From Aradus depressus (lineage: Eukaryota; Arthropoda; Insecta; Hemiptera; Aradidae), in assembly GCA_963662175.1 (NCBI GenBank), contig OY759222.1, forward strand, positions 15,510,222 through 15,574,221: DNA of 64,000 nt, read 5' to 3'. The translations under genes and the position numbers were made by a program. Position 1 is the stretch's first letter; the number at the start of each line of letters is the position of its first letter. Below the pieces are notes generated by a model, which made no database searches, was not told the DNA's origin, and worked only from the letters and a program-made list of their open reading frames with translations. Shown here one piece after another: positions 1-64,000 of this stretch.

Positions 1-432
1 TTTTTATTATGAAATTGGATTATTTTTTTATGACTTATGTAGACAATAAAATATATTTTACTTTCACATTTTGTACGATCTAGTTTTCTTTCTATTTTGT
101 TAATTCTTCCGTGGTTTCATTTGTTATTAATGATTTACTTTATTAAATTCTTTCGAATATAATTCATATAATTCTGCAATCTTTATTCAATAATATACAC
201 AGTAAGAAAATGTGATGACTATGTACATAGATAAATGTCAATATAATGTGGAGGGAGAAGTCAGCCAGTGCTGTTAATAAAATCCATTAGTTATAAATTA
301 AACAATTGCCCAACTCTGGTCTTCATACAAAAATAATGTTGTCAGACGAATATATCGTCTTAAAATGTAACGTATATACTATAAATTAATAGTTTTCGGG
401 TGAATCTTATTAAAAGAAGCCTATGAGTTTAC
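1..432 (-). other. Camta: Camta intron, AT-rich
   Basis: AT-rich intron sequence between the last visible ankyrin exon and the window edge. I see no coding signal and no recognisable repeat. Confidence 0.6.
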
Positions 433-535
433 CAGAGGTGTGAAACCGTCCGAGTCCTGATTCAGGCCATCAATTTCCAGTTCCAACAGAGGCGAGAGAC
501 ACTGCGTCCTCCACTGGATCAACGAACAGATAAGT
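433..535 (-). CDS. Camta: Camta exon, ankyrin repeat, last in window
   Basis: Thirty-four codons completing the previous split Arg. It encodes LICSLIQWRTQ, LELEIDGLNQDSDG and FTPL, the end of one ankyrin unit and the start of the next (DGFTPL). It ends in phase 0 at donor GTAAAC. The following exon, expected to continue with ankyrin WAC-type sequence, is outside the window. Confidence 0.93.
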
Positions 536-650
536 CTACAACAGACATGCAAAATCATTACGATACTAATGGTTTACTGAAAGAGGAGTGTCGTGGGTTG
601 AGTTGATCAATTGATTCAGGAACTTGCCCAAGTACAATATAGGAACAGAC

Positions 651-832
651 CTGGAGTATCCGAGTGAGGCTGCCAGATGAAGGAGAGTCATCCCGTTGTA
701 CGTATCGCACCAGTCCACTGTAGTCTCCACAATGTCTGTTTCCTTCCATGACCTCTGGCTCATCTTGCCCACCTGACTCACCAGACGATCCTCGAAGCCG
801 CCTAGGCTGCTCTTGGACGAACTGTTCACTAC
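651..832 (-). CDS. Camta: Camta exon, first ankyrin repeat
   Basis: Sixty codons plus two bases. After a Ser-rich start the peptide reads GGFEDRLVSQ, a Trp-containing stretch, and GMTLLHLAASLGYS, the canonical ankyrin TLLHLAA signature. Donor GTCTGT, acceptor TGCAG. Confidence 0.95.
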
Positions 833-1458
833 CTGCAATGGAGGAAAGTTATTTCAGATAGCAGAAACTCAGGAAAACAAACTCGGTAAAAGATTTAATG
901 ACCCAAAACAGGATAGAGGCAATTGGTGGACCGGTTCAGATGAAGCAAAATTTAAGGGTAAGACGCCACATGTTCGGACTTGTCTTGACTGACGGGGGCC
1001 AAATAATAGGCTGGAAGTCGACGACCTATCCCTCGACACTCTAGTCCTCTGAAGCCTGCTACATAGAAAACCAACCAAACGCATTTATTTCCTGACTCAT
1101 GTCAAGTCAGGAAGATGTGCGCCCGATAGACAAAACAAATAATCTTTATAAATACTTTAAACCCTATCCAATTGTATGCTGAAAAAAGTTTTTAAATTTA
1201 CAAATTAGTTCCAATTTTTTTTTTTTTTCGCAGAAAAACAGTTAATGACAGGATTTTATTTTTTGTTGCACATTTTTGCACGTTTTGGTCTTTTTATTTG
1301 ACGTTTTTTAATTTTTTTAGTGAAAGAAATCCGGGCTCTAGTAAGAAATAAACAATCTTTTTTCAAGATAAAAAAAAACACTGATCTTTTTCTCTTCTGA
1401 AAAAGATACTGTGGCGCTACAATACCTTAACAGTATTCTCCTCGTTAACTTGACATAC

Positions 1459-1649
1459 CGCATCTTGAGGTTCCTGCTTGATGTCAAGTCTCGTATCAAG
1501 ATTCTCAATTCGCTGCGACAGTGTGAACCGAAGAAGCGAATCATGGGGTTGGCTAGTTTCTCCTCGTCTTTTATATTCAAACATGGCCGAATTGGAGATG
1601 ACAAAACCCTCACATGCTACCTGCAGCGTCACAACACCTGCCTCATGAG
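1459..1649 (-). CDS. Camta: Camta exon, end of TIG domain
   Basis: Sixty-three codons after a split Ala. HEAGVVTLQVACEGFVISNS and AMFEYKRR complete the TIG domain. A helical stretch (LLRFTLSQRIENLDTRLDI) follows, matching the coiled segment that precedes the ankyrin repeats in the family. Donor GTATGT, acceptor TACAG. Confidence 0.96.
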
Positions 1650-1679
1650 CTGTAAAAACAAAATAGTTATTTAGTTCAA

Positions 1680-2790
1680 AAGTTAGAAAAAAATATATTT
1701 GGATTTTGGGTTACTCATTCTAATGTGTTGGCAAGCTCTCTTTAAAAAAAAAAAACATATATTTCATAAGGAATTAATTTTTTGAATGTCCTTTCCCCAC
1801 TTCTTGTAAGCAATGGTTGAAACAACAAAAAAATATCAACTAAAAATGTTTATATTAGAGGAAACCATCTATTTGGTAACGACATTTTTTACCCATTGTT
1901 CGAAAATAATGTCGTGTGCTCGTACTTTAATTTTAATTTTTTTTTTGGTACAGTTCATCCGCAGATATTTTCCTGTAAGATATGTAGAAATTACTGTTCG
2001 TATAATATTTTTATTTATTTTTTCTCAATTATTTTGTGACTTGAAGAAGGGATTTAAGAACGTCCCGAAATATCGTCGTCGAAAGATACCTTAGGAAGAA
2101 TTATAAATTATTTATCATAATTTAAATTATAATGAAAAATTGTATATACTACACCTATTAATAATCCAAATTGATTGTTAGGAATGATATCAAGGATATA
2201 ATATATTCTTTTTAGGATAAGTTTCACACGAATTTTCGGGGGTTTTAGGATGAGAAATATAATGGAGAATTTCCAAATGGGAGGGAAGGAGGCTGTTTGG
2301 AATATGCAATTGTAAATATACATACGTTAGGAGTAGGATTGCTTTACGGGAAAAATTTCGAAGAATTTTGCAAGTGATGAGGACGTACCCTGGAGTTTTA
2401 GGCAAGGAACTAATGAAGAATGGGTAGGTTTAGGTCAAAATACTCTTCAACTATGACTGATAAGGCCAAAGGGTCAGGATAGAGGATGAAGGTTTGGTGG
2501 TACTGGGAAGTAAATATGTTGGACTTCATCCCCAAGTGGACCTATATAGGAATTGTTCGGAGTGGTACGATGACAGTTTTTGCTTAAGATGTCGGAAAAG
2601 TTGGTTATAGGTTCGACGGTGTTCTTTGCATGGCACTTCGAGGAAACGATGCATTTATTCTCAATTATTATTAATTTTTTATTTCTTTTATTTTTTACTA
2701 TTATTGTTATTACTAATCACATGTATGTCGGGCTCTAAGATTTATTAACTGTTTCTATATCTAATTCATAAAGTATACTGATGTATACAT
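1680..2790. other. Camta intron, no recognised element
   Basis: Intron between the two TIG exons. It is AT-rich with T runs. The small open frames have biased composition and match nothing I know. Confidence 0.5.
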
Positions 2791-2851
2791 TTTTATGACA
2801 TATCCTATTACCATGTTATGTTTCAACGTAAATAAATATTATTATTATTAC

Positions 2852-2978
2852 CTGGACAGAAGCAACGGAGGACGCCACTCTGAACGAGAGTGGTGGGTAC
2901 AGGACATGAGTCGAAGAGGACTGTGTAGGGCGAAGTGGTTGAGTACCAGGGGCCGGTCACCAGAACCTTCACTCCACC
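2852..2978 (-). CDS. Camta: Camta exon, TIG/IPT domain
   Basis: Forty-two codons plus one base. It encodes GGVKVLVTGPWYS, YTVLFDSCPVP and LVQSGVLRCFCP, the immunoglobulin-like IPT/TIG fold found in CAMTAs, also seen in NF-kB-type proteins. Donor GTAATA, acceptor TTAG. Confidence 0.96.
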
Positions 2979-3052
2979 CTAACAGACAATAGCACATCAT
3001 TAATCGATAATAATACAATATAACAAATACATTATAATATAATTATATCATC

Positions 3053-3411
3053 CTGTACCTCGGAGGTAAACTGCACTATGTGATAGAAACCTAATTTACA
3101 GCAGAGAGCTTTCAAATTTTGAACTGTCAATTTCACCACAATGGCATTAAATTTTCCTGCTTTCATAACTACAGTAATTCTAAACCATTCATTGAAATAC
3201 TCAGGCCGCATTAAAAGATGAATATTTGTATCTTTTTATTGCCTCAAAATAAAAAAGAATCAAGTCGACTTAGTTCTGCTTCTCCCCAAATTGACATTAG
3301 GGTTAGGATGCAGTATACCACTAAATAGAGCTCAAACAGATGTACAACTTAGTGCAAAAAAACAGATTTTGGAAAAAAACTGACATAGTGCAGTTTACCT
3401 CCGAGGTACAG
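3053..3411. mobile_element. MITE with long near-perfect TIRs
   Basis: A 359-bp element whose ends are inverted copies: CTGTACCTCGGAGGTAAACT on the left and its complement on the right, extending over about 29 bp. The flanks ATATCATC and ATATGATT match at 6 of 8 positions, so a degenerate 8-bp duplication (hAT-like) is possible. No coding capacity. It lies in a Camta intron. Confidence 0.85.
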
Positions 3412-3454
3412 ATATGATTACAGAATAACCGCATAATATTATAAACTCACGACA

Positions 3455-3464
3455 TAATATTCAC

Positions 3465-3495
<31 letters not shown>
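3455..3495. repeat. Poly-A run
   Basis: A mostly A tract of about 25-30 bp next to a CTTCCCC-family fragment; probably slippage at an insertion edge. Confidence 0.7.
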
Positions 3496-3690
3496 TGTCA
3501 GTGAATTACAGGCAGACTTTCCATTTCGGATTCATAAATAAAGTTTTCGCTCTCCCTCCAAAACCAATCGAGAGATTGAGCTAAAAATCAATACTTGGCT
3601 TACACAGGTTTCTAAATCTTCATACTAAATTGTGTGTCGACACATTCATAACATCGGCAGTTATTAGAGTGTCTGAATAAATTTCTGCGA
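3494..3690 (+). mobile_element. CTTCCCC-family fragment
   Basis: Matches the left half of the CTTCCCC family (TTCGCTCTCCCTCCAAAACC and the segment ending ACATCGGCAGTTATTAG). The right part and terminal hairpin are missing. Confidence 0.75.
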
Positions 3691-3726
3691 CCTGTGTCGA
3701 TATAGTGAAAGCTAATAAAATAAATA

Positions 3727-3925
3727 AGGTTGTTATATTTATACAATCTTCCGGTTATCCTGATGTGACACCTTATCCCCTAGGGAAGACCAGGTAGGTA
3801 ACCTGAGGTTTGTATAAATATGACAACCTAGCTGATTGAACTGACGATGATGACCTAAGCTAAAACCGGTACACTTTATGTATATATTTTTGTGAAATAA
3901 GACAAAAAAGTTAAAAAAGTCTTTG
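3727..3925 (+). mobile_element. Fold-back element with hammerhead-like motif
   Basis: Short inverted arms (GTTGTTATATTTATACAA against TTGTATAAATATGACAAC) are followed by CTGACGATGATGACC and AAAACCGGTAC. The CTGA.GATG core, a small stem and AA followed by the palindrome ACCGGT match the layout seen in the other fold-back elements here. Degenerate copy: CGAAA has become CTAAA. Confidence 0.5.
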
Positions 3926-4185
3926 TTTTTATTTTAACTATAAAAAAGTGGCTACTGTCCATCACTAATTGGTTATTACTCATAGTAGACAAGTAGTTAT
4001 GTTAAAATTAAACTCAAAAACCAACAAAACATGTCTCAATGAGTTCAACTTAAAAGCCCACTATATATTTTTATTAATATTATTGTTTTTTTCTGTACTG
4101 TTTTTACTTTTCTCAGTCCTTCTCATGTGATCGTATGATAAACAATTCGTAGATTTGTTGTAGTTATTGTTGTTTTTGCGACTAA

Positions 4186-4295
4186 CGTCTGGTCTTTAAC
4201 TACGAGGTCATATCACCACTACCAACGCGCTCTTTCGTCGTTCTGGGGGACAGGAGCCCGATCTACTGAGGGAGTCCTGAATGTTGCCTATCCAG
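4186..4295 (-). mobile_element. SINE-A, 3' fragment
   Basis: Carries the tail-side segment of SINE-A (TTTAACTACGAGGTCATATC, then the GCGCTCTTTCGTC block). The tRNA-like head is absent. Confidence 0.75.
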
Positions 4296-4439
4296 TTTCG
4301 TTACATAGATTAGGTGGCTTTAACCAGGTTTTAAAGTGGGTTTGTTGCAACGGTATGATGTATACTAGTAGGGTATCGGCCGTTGCTCAGCAGTGATGTT
4401 ATCTAGTCAGTAGCTGTGATAAGGCTAATAAGGATGCTG

Positions 4440-4640
4440 GTGAAATTTCTTGAAAATTGTATCAATTATCCGATCAAACGTTAAAGGCATAACCCCCTCA
4501 ACCCATTCTCTCGTTCAAAATTTTGAGATGCCACAGAGCCTATATTTCAAGTTGAACGATACCAGAAAGGTCCTGCATATTTCGTGAATAACATACAGCC
4601 GTTTACCAATGACGCTCAAGGAAACATACACACAGACATA
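4440..4640. repeat. Dispersed repeat, copy 1
   Basis: Shares TTCAAAATTTTGAGAT and TCAAGTTGAACGAT with 7,240-7,425 in the same order, so it belongs to a dispersed, unclassified repeat family. Confidence 0.6.
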
Positions 4641-4964
4641 AATTGAACTGATGATCATTTAAATAACATTGAATTGTTTTTACTCTTTTATTTTCATTTT
4701 ATTTTTTTTACTCCATGAAGGGAAACAATTGTTACTTCACCAGAAAGGACGCCTTTAAACACCAAATTTGGGTGACATTTTCATGAATCACACAATAACT
4801 TCGGAAAAGCTTAAGGAAGCAAGTTGCATTAGGTACCAATTTATTACTAAAACTCTTTAGGACTCCTTTAAATCTAGGAAAATTTTTTAAGCCCTATAGT
4901 AATGTGAAGGAAGAGAACGTACCGCATCTCTCTAGTTATATAAAAAAAATGAAATATTAATTAC

Positions 4965-5140
4965 CTCGGTGTAGGCCCACTCAGGAGAGTAGTCAGTAAT
5001 ATTGGCAGTGCCCTCTCTGTAGTCCATCCTGGGAGGAGAACCACTAGCTCCCTTCTCTGTGTCCATCGTCTCTCCATTGTCTGTACAGCCGCCACCGCTT
5101 GAGTCCCCACCCCCGCCAACACTGCTGCTCCCAAGGCCAC
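4965..5140 (-). CDS. Camta: Camta exon, Gly/Ser linker into TIG domain
   Basis: Fifty-eight codons after a split Gly. A Gly/Ser-rich stretch (SSSVGGGGDSSGGG) is followed by GETMDTEKGASGSPPRMDY and the TIG entry motif ITDYSPEWAYTE. Donor GTAATT, acceptor TTCAG. The frame is intact throughout. Confidence 0.94.
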
Positions 5141-5644
5141 CTGAAATAGACCATCATGAGATTGAGGAGGAGTGACGTTATGAGTTACAGCCAATGGGAA
5201 TTCCTTCCTTCTCCCTTCAACTGCCATCTCTGAAAACAGCAGTATTGTAGAAGTGTTTATTTATTTTTTTATTATTTTTATATTTTCTTTTTTATTATTT
5301 TTATATTTCAGTTTTATATTTTTACTTATTTTTGAACGCTGAGCCTTCTCTTTAACGATCGGGATGCAAGTGCCCATATCTCTTGATACTTTAAAAAAAG
5401 GGAGAAAATAAAAAACCATACAGAAATAAACAACAGAATTATTTTATGAGCGCTCAGCTTCGAATGAAATTTAAAAAAATATTTATACTTTTTTCTTCTT
5501 CTATTTCATTACTTTTTTTTAGAAAAATAGAATTAGTCGCCAGAATTAAATTTATATATGTTTTTAAGTATACTAAATTTGTTTATATGGACAGTAATAG
5601 TTTAACATTCAATGGTATTGGAGGAGAAATAAAAAAAGGTCGTA

Positions 5645-6075
5645 GGTAAATCACCAGCAATGAACTTCCCCAGGACGAATTAAATAATTGACTTTCCGCT
5701 CCCCCTCCGAAACCAGTCGAATATTTGAATTACATAGGGCTCCTAAATCCTCATACTAAATTGTGTGTCGATAAATTCATTACATCGGCAGTTATTAGGA
5801 TTTTTGAGTTAAGCCTCCCCCTTTCCTTTGGCCGATTTGGCTGAAAATGGATAGGTGTTATCGTTAAAGGGTTCTGGATTCACATATAAATAGTCTACAT
5901 ATATTCATTCTATCGGGAGTTATCGTGTTTATAGACAAATACATAAATACACTTTTTTTTTTTTTTTAATTTTTGGAATTGGAGGTCGGAAAACATGAAC
6001 TTCCGTTGAAAACTCCCCAAATTTCGACAGATTACATAACTTCCCCTATACTTCGTGTAGTTGGGGAAGTAACAT
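5645..6075 (+). mobile_element. CTTCCCC-family element, nearly complete
   Basis: Begins with AAATCACCAGCAATGAACTT, a decayed form of the GGTGAATCACCGGCAATGTAC end, and finishes with the terminal hairpin ACTTCCCCTATACTTCG...TTGGGGAAGT. It is inserted in a minus-strand LINE fragment that resumes at 6,076. Confidence 0.85.
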
Positions 6076-6184
6076 GAATTTGTGTTTAATACTCGGATTG
6101 CTCTTTTCTGCAACTTAAAGATCCTTCTCGCGCAGGACACACCTCCCGTAGAACAAAATGTCATCATTATGCTGTGGAAGAGCG
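6076..6184 (-). mobile_element. LINE RT fragment (jockey/CR1-like)
   Basis: The minus-strand translation includes SCARRIFKLQKRAIRVLN, typical of the region after the reverse transcriptase palm in jockey/CR1-type LINEs. It continues beyond the Transib-type insertion at 7,124. Inactive remnant. Confidence 0.75.
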
Positions 6185-6189
6185 CGTTG

Positions 6190-7118
6190 CACAGTGGGAC
6201 AATTCACTAACTTAGCACGAAAAAATTCAAATTATGAAACTCTCACTAGAAAGATGGGAACAATTGGTATTGGTAGTAGACCAGTTGTAGACATTGAACC
6301 CAAGAGGTGGGCCTCGGTTGTTTACAATAAGTGAGCAAAGCCGGCATGTTAACACAGGAACGACACGTAATTATCTTTTCACATCAGTTACATTCTGACA
6401 ATGGTACAGTGCAGTTCATTCAATTTTCAAACCTTAGCTAATATGTCTGATTCAGGAGAAGCTAAGTGAATAAACTATATTGTTTTTTTTTTGCGAAAAT
6501 AGTGCATACATTAATTAAATTCAATGCATAAAGTTGTTTATTGGAAATTTTACATTCTGAAAGCCGCCCAAAAAATTGCAGGCGATTGCATGTCTTCTAC
6601 TTGGCATTTTTCACTTGGTAATTTAGTATTCTAATTGTTGTAAAAGAAGCAGAACCTTAGCTCTCCTTGATTTGATTTTTCCTTTTACAGGAAGTTATAA
6701 TGTAGTGAAGAACGTAGCGGTTCGGGGAAGGGCAGTTGCACTTCAAAAACGATTATCCAACAAAATCGATGAGGAAGCTCTTCCAAGAAAATTGAATAAT
6801 TTAATAAAAAGTGCGGAATTGCGAAAGTATCGTTCTACAAGAAAATATTTCCCGACGGATGTGTTATTGCTGCTAAGAGAACTCAACTTGTAGTTATAAA
6901 CCAACTCATCGGATGATTCATCGTATTATTTTTAAAATTAATATTTTTTTTTTTTCATTTTAATAAACTGCTACTGTACAAGTGCTTATTCATTTTTTTT
7001 ACCCTAATGACACTTATTTCTTAAATTAAATTATTTTCCTATCATATAGATGCTTGTAAAATATGAGAGCTGTACTTTATAATTTTTTCGCTCTAATTAT
7101 GCGTTTTGCCCCACTGTG
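6190..7118. mobile_element. Transib-type DNA transposon, non-autonomous
   Basis: Termini are CACAGTGGGACAA on the left and the complement of CACAGTGGGGCAA on the right, with weaker inverted similarity further in. It is flanked by the 5-bp duplication CGTTG (6,185-6,189 and 7,119-7,123). Transib elements are known for 5-bp CG-rich duplications and termini like the V(D)J heptamer CACAGTG. The inside has only a 73-codon open frame (6,672-6,893) that I do not recognise, and no visible DDE transposase. Confidence 0.8.
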
Positions 7119-7123
7119 CGTTG

Positions 7124-7235
7124 TAGGTCTGACTAAAGAACGGAAAGAGAGAAAGCCGACAACTTCCTGAGCAGAAATTTCCCCGCTTTCCTTTTAAAAT
7201 ATTAAGATCCGAGTGGTCGATGTTTGTTCAGGGCT
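7124..7235 (-). mobile_element. LINE fragment, continuation
   Basis: Continues the LINE remnant interrupted by the Transib-type element; identity is inferred from position and weak coding similarity. Confidence 0.4.
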
Positions 7236-7239
7236 TGTT

Positions 7240-7425
7240 AGGATCGTTAAAATTTCATAAAAATCCGATCAGCCGTTTAAGAGGTCATTCTCCCTCCCCT
7301 TCAAAATTTTGAGATTAAACATAGCTTATATTGTCAAGTTGAACGATCATGAATATATGTTCAGCAGTTCTCCAGTGAAGTTAAAACAACGTTTCAGCAG
7401 TTTCCCATGAATAACTAACGAGTCA
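7240..7425. repeat. Dispersed repeat, copy 2
   Basis: Second copy of the repeat at 4,440-4,640, sharing TTCAAAATTTTGAGAT and TCAAGTTGAACGAT. Confidence 0.6.
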
Positions 7426-7464
7426 AGGATATCGGAAGAAACAATAAAAAAAAAAAAAGATTAC

Positions 7465-7625
7465 CACTGTGATGCTGATCAAGGCCGTCCAAATCAGGAA
7501 ATTCGGAGAGCATGTCGAATGCATCCAAATTGAGGAAGACATCATCATCATGAGGAATGGCATTGACGTCAATAAACTCTATCTCAGACAGAACTCCGGA
7601 GGAAGGCTGCTTCACTGCGTGCTCT
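7465..7625 (-). CDS. Camta: Camta exon, acidic putative activation region
   Basis: Fifty-three codons between split codons. The peptide is strongly acidic and hydrophobic: SEIEFIDVNAIPHDDD, then LDAFDMLSEFPDLDGLD. The spacing of Phe/Leu among Asp/Glu is typical of transcription activation domains, so I infer that role. A CTTCCCC-family repeat and a Transib-type element lie within 1.5 kb downstream in the next intron. Confidence 0.92.
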
Positions 7626-7762
7626 CTAGAAGACCTGAATCACACCAAGGATATATATATATATATGAAAATATATAACAAACACAAATTCTAATTAAAT
7701 TGTTTAATTATTTAATAGTAAACGTTTTTTCTGAAATATTGTCTATTTTACTAGTTAGTTAT

Positions 7763-8024
7763 TATGACTCATGCCCGGGCTTTAACTACGAGGTCATATC
7801 GCCGACTAGCAGAGCGCTCTTTCGTCACTCTGGTGGACATGAGCCCGACTCTACTGTGGGAGTCCTAAATTTTGCCCCCTAACCTTGAGCAGGCCATCGC
7901 TTAACGTCCCATCCGAAGGACGGCGTGCTTAAGTTTATTTTACGTCCCAGATAAAATAAACTAAGGGCCTCGATCTTGAGCTCAGAAGGCAAGCACGCAT
8001 ACAACTGAGCTACCGGCGCCCTCT
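7763..8024 (-). mobile_element. SINE-A, nearly full length
   Basis: Reading the minus strand, it starts GAGGGCGCCGGTAGCTCAG (tRNA-like A box), has lost the B box, and ends GCCCGGGCATGAGTCATA. The middle carries the CGTCCTTCGGATGGGACGTT domain. Confidence 0.92.
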
Positions 8025-8034
8025 CTATTTTACT

Positions 8035-8095
8035 TATATATACATCATATATATGGGAATACTTCCGGTATTGCTATTATCTTCAGCCAAGATTT
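8035..8095 (-). mobile_element. Solo hammerhead-like fragment, 17-kb type
   Basis: The minus strand reads GGCTGAAGATAATAGCAATA then CCGGAAGTATTCCC, a diverged copy of the motif in the arms of the 16,951-17,194 hairpin. Confidence 0.6.
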
Positions 8096-8590
8096 GACAA
8101 ATACTAAATGGAAGTTCACATTCCGAACTGTCCCTTCTCCAGTCCTCATGGGGTTTTTCCCTGCTCCTTTTTCCCATACGAAAAAAATTAAAATATTTGG
8201 GATATCATAAGGTCAATTAAGTGATGTTTATTGTCCTTTTACTATTACTATTAAGTTCCGACTGCTCTCAAATCAGGACATACTTCCTACATCAAAAATA
8301 TTTAAATTAATTTTACTAAAACATTCAATTCAATAGATCAGCTACCAGGATCCATAGAAATTAGAAAAAAAAATTGAACGTTTCGCAAGCATTACAGAGA
8401 GTTTCGGCGACAAAAAAAGATTTTGATAAGGAAAGTTGCAATGTAAAGTTTATCAAAAAGAGACAAGAAAAAAAATGAATTACATTCTATGATAGGTAAA
8501 TGATAAGGGTTGAACCTAAACTGATCCCTAACAGTTAAGTCCTCTTGACTGACTAGTCTACAGTTAAACTTAGTTTGTGTAAGTACAAAC

Positions 8591-8805
8591 CTGTCCGAAC
8601 ATGAGAGTGGCATGTTGGCAGATAGAGTGCGCTGAATGTCCTCCTGAGACAGATCCAGAGTCTCATAGAACTCACCACCTCCAGGACCCATATCTTTCAG
8701 ATCGTAGCTCTTCTCCGTTTTCAGTTTTCTTTTGTACTTATCTTCCTCGTGTTGAGGGTTTCGCAAGTGGTTCAGTACGGATTGTTGATTCAAGTTGTTT
8801 TCCAA
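8591..8805 (-). CDS. Camta: Camta exon, central conserved motif
   Basis: Seventy-one codons plus two bases. A charged stretch (HEEDKYKRKLKTEKSYD) is followed by GGGEFYETLDLSQEDIQRTL and SANMPLS. The ETLDLSQEDIQ..L motif is a recurring feature of the central region of animal CAMTAs and may be a short interaction helix. Ends with a split Arg at donor GTTTGT. Confidence 0.93.
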
Positions 8806-8913
8806 CTGGAAGTGATAATTAAAAATATTAAAAGAAATAAAAAAAGATAAGAAAAATACGAGTATAAAATAAAGAAGTTACGAAATTTATTGTAAAACAG
8901 AGAGATGATGTAC

Positions 8914-9048
8914 CTCCATGGGTTTCTCCTTCCGATGTTGATGTCTCTGGCTGACAATGGAGGTGACACTTGACTGGTTGTTAAGGATCAGAAGACTTCC
9001 AGGCTGAGAGAGGCTCAGTACAAAAGGACCCCCTTGCGATCCTGAACC
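8914..9048 (-). CDS. Camta: Camta exon, linker region
   Basis: Forty-five codons, phase 0 at both ends. Motifs are GGPFVLSLSQPGSLLILN and QSSVTSIVSQRHQHRK. No known domain is visible. Its place between the CG-1 and TIG domains, an intact frame and good splice sites (donor GTACAT, acceptor TTTAG) support it as coding. Confidence 0.88.
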
Positions 9049-9184
9049 CTAAACATATTTTCATATACATAAATATCAGAAATGAAATGATAAAATATCA
9101 CTGTATGGGCTTAGCAATCACACCTTAGCAACAAAAGTTCAGGTTAGTAAAATAATGCGAATTTTCATGGCACAGATATACTAG

Positions 9185-9408
9185 GTTGTACACCTAGGGA
9201 CCTAAGTATCTAATGATCTTATCTCTTCCCTGTTAGCTCTGCCTCGAAAGTACTAAATTTTACCAACCCAGGTTTAATTAGGAGGGTTCAGGCTCGGAAC
9301 CGCCATTTAACTTTCCCTCCGAAGGACGGTGTGTTACCTGACAGATAAAGGGTCCAAAAGATTTGAATAAGCGATCTTGACCCCCCTGAGCCTCTAAGGC
9401 CCTTGATT
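9185..9408 (-). mobile_element. Diverged SINE-A relative
   Basis: Retains CCTCCGAAGGACGGTGTG and CTCGGAACCGCCATTTAAC, with a head resembling the variants at 48.2-49.4 kb (CACCTAGGGACCTAAG). Old copy. Confidence 0.65.
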
Positions 9409-9540
9409 TTCATGGCAACCCTACGAAATGTCCATGTATTGAAGTGTTTGAGGAACACATTGTTGAAGATGGCTTATTTAAAATAGTATTATGTTTTTTT
9501 TGTGTTTTTAACCTAGGTTGGTGCATCCTCCAAGTTGAAG

Positions 9541-9980
9541 GGGTAATAAAAACGTCCGATTCAGGTCATCGTAAGAGATAAACATGTTTTATTTAGCTAA
9601 TGTTCCAGCAAAGATGTTGACTAAATAAAAGACAATTATCTCTAGTGGTCGCCTAATTTAATGTACATATGTATGATATACAGGGTGTCCTTTTTAGATG
9701 GCCCGGCTGAATTTCTCTTAAACCGATAACGTTATAAAAAAAATAAAAAATACGTATTAAATATTTTTCAGTCTAGTTTCATATTTCGAGTTGTTTTTGA
9801 AGTAAAAAATTGTACGGGGTACCCCAGGACCAATACAACTTTTTAATTTAAACTAGGTTGATGTTTATAATTTGTAAGCTATTTTGACTGAAAAAATTAT
9901 ATGAAGTATCAAATTACCATGTTATGTTTTAACGGAAGTAATAATAATTATTATTACTAATTTGGACGTTTTTATTACCC
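9541..9980. mobile_element. Candidate MITE with 17-bp inverted ends
   Basis: GGGTAATAAAAACGTCC at 9,541-9,557 is inverted at 9,964-9,980. Inside is the insect-genome-like phrase ATACAGGGTGTCC. No duplication was identified. Confidence 0.5.
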
Positions 9981-10110
9981 TTCGATTTCTGTTTATATTA
10001 ATTATGGATTCAATACTTTACTGTCTACAGTGGAATAGGCCATTTCCTTAATGCTCATAATATTGAGGAATATGATATAAAATATAGGTAAATCTTGGAG
10101 GGCTACTCAC

Positions 10111-10227
10111 ATGAGGCACCTGATGATGAGCCTGATGCTGGAGATGATGTAGAGGTAGGTTCCTCTCCTGATGCACCAGGGCTCGCTGGCTCACTATCAG
10201 ACCTCCAGAACCTGTCGTTGAAGACAC
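10111..10227 (-). CDS. Camta: Camta exon, low-complexity linker
   Basis: Thirty-nine codons, phase 0 at both ends. The peptide runs from VSSTTGSGGLIVSQRALV to a His/Gln-rich tail (HHLQHQAHHQ). The GSGGLIVSQ segment is followed by low-complexity sequence, so I infer a flexible linker downstream of the DNA-binding domain. Donor GTGAGT, acceptor ATCAG. Confidence 0.85.
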
Positions 10228-10404
10228 CTGATAACAGAATATATGAGAACACGCATCACATTAACTGTCAATCTTATCAAAAGTTGTTCATTTCTAAATA
10301 TTTTATCATGAAATTTTTCATAAACCAATTTTTTTTGTACCTATTGAATGTTTTTTTTCTTCGGCTGTCATGTCGGGGGTTAAGTTCTGCCTGCGTATGT
10401 ATTG

Positions 10405-11489
10405 TATATGTTCATCGACTACAAGCTGTCCTACGGCAGTGTGGATAGAGAACAATTCATACAAAGCATGAATGGGTTTGGCTTCCCCCGAAAACTGATA
10501 AGGAATGACCTCGACGCACACTTTTGGGAAGGTCAAGGTCCAGAACGCGATCGCTGAAAGCTTTTGAGATCCTTTGAGGCAGGGTCTTAGACAGGGTGAC
10601 CCACTATCCCCCTTACTCTTCAATATAACTCTGGAAAAAGCTATTAGGGGCATCCGCACCAACCCTAATGGCAAGATCTATAACAGGCTGAGTCAGCATC
10701 TCGCATATGCGACGTGGATGCAACGATGTGGTCATAACCGGGCGAACGAAAGCTGCATTGAATGGGGTATTCCAGGAGTGTGACGCCAGGAGTCCAGGAA
10801 GCTGGGTCTTTGTCAACGTGGGGAAAACCAAGAACATGAGAACCACGAGGAAGGAAGTAAGAGACAGGGAACTCATACTTGGAGGTTGTAGGTATGACCG
10901 GGTGGAGAGCTTCAAATACCTGGGGGCCGTTATCACAGAAAGCAATAATGTTAAAGAAGAAATTGAATACGAGGATAACGGCTGGAAATAGATGCTCCTG
11001 GTCACTGCAGAAGGTGCTCGGATCGAAGACTATGTCCCGAGACGCCAAAATAACAATTCACGTCCTGAGACCGGTCCTCACATATGCAAGGAAACCTGGG
11101 TCCTGACTAGGAGGGACAAAATCTTGCTCAATACGTGGGCGAGGTCGACCATATACAGCCCTTACTCCAGAGGGGGATAGATGGAGAATACGTCCAATAG
11201 GGAGCTGAGGGACCTGTACAAGAGCCCGGACCTGTTGGCCTTCGTGAAGCAGGGGCGGCTGCGATGGCTGGGGCATTTACAGAGGATGGAGTCAGACAGA
11301 TTGCCGATGAGGATACTGGAGGGACACCCGGAAGGACAAAGAAGAAGACGTAGACCCCGCTTACATTGGCTGGAGGACGACCTCAGAACGATGGGAGTAA
11401 GAAGATGATGACGGGAGGCCGAGGATAGAGAAGAATGGTGGAAGATCATTGCGGAGGCCCAGGTTCTGCAAGAAGCGTAGCGCCAGGGA
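10405..11489 (+). pseudogene. LINE reverse transcriptase remnant
   Basis: Frame-broken reverse transcriptase. Segments include FIDYKLSYGSVDREQFIQSM, the RT motif GLRQGDPLSPLLFN, an eroded active-site region (LAYA followed by a shift), SFKYLGAVITESN, GRLRWLGHLQRMESDRLP, and a C-terminal block RRWRREAEDREEWWKIIAEA split by a stop. These are standard features of an arthropod non-LTR element. At least several frameshifts and stops make it inactive. It lies on the plus strand, antisense to Camta. Confidence 0.9.
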
Positions 11490-12275
11490 AAGTAAGGTAA
11501 AGTAAGAATTTATTTTATCAGTAAATGGAAATTTACAGAAAAGGAAAATTTTAAAATCAATAAGACAGATGAAAGGAAACAAGCTCAAGCAAATAAAGAA
11601 ATCCTTTCGCGAAAAATCGTTAAATAAAATAATCATTACAAGAAATGAAAGAATGAGCGGCGTAATTATCCGATGAAGATTAGCGAGACCATCTTTTTCC
11701 GTCCATTTTCATCTCAGAGGAGGAAGAGAATGCAAGGGGAGAAAAAAGTGGAGAGGTTCTATTAATGAATGAATATTTCTCAGCCCTAGATTCTAAGAGT
11801 CCTTCTCGTCATCAACCTCATTAACCTACATTTCTAGAGAAAAACATCCACGTTTACTTCACCCTTTGGGTTAACTGTGATTCTACTTTATCCGTGGTAA
11901 TCGCCCCTATCATTCATAATGATCTCCACCTTCGTAAAATTATATATAAGGCATTGAAAACAGCGTAACTCAGCTATGACTTATGATAAAATTATGAATA
12001 TATCTCTTCTGCTCTATAAATAATTTAGACTTAGAAAGAACAAGAAATGAGTTAACATAGCTTATATAAGGAATAAAATTCTAGTTTTCATATATGAGAA
12101 CAGCTAGTCGACAAGTATGATGCTGTAAAATATTATTATGAAATGAATTTGAGAGAGGGAAGGAGGAGTGAGATGGATCTGTTATGCCCCATAATGGTAT
12201 ATTTTATTTTCCAAGCTATACCAAGTATAAGGTCAGTTATGTAATCACTCAGATATTTCAAGTTGTTTTCATAGG
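11490..12275. other. Intron, no recognised element
   Basis: AT-rich intron sequence after the LINE remnant. I see no coding signal or known repeat. Confidence 0.5.
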
Positions 12276-12296
12276 CATTTCATGTATTCCAAAACC

Positions 12297-12772
12297 CTAC
12301 AGCCAAATTAGCCAATGGGATTAGGAGGGAGGCTAACACAAAAACTCTAATAACTGTCGTTGTGATGAATGTATCGACACAAAATTTCATATATGAATTT
12401 AAAACGCTATAAGGACGATACTTATTTTCAGCGGAACCGTAGATGGGAAGGGAGGGATCATGGGGGGGTCTCAACTCAGAAACTCTAATAACTGCCGATG
12501 TAATAAAGGTATGGCCATGAAATTTCATATTTAAAGTAGTAAAGGAAAATACCAGTTAATTTTCAGCGAAATCGGCCGAAGGGAAGGAGGGGTTCAGAGA
12601 AGAGGATTCACTTCAAAAACGCTAAAAACTGCATGTAATGGACTTATCGACACAAAATTTAGTACGAGGTAGAAGCTTATTATTAGCGCGAACGGTCGGC
12701 AGGTTTTGGAGAAGAGAAAAGTTAATTGATTATTTCGTGCTGGGGAAGTACATTGCCGGTGATTCACAAACT
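12297..12772 (-). mobile_element. CTTCCCC-family element
   Basis: Minus orientation. It contains several internal reiterations of the AATAACTGC...ATGTATCGACAC module and ends with GCTGGGGAAGTACATTGCCG then GTGATTCAC. Confidence 0.8.
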
Positions 12773-13071
12773 ATTTGTTTTTATTGTAAGTTAAATCTTA
12801 ATCGTTATGAAAATAAGTGGAAATATACTACAGCTTTTTGTTGATCACCTACAAATTTTTACTACCACATGAAATTCGCACTTACGACTGTTTACATTTC
12901 TAATTCAGATTACGATCAATGAATCTATCACGATGGAAAAATTGTTCTAATTCTGGATTATTTGATACTCTAAGAAAATGTTCCTTTATAGGCAATTCTT
13001 ACACTGCCTCTGGAGGTTTGACTACATTCAAATCTATATTGACCAGAGAGGTAAGGTAATAAGTAACTCGC

Positions 13072-13254
13072 CTGGTTAGAATCTGGTTCAGCCTTTGCAG
13101 CTGTGATCCGTCGAATGGGCTGTGAGCAGGTCTTGGCGTCAGCACAGGTTGAGTCCGGGCAGCCACACTCCAACTGTTTACAGATGGCCGCACTTCGAGC
13201 TGACCTCTGTCGCTCCAACAGCTGACATACGATGTTCTCTACAGTCTCTGCCGT
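13072..13254 (-). CDS. Camta: Camta exon, Cys-rich motif, GC donor
   Basis: Sixty-one codons in phase 0. It starts TAETVENIVCQLLE and contains the conserved cysteine cluster CKQLECGCPDSTCADAKTC followed by QPIRRITAAK. The cysteine spacing suggests a small metal-binding motif. The only donor that keeps the frame with the next exon is GCGAGT after ...DSNQ, so this is a GC-AG intron. Nearby GT sites give the wrong phase. Confidence 0.93.
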
Positions 13255-13578
13255 CTGCAACAGACCATAGTTCATATCAGATAGAGCAGTTCACAAACTA
13301 TAGACATAGTAAACTGAGTTACGACTTTTAGTATAGAACAGCGCTTCCTAAACTTCATTACCTAGCCTATCAGCTATCATACGTCATAGCACACATGTGA
13401 ATATATAAATACGTCAACACTCTCAATTGTGAACATACAAAGTTAATTGGACTTAGTTGTTTGTTAAGATAACGAGAAAAGTCATATTCAATGGTAAGCA
13501 AAAATTGAAAAACGCAACAACAAATTGCATGAAGAAGTGCGAGTGTTTATATATTTCTATTCAGAATACAAACAAATC

Positions 13579-13755
13579 GTTGGTCCCGAGCCTGTGTGAT
13601 GTCAGGTACACGTTGAAGACCCCTAGGTGAATAGACCTAGATAGGCAACATTTAGGAATCTATACAGCGAGGCTCATGTCCACCAAAGCGACGAAAGGGC
13701 GCTCTGGTAGTAGGCAAAATGACCTCATAGGTAAAGTCTGGCATGAGTCACAATA
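13579..13755 (+). mobile_element. SINE-A, 3' half
   Basis: Carries GGTCCCGAGCCTGTGTGATG through GCGCTCTGGTAGTAGGC to TCTGGCATGAGTCA. 5'-truncated. Confidence 0.85.
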
Positions 13756-14330
13756 ACTAAATATAGCCACCAATAACTTTTTTGAGCTCTGCCGGGTATA
13801 TTCTCCATTGAAAGTGCTTTTCTCTGTATTAGTATTCCGATGTATGAATACATTTCTGCGATCTATTGTTGACATAGTGGAAACAGTATAACATGTCATA
13901 GCAACCAACTAAATAAATTTAGTTGAACACAAAATATAACATTTTTCTAATAACATTCATACAAAATATTAAGTAGGTCTACTGAAAAATACATTATCAA
14001 ACAAGGAATGGGTCTCGACTAACAAAGAAATTCAGATTAAAAGAAGAGACATTCCTTAATTGGTAAATAGTTTCTTGCGTAGGAATACCAAATTGTTCAA
14101 AACTTTTTGGCGTACCATTAGTGGTACCATAGCTCAGTTTGGAAACCGCTGGTTCAGATAAGGAATTGTGCAAATTGACTACAATAGGACATTAGGACGC
14201 TAACGAGAAAGAAGAAAAAAAAATATGATAAGCTATATTTCGAACTCGTGAAAATTGATTTTATTATATATGTATCTTCAATTTCGTATCATATATACGA
14301 TTGTTTGAGACCTCTTAAGTTTTTATTTTT

Positions 14331-14767
14331 AGGTAGGTATTTCAATAATTACCATCTTATAGCCCTTTTTGGTCTCAACTATTCTTTTTTTCTTTATTTT
14401 TTCTTCTTAATTTCCTACAACAAAAATATTTCGTCCTACCAGGACATTTTCAAGTACATCACTGAAAAAATATTACATTCACAATAACGTTCACATCTAA
14501 ACAAGCTAGCTATACTGTAAAATTCTTTTGTACGTTTTACTTACATTTTTATTTTAATATAATAAAGATACAAAAGAATTATACAATATAGCTAGCTTGT
14601 TTAGATGTGAACATTATTGTGAATGTAATATTTTTTCACTGATGTAGTTGAAAATGTCCTGGTAGGACGAAATATTGTTGTTGTAATAAATGAAGAAGAA
14701 AAAATAAAGAAAAAGAATAAATGAGACCAAAAAGGGCTATAAGATGGTAATTATTGAAATACCTACA
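14331..14767. mobile_element. Fold-back element with hammerhead-like arms
   Basis: Two arms of about 190 bp are inverted around an AT-rich loop near 14,545. In the arms, reading inward, TTGAAAATGTCCTGGTAGGA is followed by CGAAATATT. This is the CTGANGATG-stem-CGAA-palindrome layout of the other fold-backs, with stem GTCC/GGAC and palindrome AATATT; the core G8 position is A here. Confidence 0.8.
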
Positions 14768-14800
14768 TAAAAATTATATATTTTCGTATTTTATTTAGTT

Positions 14801-15011
14801 ATATGACTCATCCCCGGGCTTTTACTAGTAAGGTCATATCGCCTACTACCAGAGCGCTCTTTCGTCACTCTGGTCGACATGAGCCCGACTCTACTGTGGG
14901 AGTCTTAAATTTTGCTTATCCTAAATTTTTATTCACCTAGGGTAGGGGTCTTTAACGAGTACCTGACATAGTACATGTTTGGGACCATTGCTTAACGTCC
15001 CATCCGAAGGA
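14801..15011 (-). mobile_element. SINE-A, 3' part
   Basis: Minus-strand copy with the tail block, the GTAGGGGTCTTTAACGAG segment and the start of the CATCCGAAGGAC domain. Its tRNA head is missing. Confidence 0.88.
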
Positions 15012-15088
15012 CTTTCCTTTTCGTATTTTATATGAAATGATAAACATATTCAAAAGATAATAAATAATAAAGAAAAAACATTACTTAC

Positions 15089-15135
15089 ATTTATTTCCAA
15101 TTCATTGTTTAATTCTGGCTCTTCCTCGCTATAAA
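15089..15135 (-). CDS. Camta: Camta exon, end of CG-1
   Basis: A short 47-nt exon encoding YSEEEPELNNELEIN after a split Phe codon. It is acidic and marks the end of the CG-1 region. The donor is a consensus GTAAGT and the acceptor is TTCAG. Such a small exon would be missed without the flanking phases, which both agree. Confidence 0.93.
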
Positions 15136-15139
15136 CTGA

Positions 15140-15925
15140 AAGTATTGATAAATTAACAATATTAATATTTATAATAATGCCGTAGATTCTCTACAAGATA
15201 AATAATATAAAGACAATTTATCATATTAATTCTGCAAGTAGAATGGTAATCTAGTATGCTACGAATAATCCCCTCAATAGGGATCACGAATGCGCATTGC
15301 AAAACAATCCTGCAGGAATGGCTATTGCGGAAAGAAAACTTTAAGATGTGAACAACCATGTTGCCGACAGTCAAAAGTTGATTAGAGGACCGGATAACAA
15401 AAGAAGAACAATTCTTCATGATCAACATCGGAGGATATTGAGAAATGAGATGTGGTACCTCCTAACAGCACAACCACACAGTAAGAAAACACATCCTGAA
15501 TCATTCTACAGACGATGTGATGGGCGAATATGAACGTTACGCATGACGAAGAATCATTGATAAGGTGTTTCTCAACTCAAAAAAATTAAGGAAACCTAGC
15601 TTTCATAAGATCGTGTCCTTCATTAAAGAGGCGAGGCGAAGTGTTATCGAGATGTTATATGGGTCTTGAGGCTTTGGAAAACATGGGTACAAAACCCGCC
15701 CCTGCCATCAATGCTACAAAAAATAATTTATTCTATCAAAATTTGAATATACAATTATATAGAGTGGATAGTAAGCAACTATTGAAGAATAAGGGGCTTA
15801 ACTAGCTAGCTTAACTCTATTTAAATATTGTCCGAATCTGATTGTCCTTTTAGCCTTAGTTAGATTAAACCCTTAATCCCAAATAATATAAGATTATTTA
15901 GCTCTTAAATAAACAGTAAGAAAAC
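15140..15925. other. Intron, no recognised element
   Basis: AT-rich. Some old coding-like fragments are possible, but nothing can be identified. Confidence 0.45.
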
Positions 15926-15929
15926 ATAC

Positions 15930-16068
15930 ACATTGGTTTGAGCTGTGATATAAGTTCTTCTTTGGTCCATTGCTTTTTGTCAGCGCAGAGGGCCAGACTT
16001 GGAGATACGATCTTGTTGTCATCCGGATACGGGACGTTAAGATAGTGTACCAGAACAATATCAGGATT
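15930..16068 (-). CDS. Camta: Camta exon, CG-1 domain
   Basis: Forty-six codons plus one base. The peptide begins NPDIVLVHYLNVPYPDDNK and ends with EELISQLKPM. NPDIVLVHYLNVP is the defining CG-1 motif, and the PYPDDNK form resembles arthropod rather than vertebrate CAMTAs. I chose the donor GTATGT at 15,929 because it gives the phase needed by the next exon. Confidence 0.97.
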
Positions 16069-16249
16069 CTGTAAACATATTGGCAACCAATAATGTCAGA
16101 GTCTGTAATCATATTCATAAATGTGTATGTTAAAATTATATTGACAGAAAAAAAAATTGAAATAAATAAAAATTGAAAACAGTTTAATAAACGAATTATG
16201 TGAGAATTCTGTCAACATATCGAGCAACATTAAAACATTAGATTTTTAT

Positions 16250-16435
16250 AAGCGCACAAGCTATGGTACCCGGCGTTGCCCGGGGGAGTTACAAAACTGT
16301 ACGCAAGACCAAGATTTATAGCAGTCGATGAGACTTTAAATAGGCTTTAAAATACAGTTATAAAACAAATAGGATGATGTGACCGACCCCCTCAGGGGGT
16401 CCGGAGCACCCCCCCCCCCCCCCCAAAAAAAAAGA
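16250..16435. repeat. GC-rich unclassified repeat with C tract
   Basis: Contains CTATGGTACCCGGCGTTGCC, a phrase I associate with dispersed arthropod repeats, and ends in a run of 16 C followed by an A run (16,409-16,445). Confidence 0.5.
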
Positions 16436-16950
16436 AAAAAAAAAAGAGCTCCAGAAATTATATAGTTATAAAACAAAAAATAATCTTAACAATTGTTTAA
16501 AAACTAAAATGATCAGTCAGAGTAGTGATAAATAAAGAATAAAAATTGTATATTCTTAAAAGTAGGTGAAAAGAAAAGAAATTGTATTATGGGGCTTAGG
16601 GTCCTAAATAAATACATAGAGCGTAAAAACAAAAAAAAACATTAAAATAAAATATCAGTATAACCTAAAAATAAATAAATTAGTGCTGATTTAGAGAAAC
16701 CTTGAACTGTAATAAATATAAATATATAAAAAATAAATAATTAAATAAACAACTTAATTAAGAGAAAAATAAATGTATCAATAATAAATACAAAGACAAA
16801 AAGGAGGAAAATAAAAATATATAAGAAAGGAGACGATGCAGAAACGATTTGAAATAATAATAATTTGAGAAAAACTGTTTTATAAAAAAAAAAATAATAA
16901 AAACAGATGAAAACTGACATTATTGCAGAGATATTGTGAAATAATTCAAA

Positions 16951-17194
16951 TGGACTTGAAAAATAAAATAAAACTTGTTTATTTAATATATTGTCTAATT
17001 TAACTAACTATATATACATGGGAGTACTTTCGGTATTTCTACCATCCTCAGCCAAAAGCATAAGAGATTTAGTCTTATCTCTTATGCTTTTGGCTGAGGA
17101 TGGTAGAAATACCGAAAGTACTCCCATGTATATATAGTTAGTGAAATTAGACAATATATTAAATAAACAAGTTTTATTTTATTTTTCAAGTCCA
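16951..17194. mobile_element. Near-perfect hairpin with hammerhead-like arms
   Basis: Arms of about 118 bp (16,951-17,068 and 17,077-17,194) separated by an 8-base loop. Each arm carries GGCTGAGGATGGTAGAAATA followed by CCGAAAGTACTCCC: core CTGAGGATG, stem GGTA/TACC, then GAA and the palindrome AGTACT. The arm sequence match is almost complete, so the inversion is recent or maintained. It sits in the intron just downstream of the CIYGCY exon. Confidence 0.95.
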
Positions 17195-17284
17195 AATAAA
17201 AACAGAGATAGTAAAAATGGTTCAGCTTTGGTACTTGAGAAATAATACATGAATAGATACAGATATAGTATTTAGTGATATTAC

Positions 17285-17356
17285 CTGTAACAGCCAGTAG
17301 CATCTTCGGTGGAAGGTTGGAAGTATCGCAGAATGAACATAACAGCCGTAGATACA
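17285..17356 (-). CDS. Camta: Camta exon, CG-1 domain
   Basis: A 72-nt, phase-0 exon of exactly 24 codons. It encodes CIYGCYVHSAILPTFHRR followed by CYWLLQ, an almost invariant part of the CG-1 fold. Acceptor TACAG, donor GTAAT. The upstream intron holds the perfect hairpin at 16,951-17,194 only after this exon in transcript order. Confidence 0.97.
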
Positions 17357-17509
17357 CTGTACAAAACATAATACAATTAGATTTCAATGTTTACTATTAC
17401 CAATTATTTAGATCAAAAATAAAGAAAACAACGAAAGTTTTTAATAAATATTGTCAATTTTACAAAATATACATAAAATATATGGGAGTACTTTCGGTAC
17501 TGCTTACCA

Positions 17510-17725
17510 CATTTCATATGTATTTCGTGAAATAGACGATATTTTTTTTAAAAACATACGTCATTCTTTTTTTTTTGTTAGGTGTTTCACAACAACTCAG
17601 CAGAAAATGTTAAGTACAATTACTAACATGTTTATTTATTTATTATTTTTTTCTAAGAGATCTCAATAGAAATGTAACTTGTACTACATTCAAACTTGTG
17701 AAAAAACAAAAATAAAATAAAAGAG
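17510..17725 (+). repeat. Dispersed repeat, also at 27.1 kb
   Basis: Shares GTGAAATAGACNATATTTTT, GAGATCTCAATAGAAATGTA and ACATTCAAACTTGTGAAAAA with 27,110-27,327. A fragment of the 17-kb hammerhead-like motif (TACTTTCGGTACTGCTTACC) lies immediately to its left, suggesting it is the body of that element family. Confidence 0.75.
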
Positions 17726-18012
17726 AAAAGTTCTTAAAGATTTACGAGAAATCTTTCATTGAACTTTGGTCATTTTAGAACATTATGTCGCAGTAAATGT
17801 GCAATAAAGTACAAAGAAATAGGGTCTAATTTTCTGTTAAGATGCAATGATTTTGTGTTTATAAGTCACTTTCTTAAGCATAAGAGAACTGTTAAGAACT
17901 GAATCATTTGCTCTGTCTCAGTGTAGTGGAAAAGCTAATAAAAATAAATAAAAACAAAGAACTAGTTTAACTTTTTTATTGTCTATTCCAGAAAAATATG
18001 GATAGAACGTTA

Positions 18013-18081
18013 AGCGATGGTCCCGAGCCTGTACAGTGTCAAGTACTCGTTAAAGACCTCTATCCTAGGTGAATAAAAATC
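18013..18081 (+). mobile_element. SINE-A fragment
   Basis: Middle segment only: TTAAGCGATGGTCCCGAGCC to CCTAGGTGAATAAAAA. A CTTCCCC-family fragment follows directly. Confidence 0.8.
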
Positions 18082-18088
18082 CTCATAC

Positions 18089-18236
18089 GACACAAAATTT
18101 CGTATGAGGATTCGGAAGCTACTATGTAAGTCAAATAATGAGTTTTAGCACAAACGGTCGATTGGCTTTGGATGGAGGGCGAAAATGTAATTGATTAATT
18201 CCTGCTGCGGAAGTACCTAGCCGGTGAATCATTGAC
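18089..18236 (-). mobile_element. CTTCCCC-family fragment
   Basis: Minus-oriented left end with CGGTCGATTGGCTTTGGA and the end sequence GCCGGTGAATCATTGAC. Confidence 0.75.
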
Positions 18237-18254
18237 TTTCTATTTTTTTCTTAT

Positions 18255-18632
18255 TTGAATCAAATTTGTGAAGTTAACCAATTTAGGAAGATGAGGAGCA
18301 TGCTTGGATAGTGAACAAGATAAGTGACAGGATAAGAAACAGTGAGGTTCTACGAAAGGTGAGGCTAAGAAGCCTCCAGAAGAAAGCACACTTGATGAAT
18401 TGGAGATGGGCCGGGCATGTGACAAGGATGGATCCTTGGGCTAAAGCCTGGACGATGGGCTAAAGCCTGCACGGAGGGGATTCCTAGAGACAGAAGAAGA
18501 GGAAAAGGAAGACCTGGGCTGCGGTGGAGGGACGAGATAGTGGAGAGAATAGGGGATGGATGGTGCACAGTGGCCAGCAACAGAGAAAGATGGAACAAAT
18601 GTGTAACAGTATTATTTAAGAAATAACCCTCG
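18255..18632 (+). pseudogene. LINE C-terminal RT remnant
   Basis: Plus-strand frames give LMNWRWAGHVTRMD, RGKGRPGLRWRDEIVE and WCTVASNRERWNKCV. The order is that of the C-terminal end of arthropod non-LTR reverse transcriptases. Frameshifts, and a short duplication of GGGCTAAAGCCTG near 18,438-18,470, break it. Confidence 0.85.
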
Positions 18633-18869
18633 TTTTTACTTTTTGCTTTTGTTTTGTTCTATCTTGCTTTATTTTTATTTTTTTTTTAATCAAGAAGTAA
18701 CAGTTTTACTTAAGAAATAATTTAATTTAATTTAGGAACAATCGTTGAATTATTTTCTGATTCCTTCTATTGAAAGAGCAGTAGACTCAAAACCTCCAAA
18801 AGAAGAGGCTTTTATTCTAAAGAATGTCAATTAAACTATTTTATTTTTATTTTGTGAATTGACTTTTTA

Positions 18870-19020
18870 AAACGTAAGTAATGTTGTTGGTTTTTTAACT
18901 AAGGTGATTTTTATTATGTTGGTCAAGTTTTCTTTTGAACTGGGTACGTCATTACGCTTATACTTTAGGGAAATAGTGAATAAAGAGTTACTCACTCTAG
19001 TATGGATTATTTATTTATTT
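18870..19020 (+). repeat. Dispersed repeat, copy 1
   Basis: Shares GTCAAGTTTTCTTTTGAACT and GTGAATAAAGAGTTA with the opposite strand of 54,910-55,050, and ACGTAAGTAATGTTGTT with 51,130-51,165. Confidence 0.65.
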
Positions 19021-19499
19021 TCATAGGAAGTATACGACAATATATTTTATTCTTCTTATTCGATTTGTGAAGTGATATTATTATTTTAAACAAAATATAA
19101 GCCCCGCATCTTAAAATATCATAGATACCAATAGTAATAAATATATATTGATAAGTCCTGAAAAAGATGTTCGATAAGTTCGAGACAAGATGACAGTATA
19201 CACTGGTTATGAAAAATTCACAACCTTGTTTCCATCGCAAAGAAAATTGGGAAATATCTATCTTGTGAAACTCCAGTTCACGTCACTGCATTCTGGCGGA
19301 TATATCGGCAGAAATAGGCCGAAAAATTGCCAGTGAATACATTTTGATGAAACGCAGAATGTATTTCTCTCTCCGGAGTCTCCTTACGTCTACCCTTAAT
19401 ACATTTAAATTCCTACTTTTCCAGTAATTCCTAACTCAGAAAACTTCTGATTCCTAAGCCTAGCAAAATTCAACGGGTTAGTTCTCGTCTGCCTATAGG

Positions 19500-19592
19500 T
19501 TTTTCACTCCAATTGACATATTGGTAGGGGTCTTTTATTAAGGAGTACCTGACATGGAGGAGGTTTAGGACCATCAATTATCGTCCCATCCA
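19500..19592 (-). mobile_element. SINE-A fragment
   Basis: Contains GGTAGGGGTCTTTTATTAAG, GAGTACCTGACAT and CGTCCCATCC in SINE-A order. Confidence 0.65.
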
Positions 19593-20132
19593 ACATACAT
19601 ATATGAGAGATTTTTTGAGTAATTTAATTCTCAAAAGACATTTTCCTATTTACATGGGTACGAAACATTAGAGTCCAAAAAGCTTTAGGACATTTTGAAC
19701 AATTGCTTCAAACGTGCGTTAGTTTTACTGAAGATATTTTCAAGAATCACTGTACATTTTTGTTTAACAATACTATTTTTGATTGAAGATTTATTCCATT
19801 TTCTATATTATATATTTATTATTTTTTCTTTTCGAAGAAATTCATGAAGCTTTTCATTCTCTCTTCTTTCGTTAGATTTGTTATAGTAATGCAGAAAAGT
19901 AAAATATTTTAAAGGAAAAACCAACAGGCAAGGTAAACCTTAGAAATAAAAAGACAATAGCTAAGATCGTAACTACACAAATTGAGACAATTCTTAAAAA
20001 GCGCTATCGTTAATAGCTGAAAAAACACTACACTTCTAAGGCTGGTTAACTCATGACTTATCTAATGTAAAAAACATTATGGACCTGTCTGAAAAGTACT
20101 CGTACGTCGTCAGAAATACTTATTCCTTATTC

Positions 20133-20558
20133 AATAATATGAAGATGGCTGATGTAGTGAGAAGTGATTATATCGCAGGATGTCAAAAATAAGGTAGTCT
20201 GACCTCTCACAGATTTTTTATTTAAGTAAGCTAGCCGGCTTTCGAGGTTTCCCTCATCATCAGGCAGTCTACAAAGAACCATCCTTAATATGTAATATAA
20301 ATAGCAAATAAATAATTAAAAACACAATTTTTGATAAAACATACCTGATAATTTTTTTTTTTTTTTTTTTTTTAATTTTTTATCAGGTATGTTTTATCAA
20401 AAATTGTGTTTTTAATTATTTATTTGCTATTTATATTACATATTAAGGATGGTTCTTTTGTAGACTGCCTGATGATGAGGGAAACCTCGAAAGCCGGCTA
20501 GCTTACTTAAATAAAAAATCTGTGAGATGTCAGACTACCTTATTTTTGACATCCTGCG
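20133..20558. mobile_element. Penelope-like fold-back with hammerhead-like arms and 13-bp TSD
   Basis: Flanked by the exact duplication TTATTCCTTATTC (20,120-20,132 and 20,559-20,571). A left-only segment of about 40 bp (20,133-20,173) is followed by two inverted arms of about 178 bp around a T-rich loop at 20,352-20,379. Each arm contains CTGATGATGAGGGAAACCTC then GAAAGCCGGCTAG: core, 4-bp stem with GAAA loop, GAA, and the palindrome AGCCGGCT. A one-sided extension of 30-40 bp is a described feature of Penelope-like elements. No reverse transcriptase or GIY-YIG gene is present in this copy. Confidence 0.8.
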
Positions 20559-20668
20559 TTATTCCTTATTCCAATATTATTTCTGTCATTTCACTTTTCA
20601 AAAAATCTAGTTTCATAATTAGAAATTAAAAACACATCGAGAGACCTAAAGTTAGAATAAAAAACATT

Positions 20669-20912
20669 TTCGGTGAATCACCGTCAATGTACTTCCAAAT
20701 AGTAGGGACGACAATTATTATTTTTCAGCGGAATCAACCGAAGAGTAAGACACAACTTGAAAATCCCAATAACTGCCAATGTAATGAATGAATCGACACA
20801 AAATTTATTATGAGGATTCGGATGTAAGTCACATTATTGAGTTTTAGTCTAAACGATGGATTGGCTTTGAAGGGCGAGCGAAAACGTAATTGATTAATTC
20901 TTGCCATGACTA
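20669..20912. mobile_element. CTTCCCC-family, rearranged
   Basis: Begins with CGGTGAATCACCGTCAATGT in plus orientation, then continues as a minus-oriented copy (AACTGCCAATGTAATGAATG to AACGTAATTGATTAATTC), so two fragments are joined head to head. Confidence 0.7.
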
Positions 20913-21556
20913 CTTTTTTTATTTGTTATTAAAAATGAGATGAGAATAAACTCAAGGAAAAGTTATGTAGCTACAATATTCTGTATTTTTCTCACATGTA
21001 GTATAGAAAACTTTTTTTTCAAAATCCCCAGAGATCTAAACATCTTGCTTTACGAAATACAAAAACATGATAAGGGAGTAGCAGACTTAGCAGAACAAAT
21101 TTGGGGTACAAATGAATACAGAGACGGGAGCTTGCTTAATTAACAGGAATTAAAAACCAGAGGATGAGGGCTGTGTGAATCGGAGGTCGAGGGGAGGCGA
21201 GAAAAAAAAAGAAATGTGCAATTTCCAGGTGCCTCCCCCTCCTAAGGGAGGAAATGAATTCAGGCTAATTATTAAGACAAGCTGGGGCCAAGCCGCTCAC
21301 CGCTCTCCGGTACATTGGAATTTCAACAATTTTTCATTTAGACTCTCTCTCACCACACTTACTTAAATAATAAATATTTTCATCTTTTTTCCAATTTAAA
21401 ACCTCAAAAGTTAAATAAACCAACTCCATTTCTCAAATTAAATTTTAGAGCAATTAGAATTAAAAAGTGTAATATGTACTACTAAATAAATTATCAAAAT
21501 ACTAGCAATTTCCCGGTCAGTTAGTAACTTTAGGAAGGTTATCAATAGAGGCGCCG

Positions 21557-22060
21557 CACAGTGTGAAATTTATGAGGATTTTCAAAATTCGAGCCCCCGC
21601 TCACTTTTTGATCAATTTGGATGAAACTATGTGCAGAATATTTGTGAAAGCTGGCTTTTTATCAGATAACTACTGCGGGTTTCACAATCAAGGAGTTATA
21701 TGCCAGTGGCAAAAATAGCCAATTTATTGAATTTGGACCACTTTAGGCCAAAATGACATCATTAGGACCACTTTTGGCTAAAATAAATATTGAATTCGTA
21801 ATCAGCGACATAAAAAACATTCATTTAAATTGTAAAAATCCGTTAACAAAAACTTAGACAAAAAAAATTTTTTTTTTTTTTAAATTTTCGTGGTTTTGGC
21901 AGGTGTCAATTGGCATATAATACCTTGATTGTGAAACCCGCAGTTACCTGATAAAAAGCCAGCTTTCACAAATATTTTGAACTTAGTTTCATCCAAATTG
22001 ATCAAAAATTGAGCAGGGGCTCGAATTTTGAAAATCAAAACTCATTAATTTCACACTGTG
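21557..22060. mobile_element. Transib-type DNA transposon inserted in a SINE
   Basis: A 504-bp element with long inverted ends that start CACAGTGTGAAATT and continue past CAAAATTCGAGCCCC. It is flanked by the 5-bp duplication CGCCG (21,552-21,556 and 22,061-22,065), which is the GGCGCCGG motif at the head of a SINE-A copy. CACAGTG ends and a CG-rich 5-bp duplication are diagnostic for Transib. It is non-coding, with T/A-rich middle sequence. Confidence 0.88.
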
Positions 22061-22322
22061 CGCCGGTAGCTCAGGCGTATGCGTGATTGCTTACTGCGTT
22101 CAAGGTCGCGGGTTCGAAACCCGACCGAAGCTCTTAGATTTTTTTCATCTGAGAGATGAAAAAAAAAATTGAGCACGCCGTCCTTCGGTAGGGATGTTAA
22201 GCGAAAGTCTCGACCATGTATGATACTCCTTTATTAAAGATCCATACCCTAAGTAGGCATAATTTAGGGCTTGCACAGTAAAGTCAGGCTCAAGTCTACC
22301 AGAGCGATGAAAGACAGCATTT
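22061..22322 (+). mobile_element. SINE-A variant, interrupted at its 5' end
   Basis: tRNA-like head (GTAGCTCAGGCGTATGCGTG, B box GGTTCGAAACC) followed by a TTTTTTTCATCTGAGAGATG linker and the CGTCCTTCGGTAGGGATGTT domain. The linker differs from the main family and is shared with 37,769-38,025, so it is a subfamily. Its first bases (21,548-21,556) lie beyond the Transib-type insertion. Confidence 0.88.
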
Positions 22323-22371
22323 CTTGTAAAATACAACTTCTTTGTGTAACGTTAATGTATTGATGATGTAA

Positions 22372-22480
22372 TTATTTCACAGGGTGTAAAATACAAACGT
22401 AGTCTAACCTCTCACAGAATTAATTAAATGTGTTAGCCAGCTTTCGACGTTGCCCCATCATCAGACTGTCAGAATTCCAG
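22372..22480 (-). mobile_element. Fragment of the 20-kb fold-back family
   Basis: The minus strand reads GTCTGATGATGGGGCAACGT then CGAAAGCTGGCTAA, and the segment also has the CTCACAGA phrase of the 20.1- and 49.9-kb copies. The palindrome is AGCTGGCT, one base from AGCCGGCT. It ends within 70 bp of a Camta CG-1 exon. Confidence 0.75.
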
Positions 22481-22549
22481 TGCTTTGATTTTGGAAAGAG
22501 TTTGAGAACCCCTGGTCTAATATTTAATGGAGCAGTGATGTCCACTTAC

Positions 22550-22685
22550 CTCTGTTCCTTGAACTTTGAGTTTCATGTGATCCTCCCGGGTCGTCTTCCC
22601 ATCCTTCCTCTTCTTCCAGCAGTAGCCGTCTCTTCGGTAGCGCACCTTCTTTCGGCTGTACAGAAGCATCGAGCCACTCTTGGGT
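22550..22685 (-). CDS. Camta: Camta exon, CG-1 core with nuclear localisation motif
   Basis: Forty-five codons follow the base that completes the split Arg. The peptide contains PKSGSMLLYSRKKVRYRR, the conserved DGYCWKKRKDGKTTREDH block and MKLKVQGTE. This is the most conserved part of CG-1, and the basic KKRKDGK stretch is usually taken as a nuclear localisation signal. The donor is GTAAGT at 22,549. Confidence 0.97.
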
Positions 22686-22736
22686 CTGCCATAAGAAAAA
22701 CAGTGTTAATAAAAAGATCCCAGATTGAAAAAAAAA

Positions 22737-22975
22737 TTGTCGGTGAATCACCAGCAACGTACTTCCCCCGAACAAATTAGTCAATTAAGTGTTGGCTCTC
22801 CCTTTAAAAACCAATCGATCGTTTGGAATAATAAAATAAAATATTTAATTAACATAGAGGCTTCTGAATCCTCATCTTAAATTTTGTGTCGATACATGCA
22901 TCACATCGGGATTTATTGGGGTTTTTGACTTGAGCCCGCCCACCTAATCCCTCTTACATTCTTTCCCTCCAGGTT
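22737..22975 (+). mobile_element. CTTCCCC-family, left part
   Basis: TCGGTGAATCACCAGCAACG, then CTCTCCCTTTAAAAACCAATC and ATACATGCATCACATCGGG. It starts about 50 bp upstream of the CG-1 core exon acceptor. Confidence 0.8.
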
Positions 22976-23062
22976 TAGTTTTAAGCAATGACACGTTCGA
23001 GGAGCGCGAATCATACATATAAGTACATCAGATAAGTAAGAAAGACATTGAACGTTGAAATA

Positions 23063-23440
23063 GGAATTATTATTACATTCTAATAAGATGAACTAATTTC
23101 TGAACTGATGTTTGTTTATTTAACAAAATTATTACTAATAGCATGAGAACAATAATATAATTAAGATAAAATTATTATATTCTAACAAGATAAACTAATT
23201 TCTGAACTGATGTTTCTTTATTTAACAAAATGATTACTAATAGCATAAGAACAATAATATAATTAAAGATAAAATTATTACATTCTAATAAGATAAACTA
23301 ATTTCTGAACTGATGTTTGTTTATTTAACAAAATGATTACTAATAGCATGAGAACAATAATATAATTAAAGATAAAATTATTAAATTCTAACAAGATAAA
23401 CTAATTTCTGAACTGTTGTTTGTTTATTTAACAAAATAAT
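23063..23440. repeat. Tandem repeat, about 103-bp unit, 3.6 copies
   Basis: Repeated unit containing AACTAATTTCTGAACTGATG and TTTATTTAACAAAATNATTA. Units differ at a few positions. An inverted copy of the unit lies at 23,630-23,700. Confidence 0.92.
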
Positions 23441-23629
23441 TACTAATTTCAGTTTAAAATAACTAAACGAGTAAGGATATAAATTAAAATTATTACAAAA
23501 TTTAAAAAAAAAAAAAATTGTATTTTTATTTTGCTATAATTTTAATGTATATTTTCATTATTATTCAATTAGTTATTTTAAAGATAAGAAAAACTTCAGA
23601 TTTTAATTGTATTAATGTTCTCAATGTAG

Positions 23630-23705
23630 TAGTAATCATTTTGTTAAATAGACAAACATCAGTTCAGAAATTAGTTTATCTTGTTAGAATGTAATAATTT
23701 TAGTT
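23630..23705. repeat. Inverted copy of the 103-bp unit
   Basis: Reads AATCATTTTGTTAAATAGAC then CATCAGTTCAGAAATTAGTT, the complement of the tandem unit at 23.1-23.4 kb. Confidence 0.85.
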
Positions 23706-24469
23706 TTACACGTGATATAACGTGAAAAAAAGAAACAAATTCCTAACAGTAAGAAGATTTCCTAGTTGAAAATCCAACCCTGAAGTACCTATATGTAAGA
23801 TTCACCTAAAGAAACTGTCTTAGTATATGTGTAATGTCAAAAATTATAGTTTATGTTTAAATTTCTTGTGAAGAAGACAATTTTTTTAAAATAAGAATTT
23901 GAACGACACCCCAGTGTTCAGGGGAACATGTTTCATAAAAATATGGAAGTAGTCTCTGTTTTACCAACCGAGAGAGCACATAAGCTGTTTCCTGTATAGA
24001 AATTCGCTGTCCTTATTCAGTCCGTCTTACCCCTTCCACTGTCTGTTTGGCTAAGTCTCCCTCCCCCACTGTTGTCTTCCTCTATACTATTCTCCTCCTG
24101 TCCCAAGTTTTATGCCTTTGTTTGTAGTTCTGGCAGACACCCCCTCTTCTCCCCCGGTTCTATGTCTTTAAGAATGTCCGGAACTGCCCCCACAACCCAA
24201 AGCTGACCACACAACTGTTGTGTAAGGACACAGAAAATTTCCCAACAGTTTACCACAACTTCCTTTTTTATTATTTTTTTTTTTTTTGTCACATGAGGAA
24301 TACGAATTTCAAAGCGGAATCGTTTTAAAAGATGTCGCCCCATTTATGAAAACAAGCCAAGCATTTTGATAAATCATTCTTATTTTACCAACAATTTCTA
24401 TCAGAATAACCATGCTTATATAGAAATATATTTTTTCCTCTGAGCTCGGATGAAATGAAAAATAAAAGT

Positions 24470-24575
24470 CTAGCACTTCTACAATCAATTAAGTCTTCGC
24501 TCCCCTCTGAAACCAATGGACCAATAGTTGACCTACGCAGGCACTTCTGAATTCTTATACTAAATTTCGATTCGA
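24470..24575 (+). mobile_element. CTTCCCC-family fragment
   Basis: Contains AATTAAGTCTTCGCTCCCCT and ATAGTTGACCTACGCAGGCA. Short and diverged. Confidence 0.6.
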
Positions 24576-24816
24576 AAATGTGATAATTAAAAAATTGTAT
24601 AAATAACTAAATATATAATTTAAAAAAAATTAATAATAAATAATAAAATTAAATAATATTAGCACATTTCCTGTAGAAATTATAGCTGGTCTTCTACTAA
24701 ATTTTGATTTCTACATTAATTTCCGAAAAGGTCAGTAAAAAAATATCGAAAGTTCAAGACGTGCAATTTTGCAGAAAGTGCACGTATTTTTAAAAATTTC
24801 AAATAATAATTATTTA

Positions 24817-25032
24817 ATGCCTACTACCAGAGCCCTCTTTCGTCACTCTAGTGGACATGTACCCAACTCTACTCTGAGAGTCCTAAATTTTCTCTGGTTT
24901 ATTCACCTAGGGCAGGGGTCTTCAACGAGTACCTAACATTGTACAGGTTCAGGATCATTGCTTAACGTCCCAAGGACGATACTCAAGTTTTTTTTTGACT
25001 TCCCAGATAAATAAAAACGTAAGAGCCTCGTG
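24817..25032 (-). mobile_element. SINE-A, partial
   Basis: Minus-strand copy running from GCCTACTACCAGAGCCCTCT to the linker CCCAGATAAATAAAA. Head missing. Confidence 0.8.
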
Positions 25033-25540
25033 GCTATAAATATTAAAAATGTTATCTGACAGTGAAGAAGAATGTCTGGACATTCATCAGTACGACATTA
25101 CAGTGATATACAAGCTGATTGATACATTGCATAGTGATATACAACATTATTATATTTATAGGTTCAGAACATGCAACAGTCAACATAAATTATATGTATC
25201 ATGTAACAGTTCCAATTATCTATCCACTTGGGAACTTCATTTCAACATAAATAAATAATAATTGTGAACTTTTTCCTTCAACATCTATACTTAGGTAAGA
25301 CTTCATTTATTTTTTTACATAGAGGGAGGAATACAAAACTAACGTTTTGATAGCACAGAAATGTTATATTATCTAGAAACATCCCAATTTAAATATATTT
25401 TGACAAATTAAATTTAATAAGCCTAAGGAGACAGTCAACATATATATAAATTAAAAAAAACAAGGTAACTTTGAACGAGAACTGCGTACCTAAGTTTTCA
25501 TTGAATAATGTTTGTGTATTTAACATTATAGTTAATTGTT

Positions 25541-25603
25541 ATGTCTCATACCCGGGCTTAAACTACAAGGTCATATCGCCTACTATCAGAGTGCTCATTC
25601 GTC
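25541..25603 (-). mobile_element. SINE-A tail fragment
   Basis: Only the last 60 bp of the SINE: CATACCCGGGCTTAAACTAC to the TATCGCCTACTA block. Confidence 0.7.
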
Positions 25604-25609
25604 TTACGA

Positions 25610-27080
25610 CCTAGCAATTATAGTTCTCCCATAATCAATATCTATAATTTTTTTTGCTGTTCTTTATCGTTAACAATTTTTTCTTTTTGCACAAAATTAT
25701 AAATGACATGTTGAAACATAGAGGTTGACTCAATAAATATGTTCTACAAAAAGAAAAAAATTGATTAATATAAGAGACATTTTTTAACAATAAAAAACAG
25801 CAAACAAATTATAGATACTGATGATGGGAATACTATAATTAATAGGTTGTAAAGACCAACAAATAAACGTGTGAATTGTAATAAATATAAAGTAAAGAGC
25901 TGTAATAAATACGAAAAATATAAAGAGAATGTAATGTATGAGTGACGCGGTACTCACGAAAATTGATGTGTAAACAACTGCTTTAGTTTAAAAAATTTGC
26001 TATCGTGCATTGATTTTGATTAAAATTTGTTTTATAATGCTACAATGAGAGAATTAGTATGAGGAATTAAACTTTCAAATTTATTGTTCTTCAATTTTTT
26101 TTATACATGAAATTATAGATTTGTGATACCGAAAATAAGATATATACAACTGTGATTGTACGAGTAGTGTCTCAAAATACCGCAAGAATACAGCCTCAAT
26201 GGTAGTTTTCGAATTTGTTGTTCAAAGGCTACGATTCGCATTTATTTATAGATTAAGTTTATCATTTAAAAATGAAATAAGCTGTTCGGTATCTCCTGAA
26301 ATGGGTAAAAACATTATATTATTTGTTGTGACAATATGACAAAAAATATTTATTGATCCATATTTTCAGCAGTTATTATTATTATATATTCATAACAACA
26401 TTATACTGAAATATTATATACTATATTTTTTTTAGATTTACACTGCTATATTATTTTCTTTTACCACAAATTTATTTTTGTGATAAATTTAAGCAATCGA
26501 GTAACTTAAAAGTTTCTTACCGAAAGATCATTTTATAGTTCATAATATTGATATTTTAGTTAAATTCACTACAACGGTAAATATGATCAATAATGTTGTA
26601 AAAATACAATGTTATATAATCATGAATTTTAGGATTCTTTTATTCTTTCACTTTCTTATTCCTTGAACCTAGAAATGCTCAAAAACAGATGACATCACAG
26701 ATAAAAATGTGTGTGCGCGCGCAACCGTCCGACACACACACACACTACGCAGCATGCACATCAACGAGACTTACGCTCTGATGGTCTGACATAACCATAC
26801 CGAGAGCTAAGACGTTTACACAACAAAAACTAATGTTTTTCTTTATATTTTTTATTAAGTGTTTAACAATATTTATTTATATTTATTCTATAATCTGTTC
26901 AAAAACAATAAGCAGAAGGGTTGACATGAGAGTAAATGATAAAATAGTAAGTAATACAAAATAATTAAAACAAATAATGAGAAGTGAGGACCAATAAAGA
27001 AAGGAATATGTACAAAATAATAGTAAATATGTGCAAAAAAAAAAAAAAAAATTAAAAGTAAAAAAATAATATATAGGAAT
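25610..27080. other. Intron, AT-rich, microsatellite-like patch
   Basis: No coding signal. A short alternating purine-pyrimidine patch (GTGTGTGCGCGCGC, then ACACACACACAC) lies at 26,708-26,746. Confidence 0.5.
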
Positions 27081-27109
27081 AATTAAAACCCAATACCGAA
27101 ATTATTCCC

Positions 27110-27327
27110 ATATTTTATATAAATATTTTGTGAAATAGACAAAATTTTTAAAAAAACATATTCTTTATTTTGTAATAACTGTTTCACAATAATTCTGTAA
27201 AAAATGTTAAGAATTATTTACATGTTTATTTATTTATTTCATTTTTTTTCTATGAGATCTCAATAGAAATGTAACTTTTACTACTACATTCAAACTTGTG
27301 AAAAAACAAAAATAAAATAAAAAACAG
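27110..27327 (+). repeat. Dispersed repeat, second copy
   Basis: Direct copy of 17,510-17,725, including GAGATCTCAATAGAAATGTA. A decayed hammerhead-like fragment (CAATACCGAAATTATTCCC) sits immediately left, as at 17.5 kb. Confidence 0.75.
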
Positions 27328-27935
27328 TTTAACAATATCTCTGCGAAAATGTTAAGTAACATATAATAAATATATTATATATTTCATTTTTAGTGACTTT
27401 ATTTATTTCCAGTTGTTCTAAGCTATCAAGGAACTTTGTTTATGCAGAAAAATGAAAAAAAGTTATTTTATTTATTTATTACAAGTTTCCTCAATATGTT
27501 GGCACTTCTCAACTTAGAAGTCCTAACAAGTCAGCTTACTTTGCATAAATTAAGTATAAATTTTCCAACCGGATTCTCCAGATCATAATAAGAAATAGGT
27601 ATAATTATCCGTGTCTTTAAAACTTGCTAGAATCATCAGAAGGTAAGTAAATATCCAAGAAATGAGACGGCCTTTATTTTGAGGGCTAGTTATTGTATCC
27701 GCCACGAGGAGGGCAGTACCAGCTGCTCTTTCTACAACTGGTATGAAGATAACTCGGAAACGAGTAAAGTTTTCTGATTGTATAATTACTCATTTAAAAG
27801 TTCGAGTAGACTGAGACAGAAAGAAAAACTTGAGTTGGGCCTTTCTTCAATGTTTAGGGAGAGGCAATATAACCCCAACCCCACAGAGGAAAAATGTGAA
27901 AACTTACTTTCTCTTATATTAATTCTTAAAAACTC

Positions 27936-27973
27936 ATTTTTACTTCCCCAGATATGCACAGTATAGGGGAAGT
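27936..27973 (+). mobile_element. CTTCCCC-family terminal hairpin
   Basis: Only the end hairpin remains: ACTTCCCCAGATATGCACAG and TATAGGGGAAGTTATA. A SINE-A tail begins right after it. Confidence 0.6.
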
Positions 27974-28316
27974 TATAGGTTAGGTTAGGTTTTATGACTC
28001 ATGCCCGGGCTTTAACGACGAGGTCATATCGCCTACTACCAGAGCGCTCTTTTGTCACTCTGGTGGACATGAGCCCGACTCTATTGTGGGAGTCCTAAAT
28101 TTTGCCTAGCCTAAATTCTTATTCACCTAGGGTAGGGGTCTTTAACGAGTTCCTGACATCGTACAGGCTCGGAACCATCGCTTAACGTCCTATCAGAAGG
28201 ACGGCGTGCTTAAGTTTATTTTACCTCCCAGATAAAATAAACAAAGGGCCTCAGCCGGGTTTCGAACCCGCGAACTAGAGCTCAGTAAGCTAGCACGCAT
28301 ACCATTGAACTACCGT
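27974..28316 (-). mobile_element. SINE-A, full length with AACCT tail
   Basis: Complete minus-strand copy. The tail, read on the plus strand, is GGTTAGGTTAGGTTTT followed by ATGACTCATGCCCGGGC. The B box GGTTCGAAACC and the CCGTCCTTCTGATAGGACGT domain are intact. The A-box end (28,300-28,316) is slightly decayed and abuts a CT microsatellite. Confidence 0.9.
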
Positions 28317-28340
28317 CTTTCTCTCTCTCTCTCTCTCTCT
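28317..28340. repeat. CT microsatellite
   Basis: About 11 CT units next to the SINE head. Confidence 0.9.
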
Positions 28341-28683
28341 GTAGATATATTATATATCTTGCGTTTGCTATGTACAGAGAGAGTATCATGATAATAATAT
28401 TTCTGATGAATAATAAGGAGCTTTTTGATATACTACAACCGCGATAAAATTGAAGAAAGATATGGATTATCGACAAACACTTTTTCTTTTGAAAATCTGT
28501 AATTTTTTTTTTTTTTTTTTTTTTTCCAGAAAGCATGAATATTTCAAACCATATATTTGGCTAAGTTTAAGAATACATAGAAAGAAATGTTCAACAAAAA
28601 AATCAGCTAAATTGATGCGAAAGGCCAATTTCGGTCACTGCACGAAAAAAGAAACAAATTACTGTGTATAATGTTTTTTTAAG

Positions 28684-28972
28684 TGTACCGATAGCTCAGT
28701 GTTATGCGTGCTCGCTTACTGAGCTGAAGATCACGGGTTCGAAACTAGGAAACTTTATTTTATCTGGGAAGTAAAATTAACTTAAACGATGGTTCCGAGC
28801 CTGTGCGATGTCAAGTACTCTTTAAAGACCCCTACCGTACGTGAATAAACCTGGGTAGACAAAATTTAGGACTCTGTAGTAGAGTCGGATTCATTTCCGC
28901 CAGAGTGATGAAAAAACGCTCTGGTAGTAGACGATATGACCTTGTGGTCCAAAGCCCGGTAAAGAGTCATAA
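28684..28972 (+). mobile_element. SINE-A, nearly full length
   Basis: Head CCGATAGCTCAGTGTTATGC, B box GGTTCGAAACT, tail CCCGGTAAAGAGTCATAA. The central CCTTCGGATGGGAC domain is partly deleted. Confidence 0.88.
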
Positions 28973-29589
28973 CATATTGTTTTTATAGATTTTTTTTTTT
29001 TATTATTATAACCATATGTAGAATATAGTGCTTAAACGCTGTAAGTTAATAGGTAGTGTAGGTACGTTAATTTGAAGACAACAACATAAGTGTGTAATAA
29101 ATAGTTAAATAGGAAATGAGCAATAAAACTTAGTAAGTTAAGGAAGAGTTAAGACGGTAGTTAGGAGAAAGGAGACCCAAGGGAACGATACGAGGGAGGT
29201 GGGGAGCGGCGCGGCATGCAAGGCGCTTCGCTTTCTAGTTGGCAACCCTGCTTAAATTTGTTATCAGACCCATCCCACCAACCCCTAACTTTATACAATA
29301 AATGGGACTTTATTTAAAAGTGGTCTCCCATCCCCTTCCCCCTATGGGACCACTCTAAAGTTTGTAAAATTTTCTTAATTAAGACAATACACCGTACAAA
29401 CAAACAAACAAACTACATTAGTAAAGAAACAGACCGTTGGAAGAACACACCTTGAAAAAGTCAACAAAACTTGTTTATGGGCTTATTAGTTCCAAAAGAG
29501 AGGCTTTAGAATGAAGTAAATCGGCTGGGAACATAAGAACCACACATATTTTTTTCTATGTAGATGTTGATTAGCGACTGTAGATTTTA

Positions 29590-30206
29590 ATTGTAGGAAT
29601 ATTAAGGGTCAGTCAAAGATGGAAGAAAACACTATTCAAAGGCCAACGTTTCGATATATTTTATATCATCATCAGGGCCTACAAACATGAGGGGGAATCA
29701 AGATTAGAATCACAATTAAACAAAATTAGTGTGTTGATAAACATTGCTGAACGTTAAAATAGACATTGTAACAAGTTAAAAATTGAAACTGACTTACTAT
29801 GAATACATTACTAAACATTAAAATTAAATATAGATACATTGTTAACCATAAACATGAACGTACACTAATACAAATTAAAATTAAATATGAATACATTACT
29901 AAACATTAAAATTAAATATAGATACATTGTTAACCATAAACATGAACGTACACTAATACAAATTAAAATTACATATGAATACATTACTAAACATAAACAT
30001 TGATAATCATGGAAATAGACAAATAGGTGGAACATAATAAAGAGTAAAAATTAAACTGACTTACTATGAATAAGAATAAGCATTGTGATTCTAATCTTGA
30101 TTCCCCCCCATGTTTGTAGGCCCTGATGATGATATAAAATATATCGAAACGTTGGCGTTTGAATAGTGTTTTCTTCCATCTTTGACTTACCTTCAATATT
30201 CCTACA
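29590..30206. mobile_element. Large fold-back with hammerhead-like arms
   Basis: Arms of about 135 bp (29,590-29,728 and 30,070-30,206). In each, reading inward, AGGCCCTGATGATGATATAA is followed by a TATATC stem strand, GAAACGTT and, in the left arm, GGCCT. The CTGATGA core is bounded by AGGCC, which pairs with the GGCCT that follows GAAACGTT; this gives hammerhead stem I. Stem II is GATATA/TATATC and stem III would be the ACGT palindrome. The right arm has GGCG instead of GGCC. A tandem repeat fills the middle. No protein gene is seen. Confidence 0.85.
29797..29996. repeat. Tandem repeat, about 88-bp unit, 2.3 copies
   Basis: Two nearly identical units containing TTGTTAACCATAAACATGAA and CGTACACTAATACAAATTAA, inside the fold-back element. 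Confidence 0.9.
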
Positions 30207-31150
30207 ATATTTTTTTCTCATTGTTCAAAAATAATAAAATAACCATAATTAAAAAGCTAATATTGACAACTTATTATTAATAAATGAAGTAAGAGCTACC
30301 ATAGAAACCATGTTGTTAATGACTAACGACAATTTAGGCGAACTACACCCTCCACCCCCTAGGTTCTAAAAGTACCTAATGAAAAATATATAATTATTCT
30401 GGCTGGGGATCTGATAGAGTATAAGAGTATGACAAACAGGAGAAAAATATATATAAAATATTTAAGAGAGGGTTAGAGGAAAAGGAAGAGACTGACGAGG
30501 GTTGACAGCTCAATCTGACGGCTATTTTGTTAAATAAACCTCACAACTTGTGACTCCAGTCAACTTTTTGACCTCAATTTCCACTCCTATACATTATTTA
30601 CACTACAACTTCGGCTAATTATTGTTTCTTCAAAGTCCCCTTTTTGATGCTTCATGAAAATTTTATCACTTTAATTATATTCGATTTTGCCTATTATGCT
30701 TTCGTATGAAGACAGTAAGAGAGTCTACAACTAGTTCACAAATATTTTAAACATTTTCAGTCAGATATCTTTAAAACGTGTCGGATGCTCAAATTTGTAC
30801 AAGAAAACAGAATTTTACCGAAACCCCATTATAATCGTCTCAAATTCGAGGTTATTATATATAAACTTGTTTGTAGAAAATTATATATATATATATATAT
30901 ACATTAAAATATATTTTTTTGAACACTCAAACCAAATACACGAAAATTGAATCATATTTATTCATGTAAGGAATAAAGTATTTTTATTACCTTTTTACAA
31001 CTCAATGAAATATAAAAAAATTATTATATTTCCGATATATGTACTAACATATTTTTTTTTTTACCTGGAAGGTAGGCAGTGATGGTTCACTCCCACTATC
31101 AGTCACCCTCTTCTCACTTATTACTTTTAGATATTATATAAGAATAAAAT
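30207..31150. other. Intron, no recognised element
   Basis: AT-rich, with a TA microsatellite at about 30,880-30,902. Nothing else is recognised before the CG-1 exon. Confidence 0.5.
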
Positions 31151-31157
31151 ATCTCAC

Positions 31158-31225
31158 CTGATTTTCACCTCTTTTGATTGCCAGTCGGTGTGTCTCTCGA
31201 AGCAAATCAGAATAGCAGCAATTTC
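31158..31225 (-). CDS. Camta: Camta exon, CG-1 domain
   Basis: Twenty-two codons plus two bases. The peptide starts EIAAILICFERH and ends DWQSKEVKI, with a split Arg codon at the donor GTGAG. It corresponds to the helix of the CG-1 domain following the HRWNTNE signature. The acceptor is TTACAG. Confidence 0.95.
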
Positions 31226-31799
31226 CTGTAAAGTAAAGGAAATGTTAGATAACAAATTTTATTGCAGTAAAAGGTTTTTTTTTCTTTTTTATTTTTAAAT
31301 TTAGAACAAGAGAATTTAGTTTAATCCCTTTACAAGATCTGAGCTAGAATCTAGATATAGATTAACAGATATATATACATATATGTATATCGTTACTATT
31401 TGTCTGTATAGTGAAGAGATTTTGGGCCACCCCCCACTTGCCTCCCAGATTTCCTTGAGACAGGCAGCCGTTCTGAAAACATTAGCCGACGGTTCGCACC
31501 GTTCCTTACCTCGGAAAGCAAGCAATTTCATAACGCAAAACTATCTTCAAAAGGGGAGTCAATTTCAACTTGGCTATTACTATTAGATTCGTTATCTGCA
31601 CATGAAATTGTACCCTAACTTTTATTAAATATTAAAAGAACGTACCCAGTCTCCGTTGTATCCTACAGGAATTAAAAAAATAAATAAATTAACATGCATT
31701 AAACTCAATTAAACAACCAACTAAAATATGAACTGCCTAACTTACAACTTACATGAACTAACTACTATAATACCAATTTACTAATTATGTCATGAATTA

Positions 31800-32235
31800 A
31801 AGAACGGAAACTACGAAAGTCTCGTACTCGGGAACGATACGCCTTCCCTCACGCTCTGTCCCCGAGTCTCTTCAGTATAGGACCAAGTTGTAGACCGGTT
31901 ATGAAATATGGCGGTGAAACCTGGATACTAAAGACTTTGAGTGGATGCTGAAAGTGTAGGAGAGTAAGATGCTGAGAAGAGTGTCCGAGAGACCGCGGAT
32001 CAGGAATTTAAAAAAACCTACAATGAACCAGATATAGTATAAACTTCTTGAAAGGGGCAGACTGGGATTAAATCCCGAGGAGACTTATTTATTGTCGCCC
32101 GTGTTGAAGACAGCGTTAAGGAAGAGATGGATGGAGGACATGGAGGATGACCTCAAAAGTGTGCACTCTGCAGGTGTACGATTTGAGAGGAGTGGCCTCG
32201 AGGATTATTGTTGAGGAGGCCAGGGACCTATAAGG
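31800..32235 (+). pseudogene. LINE 3' coding remnant
   Basis: Contains VMKYGGETWILKTL-like coding, a KMLRRVSERP segment and a C-terminal RWMEDMEDDLKSVHSAG piece, the order found at the C-terminus of LINE reverse transcriptases. Frames are broken by several stops. Confidence 0.65.
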
Positions 32236-32239
32236 ACTG

Positions 32240-34040
32240 CAGTAAAAAAAAGAGTTTTTTAATGATTATATATAAGACAAATATTAATAGTTGTTCAGGG
32301 CAAATAAGAAAAACTATAGTTTTAACTAGTTTAGGCAGCAAGCAGTATCTCAACGCTCCCATTACAACTCAGTTTTCACCACCTCTCTACTGCCTAATAA
32401 TCATTTCAACAACGATTTGCCAAAACTCGCATCTTTAGTCTCTTCAGCATTACACAACATCTAGGTTCGAGAAATTTTCCCAATCTGCAGACCCCCTGAT
32501 GGAAGGTGAATACAATAAAGCGATAACTTCTGAACGGTGCTCCCACAAAATGATGGATATCTTGAGGGGAGACCGTCGTTAAGAGGAGAGCTATGGGCAT
32601 TACGAAGGTGGGCACCACACCTGAACTAAATGTGGTGCGGTACTTGTGTGCCCTAAGTTAAAGTCTGGTCACGATCTCACACTTTTTTAGGGCAACATCA
32701 CCACATCGTCTCTTTAACCAGGACCCGATCACTAACTTTGGCCATCCTCACATCCCAACGGAGTGATTGAAACCCCACACCTGACACCAACCAGAATCTG
32801 TTATCAGACCAAACTTGAAAATGGTACTCTTTTTTTTTTTTTTAATAACAAATCACACAAATCTTATAGGTTACGACGGTTTACCTGTCAGGTTTTAGGT
32901 TGAAGATCCAACATTTACAGAAAATATAGGAAACATAGGGATAACTAGCTGATATAGCTAAATATGCAGCTAAGGAGAGGTAACACCAAGATCAGTTACA
33001 CTCAGTATCCATTATACTTCGTCAATATCTCACAAAGAAACCTAGAAAAGCGAGAGGTAACACTGAAGAAATTCTTCCAAAGGGCTGCTGATTGAAGCCT
33101 TCTCCAGGGGTCTTTCAGGACAAGGAAACTTGAGAAGCAACCAGCCAAACAGTCTACCATGTCATGGTGGAGTGCAGGCTCTACGCCTAGTCCACACACG
33201 AATATTCGTACATGAATGTTCGCTATTTGCAATTAAATGCAAAGAATGTAGATGCAATCTTCGAGTTCGTATACGATTATTTGATTTCGTGAACACACAT
33301 CAAAGAGAAAAAAAAATCTTAGTGAGTGTAGTGAAGATGGGATCACGTTTATTTCTATTTGACAAGATATGGTCTCAGCTTTAGGCAGTCAGTTTAGCCA
33401 GCTAGTTCAGCGAGTATAATAGCAATGAAAAAATATTTCAGGTAATACTATCTTTAATTTTGCATCAAATCTTCCTGGAGTAGGGCCGTACATCTTCCTC
33501 TGTACCTTCCACACCCACGTATTAAGCAAAACTTACTCTCTCCTAATCAGGTCTCACTCGCATATATAAGACTGGTCCTCAGTCTTATAAATGGTTATTT
33601 TATATTTATATATATACCCAAATTATTACTACGTGTAAAAAACAGAGAAATCCGTGGAAAAAAACTCATACGAAGAAAAAGTAAAAATCTATGAAATCAG
33701 CAATTTGGTAGCTATGGCTGAATAGACAGTCTCACAGTGATTTTCCACAGATTTAGACTTACTATTTCCATAGGTTGTGCATTGTGCATTGTGTGCAGAC
33801 CCGGGTTTACAGACAATTGAAGTCTTCCTCGTCCAATTTTCAAATTCTTCCTACATTTCCACATCCTATTGGAATTCTGTACACAGCATTTGGTGAACTA
33901 CCCACTTATTGAACAAAACCTCTTTTAGGTTATTTCAATGGAATGGTATTATCGACTTCAATGTAATAAATTGATAGATTTTGTGTATTATTATTTATTT
34001 TGTATATTAACAGTAAGAATATACTATAGTTAGTTAGCAA
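32240..34040. other. Intron, no recognised element
   Basis: A mix of AT-rich DNA and moderately GC-balanced stretches (32.4-32.8 and 33.0-33.3 kb) that may be old repeats. I cannot assign any of it. Confidence 0.4.
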
Positions 34041-34047
34041 TTGTGGT

Positions 34048-34165
34048 TCATGCCCGTAACGACCCATCTGAAAGACGGTTTTGTTTACATACCTCCCAGA
34101 TAAAATAAACTAAGGGCCTCGGCCGGGTTTCAAACCCGCGATCGTGAGCTCAGTAAACAAGCACA
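34048..34165 (-). mobile_element. SINE-A, head-side fragment
   Basis: Minus-strand copy with the B box (GGTTTCAAACCCGCGATCGT on plus) and the AGATAAAATAAACTAAGGGC linker. Central and tail parts are deleted. Confidence 0.8.
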
Positions 34166-34189
34166 ATAAGGTGTATTTAAAGAAAAAGG

Positions 34190-34345
34190 AAAAAATTAAG
34201 GAACGATAAAACTTAAGTATTTTTTTAAATATTATCTAATATCTACTATCGGTTTCGGCATTACACCATCATCAGCTTTAGTTATAAACTAAGCTTGCTG
34301 AGTGCGAACCATTCTTATACAGTAAGGAAATGGGTAGGAATATCA
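34190..34345 (-). mobile_element. Hammerhead-like element, 34-kb type
   Basis: The minus strand reads AAAGCTGATGATGGTGTAAT then GCCGAAACCGATAG: core, GG(T)/(G)CC stem, GAA, and ACCGAT, one base from the palindrome ACCGGT seen at 3.87 kb. A diverged inverted partner lies at 35,605-35,760. Confidence 0.75.
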
Positions 34346-34612
34346 ACTTGGAAATCCGCACTGTTAGGAATCTGTTTGGTCACAAATCTTTTCTTCCCTG
34401 CGTAAAAGTAGTGGAAAAAATGAAACTAAAATTAAAGATAAAATTATTAAAATCTAACTAATTTATATGGGATATGCGTGAAATGATACATTTAACAAAA
34501 TCGTTACTGATGTATAGTAAATAAATAATAAGGATATCAATTGCAATTATAAAAAAATAAAGAAAATTACTATAACATTAATATATATAAATAAAAGTCA
34601 CTACATATTATA

Positions 34613-35195
34613 CTTTTCTTTTTTTTATATTTTATTTATAAAGCCACAACTGTTGCTAGGGTGCAACAACCAGCATCTATGATGGTACTTATTGACATGT
34701 TGGCGTGAATGGCATGTGAAAGGAAGGCCACCCAGTGGTAGGTCCTCGGGACGAAAATTTATCTTAATTATTAGGACAAGAACAGAAAAAAATAAAAATA
34801 AAAAAATAAATAAATAAAAAGGAGTTGAAAGACAATGTTGATGGATGGTATGATGGTATGATAAAAGTAAAGGAAAATGATGTAAAAAAAAATTAAGAAC
34901 GAATATCATTCAAGGTGGCGGCAGTAAGTCGCGGTTCCATCTTCTCTTCAACCTTCGTGGGAGGGGGGGGGGGGGGGGGTTGTGGTAAGTGTTGTGAAGA
35001 TAAAGTACGTATTTCTGGGTTTGTATGTGTGTAAAGTTTTCTAAAAAAAAAAGTATGTAAGTAGTTTGTATTGTGTCGGGTACTGTGTGTATCATAAGAC
35101 CGTTATGAAGTGTTCTGTTTATGTACGGGGGGCACTGTGTTATCAGTCTGAGGGTTTTTGACTGAAACGCCTGAATTCGTTTGATCAAACCATTA
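34613..35195 (-). pseudogene. Jockey-like LINE 3' end
   Basis: The minus-strand translation reads IKRIQAFQSKTLRLITQCPP, then TLHNGLMIHTVPDTIQTTYI, and HNTYHNPPPPPLPRRLKRR before a stop near 34,915. This is the C-terminus of a jockey-clade reverse transcriptase. The following 300 bp ends in an A-rich stretch (TATAAATAAAATATAAAAAA) and is probably its 3' UTR and tail. A G run at 34,962-34,979 encodes the poly-Pro segment. Confidence 0.8.
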
Positions 35196-35204
35196 TACTA
35201 AATA

Positions 35205-35555
35205 CACGGGTGAATCACTGGCAATGTACATCCACAGCACGAATTAGCTTTCGCTCTCCCTCCAAAAATATCATGAATCCTCATTGACAATTAATAGGGT
35301 TTTTGAGTTGAGCCCTGATCACCCATTGACGATTCCGCTGGAAATGAATAGCTGTCGTCCTTATGGAGTTTTGAATACACATAAAAAATTTCATGGGGAA
35401 TTATGGTTTTCACATACAATTCCAGGCTTCATATTTTTGTTGTTTTCTTCATTTTTGGAATCAGGGATCGGAAAACATAAAATGCCGATGAAAACTCAAC
35501 ATCAGATATCTCACAGATTACATAACTTCCCCTATACTTGGTACAGTTGGGGAAT
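35205..35555 (+). mobile_element. CTTCCCC-family element with internal deletion
   Basis: From GGGTGAATCACTGGCAATGT to the end hairpin ACTTCCCCTATACTTGGTAC then AGTTGGGGAA. Confidence 0.8.
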
Positions 35556-35604
35556 AGCTGAAACAGAATGCATTTATGATATTAATTCAAATTTACAGGT
35601 TTGA

Positions 35605-35760
35605 AATTCAAATCCCCTTCCTTAACTGATGTATAAGAATGGTTCGCACACAAACTGACCTAGTTTATAACTAAACCTGATGTATATATATTTTTTTTTT
35701 AGAATAGACAATATTTCAAAAATAAGTTTTTTTTACTTATATATTACAATTTTCCACAAT
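35605..35760 (+). mobile_element. Inverted partner of the 34-kb element
   Basis: TATAAGAATGGTTCGCAC and AGTTTATAACTAAACCTGATG match the complement of 34,190-34,345. The stem and CGAAA have been lost, replaced by a TA/T-rich tract. Confidence 0.7.
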
Positions 35761-35764
35761 ATGT

Positions 35765-37020
35765 CCGCCTTTCTCAACTTGGAAATTAATCAAAAGTATC
35801 TGTCTATATTCACCATTTCTTACAAATATTTTTTTTTTTAATTTTCAGTACAAAAAAAAAAAAAAGGTTATAGAAAGCAGATGAGGCGTTCTTAATGATA
35901 GGCCATTGAAAGGAAAGAATCATTGATGAAGTGGCGGGGGAGAGAGGAAGTTGTTTCAATGAAATATGCATCAGAAATGTAAAACAGAAATTGAAGATAT
36001 ATTTCAGGGAAACCAATGTCCCGAACAAATGAACCAAAAGTTATTATTGTTCACGAAAAAAGTCGCTATTTTTATCCAGTAGAGCCAAAAACATCATCTA
36101 AAAAGATATACTTTAAACAAATATTACTCGTTTGAGTAGAGGAAGAATATCCTTGATTTGAGACCAGTATTGTCCTGCTGGGCTGATGAAACGGTAAAGT
36201 AACATTCTGTCCAGTGGTGGGAGAGACTTATAGGGAGACGAGAACATAGACATTTTCCAGACTCATGAATCAAATAGTTCCACCGATGGCCAATCCGAAT
36301 CCCTCAGTAACCCCTTGTTCCCCGAGCTCTTCTCCCCATGTTTCACAGGGTGATATTGCATCAATGCAAGGCGCACTCTCCTTTAAAACTGAATGAGTGA
36401 AAAAAAACAGGAATCAATGTTTTGCTGAGTTAGGAAATACTGGAAAAGTGGGTATTTAAAGGGACTTATAGGTTAAAAAGGTGCAACACATTTCGGGTGG
36501 TAACTTGGCCAGGATCCCAGGAAACCAGCAAAGTATCAGTGACAAATTTGTCTTTGGGAGTCTCAAAATACCACTGGAACCATTTCCGACAATCAGCAAT
36601 AATTATATTTTTGATGCTATAAAATTTGCCGTCAGAGTTTAGTTGGAGGGTAACATAAATTTGCCCCCTCCTCCGCCCCCAGGCTGGCTTGTTTTTGGTT
36701 GGTGCCCCCTTTGTTTGCCCTAACATAAGTTTACCGTTGACAACAGCGCGGCTCCCCTCCTCTAAGTGGCCACCATATCTGTGGAGGATGGCTGAATGCC
36801 CAACACTTAGTGTCCTTCTACCAAAGAGATCTGATTTATCGCCTCACAGACTCATCTCTTCCTCACACCTCAAACAATATCGCCCTAGAAGAGAAATTGG
36901 AAACAGAGGAAGGTTCACTTACAACAAGTTATTCGTGAACATCACAGATCACATCGTTCCGAACCAAAAACAAACGTTCCAATTGAAACTTTTGTTATAA
37001 TAATATCTTCCTAATTAATT
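35765..37020. other. Intron, no recognised element
   Basis: Contains an 86-codon minus-strand open frame at 36,466-36,726 with ordinary-looking composition (KNIIIADCRKWFQWYFE) that I do not recognise. It may be an old transposon fragment. Confidence 0.35.
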
Positions 37021-37026
37021 CAATAG

Positions 37027-37314
37027 AGGGCGCCGGTAGCTCAGTAGTATGCGTGATTTCTTATTGAGCTCCAGATCGCGGCTTCAAAACCCGGCCGGAT
37101 GGGACGTTAAGCAATGGTCCCAACCTGTACGACATCAGGTACTCGAAAAAGTCCCCCAACCCTAGGTGAATAAATATTTAGGGAGGACAAAATATAAGAC
37201 TCTCATAGTCGAGTCGAGTTCATTTCCACCAAAGCGACGAAGGAGAGCTCTGGTAGTAGGCGACATGACCTTGTTGATAAAGTCCGATCATGAGTCACAA
37301 TAACTAACTATAGT
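37027..37314 (+). mobile_element. SINE-A, internal deletion
   Basis: Head GGGCGCCGGTAGCTCAGTAG, then a deletion joining the B-box side to GGATGGGACGTTAAGCAATG. Tail ends CATGAGTCACAATAACTAAC. Confidence 0.88.
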
Positions 37315-37398
37315 TTAGGTTATTGGAGAAGATTTTGAAATTACAAGGACATCCTTCATCCACCGTATAAATATATATGTATATGTAGGTGGTATATA

Positions 37399-37731
37399 GA
37401 GGGCGCCGGGAGCTCAGTGGTATGCGTGCTTGGTTTCTGAGCTCAAGAACGTGGGTTCGAAACCCGACCGAGGCCCTTAGTTTATTTTATCTGGGAGGTA
37501 AAATAAACTTAACCACGCCATACTTCGAATGGTACGTTAAGCGATGGTCCCGAGCCTGTACGATGTCAGGTACTCGTTAAAGACCCCTGCCCTAGATGAA
37601 TAAAAACTTAGGGTAGCCAAAATTTAGGACTCCCATAGTAGGAGTCGGGCTTATGTCCATCAAAGTGACGAAAGAGCGCTCTGGTAGTAGGCGATAAGAC
37701 CTCGTCGTTAAAGCCCGGGTATGAGACATAA
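37399..37731 (+). mobile_element. SINE-A, full length
   Basis: Intact A box, B box (GGTTCGAAACCCGACC), linker AGTTTATTTTATCTGGGAGG, central domain and tail CCCGGGTATGAGACATAA. Confidence 0.93.
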
Positions 37732-37768
37732 GTATATATATATTTTAAATCAACACATTTTATACAAA

Positions 37769-38025
37769 GAGTCAGTAGCACAGCAGAGATAGCGTGCTTG
37801 CTTACTGTGTTAAAGGTCGAGGGTTCGATCGGAGTTGTTAGATTTTTTCATCTGGCAGATAGAAAACGTTGAGGATGCTGTCCTTCGAACGGGACATTAA
37901 ATGGCGGTTCTAAACCTTTATGCAATGACAATTACTAGTTAAAGACCTCTATTCTAATTATACCCGGACATGGATCCGACTATAAAGTCGAGCTCTTGGT
38001 ATGACGATTGGTCAGTAATGCGAAC
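37769..38025 (+). mobile_element. SINE-A variant subfamily
   Basis: Shares the TTTTTTCATCTGGCAGATAG linker with the 22-kb copy. Head is AGTCAGTAGCACAGCAGAGA, B box GGGTTCGATCGG. Confidence 0.75.
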
Positions 38026-38310
38026 TTACGAGTATATAGGAGAAATAAAATAAAATACAAAAATGATATCAATGTTGTATATCTGATATAAATGTATATA
38101 TGCAATATAAAATGATTGGTGGGAGTGCCTAAGTATATTGCAATAAAGCAAGTGCATTTATCAGTGCCAGGAGCGGTGCAGTTAAGTGTCAAATGTGCAA
38201 ACATTATTTTCCCATCCATCTTCATGATATATTGCACTTCAGTGTAGAAAGCCGGGACGCGGCAACTTCATTTCTTAACCTAATATATAAATATTTAGAT
38301 ATATGTTATT

Positions 38311-38690
38311 ACTTCCCCAACTACACATGTCATATAATCGTTTAGAAAATCGATGTTTAGTTTTCATCGGAATTTCATGTTTTTCGACCCCCTGATTGCA
38401 AAAATGAAAAAAAGAATGTATGTGTGTCTGTGACTACGATAACTTCCGATAGAATGAATGTATCGACACGAAATTTTATATGTGTATCCAGAATCCTCTA
38501 AGAATTATACGTATTGATTTGAAGGGACTCAATAAAAAAATCCCAATAACTGCCGATGTAGTGAATGTATGGACACAACATTTAGTATGAGGATTTAGAA
38601 ACTACTATAAAAATCAAATATTGAGTTTTAGCCGTCGATTGGCTTTGGAGGGAGAGCGGAAACATAATTGATAATCACCCATTGGCCTCA
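38311..38690 (-). mobile_element. CTTCCCC-family element
   Basis: Minus orientation, from TTACTTCCCCAACTACACAT to CGATTGGCTTTGGAGGGAGA. The hairpin loop is diverged. Confidence 0.82.
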
Positions 38691-39301
38691 CATATAACAT
38701 CAATAAGTTGATAAGCTTCTTTTGTAGATTTTATTAATAAAAAAATAAATATTTTTCATATAAATATTCCTTTTTTTTTATATCGTCTTACTGTAACCTC
38801 ATGTAATCACGATATTCTAAAGAGGTGGGTGTGTTCATCTCACAGAACAGTTGGATAGCACGCCTCCAATCTCGCCTTGTAACACCCCAATATACGTACA
38901 CTCCTTGTCCTCACAAATAGCACCATTAAGTTGTTAAGCTTCCCTTGTCGATTCTATTATTTCTTTTTTTCCTTTTGGTTTCATTGGTTCCAACCTCACG
39001 AAGGACCTCCAATTCCCTGACTCCACCACTAAATTTGAATAATTACTTTCAGAAAACCCTTTTAAAACTCAAACAATAAAGTGAAAGTAGGGGGTTGAAG
39101 AAGAAAAAGTTAATTTTCTATCATTTAACTTTAATGGCTCCGGTTTAGCAAGGCATTAAACTTTCTTTAATTTTTTTTATTTTTATTTTTTGGGGTGGGG
39201 GTTAATTAGAAAACTAAGATGTTGTTAGGTTGTAAAAAGGGAACAAATTAATACAAGATATAATACTTTCTTCAATATATTTCGGTTACAATACTATTCG
39301 T

Positions 39302-39475
39302 AGGTTTTACTTCCCCAGCAATACGAATTTCGTATTTTCCGACCTCGTGATTACAATAATGTTCCTGTGTCTGTCTGTGAACACGATAACTACCGATAGA
39401 ATGAATGTATCGACACGAAATTTTATATGTGTATCCAGAACTCTCCAAGGGCGACAATTTCAATAGTTTGAAAAG
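39302..39475 (-). mobile_element. CTTCCCC-family, right part
   Basis: Starts TTTTACTTCCCCAGCAATAC and stops at AACTCTCCAAGGGCG. Confidence 0.78.
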
Positions 39476-39539
39476 GCTGAGTTGTACTTTCAAATATGAT
39501 AAAAATGGCGGCTAGGTAACAGAACCGGCCAATACACAA

Positions 39540-40097
39540 TAGGGTGGTCGTAAAAAGTTCGATTTTTCAAAGTCCCCATCCAAATTCTTGTGTAGTTTGA
39601 CGAAAAAAAATGGGGTTTTTGAACATTTACATATTTTTAAGTGTAGGTCTTAGTATTTTTAATATAAAAATCTAAAAATACATGGATTATGGGTTTTCGG
39701 GGTCGCTGAAAACGAATTTATATTAAAAAAATTTTTTTGACAGTCACATTTCCCAAAAAACTCGTACAAAAATTGACGAAAATGATAAAAATTTTCGAAT
39801 CGATGATTCATTTTAATTAATTATTAATTTTTTAATATGAAATTCGTTTTCAGCGACCCCGAAAACCCATAATCCATGTATTTTTAGATTTTTATACTAA
39901 AAATACTAAGACCTACACTTAAAAATATGTAAATGTTCAAAAACCCCATTTAAAACACGTGTTAAACTTTGACAGGGCCATGTTAATTCATTCAAAAAAA
40001 TCTGAAAAAATTCACAAAATTTTTTTTTGTCAAACTACACAAGAATTTGGATGGGGACTTTGAAAAATAGAACTTTTTACTTTTTACGATCACCCTA
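39540..40097. mobile_element. hAT-type MITE, long TIRs, 8-bp TSD
   Basis: Ends TAGGGTGGTCGTAAAAAGTT and the inverse ACTTTTTACGATCACCCTA. Inverted similarity extends about 180 bp inward. It is flanked by the exact 8-bp duplication ATACACAA (39,532-39,539 and 40,098-40,105). Duplication size and TAGGG-type ends point to the hAT superfamily. No transposase. Confidence 0.92.
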
Positions 40098-40660
40098 ATA
40101 CACAACAATGGGTGGCATTGGAGCTCTACCTGTTCCTAACATGGTACCATGTGCTACTACCTGTTTCTACCAATATAGCCCCGATATATGTGACCAGGGC
40201 TGCACACATGTGTACTATCCAGACAAGCCACCTTGGGCCAATCCTAATTAGACTAATTCCCACACCCGCCACCAAATAAAACAGGTGGCGCCCCTTACTA
40301 ACCATAATAAACACAACCATTAACACATCCTACCTACATAATTAATAACCAACTAACAGACAGAGGAGGGAGGTAAGGTGTGTACTGTTCTTCTGATTTA
40401 TTGCCTGTTTATTGCCACTGTTTCAGACAATGCATTGCCACAGTTTCACATATAAGACTCAAAATGCAATTATCCCACTGCAACAGAGTGCAATATAGCC
40501 TCCTAGGTCTCCTTAAAGCCCTTTTCTTGCTATCTCCTACACTTAATGTACAACAGCTATTAAACCGTACGACTTACTAGAATCTCAAAGCATGACGGCT
40601 GCTTCTTCCTTAACTTTTGAATGAATGGCCGTCCCAGATAGAACGTGCAGGGACAGAGAC

Positions 40661-40735
40661 CGCCGGTAGCAACTTAGCTTATGATCGTGGGTCCCGAACC
40701 TAAGCGCTGTCAGCTACTCGTCAAGGACCCTTACT
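40661..40735 (+). mobile_element. SINE-A, left piece of an interrupted copy
   Basis: Head remnant CGCCGGTAGC, then GTGGGTCCCGAACCTAAGCG and CAGCTACTCG. The rest of the copy resumes at 41,875. Confidence 0.8.
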
Positions 40736-40738
40736 TTA

Positions 40739-41871
40739 AAGCCTGGATTACAGGGAACAGATAGATAGATAGATAAAGATGTTTATTTAGTAAAGATAAA
40801 TACAGAAAAGTAAACCAAAAAAAAATTTAAAAACAGTACATCATTAGACAATGGTCCTTAGACCGTCTGTCGGGTTGGACATGTCCTCTCTCCTTGCTTG
40901 TTAGTGGAGTTAGTTTTTATTTTTAATTGTAAAAATAAAGTAAAGAAAATTGTCATGTTACTAACTTAAATCAAATATAATGAAATATATTTATACATAA
41001 AATAACTATAATTGTATAAAAAATAATATATTATAGAGTTTCCCTTGCTTCTAGAATCGCTAACGTTATTATAAAACAGTGTAGCGATAGTAGGGAGATG
41101 GTCCGAATACATTTCCAAACCCACTTCAAAATCTTTGACTAGAGATAGGCAACCTGAGGACACAGCGCAAATATCTATCGTTGAGTGGCCCATTTTACCC
41201 AAAAATGTTAGTTCTCCATCTACATCGCTCGGGGTCCTCCCGTTTAAAATTACCAGGTCATGATCCTCGAGTAGTTCCAGAAGCTCTGTCCTTACAGGGA
41301 ACAGTAAACTCGCTACTAGCCAGTTTTTGAAAAAGCCGAGATAGTTAGCGAGTAGCTAGTAAAAAAGATTTTGCAATAACACGCAACTAGTGAAGAAGCT
41401 GGGCAGTGAGAAGGATTCAATCCCAAATTTCATTTTTCAGTGTTTCTACTACTTTTGTATCCCTTTTTATCGAGGCAGCCGCATCTAATGATTTTCGTCT
41501 GTCTATCCATTTTTTCACCCATTCTCTTTTTAACTTCTCTTTTAATAAACAATTCACAAGCACCACTCCAGCACCAACTACTTCGTCTAATTCGACCGAC
41601 ATTTTTCAACTGAAAATCCTATGTCACAAACACTCTCTTCCTTTTCGCACAACTTTTATCTGATTACACGGAACGAGTTTACTTTCCAGCCAACAAACTC
41701 GCCAGCCAGTAGCTTGTAAAGTCGACGGGTGTTCAACATTGCTCGCTCAGCTTTTAACGAGTGAATTAACGAGCTAGTTTACTAGCCACGCCAATTACAC
41801 TTAGCTTTTTTACTAGCAGCTAGTGAATTAACGGGCTAGTAGCCAGTAAACTATCCCTGTGTAATCCAGAC
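40739..41871. mobile_element. Harbinger-type DNA element inside a SINE
   Basis: Ends AAGCCTGGATTACAGGGA and, inverted, GTCTGGATTACACAGGGATA. It is flanked by TTA (40,736-40,738 and 41,872-41,874). A TTA duplication suggests PIF/Harbinger. Inside, repeats of a GTAAACT...GCTAGTAG module fill both ends. It is itself split by a LINE at 40,761-41,291. Residual 85-codon frames at 41.4-41.66 kb are unassigned. Confidence 0.75.
40761..41291 (-). mobile_element. 5'-truncated LINE, endonuclease fragment, 13-bp TSD
   Basis: Flanked by the exact duplication TTACAGGGAACAG (40,748-40,760 and 41,292-41,304). The minus strand encodes GRTPSDVDGELTFLGKMGHS and TIDICAVS, then DFEVGLEMYSDHLPT, the GR.S..D.TF and SDH blocks of the LINE endonuclease. 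Translation then degrades into an AT-rich tail ending in a GATA-type microsatellite, typical of LINE 3' ends. Since endonuclease joins the tail directly, the reverse transcriptase is deleted. Confidence 0.88.
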
Positions 41872-41874
41872 TTA

Positions 41875-41996
41875 GGTAATAAACCTGGGTAAGCAAAATT
41901 TAGGTAGAATCGGGCCAATGTTTACCAGAGCATTGATAAAGCGCTCTGGTAGTAGGCGATATGACCTTGTAGTTAAAGTGAGTCACTATAACTAAC
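41875..41996 (+). mobile_element. SINE-A, right piece of an interrupted copy
   Basis: Continues the SINE from 40,735: GGTAATAAACCTGGGTAAGC, GCGCTCTGGTAGTAGGCGAT, to GAGTCACTATAACTAAC. Confidence 0.85.
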
Positions 41997-42591
41997 ATGG
42001 TGAGAAAGAATGGTATAATAAGGTTATATATTGTATGTTCAATCCTTCTCCCATGGAGGCTACGGCATAATTAGTAAAGAAATAGTTTAATTGATAAATA
42101 AAATCTGATAGGACTTTAACAATAAATAGTACTTATTATTACCATGAGAGAGAGCAGCGCCTCATTGGCCCATTGTCCTCAAGTCGTGGTCGCTCTACTT
42201 TGGGTGTCCGAAAAGTAACCTACCCAGGTTGCATCGCACAGGCTCGTTTAACGTCCTATTCGAAGGTTGGCGTGCTCAAGGTCTTGTTATCGCCTAGATA
42301 AATTTTTTTTTTAAATTTCCTACTAATACGAATTTTTAAAAATCTGAAAAATTCTTTGCAATCATGAGTTCGAATTTTTGGGACCAATTGTAATTTCTTT
42401 CTTCAAAATATACTAGTTCAAGATTAGAACAGAGATACCCACTGAATAATAAAATGAAAAATGGCAGTGCAACGGCATTTCATGAAATATTGTCTAAAAA
42501 TAGATAAGGGCGGGACCCGCTCATTTGTGCCCTATTTATAGTTCAACCTCAATTATATTGTGTAGATGACAATAAAAATATAAGTTTCTAC

Positions 42592-42683
42592 CTCGTTTGT
42601 GTTCCATCGGTGCCTCTGTGTCGGGAAGTGTTCCGCCTTGGGCAGACTCTCCAAGTTCTCTGGTAGCTTTATAGGTTCCCCGT
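42592..42683 (-). CDS. Camta: Camta exon, start of CG-1 domain
   Basis: Thirty complete codons plus two bases of a split codon. The translation runs from GEPIKLPENLESLP to the family signature HRWNTNE, which opens the CG-1 DNA-binding domain in animal CAMTAs. The acceptor is CACAG at 42,684 and the donor GTAGAA ends at 42,591. The exon ends in phase 0 and joins the EIAAIL exon at 31.2 kb across an intron of about 11.4 kb. A young SINE begins 94 bp upstream of the acceptor. Confidence 0.95.
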
Positions 42684-42776
42684 CTGTGAACAAGGTAAGG
42701 AAAATTAGTGGGAAATATCAACTCATATTCATTTTCAGGGGACTTTAATTAAAGGGTACTTGAAATCTACCCCTGA

Positions 42777-43124
42777 GAGGGCGCCGGTAGCTCAGTGGTA
42801 TGCGTGCTTGACTTCTGAGCTCAAGGTCGTGGGTTCGTAGCCCGACCGAGGCCCTTAGTTTATTTTATCTGGGAGGTTAAATAAACTTAAGCACGCCGTC
42901 CTTCGGATGGGACGTTAAGCGATGGTCCCGAGCCTGTACGATGTCAGGTACTCGTTAAAGACCCCTACCCTAGATGAATAAAAATTTAGGGTAGGCAAAA
43001 TTTAGGACTCCCACAGTAGAGTCGGGCTCATGTCCACCAGAGTGACGAAAGAGCGCTCTGGTAGTAGGCGATATGACCTCGTAGTTAAAGCCCGGGCATG
43101 AGTCATAAAACCTAACCTAAACCT
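42777..43124 (+). mobile_element. SINE-A reference copy, young
   Basis: Complete 348-bp copy with the exact 14-bp duplication AAATCTACCCCTGA (42,763-42,776 and 43,125-43,138). In order: GGGCGCCGGTAGCTCAGTGG (A box), GGGTTCGTAGCCC (B box), linker, CGTCCTTCGGATGGGACGTT domain, a body ending GCCCGGGCATGAGTCATA, and tail AAAACCTAACCTAAACCT. It lies 94 bp upstream of the Camta exon that opens CG-1, antisense to the gene. Confidence 0.97.
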
Positions 43125-43161
43125 AAATCTACCCCTGAAACTTGAAAACTATTAAAGTATA

Positions 43162-43408
43162 TTTTTTTTTTTTATGGCATATCAACCACAAGGGTCATTG
43201 ATGCCTGGCTGTTCAAATAAGTAAGAGATCCCGCAGAGAAACTGGGGGGGCGAACGGAGGGGGGACCCCGCACAGGACCCCGGGGCACCCAGTGAGCGTC
43301 CCAGCCAGGCCAGGGGACAAGCAACGGCACAACTGGGCGTCTCTCTTTAGGCATTGGGCTTAGGCCCCGGTGTAGTTAGGCCTGTTAGAGAGGGTGTGCT
43401 TGTATGTG
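43162..43408 (-). mobile_element. 5'-truncated retroposon with poly-A and 12-bp TSD
   Basis: GC-rich insert whose minus strand ends in a poly-A tail. Flanked by the exact duplication TATTAAAGTATA (43,150-43,161 and 43,409-43,420). It is open for most of its length in one minus frame, ending TYLNSQASMTLVVDMP near the tail. I cannot place it in a LINE clade; it could also be a processed pseudogene. Confidence 0.8.
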
Positions 43409-43808
43409 TATTAAAGTATAATATTAAAGTATAATATTATTAAATAATAGGGAAAATTTCACCCATAAAAAACAAGAATATTAACTTGATTTTTAAAAAT
43501 GTATTTGATTGCAGTTTTGTTACGAACTGAATTATTTATGTTTATCTGTAGGTCATTTCATGTATTTGTTGTAGATCTAGAATGACCCAGAGTAAGTTCT
43601 ACTTTGTAACCTGTAATATTCCGTAGAAATATTCCAACTTACCATTGGCTTACTGAGTTCTCATCTGTTTATTTTCATTCAAATAACCTGTTTCGTTCGT
43701 TTATGTGTTTAAAAGTAGTTTTCTTGATGTTTTTTAGATTATTGGAACCCTTTAGTGAGTGGAATGATCATTTGTATTCAATAGATATAATGGGTGTGAT
43801 GGTGTCGA

Positions 43809-44015
43809 CACCTAGGGCCTAGGTCCCTGATCCTACCCTTCCCTGGAAGCTCAACCGTGAGGGGGTATTTAACGAGCATGTGACATCACCTCCGAAGGAC
43901 GGCGTGCTCAACGTTTTTGTTATCTTCCGAGCCGAGTCGGGTTTGTATCTACCCAGTTTGTATCTACCCAATCTTCAGTGCAGAAGGCAAGTATGCTTAC
44001 ACCGAGCAACAGCCC
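43809..44015 (-). mobile_element. Diverged SINE-A
   Basis: ACATCACCTCCGAAGGACGG, GAGCCGAGTCGGGTTTG and GCAGAAGGCAAGTATGCTTA in minus-strand SINE order. Contains a short TTTGTATCTACCCA duplication. Confidence 0.7.
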
Positions 44016-44039
44016 ACCGCCCAATTTAGTTAACTTAGA

Positions 44040-44560
44040 TTTTTTGACGTGGAACGTATTTCATTTCGGGGTTCGCTTGCTAAAACCGCTTATATCTTTG
44101 CAACCGTACTACCCGCGCGACTTACTTTGGTGTTGTTTTCTAGAGAAAGAAGCCACACATGACGCAATCAGAGCTAAACTTAGCTTCGCGCGCGGCTTTC
44201 ACAGAGACTTAGGCTCGGCTAAGTTTGTCGATCCGAGCGGGACTGGTCTCATTTGAGAGACCTCACTCTGCCATAGCAGATATAATCCGTCGAACTCAAA
44301 CCGGTGCTCTTCAGGAGTTATAAGGCTTACAAGTGTGTAATTTGTTGCAGAAATCTGACAGTTCCTCGACTATGGCGCCCCCGCGTTCGACATATAGTGT
44401 CCAGAAATGGCGTGAGGAGACTCAGGCAGCAAGACAGAGGGATGCCAATAATAATATAATAAAATACGTTTCACGCAACTGGGGCTGTGTCCCCGATACA
44501 GTCTGAATTTTTTTTCAGTTCCTTAGTTCCTGCACTAGAACAACCCTCAGTAACTGTTGC
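44040..44560 (+). mobile_element. Unclassified TTTTTTGACGTG element
   Basis: Starts TTTTTTGACGTGGAACGT, close to the start of the 48.6-kb insertion. A 45-codon frame begins at ATGGCGCCCCCGCGTTCGAC (44,372) and reads MAPPRSTYSVQKWREETQAA before a stop at 44,509. Both elements have 350-450 bp of leader and then a basic N-terminus, so they may be 5' ends of a DNA transposon family. Confidence 0.35.
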
Positions 44561-45164
44561 ATTACTAATAACGCGTATCTTGTCAGTAAACTTACCAGGT
44601 CAGTAAATTCACAATTTTTACCTGAGTTTCGTCGCGACGCGCCATGTTAACAGATCTAAATATTCCAGAAGGCTTCCCCCCTCCCCATGCACATGATCCC
44701 CTCCCCCCTTTCTATATTAATATTCATGTCTGGTTGTCGCGCAGGGGGGCTATCAAAATTTAACACCACATACTCTCCCCACCCCCCATCGAACTCGCTA
44801 CAAACCTTCTATTTTATTTATATTTTTTGTCGACTACATAATTCATTTTTTACGTAAAATAATTACTAACTCTAGAATAACCAGCCTTCCGATAAAAGAT
44901 ATGAAAATATAGCTGAACAGACGCAATTTATTAAATATTCATATCAGACAATTTGCTATCAATCACTGTTAAAAATAATAACATGTTGGGATATATGGTT
45001 CTAAGTTTCCAGCAACGATGTACTAACTTCATGAGAGATAAAAAGATGGAGTATCTTCTTGCATTTATATGCAGTAGTTCCATAGTTCAACTAGTTTTGA
45101 CAAATTGATCTTATCAAATATACTTTCAAAATATTGTTTGTCCGAAATTTTCCCTAACCAGGTT

Positions 45165-45290
45165 TTAGGAACATACGGGGGTATTTAACGATTATCTGAC
45201 ACCGCACAGACCCAAAACCATCGCTTAAAGTCCCTTTTCAAAGGACGGCGTGCTCTAGGTTTATTAATTAAGAATCTTGAACGGTTTTCG
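45165..45290 (-). mobile_element. SINE-A fragment
   Basis: ACCATCGCTTAAAGTCCC and AAGGACGGCGTGCTCTAGGT in minus-strand SINE order. Confidence 0.75.
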
Positions 45291-45395
45291 AATCTGTTGA
45301 GAAGATATATAATATAACTATTTGGAATTCTTTTCAAGATTTAGGATTTTTGTTAATTTTTAGATAAATGTTATTTGGTAGAATCTAATGGTGAA

Positions 45396-45690
45396 GAGCC
45401 GGTAACTCAGTGGTATGAGTGCTTGTCTATTGAGCTCAAGCCAAGGTCCTTAGTTTATTTTATCTGGGAAATAAAATAAACTTAAGCACGCCGTCCTTCG
45501 GATTGGACGTTAAGCGATGGTCCCGAGCTTCTAATATGTCAAGTACTCGTTAAAAACACCTACCCTAGGTGAATAAAAATTTAGGTTAGGCAAAATTTAG
45601 GACTCCCATGGTAGAGTCAAGCTCATGTCCACCAGAGTGGGCGATATGACCTTGTAGTTAAAGCCCGGGCATGAGTCATAATAACTAGCT
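45396..45690 (+). mobile_element. SINE-A, B box deleted
   Basis: Head GAGCCGGTAACTCAGTGGTA, then a direct jump to CCAAGGTCCTTAGTTTATTT. The rest is close to consensus, with a small deletion near the end. Confidence 0.9.
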
Positions 45691-45782
45691 CTAATGTTAA
45701 ACATTTTTTAAACAAAAAAAAAATCTCTCAAATTGAAGATGCAGAAAAACGCCGTTCAAGTTATTTTAAGGTACCTACATTT

Positions 45783-45895
45783 TTATTTATTATTATTTTT
45801 TGTGGCCTTATGAACTTGCTCATTAGCCATGACAATACTGGGGTTACCGGTTATTAAGGTACTATAATATCTATGGCCCCGGGTGGAAGTTATAT
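45783..45895 (-). mobile_element. SINE-B, 3' part
   Basis: Resembles the tail of SINE-B on the minus strand: GCCTTATGAACTTGCTCATT with TATCTATGGCCCCGGGT. Confidence 0.55.
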
Positions 45896-46638
45896 CTGTG
45901 AAATAAAACTCTTGCCCGCCTGTTAACGTCTCGTCAGTTGGATTTTTTTTAGACTCGAGACGTCTGTATAGAAAAAATAAAAGCAAAAAAGAGATTTTAT
46001 ATAAAGTAGGAAAAATAGAGCTGCAAGGAAAAAATACGAAGTTATTTAAGTTGTAAATTTCATAGTTTTTATTCCTTAATTTATGAAAATTTCCAAAAGT
46101 TAAAAAAAAAAATCTAATCTTCATTTCCATCAGGATGATAATAGCTTGGAGGGCGATCCAATAAACTTGACTAAGGTCAGACTAGGGGGAGATGGAGGGG
46201 AGAGGGGGGGGGGGGGATAATGAGGCGGATATCTGGGGAGGGGGGCGGTCTACAGGAGCAAAAGGGGCAGGGTTAGATGCCGGAGGTAATACATAGAGAA
46301 GAGCATGCATATGCAACAGATCCACTAGCCTATCTATGTCCCACATCAAAGGGATGGTCAGTCGGCTGAGTGGTTAGACAGACTGATCAAAATACTAATA
46401 TGTCAGAGGTCAACTGATATGGAAGTTCAGAGTTAATGGTGGCAAACTGTGGATAGACCAGGAAACCCTTTCTTTACAACAGAAGAATGATTAGTTTCCA
46501 GAGGCAAAAAGTATTATACACCCAATTAAATTATTGTGTATTTTCATTATAATAGTTGAAGACGCCGCGGTGACTTTCATATAACCAGTAATGCTAGTAT
46601 GATATGAATTTCAGAGCGAGAGGGTGAATTGTGAATTG

Positions 46639-46742
46639 AGAGGGCGCCGGTAGCTCAGTGGTATGCGTGCTTGATTACTGAGCTCAAGATCGCGGGTTCG
46701 TAACCCAGCCGAGGCCTTTAGTTTATTTTATCTGGGAAGTAA
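46639..46742 (+). mobile_element. SINE-A, left piece
   Basis: AGGGCGCCGGTAGCTCAGTG, B box GGGTTCGTAACCC, up to TATCTGGGAAGTAA, where SINE-B is inserted. Confidence 0.92.
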
Positions 46743-46977
46743 GGGAGCCATAGTGGCCGTGCGAGCGTAGGGCTTTGGTTGCATGGTCTCACCCATGGCT
46801 TGCGGGTTCGAATCCCGTCCGGGAGTGAGTTTTATTTCGTACATAGAACTCCCTCCCGGGGCCATGGATGTCATAAAAATTACTAAATAACACATAGATG
46901 GCTAGTGTGGTGTTTGCCAAGACCAATTAAATAATAATAATAATAAAAAAAATAAAAATAAAATTTAAAAAAAAAAC
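46743..46977 (+). mobile_element. SINE-B inserted in SINE-A
   Basis: A different tRNA-derived SINE. A-box region AGTGGCCGTGCGAGCGTAGG, long variable arm, B box GGTTCGAATCCCGTCC, a body with CTCCCTCCCGGGGCCATGGA, and an AATAAT/A-rich tail. Flanked by CTGGGAAGTAA and CTGGGAGGTAA (46,732-46,742; 46,978-46,988), an 11-bp duplication with one difference. The long variable arm suggests a Leu- or Ser-type tRNA origin. Confidence 0.9.
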
Positions 46978-47207
46978 CTGGGAGGTAAAATAAACTTAAG
47001 CATGCCACCTTTCAGATGGGACGTTAAGAGATGGTGCCGAGCCTGTACGATCTCATGTACTCGTTGAAGACCCCTCCCTACCCTGGGTGAATAAAAATTT
47101 AGGGTAGGCAAAATTTAGGACTCTCATAGTAGAGTCGGGCTCATGTCCACCAGAGTGACGAAAGAGCGCTCTGGTAGTAGGCGATATGACCTCCTAGTTA
47201 AAGCCCT
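46978..47207 (+). mobile_element. SINE-A, right piece
   Basis: Continues from GGGAGGTAAAATAAACTTAA through the central domain to GACCTCCTAGTTAAAGCCC. The final tail is lost. Confidence 0.9.
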
Positions 47208-47249
47208 CATATATACATATTAAATATACATATACCTATATATTTTACT

Positions 47250-47795
47250 TCCCCAGCTATACGAAGTATAGGGAAGATTATGTAATCGATCGAAATTCGA
47301 AGCGGAGTTTTCAACGGAATTTCATGTTTTCCAACGATCTGATTCCAAAAATGAGAAAAAAAGTCTATGTGTGTCTGTTAACACGATAATTCCCCATAGA
47401 ATGAATAAACTGACACAACATTTTATTTGTGTACCCAGAACTCTTTAAGGGCGAAACCTATTCATTTTCAGCTAAATCGGTAAAAGGGAAGAGAGGATTA
47501 GGGGGAAGATCAACTCAAAAATCCCAATAACTGCCAACGTAATAAAAGTATCGACACGAAATTTTATATTTAAATTGAAAACCCCATAAGAATAGCACCT
47601 ATTAATATTCTGTGAAATCGGTCGAAAGAAAGCGGGGGACCAGAGAAGGGGGTCGACACAAATACCCTGATAACTGCCGTAGGATGTAATGAATGTATCG
47701 ACCCACAATTTAGTATTGGATTCAGAAGCCAATATGTAAGTCAAATATTGAGTTTTAGCTCAAACGGTCGATTTGCATAGGAGCGAGAGCGATCC
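47250..47795 (-). mobile_element. CTTCCCC-family element, longest copy
   Basis: Minus orientation, from TTTTACTTCCCCAGCTATAC to CATAGGAGCGAGAGCG. About 545 bp with three internal modules of the form AACTGC...GTATCGAC. The terminal hairpin GCTATACGAAGTATAG is well preserved. Confidence 0.88.
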
Positions 47796-48177
47796 GACCA
47801 CTTTTTTCATTTGATAGTATGATATGTTGGTTATATGCTTTTAAAATAGGGAGGAGCATTAAGAGCATTAAAGTAGCTGATTCCTTTATGAGTTATACTT
47901 TTTTCAAAAAGAGAGGAACAATGTGAAGAAGACTAGTGCATTTGAGCATAATACATTAGTGAAGTAAGTTTAAGTCCTATAAAGTATACTTGGGGTCTCA
48001 TAAATAAAGTACAACAATGTATGAGATACAGTTTGTTTGTGAAGTATGTGCACCTCTACAATATAACTAGTAGAAACACGATACAGTACTCATTACAAGG
48101 TCATTTGTTTACTTCCAAGTAACTACTACTCAACTAGTTTTTAGCCATATAGGACTTAGATATATTGAGAAGGCATG

Positions 48178-48345
48178 CATACACCTAGGGACCTAAGCAT
48201 ACAATGTTCTAATCCCTCCTCTGTTACCTCTATTGTGGGAGTCATATTTGCCCACCCAAGTTTAGTTATCTAAGGGTGGTCATTTAACGAGTGAGTATCT
48301 TGGCTCAGTAGGCTAACCCACATGAGCGACCGGCGCACTCTCATA
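48178..48345 (-). mobile_element. SINE-A variant, tandem copy 1
   Basis: First of three adjacent minus-strand copies sharing CACCTAGGGACCTAAGCA and GAGCGACCGGCGCACTCTCA, each beginning with a GGGCTTAGATATATTGGGAA flank. Confidence 0.75.
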
Positions 48346-48540
48346 TTGGGCTTAGATATATTGGGAAGGCTGGTGTGCACCAAGGGACCTAAGCACCCAA
48401 TGTTTTTATCCCTTCCCAGTTAGTCCTACTGTTGGAGTCCTAAATGTTGCCTACACAGTTTTAGTAGGGGATCCTTTAACGAGTAACATGGGCTTAATAG
48501 GCTACCCCTTTACATCTGAGCTACCGACGCTCCTCATATC
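48346..48540 (-). mobile_element. SINE-A variant, tandem copy 2
   Basis: Starts GGGCTTAGATATATTGGGAA, contains AGGGACCTAAGCACCCAATG and ends with the head CTACCGACGCTCCTCAT. In direct tandem with its neighbours. Confidence 0.78.
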
Positions 48541-48603
48541 GGGCTTACGATATATTGGGAAGGCTGGTGAGTACACCTAAGGACCTGAGCCCCCAATGCT
48601 TTT
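48541..48603 (-). mobile_element. SINE-A variant, tandem copy 3, left piece
   Basis: Starts GGGCTTACGATATATTGGGA and breaks off after CCCCCAATGCTTTT where the 48.6-kb element is inserted. Confidence 0.75.
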
Positions 48604-49217
48604 TTGACGTGAAAACGTCTATTCGCTCGTTAAGCACAGTGATAGCCGGTCAAACTTTCTTGTGTTACAAAATACCGTCAGATTTCAATCGATAATAACT
48701 ACGAGACTAATAATGCGATAACAACGGTTGAGGTCCCAATGGATAGAGCATGTCTGTACGTGTTTGTTGTGCAGTGTTTGTTTTGCCTGTGACGTTATCG
48801 GGCTAGTGTGGGCGCCGGCGGATGATTGTTGCGAATTAGCGGTGTAAAATTAGATATTAGTGTAGCGTAATAACGCCTTTAAATAGGACGTTGATTCGGG
48901 TGTCATTGTAAAGAGCTTGAGGAGCACTACAAGGGCTCAAAGTGAAACAATAAAAATATTCGCCGAAATATATGTAAAAATCTGTATTAAATTGAAAATT
49001 GCAAAAAAAATTAAAGATGTCTCATAATAGTAAGTATGCGCGGAGTTATAGAAAACGCAAATCAGAGGAAAGCTCGCATCAAAAGGAATTTTAAAAACCT
49101 AAAATGTCTAGTGTCGAGCAAATGCAAGAGCTACGACATCATCCAAAAAAAATGAAAAATGATTTTATCCCGACGTTTTCACGGAAAATCTACGGTGTGG
49201 ATCTTGACTACGCCTTA
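48604..49217 (+). mobile_element. Unclassified insertion, TTTTTTGACGTG type
   Basis: Interrupts the third tandem SINE copy. It starts TTGACGTGAAAACGTCTATT and has an inverted CGTGAAAACGTC near 49,180. After a 410-bp leader it encodes MSHNSKYARSYRKRKSEESS and, one stop later, MSSVEQMQELRHHPKKMKND, a basic N-terminus of the kind found in several transposon proteins. The rest of the protein is absent. No duplication was identified. Confidence 0.5.
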
Positions 49218-49372
49218 ATTTTTTATCCCTTCCCAGTTAGCTGTACTGTGGGAGTCCTAAATTTTGCCTACACAGGTTTAGTAGAGTGTCCTTTAGGGAG
49301 TAACATGGGCTTAGTAGGCAACCTCTTTACCTCTGAGCTACCGACGTCCCCTCATAAAGGGCCTAGTATATT
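49218..49372 (-). mobile_element. SINE-A variant, tandem copy 3, right piece
   Basis: Resumes at TTATCCCTTCCCAGTTAG and runs to the head CTGAGCTACCGACGTCCCCT. Confidence 0.75.
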
Positions 49373-49799
49373 CCTATATTAGTAGTACATCTCTTCGAAG
49401 AAAAGTTAGTAACGTGCCAATAACGATGAAATTCCGGTGAAAAGTTACATACATTTTGATAGCAGTTTCCTCAAGTCAGTCTGTATTAAACGGCCCGTTA
49501 ACATGTCACAAAATGTCTCCATATAGTATTAAGAAAAGTTTCAAGAGCTTTGAATATGTATTGTGTGGGGTGGATAAGGCCTGTTACCTGTCACAGCTCT
49601 TCATGTGAGTAGCAGTGAAGCTGTCACATCTAACTTCACTTCCACCCCGAGTTAAGCAGCCGAGACAACCTGACGTATAACTAACAAAGACTAACAGAAT
49701 TAGTGATAATAGGGAAAGTTGTTGGAAAACACCAACAGACACAACATTAAAAGTAGATATAGACCACAATACAGATTTTTTAAGAAAATTCTATAAATC

Positions 49800-49830
49800 A
49801 TAACAATGTACTTCCCCAGAATGAAATAAA
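49800..49830 (+). mobile_element. CTTCCCC-family end fragment
   Basis: Only AACAATGTACTTCCCCAGAA remains before the fold-back element. Confidence 0.5.
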
Positions 49831-49844
49831 TAATAAAATATAGT

Positions 49845-50205
49845 ATGACCTCTCACAGATTTTTATTAGAAGTAGCTAGCCGGCTTTCGAGGTTTCACTC
49901 ATCATCAGGCAGTCTGATAAAAAATTAAAAAACATTTTGAATGAAAACTAAATAATATATAATAAAAATAAATAAATAAAACAATCTAAAAACTAAAATA
50001 TCATGGATGGGGACAGACGAGTTATTCCTGTCCACCATCTGAGTCACAACTGGGAGAACGGAGTACATAAGACTCTGAGAGTGTATGAGGGAAACCTCGA
50101 AAGCCGGCTAGCTACTTCTAATAAAAATCTGTGAGAGTTCATACCATATTTTATTTCACAACCTGTGAAATAATCACTTCTCACTACATCAGCCATCTTC
50201 ATATT
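49845..50205. mobile_element. Fold-back of the 20-kb family, second copy
   Basis: Left arm on the minus strand reads CAGACTGCCTGATGATGAGT then GAAACCTCGAAAGCCGGC. The right arm keeps GAGGGAAACCTCGAAAGCCG but has lost the CTGATG core. The one-sided 40-bp extension (ATCACTTCTCACTACATCAG) seen left of the 20.1-kb copy lies on the right here, so this copy is inverted relative to it. Confidence 0.82.
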
Positions 50206-50224
50206 ATTGAAATAAGTAAGTTTT

Positions 50225-50672
50225 CGCTGCGCCTACAAAACCAGTCGACCGTTTTCGCTAATATTCAATAGTTGACTAACATATGGGCTCCTAAATCCCC
50301 ATACTAAATTCTGTGTCGATGATTACACTACATCGGCAATTATTAGGGTTTTTGAATTGAACCCCTGAACCCCCTTCCCTTCAGCCGAGAATTGAACCCT
50401 TCAGCCGATATTGCTGACATTTTACAGGATATGTCCTCATTGGATTTTGATTTTAAACATGAAATTTCGTATCGATACAATCATTACATCGGTATTTATT
50501 GGAGTTTTTGAGTTGAGCCATTTAAAATTTCGTTTCGATACATTCTAACGGGAGTTATGTTCACAGGCAAACCCATACAGACATTTTTTTTTTTTTCATA
50601 TTTGAATTCTAGGTCGGAAAAATTTAAATTCCGTTGAAAACTCCGCATCGAATTGTTGACCGATTACATAAC
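50225..50672 (+). mobile_element. CTTCCCC-family element
   Basis: TTTTCGCTGCGCCTACAAAA through AATTGTTGACCGATTACATA. The left palindromic end and right hairpin are lost. Confidence 0.8.
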
Positions 50673-50904
50673 AGAAATTAAAAACAATAAGTTTCAGAAT
50701 ACCTCAACCAAAGTTGGTGCATCATGATCAGTTCTATCGAAAAATTGGTTGCAACTAGAAATGTTCGTTATTAGAATTTCCTATGTTCAGATTTAAAATA
50801 GAACAGATACCACCAAAGTTCTACTGCCCCAATAAATTTCCGAGTCATGAGTCACTTTTGAACTTTGTGCTGATGATGGCGTAAGCCGTAGCCACCAAGA
50901 AGCT

Positions 50905-51080
50905 CAGAGGTAGCAATGGTTCCTTACTGAGCTCAAGATCGCGGGTTCGTATCCCGACTCAGTCCCATAGGTTTTTTATGTGGAAAGTGAAAAAATATTG
51001 AGTACGCCGTCCTTCGGATGGTTCCGAGCCTGTAAGTGATAAAAGAGCACTCTGGTAGTAGGCGATATGACGTCATAATA
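50905..51080 (+). mobile_element. SINE-A variant with deletion
   Basis: Head with CTGAGCTCAAGATCGCGGGT and TTCGTATCCCGACTC, a TTTTTATGTGGAAAGTGAAA linker, CCGTCCTTCGGATGGTTCCG, and the CACTCTGGTAGTAGGCGATA tail. Confidence 0.82.
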
Positions 51081-51127
51081 CTAACTATTATTGGTATTTT
51101 TTTTTTAATTTTCTTTTTTTTTAGTGC

Positions 51128-51190
51128 TTGTAAGTTGACTTTTTTAAATGTAAGTAATGTTGTTTCTTTTGGGGTAATGTGATTTGGTGG
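51128..51190. repeat. Fragment of the 18.9-kb repeat
   Basis: TTGACTTTTTTAAATGTAAG then TAATGTTGTTTCTTTTGGGG parallels 18,857-18,905. Confidence 0.55.
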
Positions 51191-52005
51191 GAAGACTCAA
51201 AAACCTCGAAATTTTCGGTTTTTCGCGAATAACTAACAAACGATGCATTGTCTCAGAAAATGATATTCTGTCAAAAAATTAAAATACATAAAATTCTGCA
51301 TCGAATGAGCTTATAGTATTTGAAATTACGTGAAGAGGTATACAATGTATACTATACATAATATGTGAGTTCAAATAACGACCATTTTTTCCATTTTTAG
51401 GAAAAATAGCATAAAGGACAAATATAGAGATTGCTCTACACTAGCGTATGTGAAAAAATAAAAGGTCTTCAGAAATGACTTTCTTAGGGACGACCTTTTC
51501 GCATATTAAAATTTCCTCATGCGACCCCTATCATACCTTACCCTTCATAATTTTCATGCCTTAACCAGAAGCTCTCCCCTCCCCTTTCAGAAGAGTGCAT
51601 TACTTTATAATCAGCTAGATAGAGAAGAGGATGGCCAGCCGTCGCTCCAAAGATCCGCAAGGGAGATGTTAATATTTAAAATAGCGCGAGTTGGGTGGTA
51701 AGAAAAAAAAAAGAGGCGGGAACATCCCTTATAATTACCCCGCCCTCTTAACTGTTGTGGCGGGAAAATAGGAAGGGGAGAAAAAAAAAAAAAGTTTCTT
51801 TTAAAGCGCTTTGTTTTTAAAGTCCCGCTTCAAGTGATAAACGATTAAACAGAATTAAGTCCCTGACAACGGGGGAAGGCTAACAAGTTATAGCGCTTAA
51901 TAAGACACCTCATTAGGACAACTGTAAATGTAAAAAATAATGAAATAATGTATAGTTGTAATTAAATGAGGTGAACAGTCTGAGGTTAAATGTTAATAGG
52001 GGAAG
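51190..52005. other. Intergenic or intron, no recognised element
   Basis: No known repeat or coding signal. Confidence 0.4.
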
Positions 52006-52007
52006 TA

Positions 52008-52353
52008 GGTCTCTTAAGGTAGACAATATATGGTGAGTGTTGTCCAAACCAAGGTCTTAAGGCAGACAATATATTGTGAGTGTTGTTCAAACAAAGGTCT
52101 TAAAGCAGACAATATATGGTGGGTGTTGTTCAAACAAAGGTCTTAAAGCAGACAATATATGGTGAGTGTTGTCCAAACAAAGGCCTTAAGGCAGACAATG
52201 TATGGTGAGTGTTGTTCAAACAAAGGTCTTAAAGCAGACAATATATGGTGAGTGTTGTTCAAACAAAGGTCTTAAGGCAGACAATATATAATGAGTATTG
52301 TCCAAACAAAGGTCTTAAGGCAGACAATATATGGTGAGTGTTGTGCAAACAAA
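52008..52353. repeat. Minisatellite, 43-bp unit, 8 copies
   Basis: Eight units built on GGTCTTAAGGCAGACAATAT followed by ATGGTGAGTGTTGTTCAAAC. Units differ by 1-5 bases and length is constant except for the first, so the array is fairly homogeneous. Confidence 0.97.
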
Positions 52354-52392
52354 CGGTTTCAAAAATATAATATGTACATACAAAAAATAAAA

Positions 52393-52485
52393 CTTCGGTG
52401 AATCACCCGTAATATACGTCCCCAAAACGAATTAACCAATTAACTCTTCGTTCCCCTTCCAAAACAGTCGACCGTTTACGAAAAT
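52393..52485 (+). mobile_element. CTTCCCC-family left-end fragment
   Basis: TTCGGTGAATCACCCGTAAT, then CGAATTAACCAATTAACTCT. Confidence 0.7.
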
Positions 52486-52761
52486 AGTAGGCAACAGGAT
52501 TACTACTTGAGTGTAGAGGGTACTGGGGACCTCAGGGGGAGGCAACTGTAGGGAGACTACTAATCCTCATCTGGTCAACAAGTGGAAGGGGGTACCTAAT
52601 CATCACAACATAATAAATAATAAATGACGACGAATTCAAGCAACTTGCCTGAACAATAAATTTTAAGGTCATTATGAAGAGTGAGATTAGAAACATAGAA
52701 GGGTGGATTGACTATTGTTCTTAGGACTTTGGATTAGAATTTGATGGTAAGTGGCTTAGTA

Positions 52762-53435
52762 CAGTAGAACCTCTTTAAGTCGAACCTCGATAAGTCGAAA
52801 ACCTCCAAAACTCGAAAAAAAGTTTTGTTCCTTTCCCTTCAAGCCCCAAAACCTCCATTACTCGAAATCTCAACCCTCTATTAGTCGAAATAATCAGTGA
52901 GTCCCTACAAGCCATTTTGGTACATATTTTCACTCTATAACTCGAAAAAATAAATTGGACCTCTGTATCTCGAACATAGCAATGTTTTATTTTACAACCT
53001 TTACAACTCGATTATTTAAAACTTATTACCTCTATAGCTCGAAGAAAAATAAGTTACCGACTTAAGAATTTGCAGACAATGTACACCATTTTTACTTAGA
53101 AAACAATTTAGGAGTATACAATAAATAAGATTACCAATTATCTAAAGCAAAAAAAATTACTGACTTTTTTTAATACCTACATATACTACGTATTTTTTAT
53201 TTTAAGGATGTTTTGAAATAATTTATATTTATAATAAATATGAATATGTTTGTTACCTCTGTAACTTGAATTTTTATTTATTTCACCTCTCTAACTCAAA
53301 ATTAGTTAGAATGAATCTTAACCTCTACAAGTCGAATCAAAATCCGCCTAAGTCGAAATCCTCCATAAGTCGAAAAATCTATAACTCGAATTTTTTGGCG
53401 TCTCCCTTGATGTTCGACTTATAGAGGTTCTACTG
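52762..53435. mobile_element. Pogo/Tigger-type element with reiterated TIR motif
   Basis: Ends CAGTAGAACCTCTTTAAGTC and the inverse ending AGAGGTTCTACTG, flanked by TA. These are standard for the pogo/Tigger branch of Tc1/mariner. The 674-bp inside contains about 16 variants of the terminal phrase (ACCTCTATAACTCGAA-like) at both ends in the same direction, and no transposase. Confidence 0.88.
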
Positions 53436-53661
53436 TATATATTGTGATAATAATACTAATATTGTAAGTAAACTCACTCTAATTACAAATAGACATTTAG
53501 CTAAAGACGCTGTGAGGATATAATGAATACAGTGAGAGGTGAGGTAAATTGAAGCTACCTTTGGGCAAGTTTACCTTTATTTCAGGTATATAATAGGACA
53601 AGGACGAAGGTAAAAACACATACCAACACAAAAGTACAGGGCAAGTGTAAAGTAAAAACAT

Positions 53662-53682
53662 AACACACACACACACACACAA
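53662..53682. repeat. AC microsatellite
   Basis: About ten AC units. Confidence 0.9.
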
Positions 53683-53902
53683 GGAGGCACCAAATTAATA
53701 AACTCACTTTCTCCTTCGTTCCACAATCTTTTCACCTTCTTGTAGGTAGTTTAACAAAAGGAATCGAGAGAAAATCCAAGATTAACATTTTTAAATAATA
53801 TTATACACAATAATATTATGCAGAAATTTAATTTTACCATAATGTAATCATATTAAGGATGATGTATTTGTTTTTGCATACAAAGATAAAACAACAAAAA
53901 AG

Positions 53903-54254
53903 TCGTCGGTGAATCAACGGCAATGAACTTCCTCAGCACAAATTAATCAATTACGTTTTCACTTTCCCTCCAATCGCGTATCGATTAAGACTAGACTTAA
54001 AATCAATTTTTAACCTAAATAGTGGCTTCGGAATCCACACGGTAAATTTTGTGTCGATAAATTCAATAGATCGGGAGTGAATAGGGTATTTGAGTCGAGC
54101 ACCCCTTCGACCGATTTCGAGGAAAAATAACAGATTATTAGGGTTCTTATGTCAAGCCTCACCACCTAAATCCTTCTTACCTTTAGCCAATTTGGCTGAA
54201 AATTAATAGATGTCGTTCATAGAAAGGTTCTGGATATTAATATCATATATTCAT
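53903..54254 (+). mobile_element. CTTCCCC-family, left piece
   Basis: GTCGGTGAATCAACGGCAAT to TATCATATATTCAT, where a SINE-A is inserted. Confidence 0.85.
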
Positions 54255-54603
54255 AACACTGAGCTACCGGCGCCCTCTTGCTTGCTTGCGTGCTTGACTT
54301 CTGAGCTCAAGGTCGTGGGTTCGTAACCCGACCGAGGCCCTTAGTTTATTTTATCTGGGAGGTAAAATAAACTTAAGCACGCCGTCCTTCGGATGGGACG
54401 TTAAGCGATGGTCCCGAGCCTGTACGATGTCAGGTACTCGTTAAAGACCCCTACCCTAGATGAATAAAAATTTAGGGTAGGCAAAATTTAGGACTCCCAC
54501 AGTAGAGTCGGGCTCATGTCCACCAGAGTGACGAAAGAGCGCTCTGGTAGTAGGCGATATGACCTCGTTGTTAAAGCCCGGGCATGAGTCATAAAACCTA
54601 ACC
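54255..54603 (+). mobile_element. Young SINE-A with inverted 5' end
   Basis: Flanked by the exact 14-bp duplication TATCATATATTCAT (54,241-54,254; 54,604-54,617). The first 25 bases (CTGAGCTACCGGCGCCCTCT) are the SINE head in reverse, after which the element continues forward from GCGTGCTTGACTTCTGAGCT to the AACCTAACC tail. Sequence is almost identical to the copy at 42.8 kb. Confidence 0.95.
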
Positions 54604-54765
54604 TATCATATATTCATTCTATGGGAAGGTATCGTGTTCACACGACATATAAACATTTTTGGAATCAAGAGTTCGGAAAAGATTAAATTCCGTTGAGAAC
54701 TAGGAATCGAATTTCTGACCGATTACATAACTTCCTCTATACTTCGTATTGCTGGAGAAATAAAA
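54604..54765 (+). mobile_element. CTTCCCC-family, right piece
   Basis: Resumes at the duplicated TATCATATATTCAT and ends with ACTTCCTCTATACTTCGTAT then TGCTGGAGAAATAAAA, the decayed hairpin. Confidence 0.85.
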
Positions 54766-54909
54766 AACAGTTTCGAAAATGTTATTCGAAAATGAAATGT
54801 ATCCTCTTTGAGCGGAGTTATAAGCCGAATTTGAAATATTTTAATTCTAACTAATACAAAAAAAAAAGCAAACTAAAGCACTGCAAGACAGTTGCATGTA
54901 CGTATGCAA

Positions 54910-55050
54910 CATTAATACTATCACAGATATCCTTACTTCTGAACCTACTTGTGACATAATAAATAATCCACACTACAGTGAGTATAACTCTTTATTCACC
55001 ATTTTCCAAAAGTAGAAACTTAATGATCCGACCAGTTCAAAAGAAAACCT
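54910..55050 (-). repeat. Dispersed repeat, inverted copy
   Basis: Complement of 18,870-19,020: AACTCTTTATTCACC and AGTTCAAAAGAAAACCTGAC. Confidence 0.65.
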
Positions 55051-55419
55051 GACAACCTCAAAATATAATAATTCTTTATTTTCAAGATTTACAATCGGTA
55101 TAAACCATAAGTAAATTTGATGAATGATACATTTAAAAAAATGAAAAAGAAGGAAAGAATGATGATAGTAGCAGGTCTCTCGGCCAGCGTCACCTCAGTC
55201 TTCGGTGGGGATTATCTGCATGGGAATGGGATGACAAGAGTCGAGCAACTGGATTGACATGGGAAGAAAGGTTAGAGTGGAATTTGGAGAAGCGGGACTT
55301 GATGAGGTCAATAACATGAGGAATCTTAAGGTAATTATGGAGGGTAAGGTTGGATACATAGAAGGTTGCATCGACAATTGTTCTTAGGCAATTGGCTCAG
55401 CACAACCCCATAATTCTAG

Positions 55420-55508
55420 AGTGACGAAAGAGCGCTCTGGTAGTAGGCGATATGACCTCGTAGTTAAAGCCCGGGCATGAGTCATAAAACACAACCTAAA
55501 CCTAACCT
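55420..55508 (+). mobile_element. SINE-A tail fragment
   Basis: AGAGTGACGAAAGAGCGCTC to GCATGAGTCATAAAACAC, then the tail AACCTAAACCTAACCT. Confidence 0.9.
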
Positions 55509-55881
55509 ATAATTCAGTTCGTATGTATGCAATAATTTTTAGTTAAATAATGTCTTTATAGCACGAAAATAATAAAGCTGTGTGAACATAAAGGTACGAA
55601 AAATAGACAGTAAAAGAAATAACAAACACATCTTGGAGCGAGAGTGCATTAAAATGGAAACAAGATAAGCTAAGCACACAATACAGACAACGTAGAGAGA
55701 AGGTAATTCTAGAGGCAGTAAAGTTTGCCCAATGACTTGGTAAAGCCAACAGGGCAAATACATGGCAACCTACACAATCGGCTAAACATAATATCTATTA
55801 TACATAGTAGGTACATAAAACAAGCCATTATTTCAACATTGTTGGAAAGCTAGCAGACAGCTGTTGTTATTGTCACTCATT

Positions 55882-56050
55882 GCCTACTAACAAAGCACTC
55901 TTTTGTCACTCTGGTAGACATAGGCCCGACCCTAGTCGAGTCCCAAATTTTGCCTACTTAGATTTATTCAATTAGGGTAGGAGTCTTGAATGAGTACCTG
56001 ATATCGCAAAGGCGTTTCGGTGTTTCCACCTCCCAGATAAAAAAAAAAAC
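55882..56050 (-). mobile_element. SINE-A, diverged
   Basis: GCCTACTAACAAAGCACTCT to the CCCAGATAAAAAAAAAAACG linker; middle is shortened. Confidence 0.75.
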
Positions 56051-56344
56051 GTAATGGCGAGATGTTAGTGTCTAAATATAATTGAGAAATTTATTTAGTT
56101 TTAGTCTTAAAAGTAGGTCAGCGAAAGAAACTTTCAGCATGAAATCACTCTCATGACACGAGAAATTGTGTAGACGAACCCTACGAATACTGGCCCATGC
56201 CAGAAATAAGGTATACAAGTTCCTAAAATGTATAAGAACTGATTTTTATTAGTAATCAAAATATAGTATATTCCGAGTCAATTAATACAATTTTGATACA
56301 ATATGAATAAAAAAAATCTTATTGTAAAAAATTAATTCTAAAAT

Positions 56345-56500
56345 ACTTTGATTACCACGGCAATTACAAGAGTTATTGAGTTAAGCCTCTCCCCTCACCC
56401 CCTCTTCCCTACTGACAAATTTGGCTAAAAATTGATAGGTGCTGTCCTTAGGGAGTTCATAGATGTAAAATTTCGTGTCGCTACATTCATTCTATCGGTA
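56345..56500 (+). mobile_element. CTTCCCC-family fragment
   Basis: ATTACAAGAGTTATTGAGTT, TGGCTAAAAATTGATAGGTG, and CTACATTCATTCTATCGG. Confidence 0.7.
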
Positions 56501-56506
56501 TATTCT

Positions 56507-56600
56507 AGGTGAATAAACCTGAGTAGACAAATACGGACTCCGACAGTGGAGTTGGGCTCATGTCCATTAGAGCGTCGAAATAGCGCTCAGGTAGTAGGCG
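56507..56600 (+). mobile_element. SINE-A fragment
   Basis: TAGGTGAATAAACCTGAGTA to GCTCAGGTAGTAGGCGA. Confidence 0.78.
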
Positions 56601-56704
56601 ACTCCATGTCCGCTTTTCAGAGCATTCAACAGCTTAACAGCCGCTGTCCACTTGTATATAAAATACAAAAACGTCTTGCAAATTGCACAAATAATAAAAA
56701 CAAG

Positions 56705-57300
56705 TAATTTTTTGTTGGATCCCCTCAGATGTGGGAATCGAAGGGAACGATGCAGCAGATAAAGTGGCAATGGAAGCAGCAACGTTGCCTGGAGAAGAAA
56801 AGACGCTGACGACAATACCAGACCTGAAGAACTGCCTGCGTCGCAAAATAAAAGAGAGCTGGGCCTCTGTGTGGATTAACATGGACCTAACAAATAAACT
56901 TAGGTCCATCAGAACAAATATAGATAAATGGCAAAGCTCCGAAAGACAGAATAGGCAGGAGGAGGTATGTCTGATGCGGCTCCGTGTAAGCCACACTCGT
57001 CTAACCCATGGCCACCTCATCATCAGGGTGACGGCCCCAGGCTGTGGCAAGTGTGGGACCTGACCTCTCACAGTAAGCCACATCCTGGAGGAGTGCCCTG
57101 GAATTGAGGAAATACTAAAGGCCATGGGTTTACGAACAAGAGACCTACATGAGATGCTCGGAGACGACAACTCATCTATCGAAGCTGTCCTATCCTCAAT
57201 GAAGACAAGTCACCTCATCGAATTAATCTAATCACTTGTATGGCGTCAAAAATCTAGGCCATTGAACGCCAACAAATAAAACTATTCTATTCTATATAGC
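56705..57300 (+). pseudogene. I-type LINE 3' end (RNase H to Zn knuckle)
   Basis: The plus-strand frame carries the last RNase H motif (VGIEGNDAADKVAMEAA), then RRKIKESWASVWINMDLTNK, CLMRLRVSHTRLTHG, and CGKCGT...LTVSHILEECP, a CxxC...H...C knuckle. It ends HLIELI stop at about 57,231, followed by a TCTATTC-type tail. One in-frame TGA at 57,060-57,062 splits the frame. RNase H plus a terminal knuckle is typical of I/R1/LOA-group LINEs. It is the best-preserved LINE coding piece here. Confidence 0.88.
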
Positions 57301-58120
57301 CCGGTCACCTTTAATCCTAAAATATGGTCAAACATATGACTGAAATGGTCATAAAAACTGAAATACTCTCATTTAGACCTTTTAAAAGTTTTGTTTTATT
57401 ACGCATATATTTTTACGTAATTTATTTAAAGAGTAGAGTTGTCACGCTACTTTAATATATTCTAACACCTCATATTTCTTGTTTTAAGTACATGAATACC
57501 TATTTTACATAGCCAGTCACTCTTTTTCTGCCTTAAACTCTAAAGCACTAGTATCCGCTTTCATTTTCATTCAACTGCCTACTGAAATAGATGGCACACT
57601 GTCTCAATATAATTGATTCATTCGTTATTTTATACACCCGGTTCACCAAAAAGTAACGCCCTCCAAAATATGTATTCCAAATCAAATGTACCTCTTAGTA
57701 TTCTTTACAACTTTTATTTTGAGAAATTTTTCATTAAGTCATATATACAAGCGGTATATTCTAAAAGATACTTAGACTCCGAAGTAAAATGGGCTTAATT
57801 TGTATCTGATTTTTTTTATGAATTCCAATCCCGATCACACAGACACACACAAACATCATGAAGAAAATCATCAAAACGTCATAATCAGAGAATCCGTTGA
57901 AAAATTGATCTCGGATTTTCGGACGATTACAATACGCCCTTATATTATAGGTATAAAAAAGATAATAAATCGAAAAATTCAATTATAAATGTTTATATTA
58001 AAGGAGACCCTCTATTCTTAAACGGAGCTTTTTCTCATTAAAAATTGTAAATAAAAAAAAATTCAATTGAAAGTCGTGTTTTTGTTAGATACCTATATAA
58101 AAGCTTTAAAGAGGGTATGG
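57300..58120. other. No recognised element
   Basis: AT-rich. ACACCCGGTTCACCAAAAAG at about 57,635 resembles a mariner terminus, but no partner is found. Confidence 0.35.
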
Positions 58121-58123
58121 GTA

Positions 58124-58306
58124 CTTGCTTACTGAGCTCAAGATCGCGGGTTCGAAACGAAGGGACGTTAAGCGATGGTCCCGAGCCTGGACAATTTCCC
58201 ACAGTGGAGTCTATGGTGGAGCTCATGTCCACCTGAGTGACGAAAGAGTGCCCTGGTAGTAGGCGATATGACCTCGTTAAAAGCCCGGACATGAGTGAAA
58301 ATAACT
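58124..58306 (+). mobile_element. SINE-A with internal deletion
   Basis: Head GCTTACTGAGCTCAAGATCG, B box GGGTTCGAAACG, then GGGACGTTAAGCGATGGTCC and the tail. Confidence 0.85.
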
Positions 58307-58506
58307 AACTAAAGCTTTTAATTCATACTCTGTGCAGAGGCCCTCCACTAATATCTTATAAGCTCTATCGTAATTATTTTTTGTTTAATATTTTTATTAA
58401 TATAATTAATTATATTAGTTATTTATTATTTACCAACTAAGGTTATAAGAAAGTCAAACTCTCAGCTCCATCGACAAGAGTCATATCACAGCCACTATAG
58501 CGAATC

Positions 58507-58893
58507 TTTTTTTTTTTTTCTTCGGTGCACCTGATCCCTTTTATTATCTGTAACCTTCTCCGGTTTATTTACACATGACGGTTGTTGACCAGCTCGATGG
58601 CTACGGTCCACAGTCGTCCTTGGTTTTCACGAGTGAGCTCGGGATTTCGGGGGTGGTTCTGTTCTGCCTACTTCCCAGAGCCGGAGGTAGCCATCGCAAC
58701 GCCTGTCGGCGGTCGGCGGGGCCCCCGGCGCCGGGTTAGAAGGCTTTCTTGATTCTCCGCCAGGAGGAGACGAACCGACCAAAAGCCAGGTAACCAGCCT
58801 CCGTCATTAGTCCCGGCAGGTCCAGTCCCAGGTATGAACCTGTCCGGCGGATCAGCGCCGCCCTGGGCCCGTCGTAGCGAATCAACGCTTCGT
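58507..58893 (-). mobile_element. 5'-truncated GC-rich LINE, 14-bp TSD
   Basis: Flanked by the exact duplication CACTATAGCGAATC (58,493-58,506; 58,894-58,907), with poly-T at the plus-left edge, i.e. a minus-oriented insertion with an A tail. The minus frame ends with LGLDLPGLMTEAGYLAFGRF, VSSWRRIKKAF and a stop at 58,736-58,738, followed by a 3' UTR. GC content stands out sharply from its surroundings. Clade not assigned. Confidence 0.88.
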
Positions 58894-58984
58894 CACTATA
58901 GCGAATCAAAGCTTCTTTCTTATTTTTGATTTAAACTCCACTGTCGGCCCCTACTTCCGGCCTTTCCACTCCCCCTCCAAAGGA

Positions 58985-59041
58985 CCCCCCCCCCCCCCCC
59001 TCCATTCAAATATTTGCAGAAGACGTTTGGTTGGGGGGGGG
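58985..59041. repeat. C and G homopolymer tracts
   Basis: A run of about 14 C at 58,986 and a run of G near 59,033. Confidence 0.8.
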
Positions 59042-59554
59042 GTCGAAACTTGAAACAAAGAATGAAACTGTTATAAAAGAGGACTTCTTTAAAGTTTGGC
59101 CAGCCAGCTGAGTTTCCAAGACTTACAGAACTTAGTTACCACCCCTACTTTGCCTTAATTTATAAGCCACTTTGCGCTAAGTGTTTTGAAGTCTTCTGTT
59201 GTACTTCGGCTTAGCCAAAATCAGAACATCCCGTAGATTTGTTTGGATTCCCAACTTTTAAATGGGACTCAGTTTGATAAATCAGAAATATAACAAGTTT
59301 CTGTACTTTTTTTTTTTTACTTATCAAGCCCTTTCGTGTTTCATCTTGTAACGCTTTCAATTATCGTAACTATGGAGAATATTTTTTCAACTTCTGAGCA
59401 ATATTTAACTCGAAAACGTTCTTATACAAGCTGCTTTATAGTCGAAGTATACGAGTAATATTATTTAACATATACAATAAGGGAAACTGCACCATAATTA
59501 TATAATTAGAACATTACTATCTATCTCGGATAATAGATATCCGAAACTTTTAGA

Positions 59555-60098
59555 GGTTATGAAGAGAAGCGTATTCTGGTATATCGATTTTGTTAACCTA
59601 AATGAGGAATATGGGTTAGTTTTTGATTTCGAACAAAATAATGCGGATATATGGAATAGTTTTTTTATTGAACTTCATAATAAAATTGAATTGACTGATT
59701 TGGAAAGAGCAGAAATCAAGACTAGAACTTCTAGTTTTAAAACCACATATAATTTGGCTAATTATGATTTAATAAATGAATCTGCCTATTTTAATGATAA
59801 TTTCAAGATTGAAGATGTTAGTTAGATATTTAAAATAAGAACGGAGTTATTAAATTTGAATTATACAAGGCACAACAAAGAGGATCAACAAATATATTCA
59901 ATGTGTGCTACAGATGAAGTGGAATCAGTTTTTAATTTTATGTACAGTTGTCCGGCCTTGCGGAAATATAGGATTATATATTTTAGTCATGATTATTTGT
60001 CAAAATGTGAGTTGTTGCGGTATTTGAATGGTGAAAGCTGGTCTGTTGTTCTGAAGTATTGTAAGGCTTGGTCATTTAGACTTAAATTTACTAATTAA
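59555..60098 (+). pseudogene. LINE C-terminal RT remnant
   Basis: A single frame with one stop at 59,823-59,825. LTDLERAEIKTRTSSF, then IFKIRTELLNLNYTRH and YSMCATDEVESVFNFMYSCP followed by ALRKYR. The C..C...F..C.P block is the degenerate zinc knuckle after the RT thumb of many LINEs, with His replaced by Asn. Its low GC resembles the local DNA, so it is old or from an AT-rich element. Confidence 0.8.
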
Positions 60099-60099
60099 T

Positions 60100-60505
60100 C
60101 TAAAGTAGAAAATTATGAGTAGAGTATTTCAATAATATTATTTTTGTATTTAAAATGTAAAGGCAGCTATTATATTTATTTTTATTTATTTACTTTCTTA
60201 TTTTTCTAAATTATGTTACTTGAATCTTTCGTTATATGTAGAAAATAAAGTAAAAATTATAGCCTTTGAACTTCCCCCGATGGTATGTACCAGGGGTATC
60301 TGTCAAAATGTTATCCATAATTTTGAATTGTATTTATATTTTGGGCAAAGTAATAAAGACAGTTTATTATTATTATTATTATTATACAATAAGGTTTTAA
60401 GATATATATTTATGTGCATCGAAAGCGATCGATAAGAGTCTATAAGAATCAAAGTGGTGTTTGACGACTGTCTCGCAACGTACATGATAAAACAAAATGA
60501 ATTAA
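60100..60505. other. No recognised element
   Basis: AT-rich, with a TTA microsatellite at about 60,364-60,385, perhaps the tail of the LINE to its left. Confidence 0.45.
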
Positions 60506-60507
60506 AA

Positions 60508-60668
60508 TAGTCGTCGGTGCATCACCGGTTTTCATTCTCCTTCTAAATCCAGTCGATCATCTTAATCAATAGTTGACTTACCCAGGGACTTCTAGGTCCT
60601 CATTTGTTAAAATTTCTGATCGATTTCATAACTTCCCCCATACTTCGTATAGCTAAGAAAGTAAAAAA
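60508..60668 (+). mobile_element. CTTCCCC-family, internally deleted
   Basis: GTCGGTGCATCACCGGTTTT to the end hairpin ACTTCCCCCATACTTCGTAT then AGCTAAGAAAGT. Both termini remain within 160 bp; the middle is deleted. Confidence 0.82.
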
Positions 60669-60892
60669 TGTTTCAATTCTTTTTTTTTCTTTTTTTCGTT
60701 AATACAAAAACAAAATAATAACAATTATTCAAATTAACAAATGAAATACATATCTTTTAAATAATCCTGGACGTTAAAAGAAAGAGAGGTGATAAAAACA
60801 CTTATTACCGTCACTCCGTTGAGCCACTGTCCGGCAGTGGGGACAGACGTAATAGAAAAAAAAAAAAAAACAGTGCTGCTGAAGGTACTCAC

Positions 60893-61163
60893 TAGGGTTG
60901 AGGGGTGTCTGACGATGTACATGTCTAATCGGGGAGTTCATATAGTGCCCAGGCGCTGATGATGCTGATGAGGCGGTGGTTCTACCATATGCTGATGATA
61001 CGACATGCTGACGATGTGTGGTGACCGGTTGATGATGATACGGCTGATGCTGATGATGCAAAATACGCTCCTGTTGTTGATGCTGATGATGATAGCCATA
61101 CTGTCGAAGGGGCTGATGATGAGGATGATTAAACCCCGCCAGTTTCAAACAAATCGGTCCCGG
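60893..61163 (-). CDS. Candidate 5' exon, His/Gln-rich, possibly Camta
   Basis: An open segment of about 90 codons on the minus strand is dominated by CAT and CAG codons (runs such as HHQHQQQE), then becomes Ser/Ala-rich and ends with HRQTPLNP before an excellent donor, GTGAGTACC. The exon would end in phase 1, which is the phase required by the Camta CG-1 exon at 42,592-42,683, so direct splicing would be in frame. The open frame is closed upstream by a stop at 61,164-61,166. It has no early ATG: the only in-frame ATG is near its end (MNSPIRHV), so it is either an internal exon, or a first exon mostly made of 5' UTR with a short coding end. The CAT/CAG composition could also be a simple repeat that happens to be open. 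I see no conserved domain. Confidence 0.4.
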
Positions 61164-61169
61164 TCAACT

Positions 61170-62330
61170 TATTGACAACCCACCGCCCTCATTTTTTCCG
61201 CACCCAAATTTACTTCACTGCTGTTCGCAAGTTTAAAAAACCTACTAGAAATGATCTCAATCAATATTATTTTTTATTCATATATGTTTACGTTAAAATT
61301 CAGAGGTTTTTCATCTATATTTATCATTAAATATCAATAAGGCAAGACTATACAATTTTTTTTTAAATTGACAATAATTTCCTAAAATTAATGAACACTT
61401 TTTTTTGATAAAAAATACCTATTTAATTATTATTTTAATGATAGAGTAAAATTAGTAAGCTCCGGATAATATGAAAAATATGTCAAAATTTATATTAATT
61501 GTAATTTCTTTAAATTATTAATTATTGCATCATTTTGGCGAAATAGAAAGCACTAGAATAAATATGAATACATTTATTTTCTTAATTGATAATTAAAGCA
61601 CTAATTTATTACAATATTCGGAATAGTGACCTGTAAAATCAGAAAAAATTTCCAAATTTAGGTAGAAAAACATTGAGAAAGGAAATCACTTTTGAAGAAG
61701 ATGAGCCGATCCGAAGAAATATATATATATATATAGGTATATATATTTTTTTGAAATAGTATCGTGCATTTAATTTGTATTGTTGCCGCTATATAAACAA
61801 ATAAAGAATGCAATTCTCCTGTATTCATGCACATGTACCAAAAGTTCAAACAAATATTTCATATCCTTTTTCATGCAACAAGTGCCAAAATTTGATCATG
61901 CTAAACATATTTGTATGGTGTATCTTAAGATTTGATGCAGTATGAGAACCATACTTCAATTTTACAGCAGAATAATATCGCTTGTAACCATAAAAATGTT
62001 GATTTTTCGATTTTATCGGATTGTTGTGGCTACAATTTGCATTCTACACTAAGCTCTGAATTTTTCTGTCGTTGGGGTAAAAAATCTTCAAGAAGTTTAC
62101 GGTGAACCTAAATCGAGCAGCAAAGACAAAGATAGATCATTGCTCTTCGGCGGAGTGCGCCTAAATTAGAACAAAGAGTCTTGTCAGAATGATAGTGAAT
62201 TATTTTGACACAGGAAATTCGGTAGGCAACATAACTTATGTCAAATATCAGCTTTCTGTATCGTTGTTTGCCATGAAATATAATCCGAAACATTACAATG
62301 CGAAAGAAGTGAAATGCTAGATTGAAACTA
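61170..62330. other. No recognised element
   Basis: AT-rich, possibly upstream of the candidate His-rich exon. A TA microsatellite lies near 61,720. I found no convincing promoter. Confidence 0.4.
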
Positions 62331-62333
62331 ACA

Positions 62334-62446
62334 GGGCGCCGGTAACTCAGAAGTCAAGATCAGATAGTTTTTTAGTGCTTGCTTACTGAACTCTTAGATT
62401 TTTTATCTAAAAAAACCTTGAGCACGCCATCCTTTGGATGGTACTG
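62334..62446 (+). mobile_element. SINE-A variant, head side
   Basis: GGGCGCCGGTAACTCAGAAG, a disordered middle, then CTTGAGCACGCCATCCTTTG. Breaks off where gypsy sequence begins; the tail side may be 63,020-63,150. Confidence 0.7.
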
Positions 62447-62700
62447 TAGTCTTCGTCAGACCTGCAACCCTAAAGATCTGCAGAACTGCTCACACGTGTT
62501 CGTCCGACACGATGGCGTAAAAGCACCGCTCCAGGCTCCCTACGATGGTCCCTTCGAGGTGCTATAACGCTGGAGGAACACGTAACCATCAGCCGAGCTG
62601 GGAAAGCGGAGACGGTGGCCATCGATAGATTGATACCGGCCTATCTCTACCAGGCCGGCCATCGCTGACGCTAGAGGGGGAGCAATGTGGCACCCCACAT
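62447..62700 (+). pseudogene. Ty3/gypsy integrase end, PPT and LTR start
   Basis: Plus-strand coding resembles the GPY/F domain at the C-terminus of Ty3/gypsy integrases: [20 protein letters not shown] then FEVL, a frameshift, and VAIDRLIPAYLYQ. It is followed by the purine tract GAGGGGGAGC and TGTGGCACCCC, which looks like the start of the 3' LTR. The rest of the element is absent, so this is an inert remnant. Confidence 0.85.
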
Positions 62701-62785
62701 GTTGTATTCATTTGTCTAATTTTTAATTAATTAAATCGATGTGTTCATTTATTCCAAAAAAATATGATATAAAAAAATGGCAATT

Positions 62786-62945
62786 TACATTTTTTTTTTT
62801 TTGGCCTTGTGTACAATGCGTATTAGCCATAGTTATTTACGACATCCATGGCCCTGGATGACTCACTCCCGGGCGGGATTCGAACCCGCAAACCAAGATG
62901 AGACCAAAGCCCTACGCTCTAGCCCGCACGGCCACCATGGCTCTC
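62786..62945 (-). mobile_element. SINE-B, near full length
   Basis: Minus strand: GAGAGCCATGGTGGCCGTGC, long-arm region, B box GGTTCGAATCCCGCCC, then a body ending in an A-rich tail (T run at 62,791-62,803). Confidence 0.85.
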
Positions 62946-63019
62946 ATATTCTTGTTGTTAATGAGTAGGTTTTTGTGAATAAAAATATTTTTAAAACTCA
63001 AGTTGGTTAGGTTGTAGAT

Positions 63020-63150
63020 TGTATGTCAGGTAGGTACTAGTTAAAGACCCCAACCTGGGTAAACAAAATTTATGACTCTCACAGTAGAGTCGGGCTCATG
63101 TCCACCTGAGTGATGAAAGATCAGTAGTTGAAGCCCTAACTAACCCCTAT
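63020..63150 (+). mobile_element. SINE-A, tail side
   Basis: ATGTCAGGTAGGTACTAGTT, GACTCTCACAGTAGAGTCGG and a shortened tail. Confidence 0.75.
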
Positions 63151-64000
63151 TCAGTATCATTTCACAATTTTCACTCAAGTTGTCACAAAGTACCTAGTTA
63201 CTAATTTAACAATACCAGGATTGATCCTTCTCAATGATACAGAAATATGTACTAATCGGGAAGGATAGTTTTATAATGCGTTCCACAAAGAGTTGCTTTT
63301 CCAAAACTTTCAAAATGAAGCATATAATATTTTGCATTACGCACAAGAACTGTCTATTTTTTTGCATGCATGAACAATATTGGTGACTTAGTCTGCGAAA
63401 ACATGCAGTTGTTTTTTCCAAGTCCGTCACAAATATATCCTGTTGATCTTCTGGAATCAATTCCGATCTTTTCTTGTAAAAGAACATTTTTTTTTTCAAT
63501 TTTTCAATTTAAATATTAACTGGTAAAATTCTGTATAATGTTTATAAACTGGTTTCCAATTGTATATTGGATTCATCCTTAGCTAAAACTTAAAACCTGA
63601 TGATGATTCAACTATTTGGAAAATATTTTGATTGTTTTTTCCTGACTGAAATAATTCTGATGAAACTACTTAGTAAGACATTTATAGGAGAAAAAAAAGT
63701 AGAATAAAATAAACAAAAGAAACAGAATAAATAAAAAAATAAATAAAAGACCAAATATAAGATTTAATCTGGGTAATAGGAGAGAAAATAGGGTCAGTAA
63801 GTCAATACCTACCCAGTCTACGTCTCATATCCCACTAAGTGGGTTCTACCCTTTTTAATATCAGGGTAGGTTGTATGTTATTTGTAATATGTAATTGTAT
63901 TATATAAATCAAATAAAACTATAAGAAATCTTCATTATTTTAAATCTAATCATGCGATAAAATATTCATTCAACTTTTTGGAAACATATTTTTGCACTAT
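63151..64000. other. No recognised element
   Basis: AT-rich. CCTGATGATGATTCAACTAT at 63,596 starts like the hammerhead-like core but lacks the CGAA half. A 97-codon minus frame at 63,206-63,499 is unassigned. Confidence 0.35.

Follow-up and report, generated by a model that had tools for sequence, protein, structure and literature searches.

The window analysed here is a 64,000-nt stretch of contig OY759222.1 of Aradus depressus. It contains copies of six families of repeats with a hammerhead-like motif, at 3.8 kb, 14.5 kb, 17 kb (family A), 20, 22 and 50 kb (family B), 30 kb (family C) and 34 kb (family D). Families B and D belong to Penelope-like elements (PLEs), and the 14.5-kb family is called U3-A8 after its core letters. 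The features are listed below by position in the window, with E values from R1, a model trained on eight sequences of the host, all from outside the window and including other copies of family D.

3837..3873, + strand: decayed hammerhead of the common CTGACGATGGCGTAAGCCGAAACCGGTACAC family with a ruined stem II, within a weak fold-back (R1 E 0.056)
8052..8089, - strand: single decayed family A hammerhead, recognised by reading the sequence
14325..14774: U3-A8 family fold-back, with hammerhead-like cores at about 14646-14679 (+) and 14422-14455 (-)
16951..17194: family A fold-back, arms of 118 nt, 99% complementary and 8 nt apart
17019-17054, - strand: family A mirror hammerhead copy
17091..17126, + strand: family A hammerhead, UGG-CUGAGGA-U-GGUA(GAAA)UACC-GAA-AGUACU-C-CCA, full layout (R1 E 0.0028)
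20120..20132 and 20559-20571, + strand: left and right copies of the 13-bp target site duplication TTATTCCTTATTC flanking a family B copy
20133..20558: family B head-to-head PLE insertion, tails of 97 and 58 nt beyond the cleavage site
20230-20265, - strand: family B mirror hammerhead copy
20467..20502, + strand: family B hammerhead, GC-CUGAUGA-U-GAGG(GAAA)CCUC-GAA-AGCCGGCU-A-GC, full layout, the same motif as found 3' of an RT/GIY-YIG ORF
22430..22466, - strand: single decayed family B hammerhead
29590..30208: family C fold-back, arms of 127 nt
29641-29679, - strand: family C mirror hammerhead copy, stem I GGCC/GGCC
30119..30157, + strand: family C hammerhead, GCC-CUGAUGA-U-GAUAUA(AAA)UAUAUC-GAA-ACGU-U-GGC (R1 E of the copies 0.001 and 8e-5)
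34243..34279, - strand: single decayed family D hammerhead (R1 E 1e-6)
49822-49829 and 50208-50215: 8-bp flanking repeat TGAAATAA of the 50-kb family B insertion
49830..50207: family B head-to-head insertion, with a hammerhead at 49875-49910 (-) and a decayed partner near 50085-50112 (+)
50866..50896, + strand: decayed common-family hammerhead, absent from the initial annotation (R1 E 0.0015)

The initial annotation had described at least six fold-back families sharing one motif. Six families are present, but stem II is ruined in the 3.8-kb copy, whose fold-back is an inverted match of 70% across 114 nt, and the copies at 22 and 34 kb are single and decayed. The sharing of the motif lies far beyond chance: CTGANGATG followed after 4-20 nt by CGAA has 10 matches in the window against 0.08 expected, and the full hammerhead layout, drawn up after the motif had already been seen (core, at most one extra base, stem II, GAA, A..T palindrome, H17 and a stem I of 2 bp or more), is found 7 times and was produced by none of 200 dinucleotide shuffles. 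In the 698-Mb host assembly, the strict motif with an extra base has 14,171 matches (11,923 + 2,248), while the same layout minus this base has 67 and backward control patterns have 2, 0 and 1. The extra U ahead of stem II noticed in the window is a nearly fixed extra base, U or A. Core strands CUGANGA and GAA enclose stem II, with UUGANAA in place of the former in the U3-A8 family. We class the motif as a minimal type I hammerhead that carries one more base ahead of stem II; about eleven families of it are seen in the host, nearly always with that base.

Stem I was missing from the layout proposed earlier, and we identified it as a weak helix of 2-5 bp. Across ten hand-chosen families it covaries as stem II does: inner pairs are kept in 29 of 30 cases for stem I and in 30 of 30 for stem II, the latter bearing out the compensation suggested initially, and none of 20,000 partner shuffles gave equally good pairing. 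An absence of covariation, named at the outset as grounds for rejection, is therefore not what we see. Stem III is seen solely as an intermolecular palindrome, of the form A..U in 9 of the ten hand-chosen families; all ten begin with A and end with U (A15.1 and U16.1), and H17 is C, A or U and never G, as had been claimed.

The 14.5-kb family, which had been counted among those with the shared core and given an AATATT palindrome, reads TTGAAAA where CTGANGA was expected; the palindrome in register for stem III is ATAT, followed by T as H17. We considered that it might not be a hammerhead, C3 and G8 both being lost, and this was overturned by the paired change in genomic copies. The core has 100 exact copies in the genome; of 20 loci chosen without regard to position 3, 18 keep UUGANAA, and among copies not selected on these letters (n=18), AUAU stands in 17 and H17 is other than G in 16. 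Judged from these copies, the joint change at positions 3 and 8 is a compensated swap from C3-G8 to U3-A8, and the extra U is found here too. Several natural hammerheads described in PMC3088659 have the same covariation, and palindromic stems III are described there for repeat-type motifs; here the swap occurs in a retroelement-like lineage that also carries the extra U.

A scan with Rfam models had been proposed as a check, and it went against the annotation: hammerhead models had no match in the window, neither at gathering scores nor at E up to 10, and scans of the window and nine loci returned only microRNA, snoRNA and one sRNA model, all under the gathering score. This failure may be due to the extra base and to the lack of a stem III. 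Model R1 recovers copies of families A, C and D in the window and reaches E 3.6 at best on family B, whose 8-nt palindrome is the probable cause. Monomers and two-strand dimers were also folded, which gave no discrimination. Covariation, the palindromic stem III, H17, the host-built model and the location of families B and D in PLEs all support the hammerhead reading, with activity as a putative property.

Families B and D sit 3' of an ORF that combines reverse transcriptase and GIY-YIG, the combination which marks PLEs; in the two ORFs examined, L079 for B and L087 for D, RVT_1 and GIY-YIG both score above cut-off, and therefore the elements of these families in the window are PLE insertions. 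A family B or D hammerhead occurs in 25 of 30 listed GIY-YIG loci, within the 3.2 kb given, and family D lies in PLEs at L053, L056 and L087. Tandem units of 2,819 bp were found. In family B, about 145 nt separate the stop codon from the hammerhead downstream of it, and about 295 nt lie between the hammerhead and the earliest point at which the next ORF could start. Of the homologues of the family B protein 120 of 279 were listed, and most of the named ones come from insects. No PLE ORF was linked to families A, C and U3-A8 in this analysis; they are presumably PLEs as well. Searching for related proteins turned up 19 loci in genome contigs and 1 in viral contigs; of these only L169 looks PLE-like, and it lacks the hammerhead layout. 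The viral collection contained no match to either of two exact motif patterns.

In 200 listed places (the first 100 of each of two patterns), neighbours within 1 kb are divergent in 46 cases and never convergent or on the same strand; widening the limit to 3 kb adds one convergent neighbour. Animal-type retrozymes are defined by type I hammerheads in short tandem repeats, non-coding and 150-450 bp in length; these places show no such arrays, as same-strand neighbours within 1 kb are absent from them. Of 20 fold-backs examined, 19 combine a long 3' tail on one arm with a short one on the other, a pattern shown in family B. Inverted or tandem pLTRs with an optional tail and target duplications, as in PLEs, were found, a result limited to family B and the common family; duplications were also seen by eye in L009, L011 and L013. 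Arm 5' extents are variable and 3' ends fall into two classes, and no homology start exactly at the cleavage site was found in 85 arms read by eye.

We consider it very probable that the elements in the window are insertions of several host PLE families, mostly short and often head-to-head, carrying dimer-type minimal hammerheads. Each arm would be the 3' (pLTR) region of an element with a minimal type I hammerhead, built of a short stem I, a small-loop stem II, the extra U or A after CUGANGA and an A..U palindrome as stem III. With stem III reduced to a palindrome, cleavage would need two copies to pair, in tandem units or as two RNAs. Both target strands would prime cDNA from the RNA 3' region, one cDNA beginning at the long-tail start and the other at the short-tail start, and the two would meet head to head, so that the fold-back shape would follow from the PLE insertion mode. 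Catalysis, dimer action and double-strand priming are what we infer here. A point against the reading as a whole is that the arms of a fold-back transcript would pair and hide the ribozyme.

Self-priming (snap-back) of one cDNA instead of two primings, as put forward for rotifer Penelope in PMC3846280, is a real though lesser possibility. Palindromic centres would fit it, and near-private arm differences are enriched (67 of 143 against 374 of 1,836 in random pairs), but the tails differ systematically, and in 12 of 30 pairs both arms are closer to another locus (with few differences, and L085 counted twice). Somewhat less probable, and on balance unlikely, is that the motif is kept for another role, such as protein binding, an RT-initiation structure or RNA dimerisation, with the ribozyme vestigial. 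The 5' ends of insertions do not pile up sharply at the cleavage site, stem I is weak, and insertion of the PAc element in vitro is independent of cleavage (PMC11167929); on the other side, the catalytic core is constant while the stems vary, core pair 3-8 is preserved through a double change, and H17 stays within C, U and A in the ten hand-chosen families.

More speculatively, and with little probability in our view, the palindromic stem III may be an RNA dimerisation site before it is a ribozyme part. Two joined template RNAs in one integration complex, with each target strand priming on its own RNA at the long-tail or short-tail site, would give head-to-head insertions, and the extra base at 9-10.1, together with a core assisted by protein, would delay cleavage until integration; in the U3-A8 lineage nature would then have put the core pair to the test under the same circumstances. 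That the fold-backs are terminal-inverted-repeat DNA elements (MITEs) with a coincidental motif is already disfavoured and highly improbable: the long inverted arms and the lack of a linked PLE ORF for families A and C would suit it, but in families B and D the repeats are the 3' regions of PLEs, the target duplications differ in length (in the window, 13 bp and 8 bp), and the arms vary at their 5' ends, with two classes of 3' end.

The preferred reading, PLE insertions with dimer-type hammerheads, agrees with known systems to a large extent. Minimal type I hammerheads of PLEs were reportedly treated by Cervera and De la Pena (2014) and Lunse et al. (2017). Reviews place them in pLTRs, with a very short stem III, as many dispersed copies in animal genomes, and think them to act as dimers (PMC7761336, PMC6155905, PMC6466107). 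The host families share the setting, the short stem III and the dispersal, and differ from the published ones, as far as review descriptions go, in the nearly fixed extra base and the U3-A8 lineage. Since PLE hammerheads, dimer cleavage, inverted pLTRs and tails have been published, the core claim is known; less expected are the extra base, the swap and the pairing of one long with one short tail. An extra residue in the catalytic core is also said to occur in the natural hammerhead of one viroid, against more than 14,000 repeat copies here. The 2020 review calls the in vivo activity and role of PLE hammerheads "still a mystery" (PMC7761336), and with this role unsettled, one genome with about eleven families and thousands of copies is a ready comparative set, to which the extra base and the compensated core pair add.

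Among individual elements, Adineta vaga Penelope has head-to-head inverted pLTRs, an optional 31-bp tail on one of them and target duplications of 8-10 bp (PMC3846280). Such pLTRs, tails and duplications occur in the host too; the inversions are explained there by self-priming on an antisense template, whereas one tail of each class is the rule here. In PAc, a Poseidon element of Anolis, two RT start sites bound a 30-40 bp tail and both target strands are cut and extended (PMC11167929), which speaks for the preferred reading. The same source reports ribozyme mutants without effect on in vitro insertion, cleavage unseen without protein, and an RT start alike on both strands in vitro, which are points against the preferred reading. 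The tails of the host point to a strand-specific start of reverse transcription, testable with purified protein. The PAc hammerhead lies at the pLTR/ORF junction, with the ORF starting inside it (PMC11167929), while that of family B stands apart from both ORFs, about 145 nt beyond one and about 295 nt ahead of the other.

The initial annotation had claimed, from the sequence alone, a hammerhead-like motif shared by different fold-back families. The motif is real: CTGANGATG-N4-20-CGAA matches the window 10 times, where shuffled sequence gives 0.08 on average, and the complete layout, a rule requiring all hammerhead parts that was composed post hoc once the motif was known, was found at 7 sites versus 0 in 200 shuffles. 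The hammerhead reading was correct in kind, though mostly known already. The copies in the window are:

17.1 kb, complete site of family A
20.2-20.5 kb and 49.9 kb, complete sites of family B
29.7-30.1 kb, complete sites of family C
3.8, 8.1, 22.5, 34.3 and 50.9 kb, decayed hammerhead copies

As RNA, each motif opens with one strand of stem I, followed by CUGANGA, a single additional base, the stem II hairpin and GAA; after these come a palindrome A..U, H17 (the base at the predicted cleavage site) and the second strand of stem I, a stem that had been missing from the initial annotation. For ten families from the window and host loci, each given by one hand-picked representative, the stem I pairs are GUG/CAC, UGG/CCA, GC/GC, GCC/GGC (twice), GAC/GUU (twice), UAC/GUA, CAC/GUG and AUA/UGU. 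Inner pairs are formed in 29 of 30 cases for stem I and in 30 of 30 for stem II, which remains paired between differing families as proposed. None of 20,000 partner shuffles equalled this pairing, a comparison that overstates independence because the flanks of some families are related. The family of host loci L038 and L149-L151 has a non-palindromic stem III, ACAU (the sole exception among the ten), and a stem II of up to 7 bp in L149-L151.

In the host assembly containing the window (698 Mb, 74 contigs), the loose pattern CTGANGAN10CGAA had 4,271 matches versus 445 backward. The extra-base pattern CTGANGANGGN{7,14}CCGAAAC had 11,923 (backward control 2) and its shorter-loop form 2,248 (control 0), while the equivalent layout without the extra base had 67 (control 1), many of which read as extra G. 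Among the 200 matches listed for the two extra-base patterns, the extra base, proposed as U in every family, is mostly U; the GGAAA/UUUCC family and several others have A, and single copies have C. Such a near-fixed extra base is new to us. The Rfam hammerhead models, a check suggested earlier, gave zero matches in the window and nine host loci. A model built from eight host sequences, with window copies left out and other D copies included, retrieved D, C and A window copies (E 1e-6 to 3e-3); family B copies reached only E 3.6, and the family at 14.5 kb was missed in the window.

This last family (14.3-14.8 kb, stem II GTCC/GGAC) keeps the hammerhead-like layout but not the CUGANGA core, having UUGAAAA instead. 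Identical copies of its core number 100 in the host. With positions 3 and 8 unconstrained, a search gave 257 matches, and position 8 is A in 99 of the 100 listed. Twenty loci were then picked so that the loop and position 7 varied, position 3 being hidden at choice; 18 have U3-A8, one A3-A8 and one, unrelated, G3-G8. Position 7, variable in hammerheads, is A, U or G. Stem III is AUAU in 17 of the 18 copies and H17 is non-G in 16. The remaining 20 tallied copies came from a search requiring UUGAAAA, AUAU and H17 = U. In the full set of 38, a stem I of 2 pairs is seen in 20 copies, one of 3 pairs in 5 and one of 4 pairs in 11; the last 2 copies have fewer than two pairs. According to PMC3088659, C3 and G8 are paired in the active fold, and U3-A8 covariation is reported for several natural hammerheads. 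The family therefore reads, by its sequence, as a hammerhead lineage with the core pair swapped rather than as motif failure. A U3-A8 lineage carrying the extra U is new to us.

For the carrier elements, 1,852 GIY-YIG (PF01541) candidates were found in the host, and all 150 scored exceed the cut-off. A family B or D hammerhead lies in 25 of the 30 GIY-YIG loci returned and is absent from 5. RVT_1 and GIY-YIG are both above cut-off in one ORF from each of the two Penelope-like element (PLE) families, and the B element forms tandem units of 2,819 bp with the hammerhead between successive ORFs. On this evidence families B and D are PLEs, an assignment limited to these two. Family A and the common family have flanking tail letters in common. 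Other repeats in the window are:

27974-28325, 42775-43120, 54287-54612, 14814-15012, 37154-37641, 45444-45639 and 7729-7876, both orientations, dispersed repeat reaching about 350 bp, probably a SINE, with one end resembling a tRNA by eye
23069-23708, 103-bp tandem array, then inverted copies of the unit
39550-40080, 530-bp fold-back, hammerhead motif not seen
40966-41355, minus strand, non-LTR retrotransposon ORF fragment, weak Exo_endo_phos_2 match under cut-off
52012-52353, 43-bp unit x 8, 91% matches
56698-57063, plus strand, non-LTR retrotransposon ORF fragment, no Pfam match, presumably RNase H-like (by eye)

For two host patterns, the first 100 listed places of each gave 22 and 24 divergent neighbours within 1 kb, with no convergent or same-strand case; widening to 3 kb adds one convergent case. 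At L085, two mirror-image divergent pairs with arms identical in the compared region form a larger inverted duplication of a fold-back. Tails past the cleavage site were scored in family B, in 20 fetched of the 23 divergent pairs from the first pattern. In 19 of 20, a long tail of 82-104 nt is paired with a short one of 37-67 nt (probability 2e-5 under independence, with lengths taken as alignment ends and a long/short cut at 80 of our choosing); in the remaining pair both are short. Long tails occur in 16 of 40 fetched places without a listed partner (54 such places in total). In the B element of the window the tails measure 97 and 58 nt, and the target duplication is 13 bp long.

Template processing by the ribozyme would be expected to make 5' ends of insertions cluster at the cleavage site. 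By eye, a sharp peak is absent there, though microhomology could blur one: none of 85 listed arms starts its homology exactly at the site, about 6 begin within 10 nt (the nearest, L131, 2 bases before), and one L055 arm begins at the third base after it. Judged from conservation, catalysis by these hammerheads is likely. In PMC11167929, insertion of PAc, the Anolis Poseidon PLE, was independent of ribozyme cleavage in vitro.

The extra base, U3-A8 with extra U and the tail pattern were not found for PLEs in the portions of literature searched, two key hammerhead papers aside. Inverted pLTRs (the terminal repeats of PLEs), an optional tail on one and comparable target duplications are already published (PMC3846280), as are two RT start sites and cutting of both strands (PMC11167929); one long and one short tail is a pattern new to us. 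The start sites of PAc in vitro did not differ by strand, whereas the host copies suggest a strand difference.
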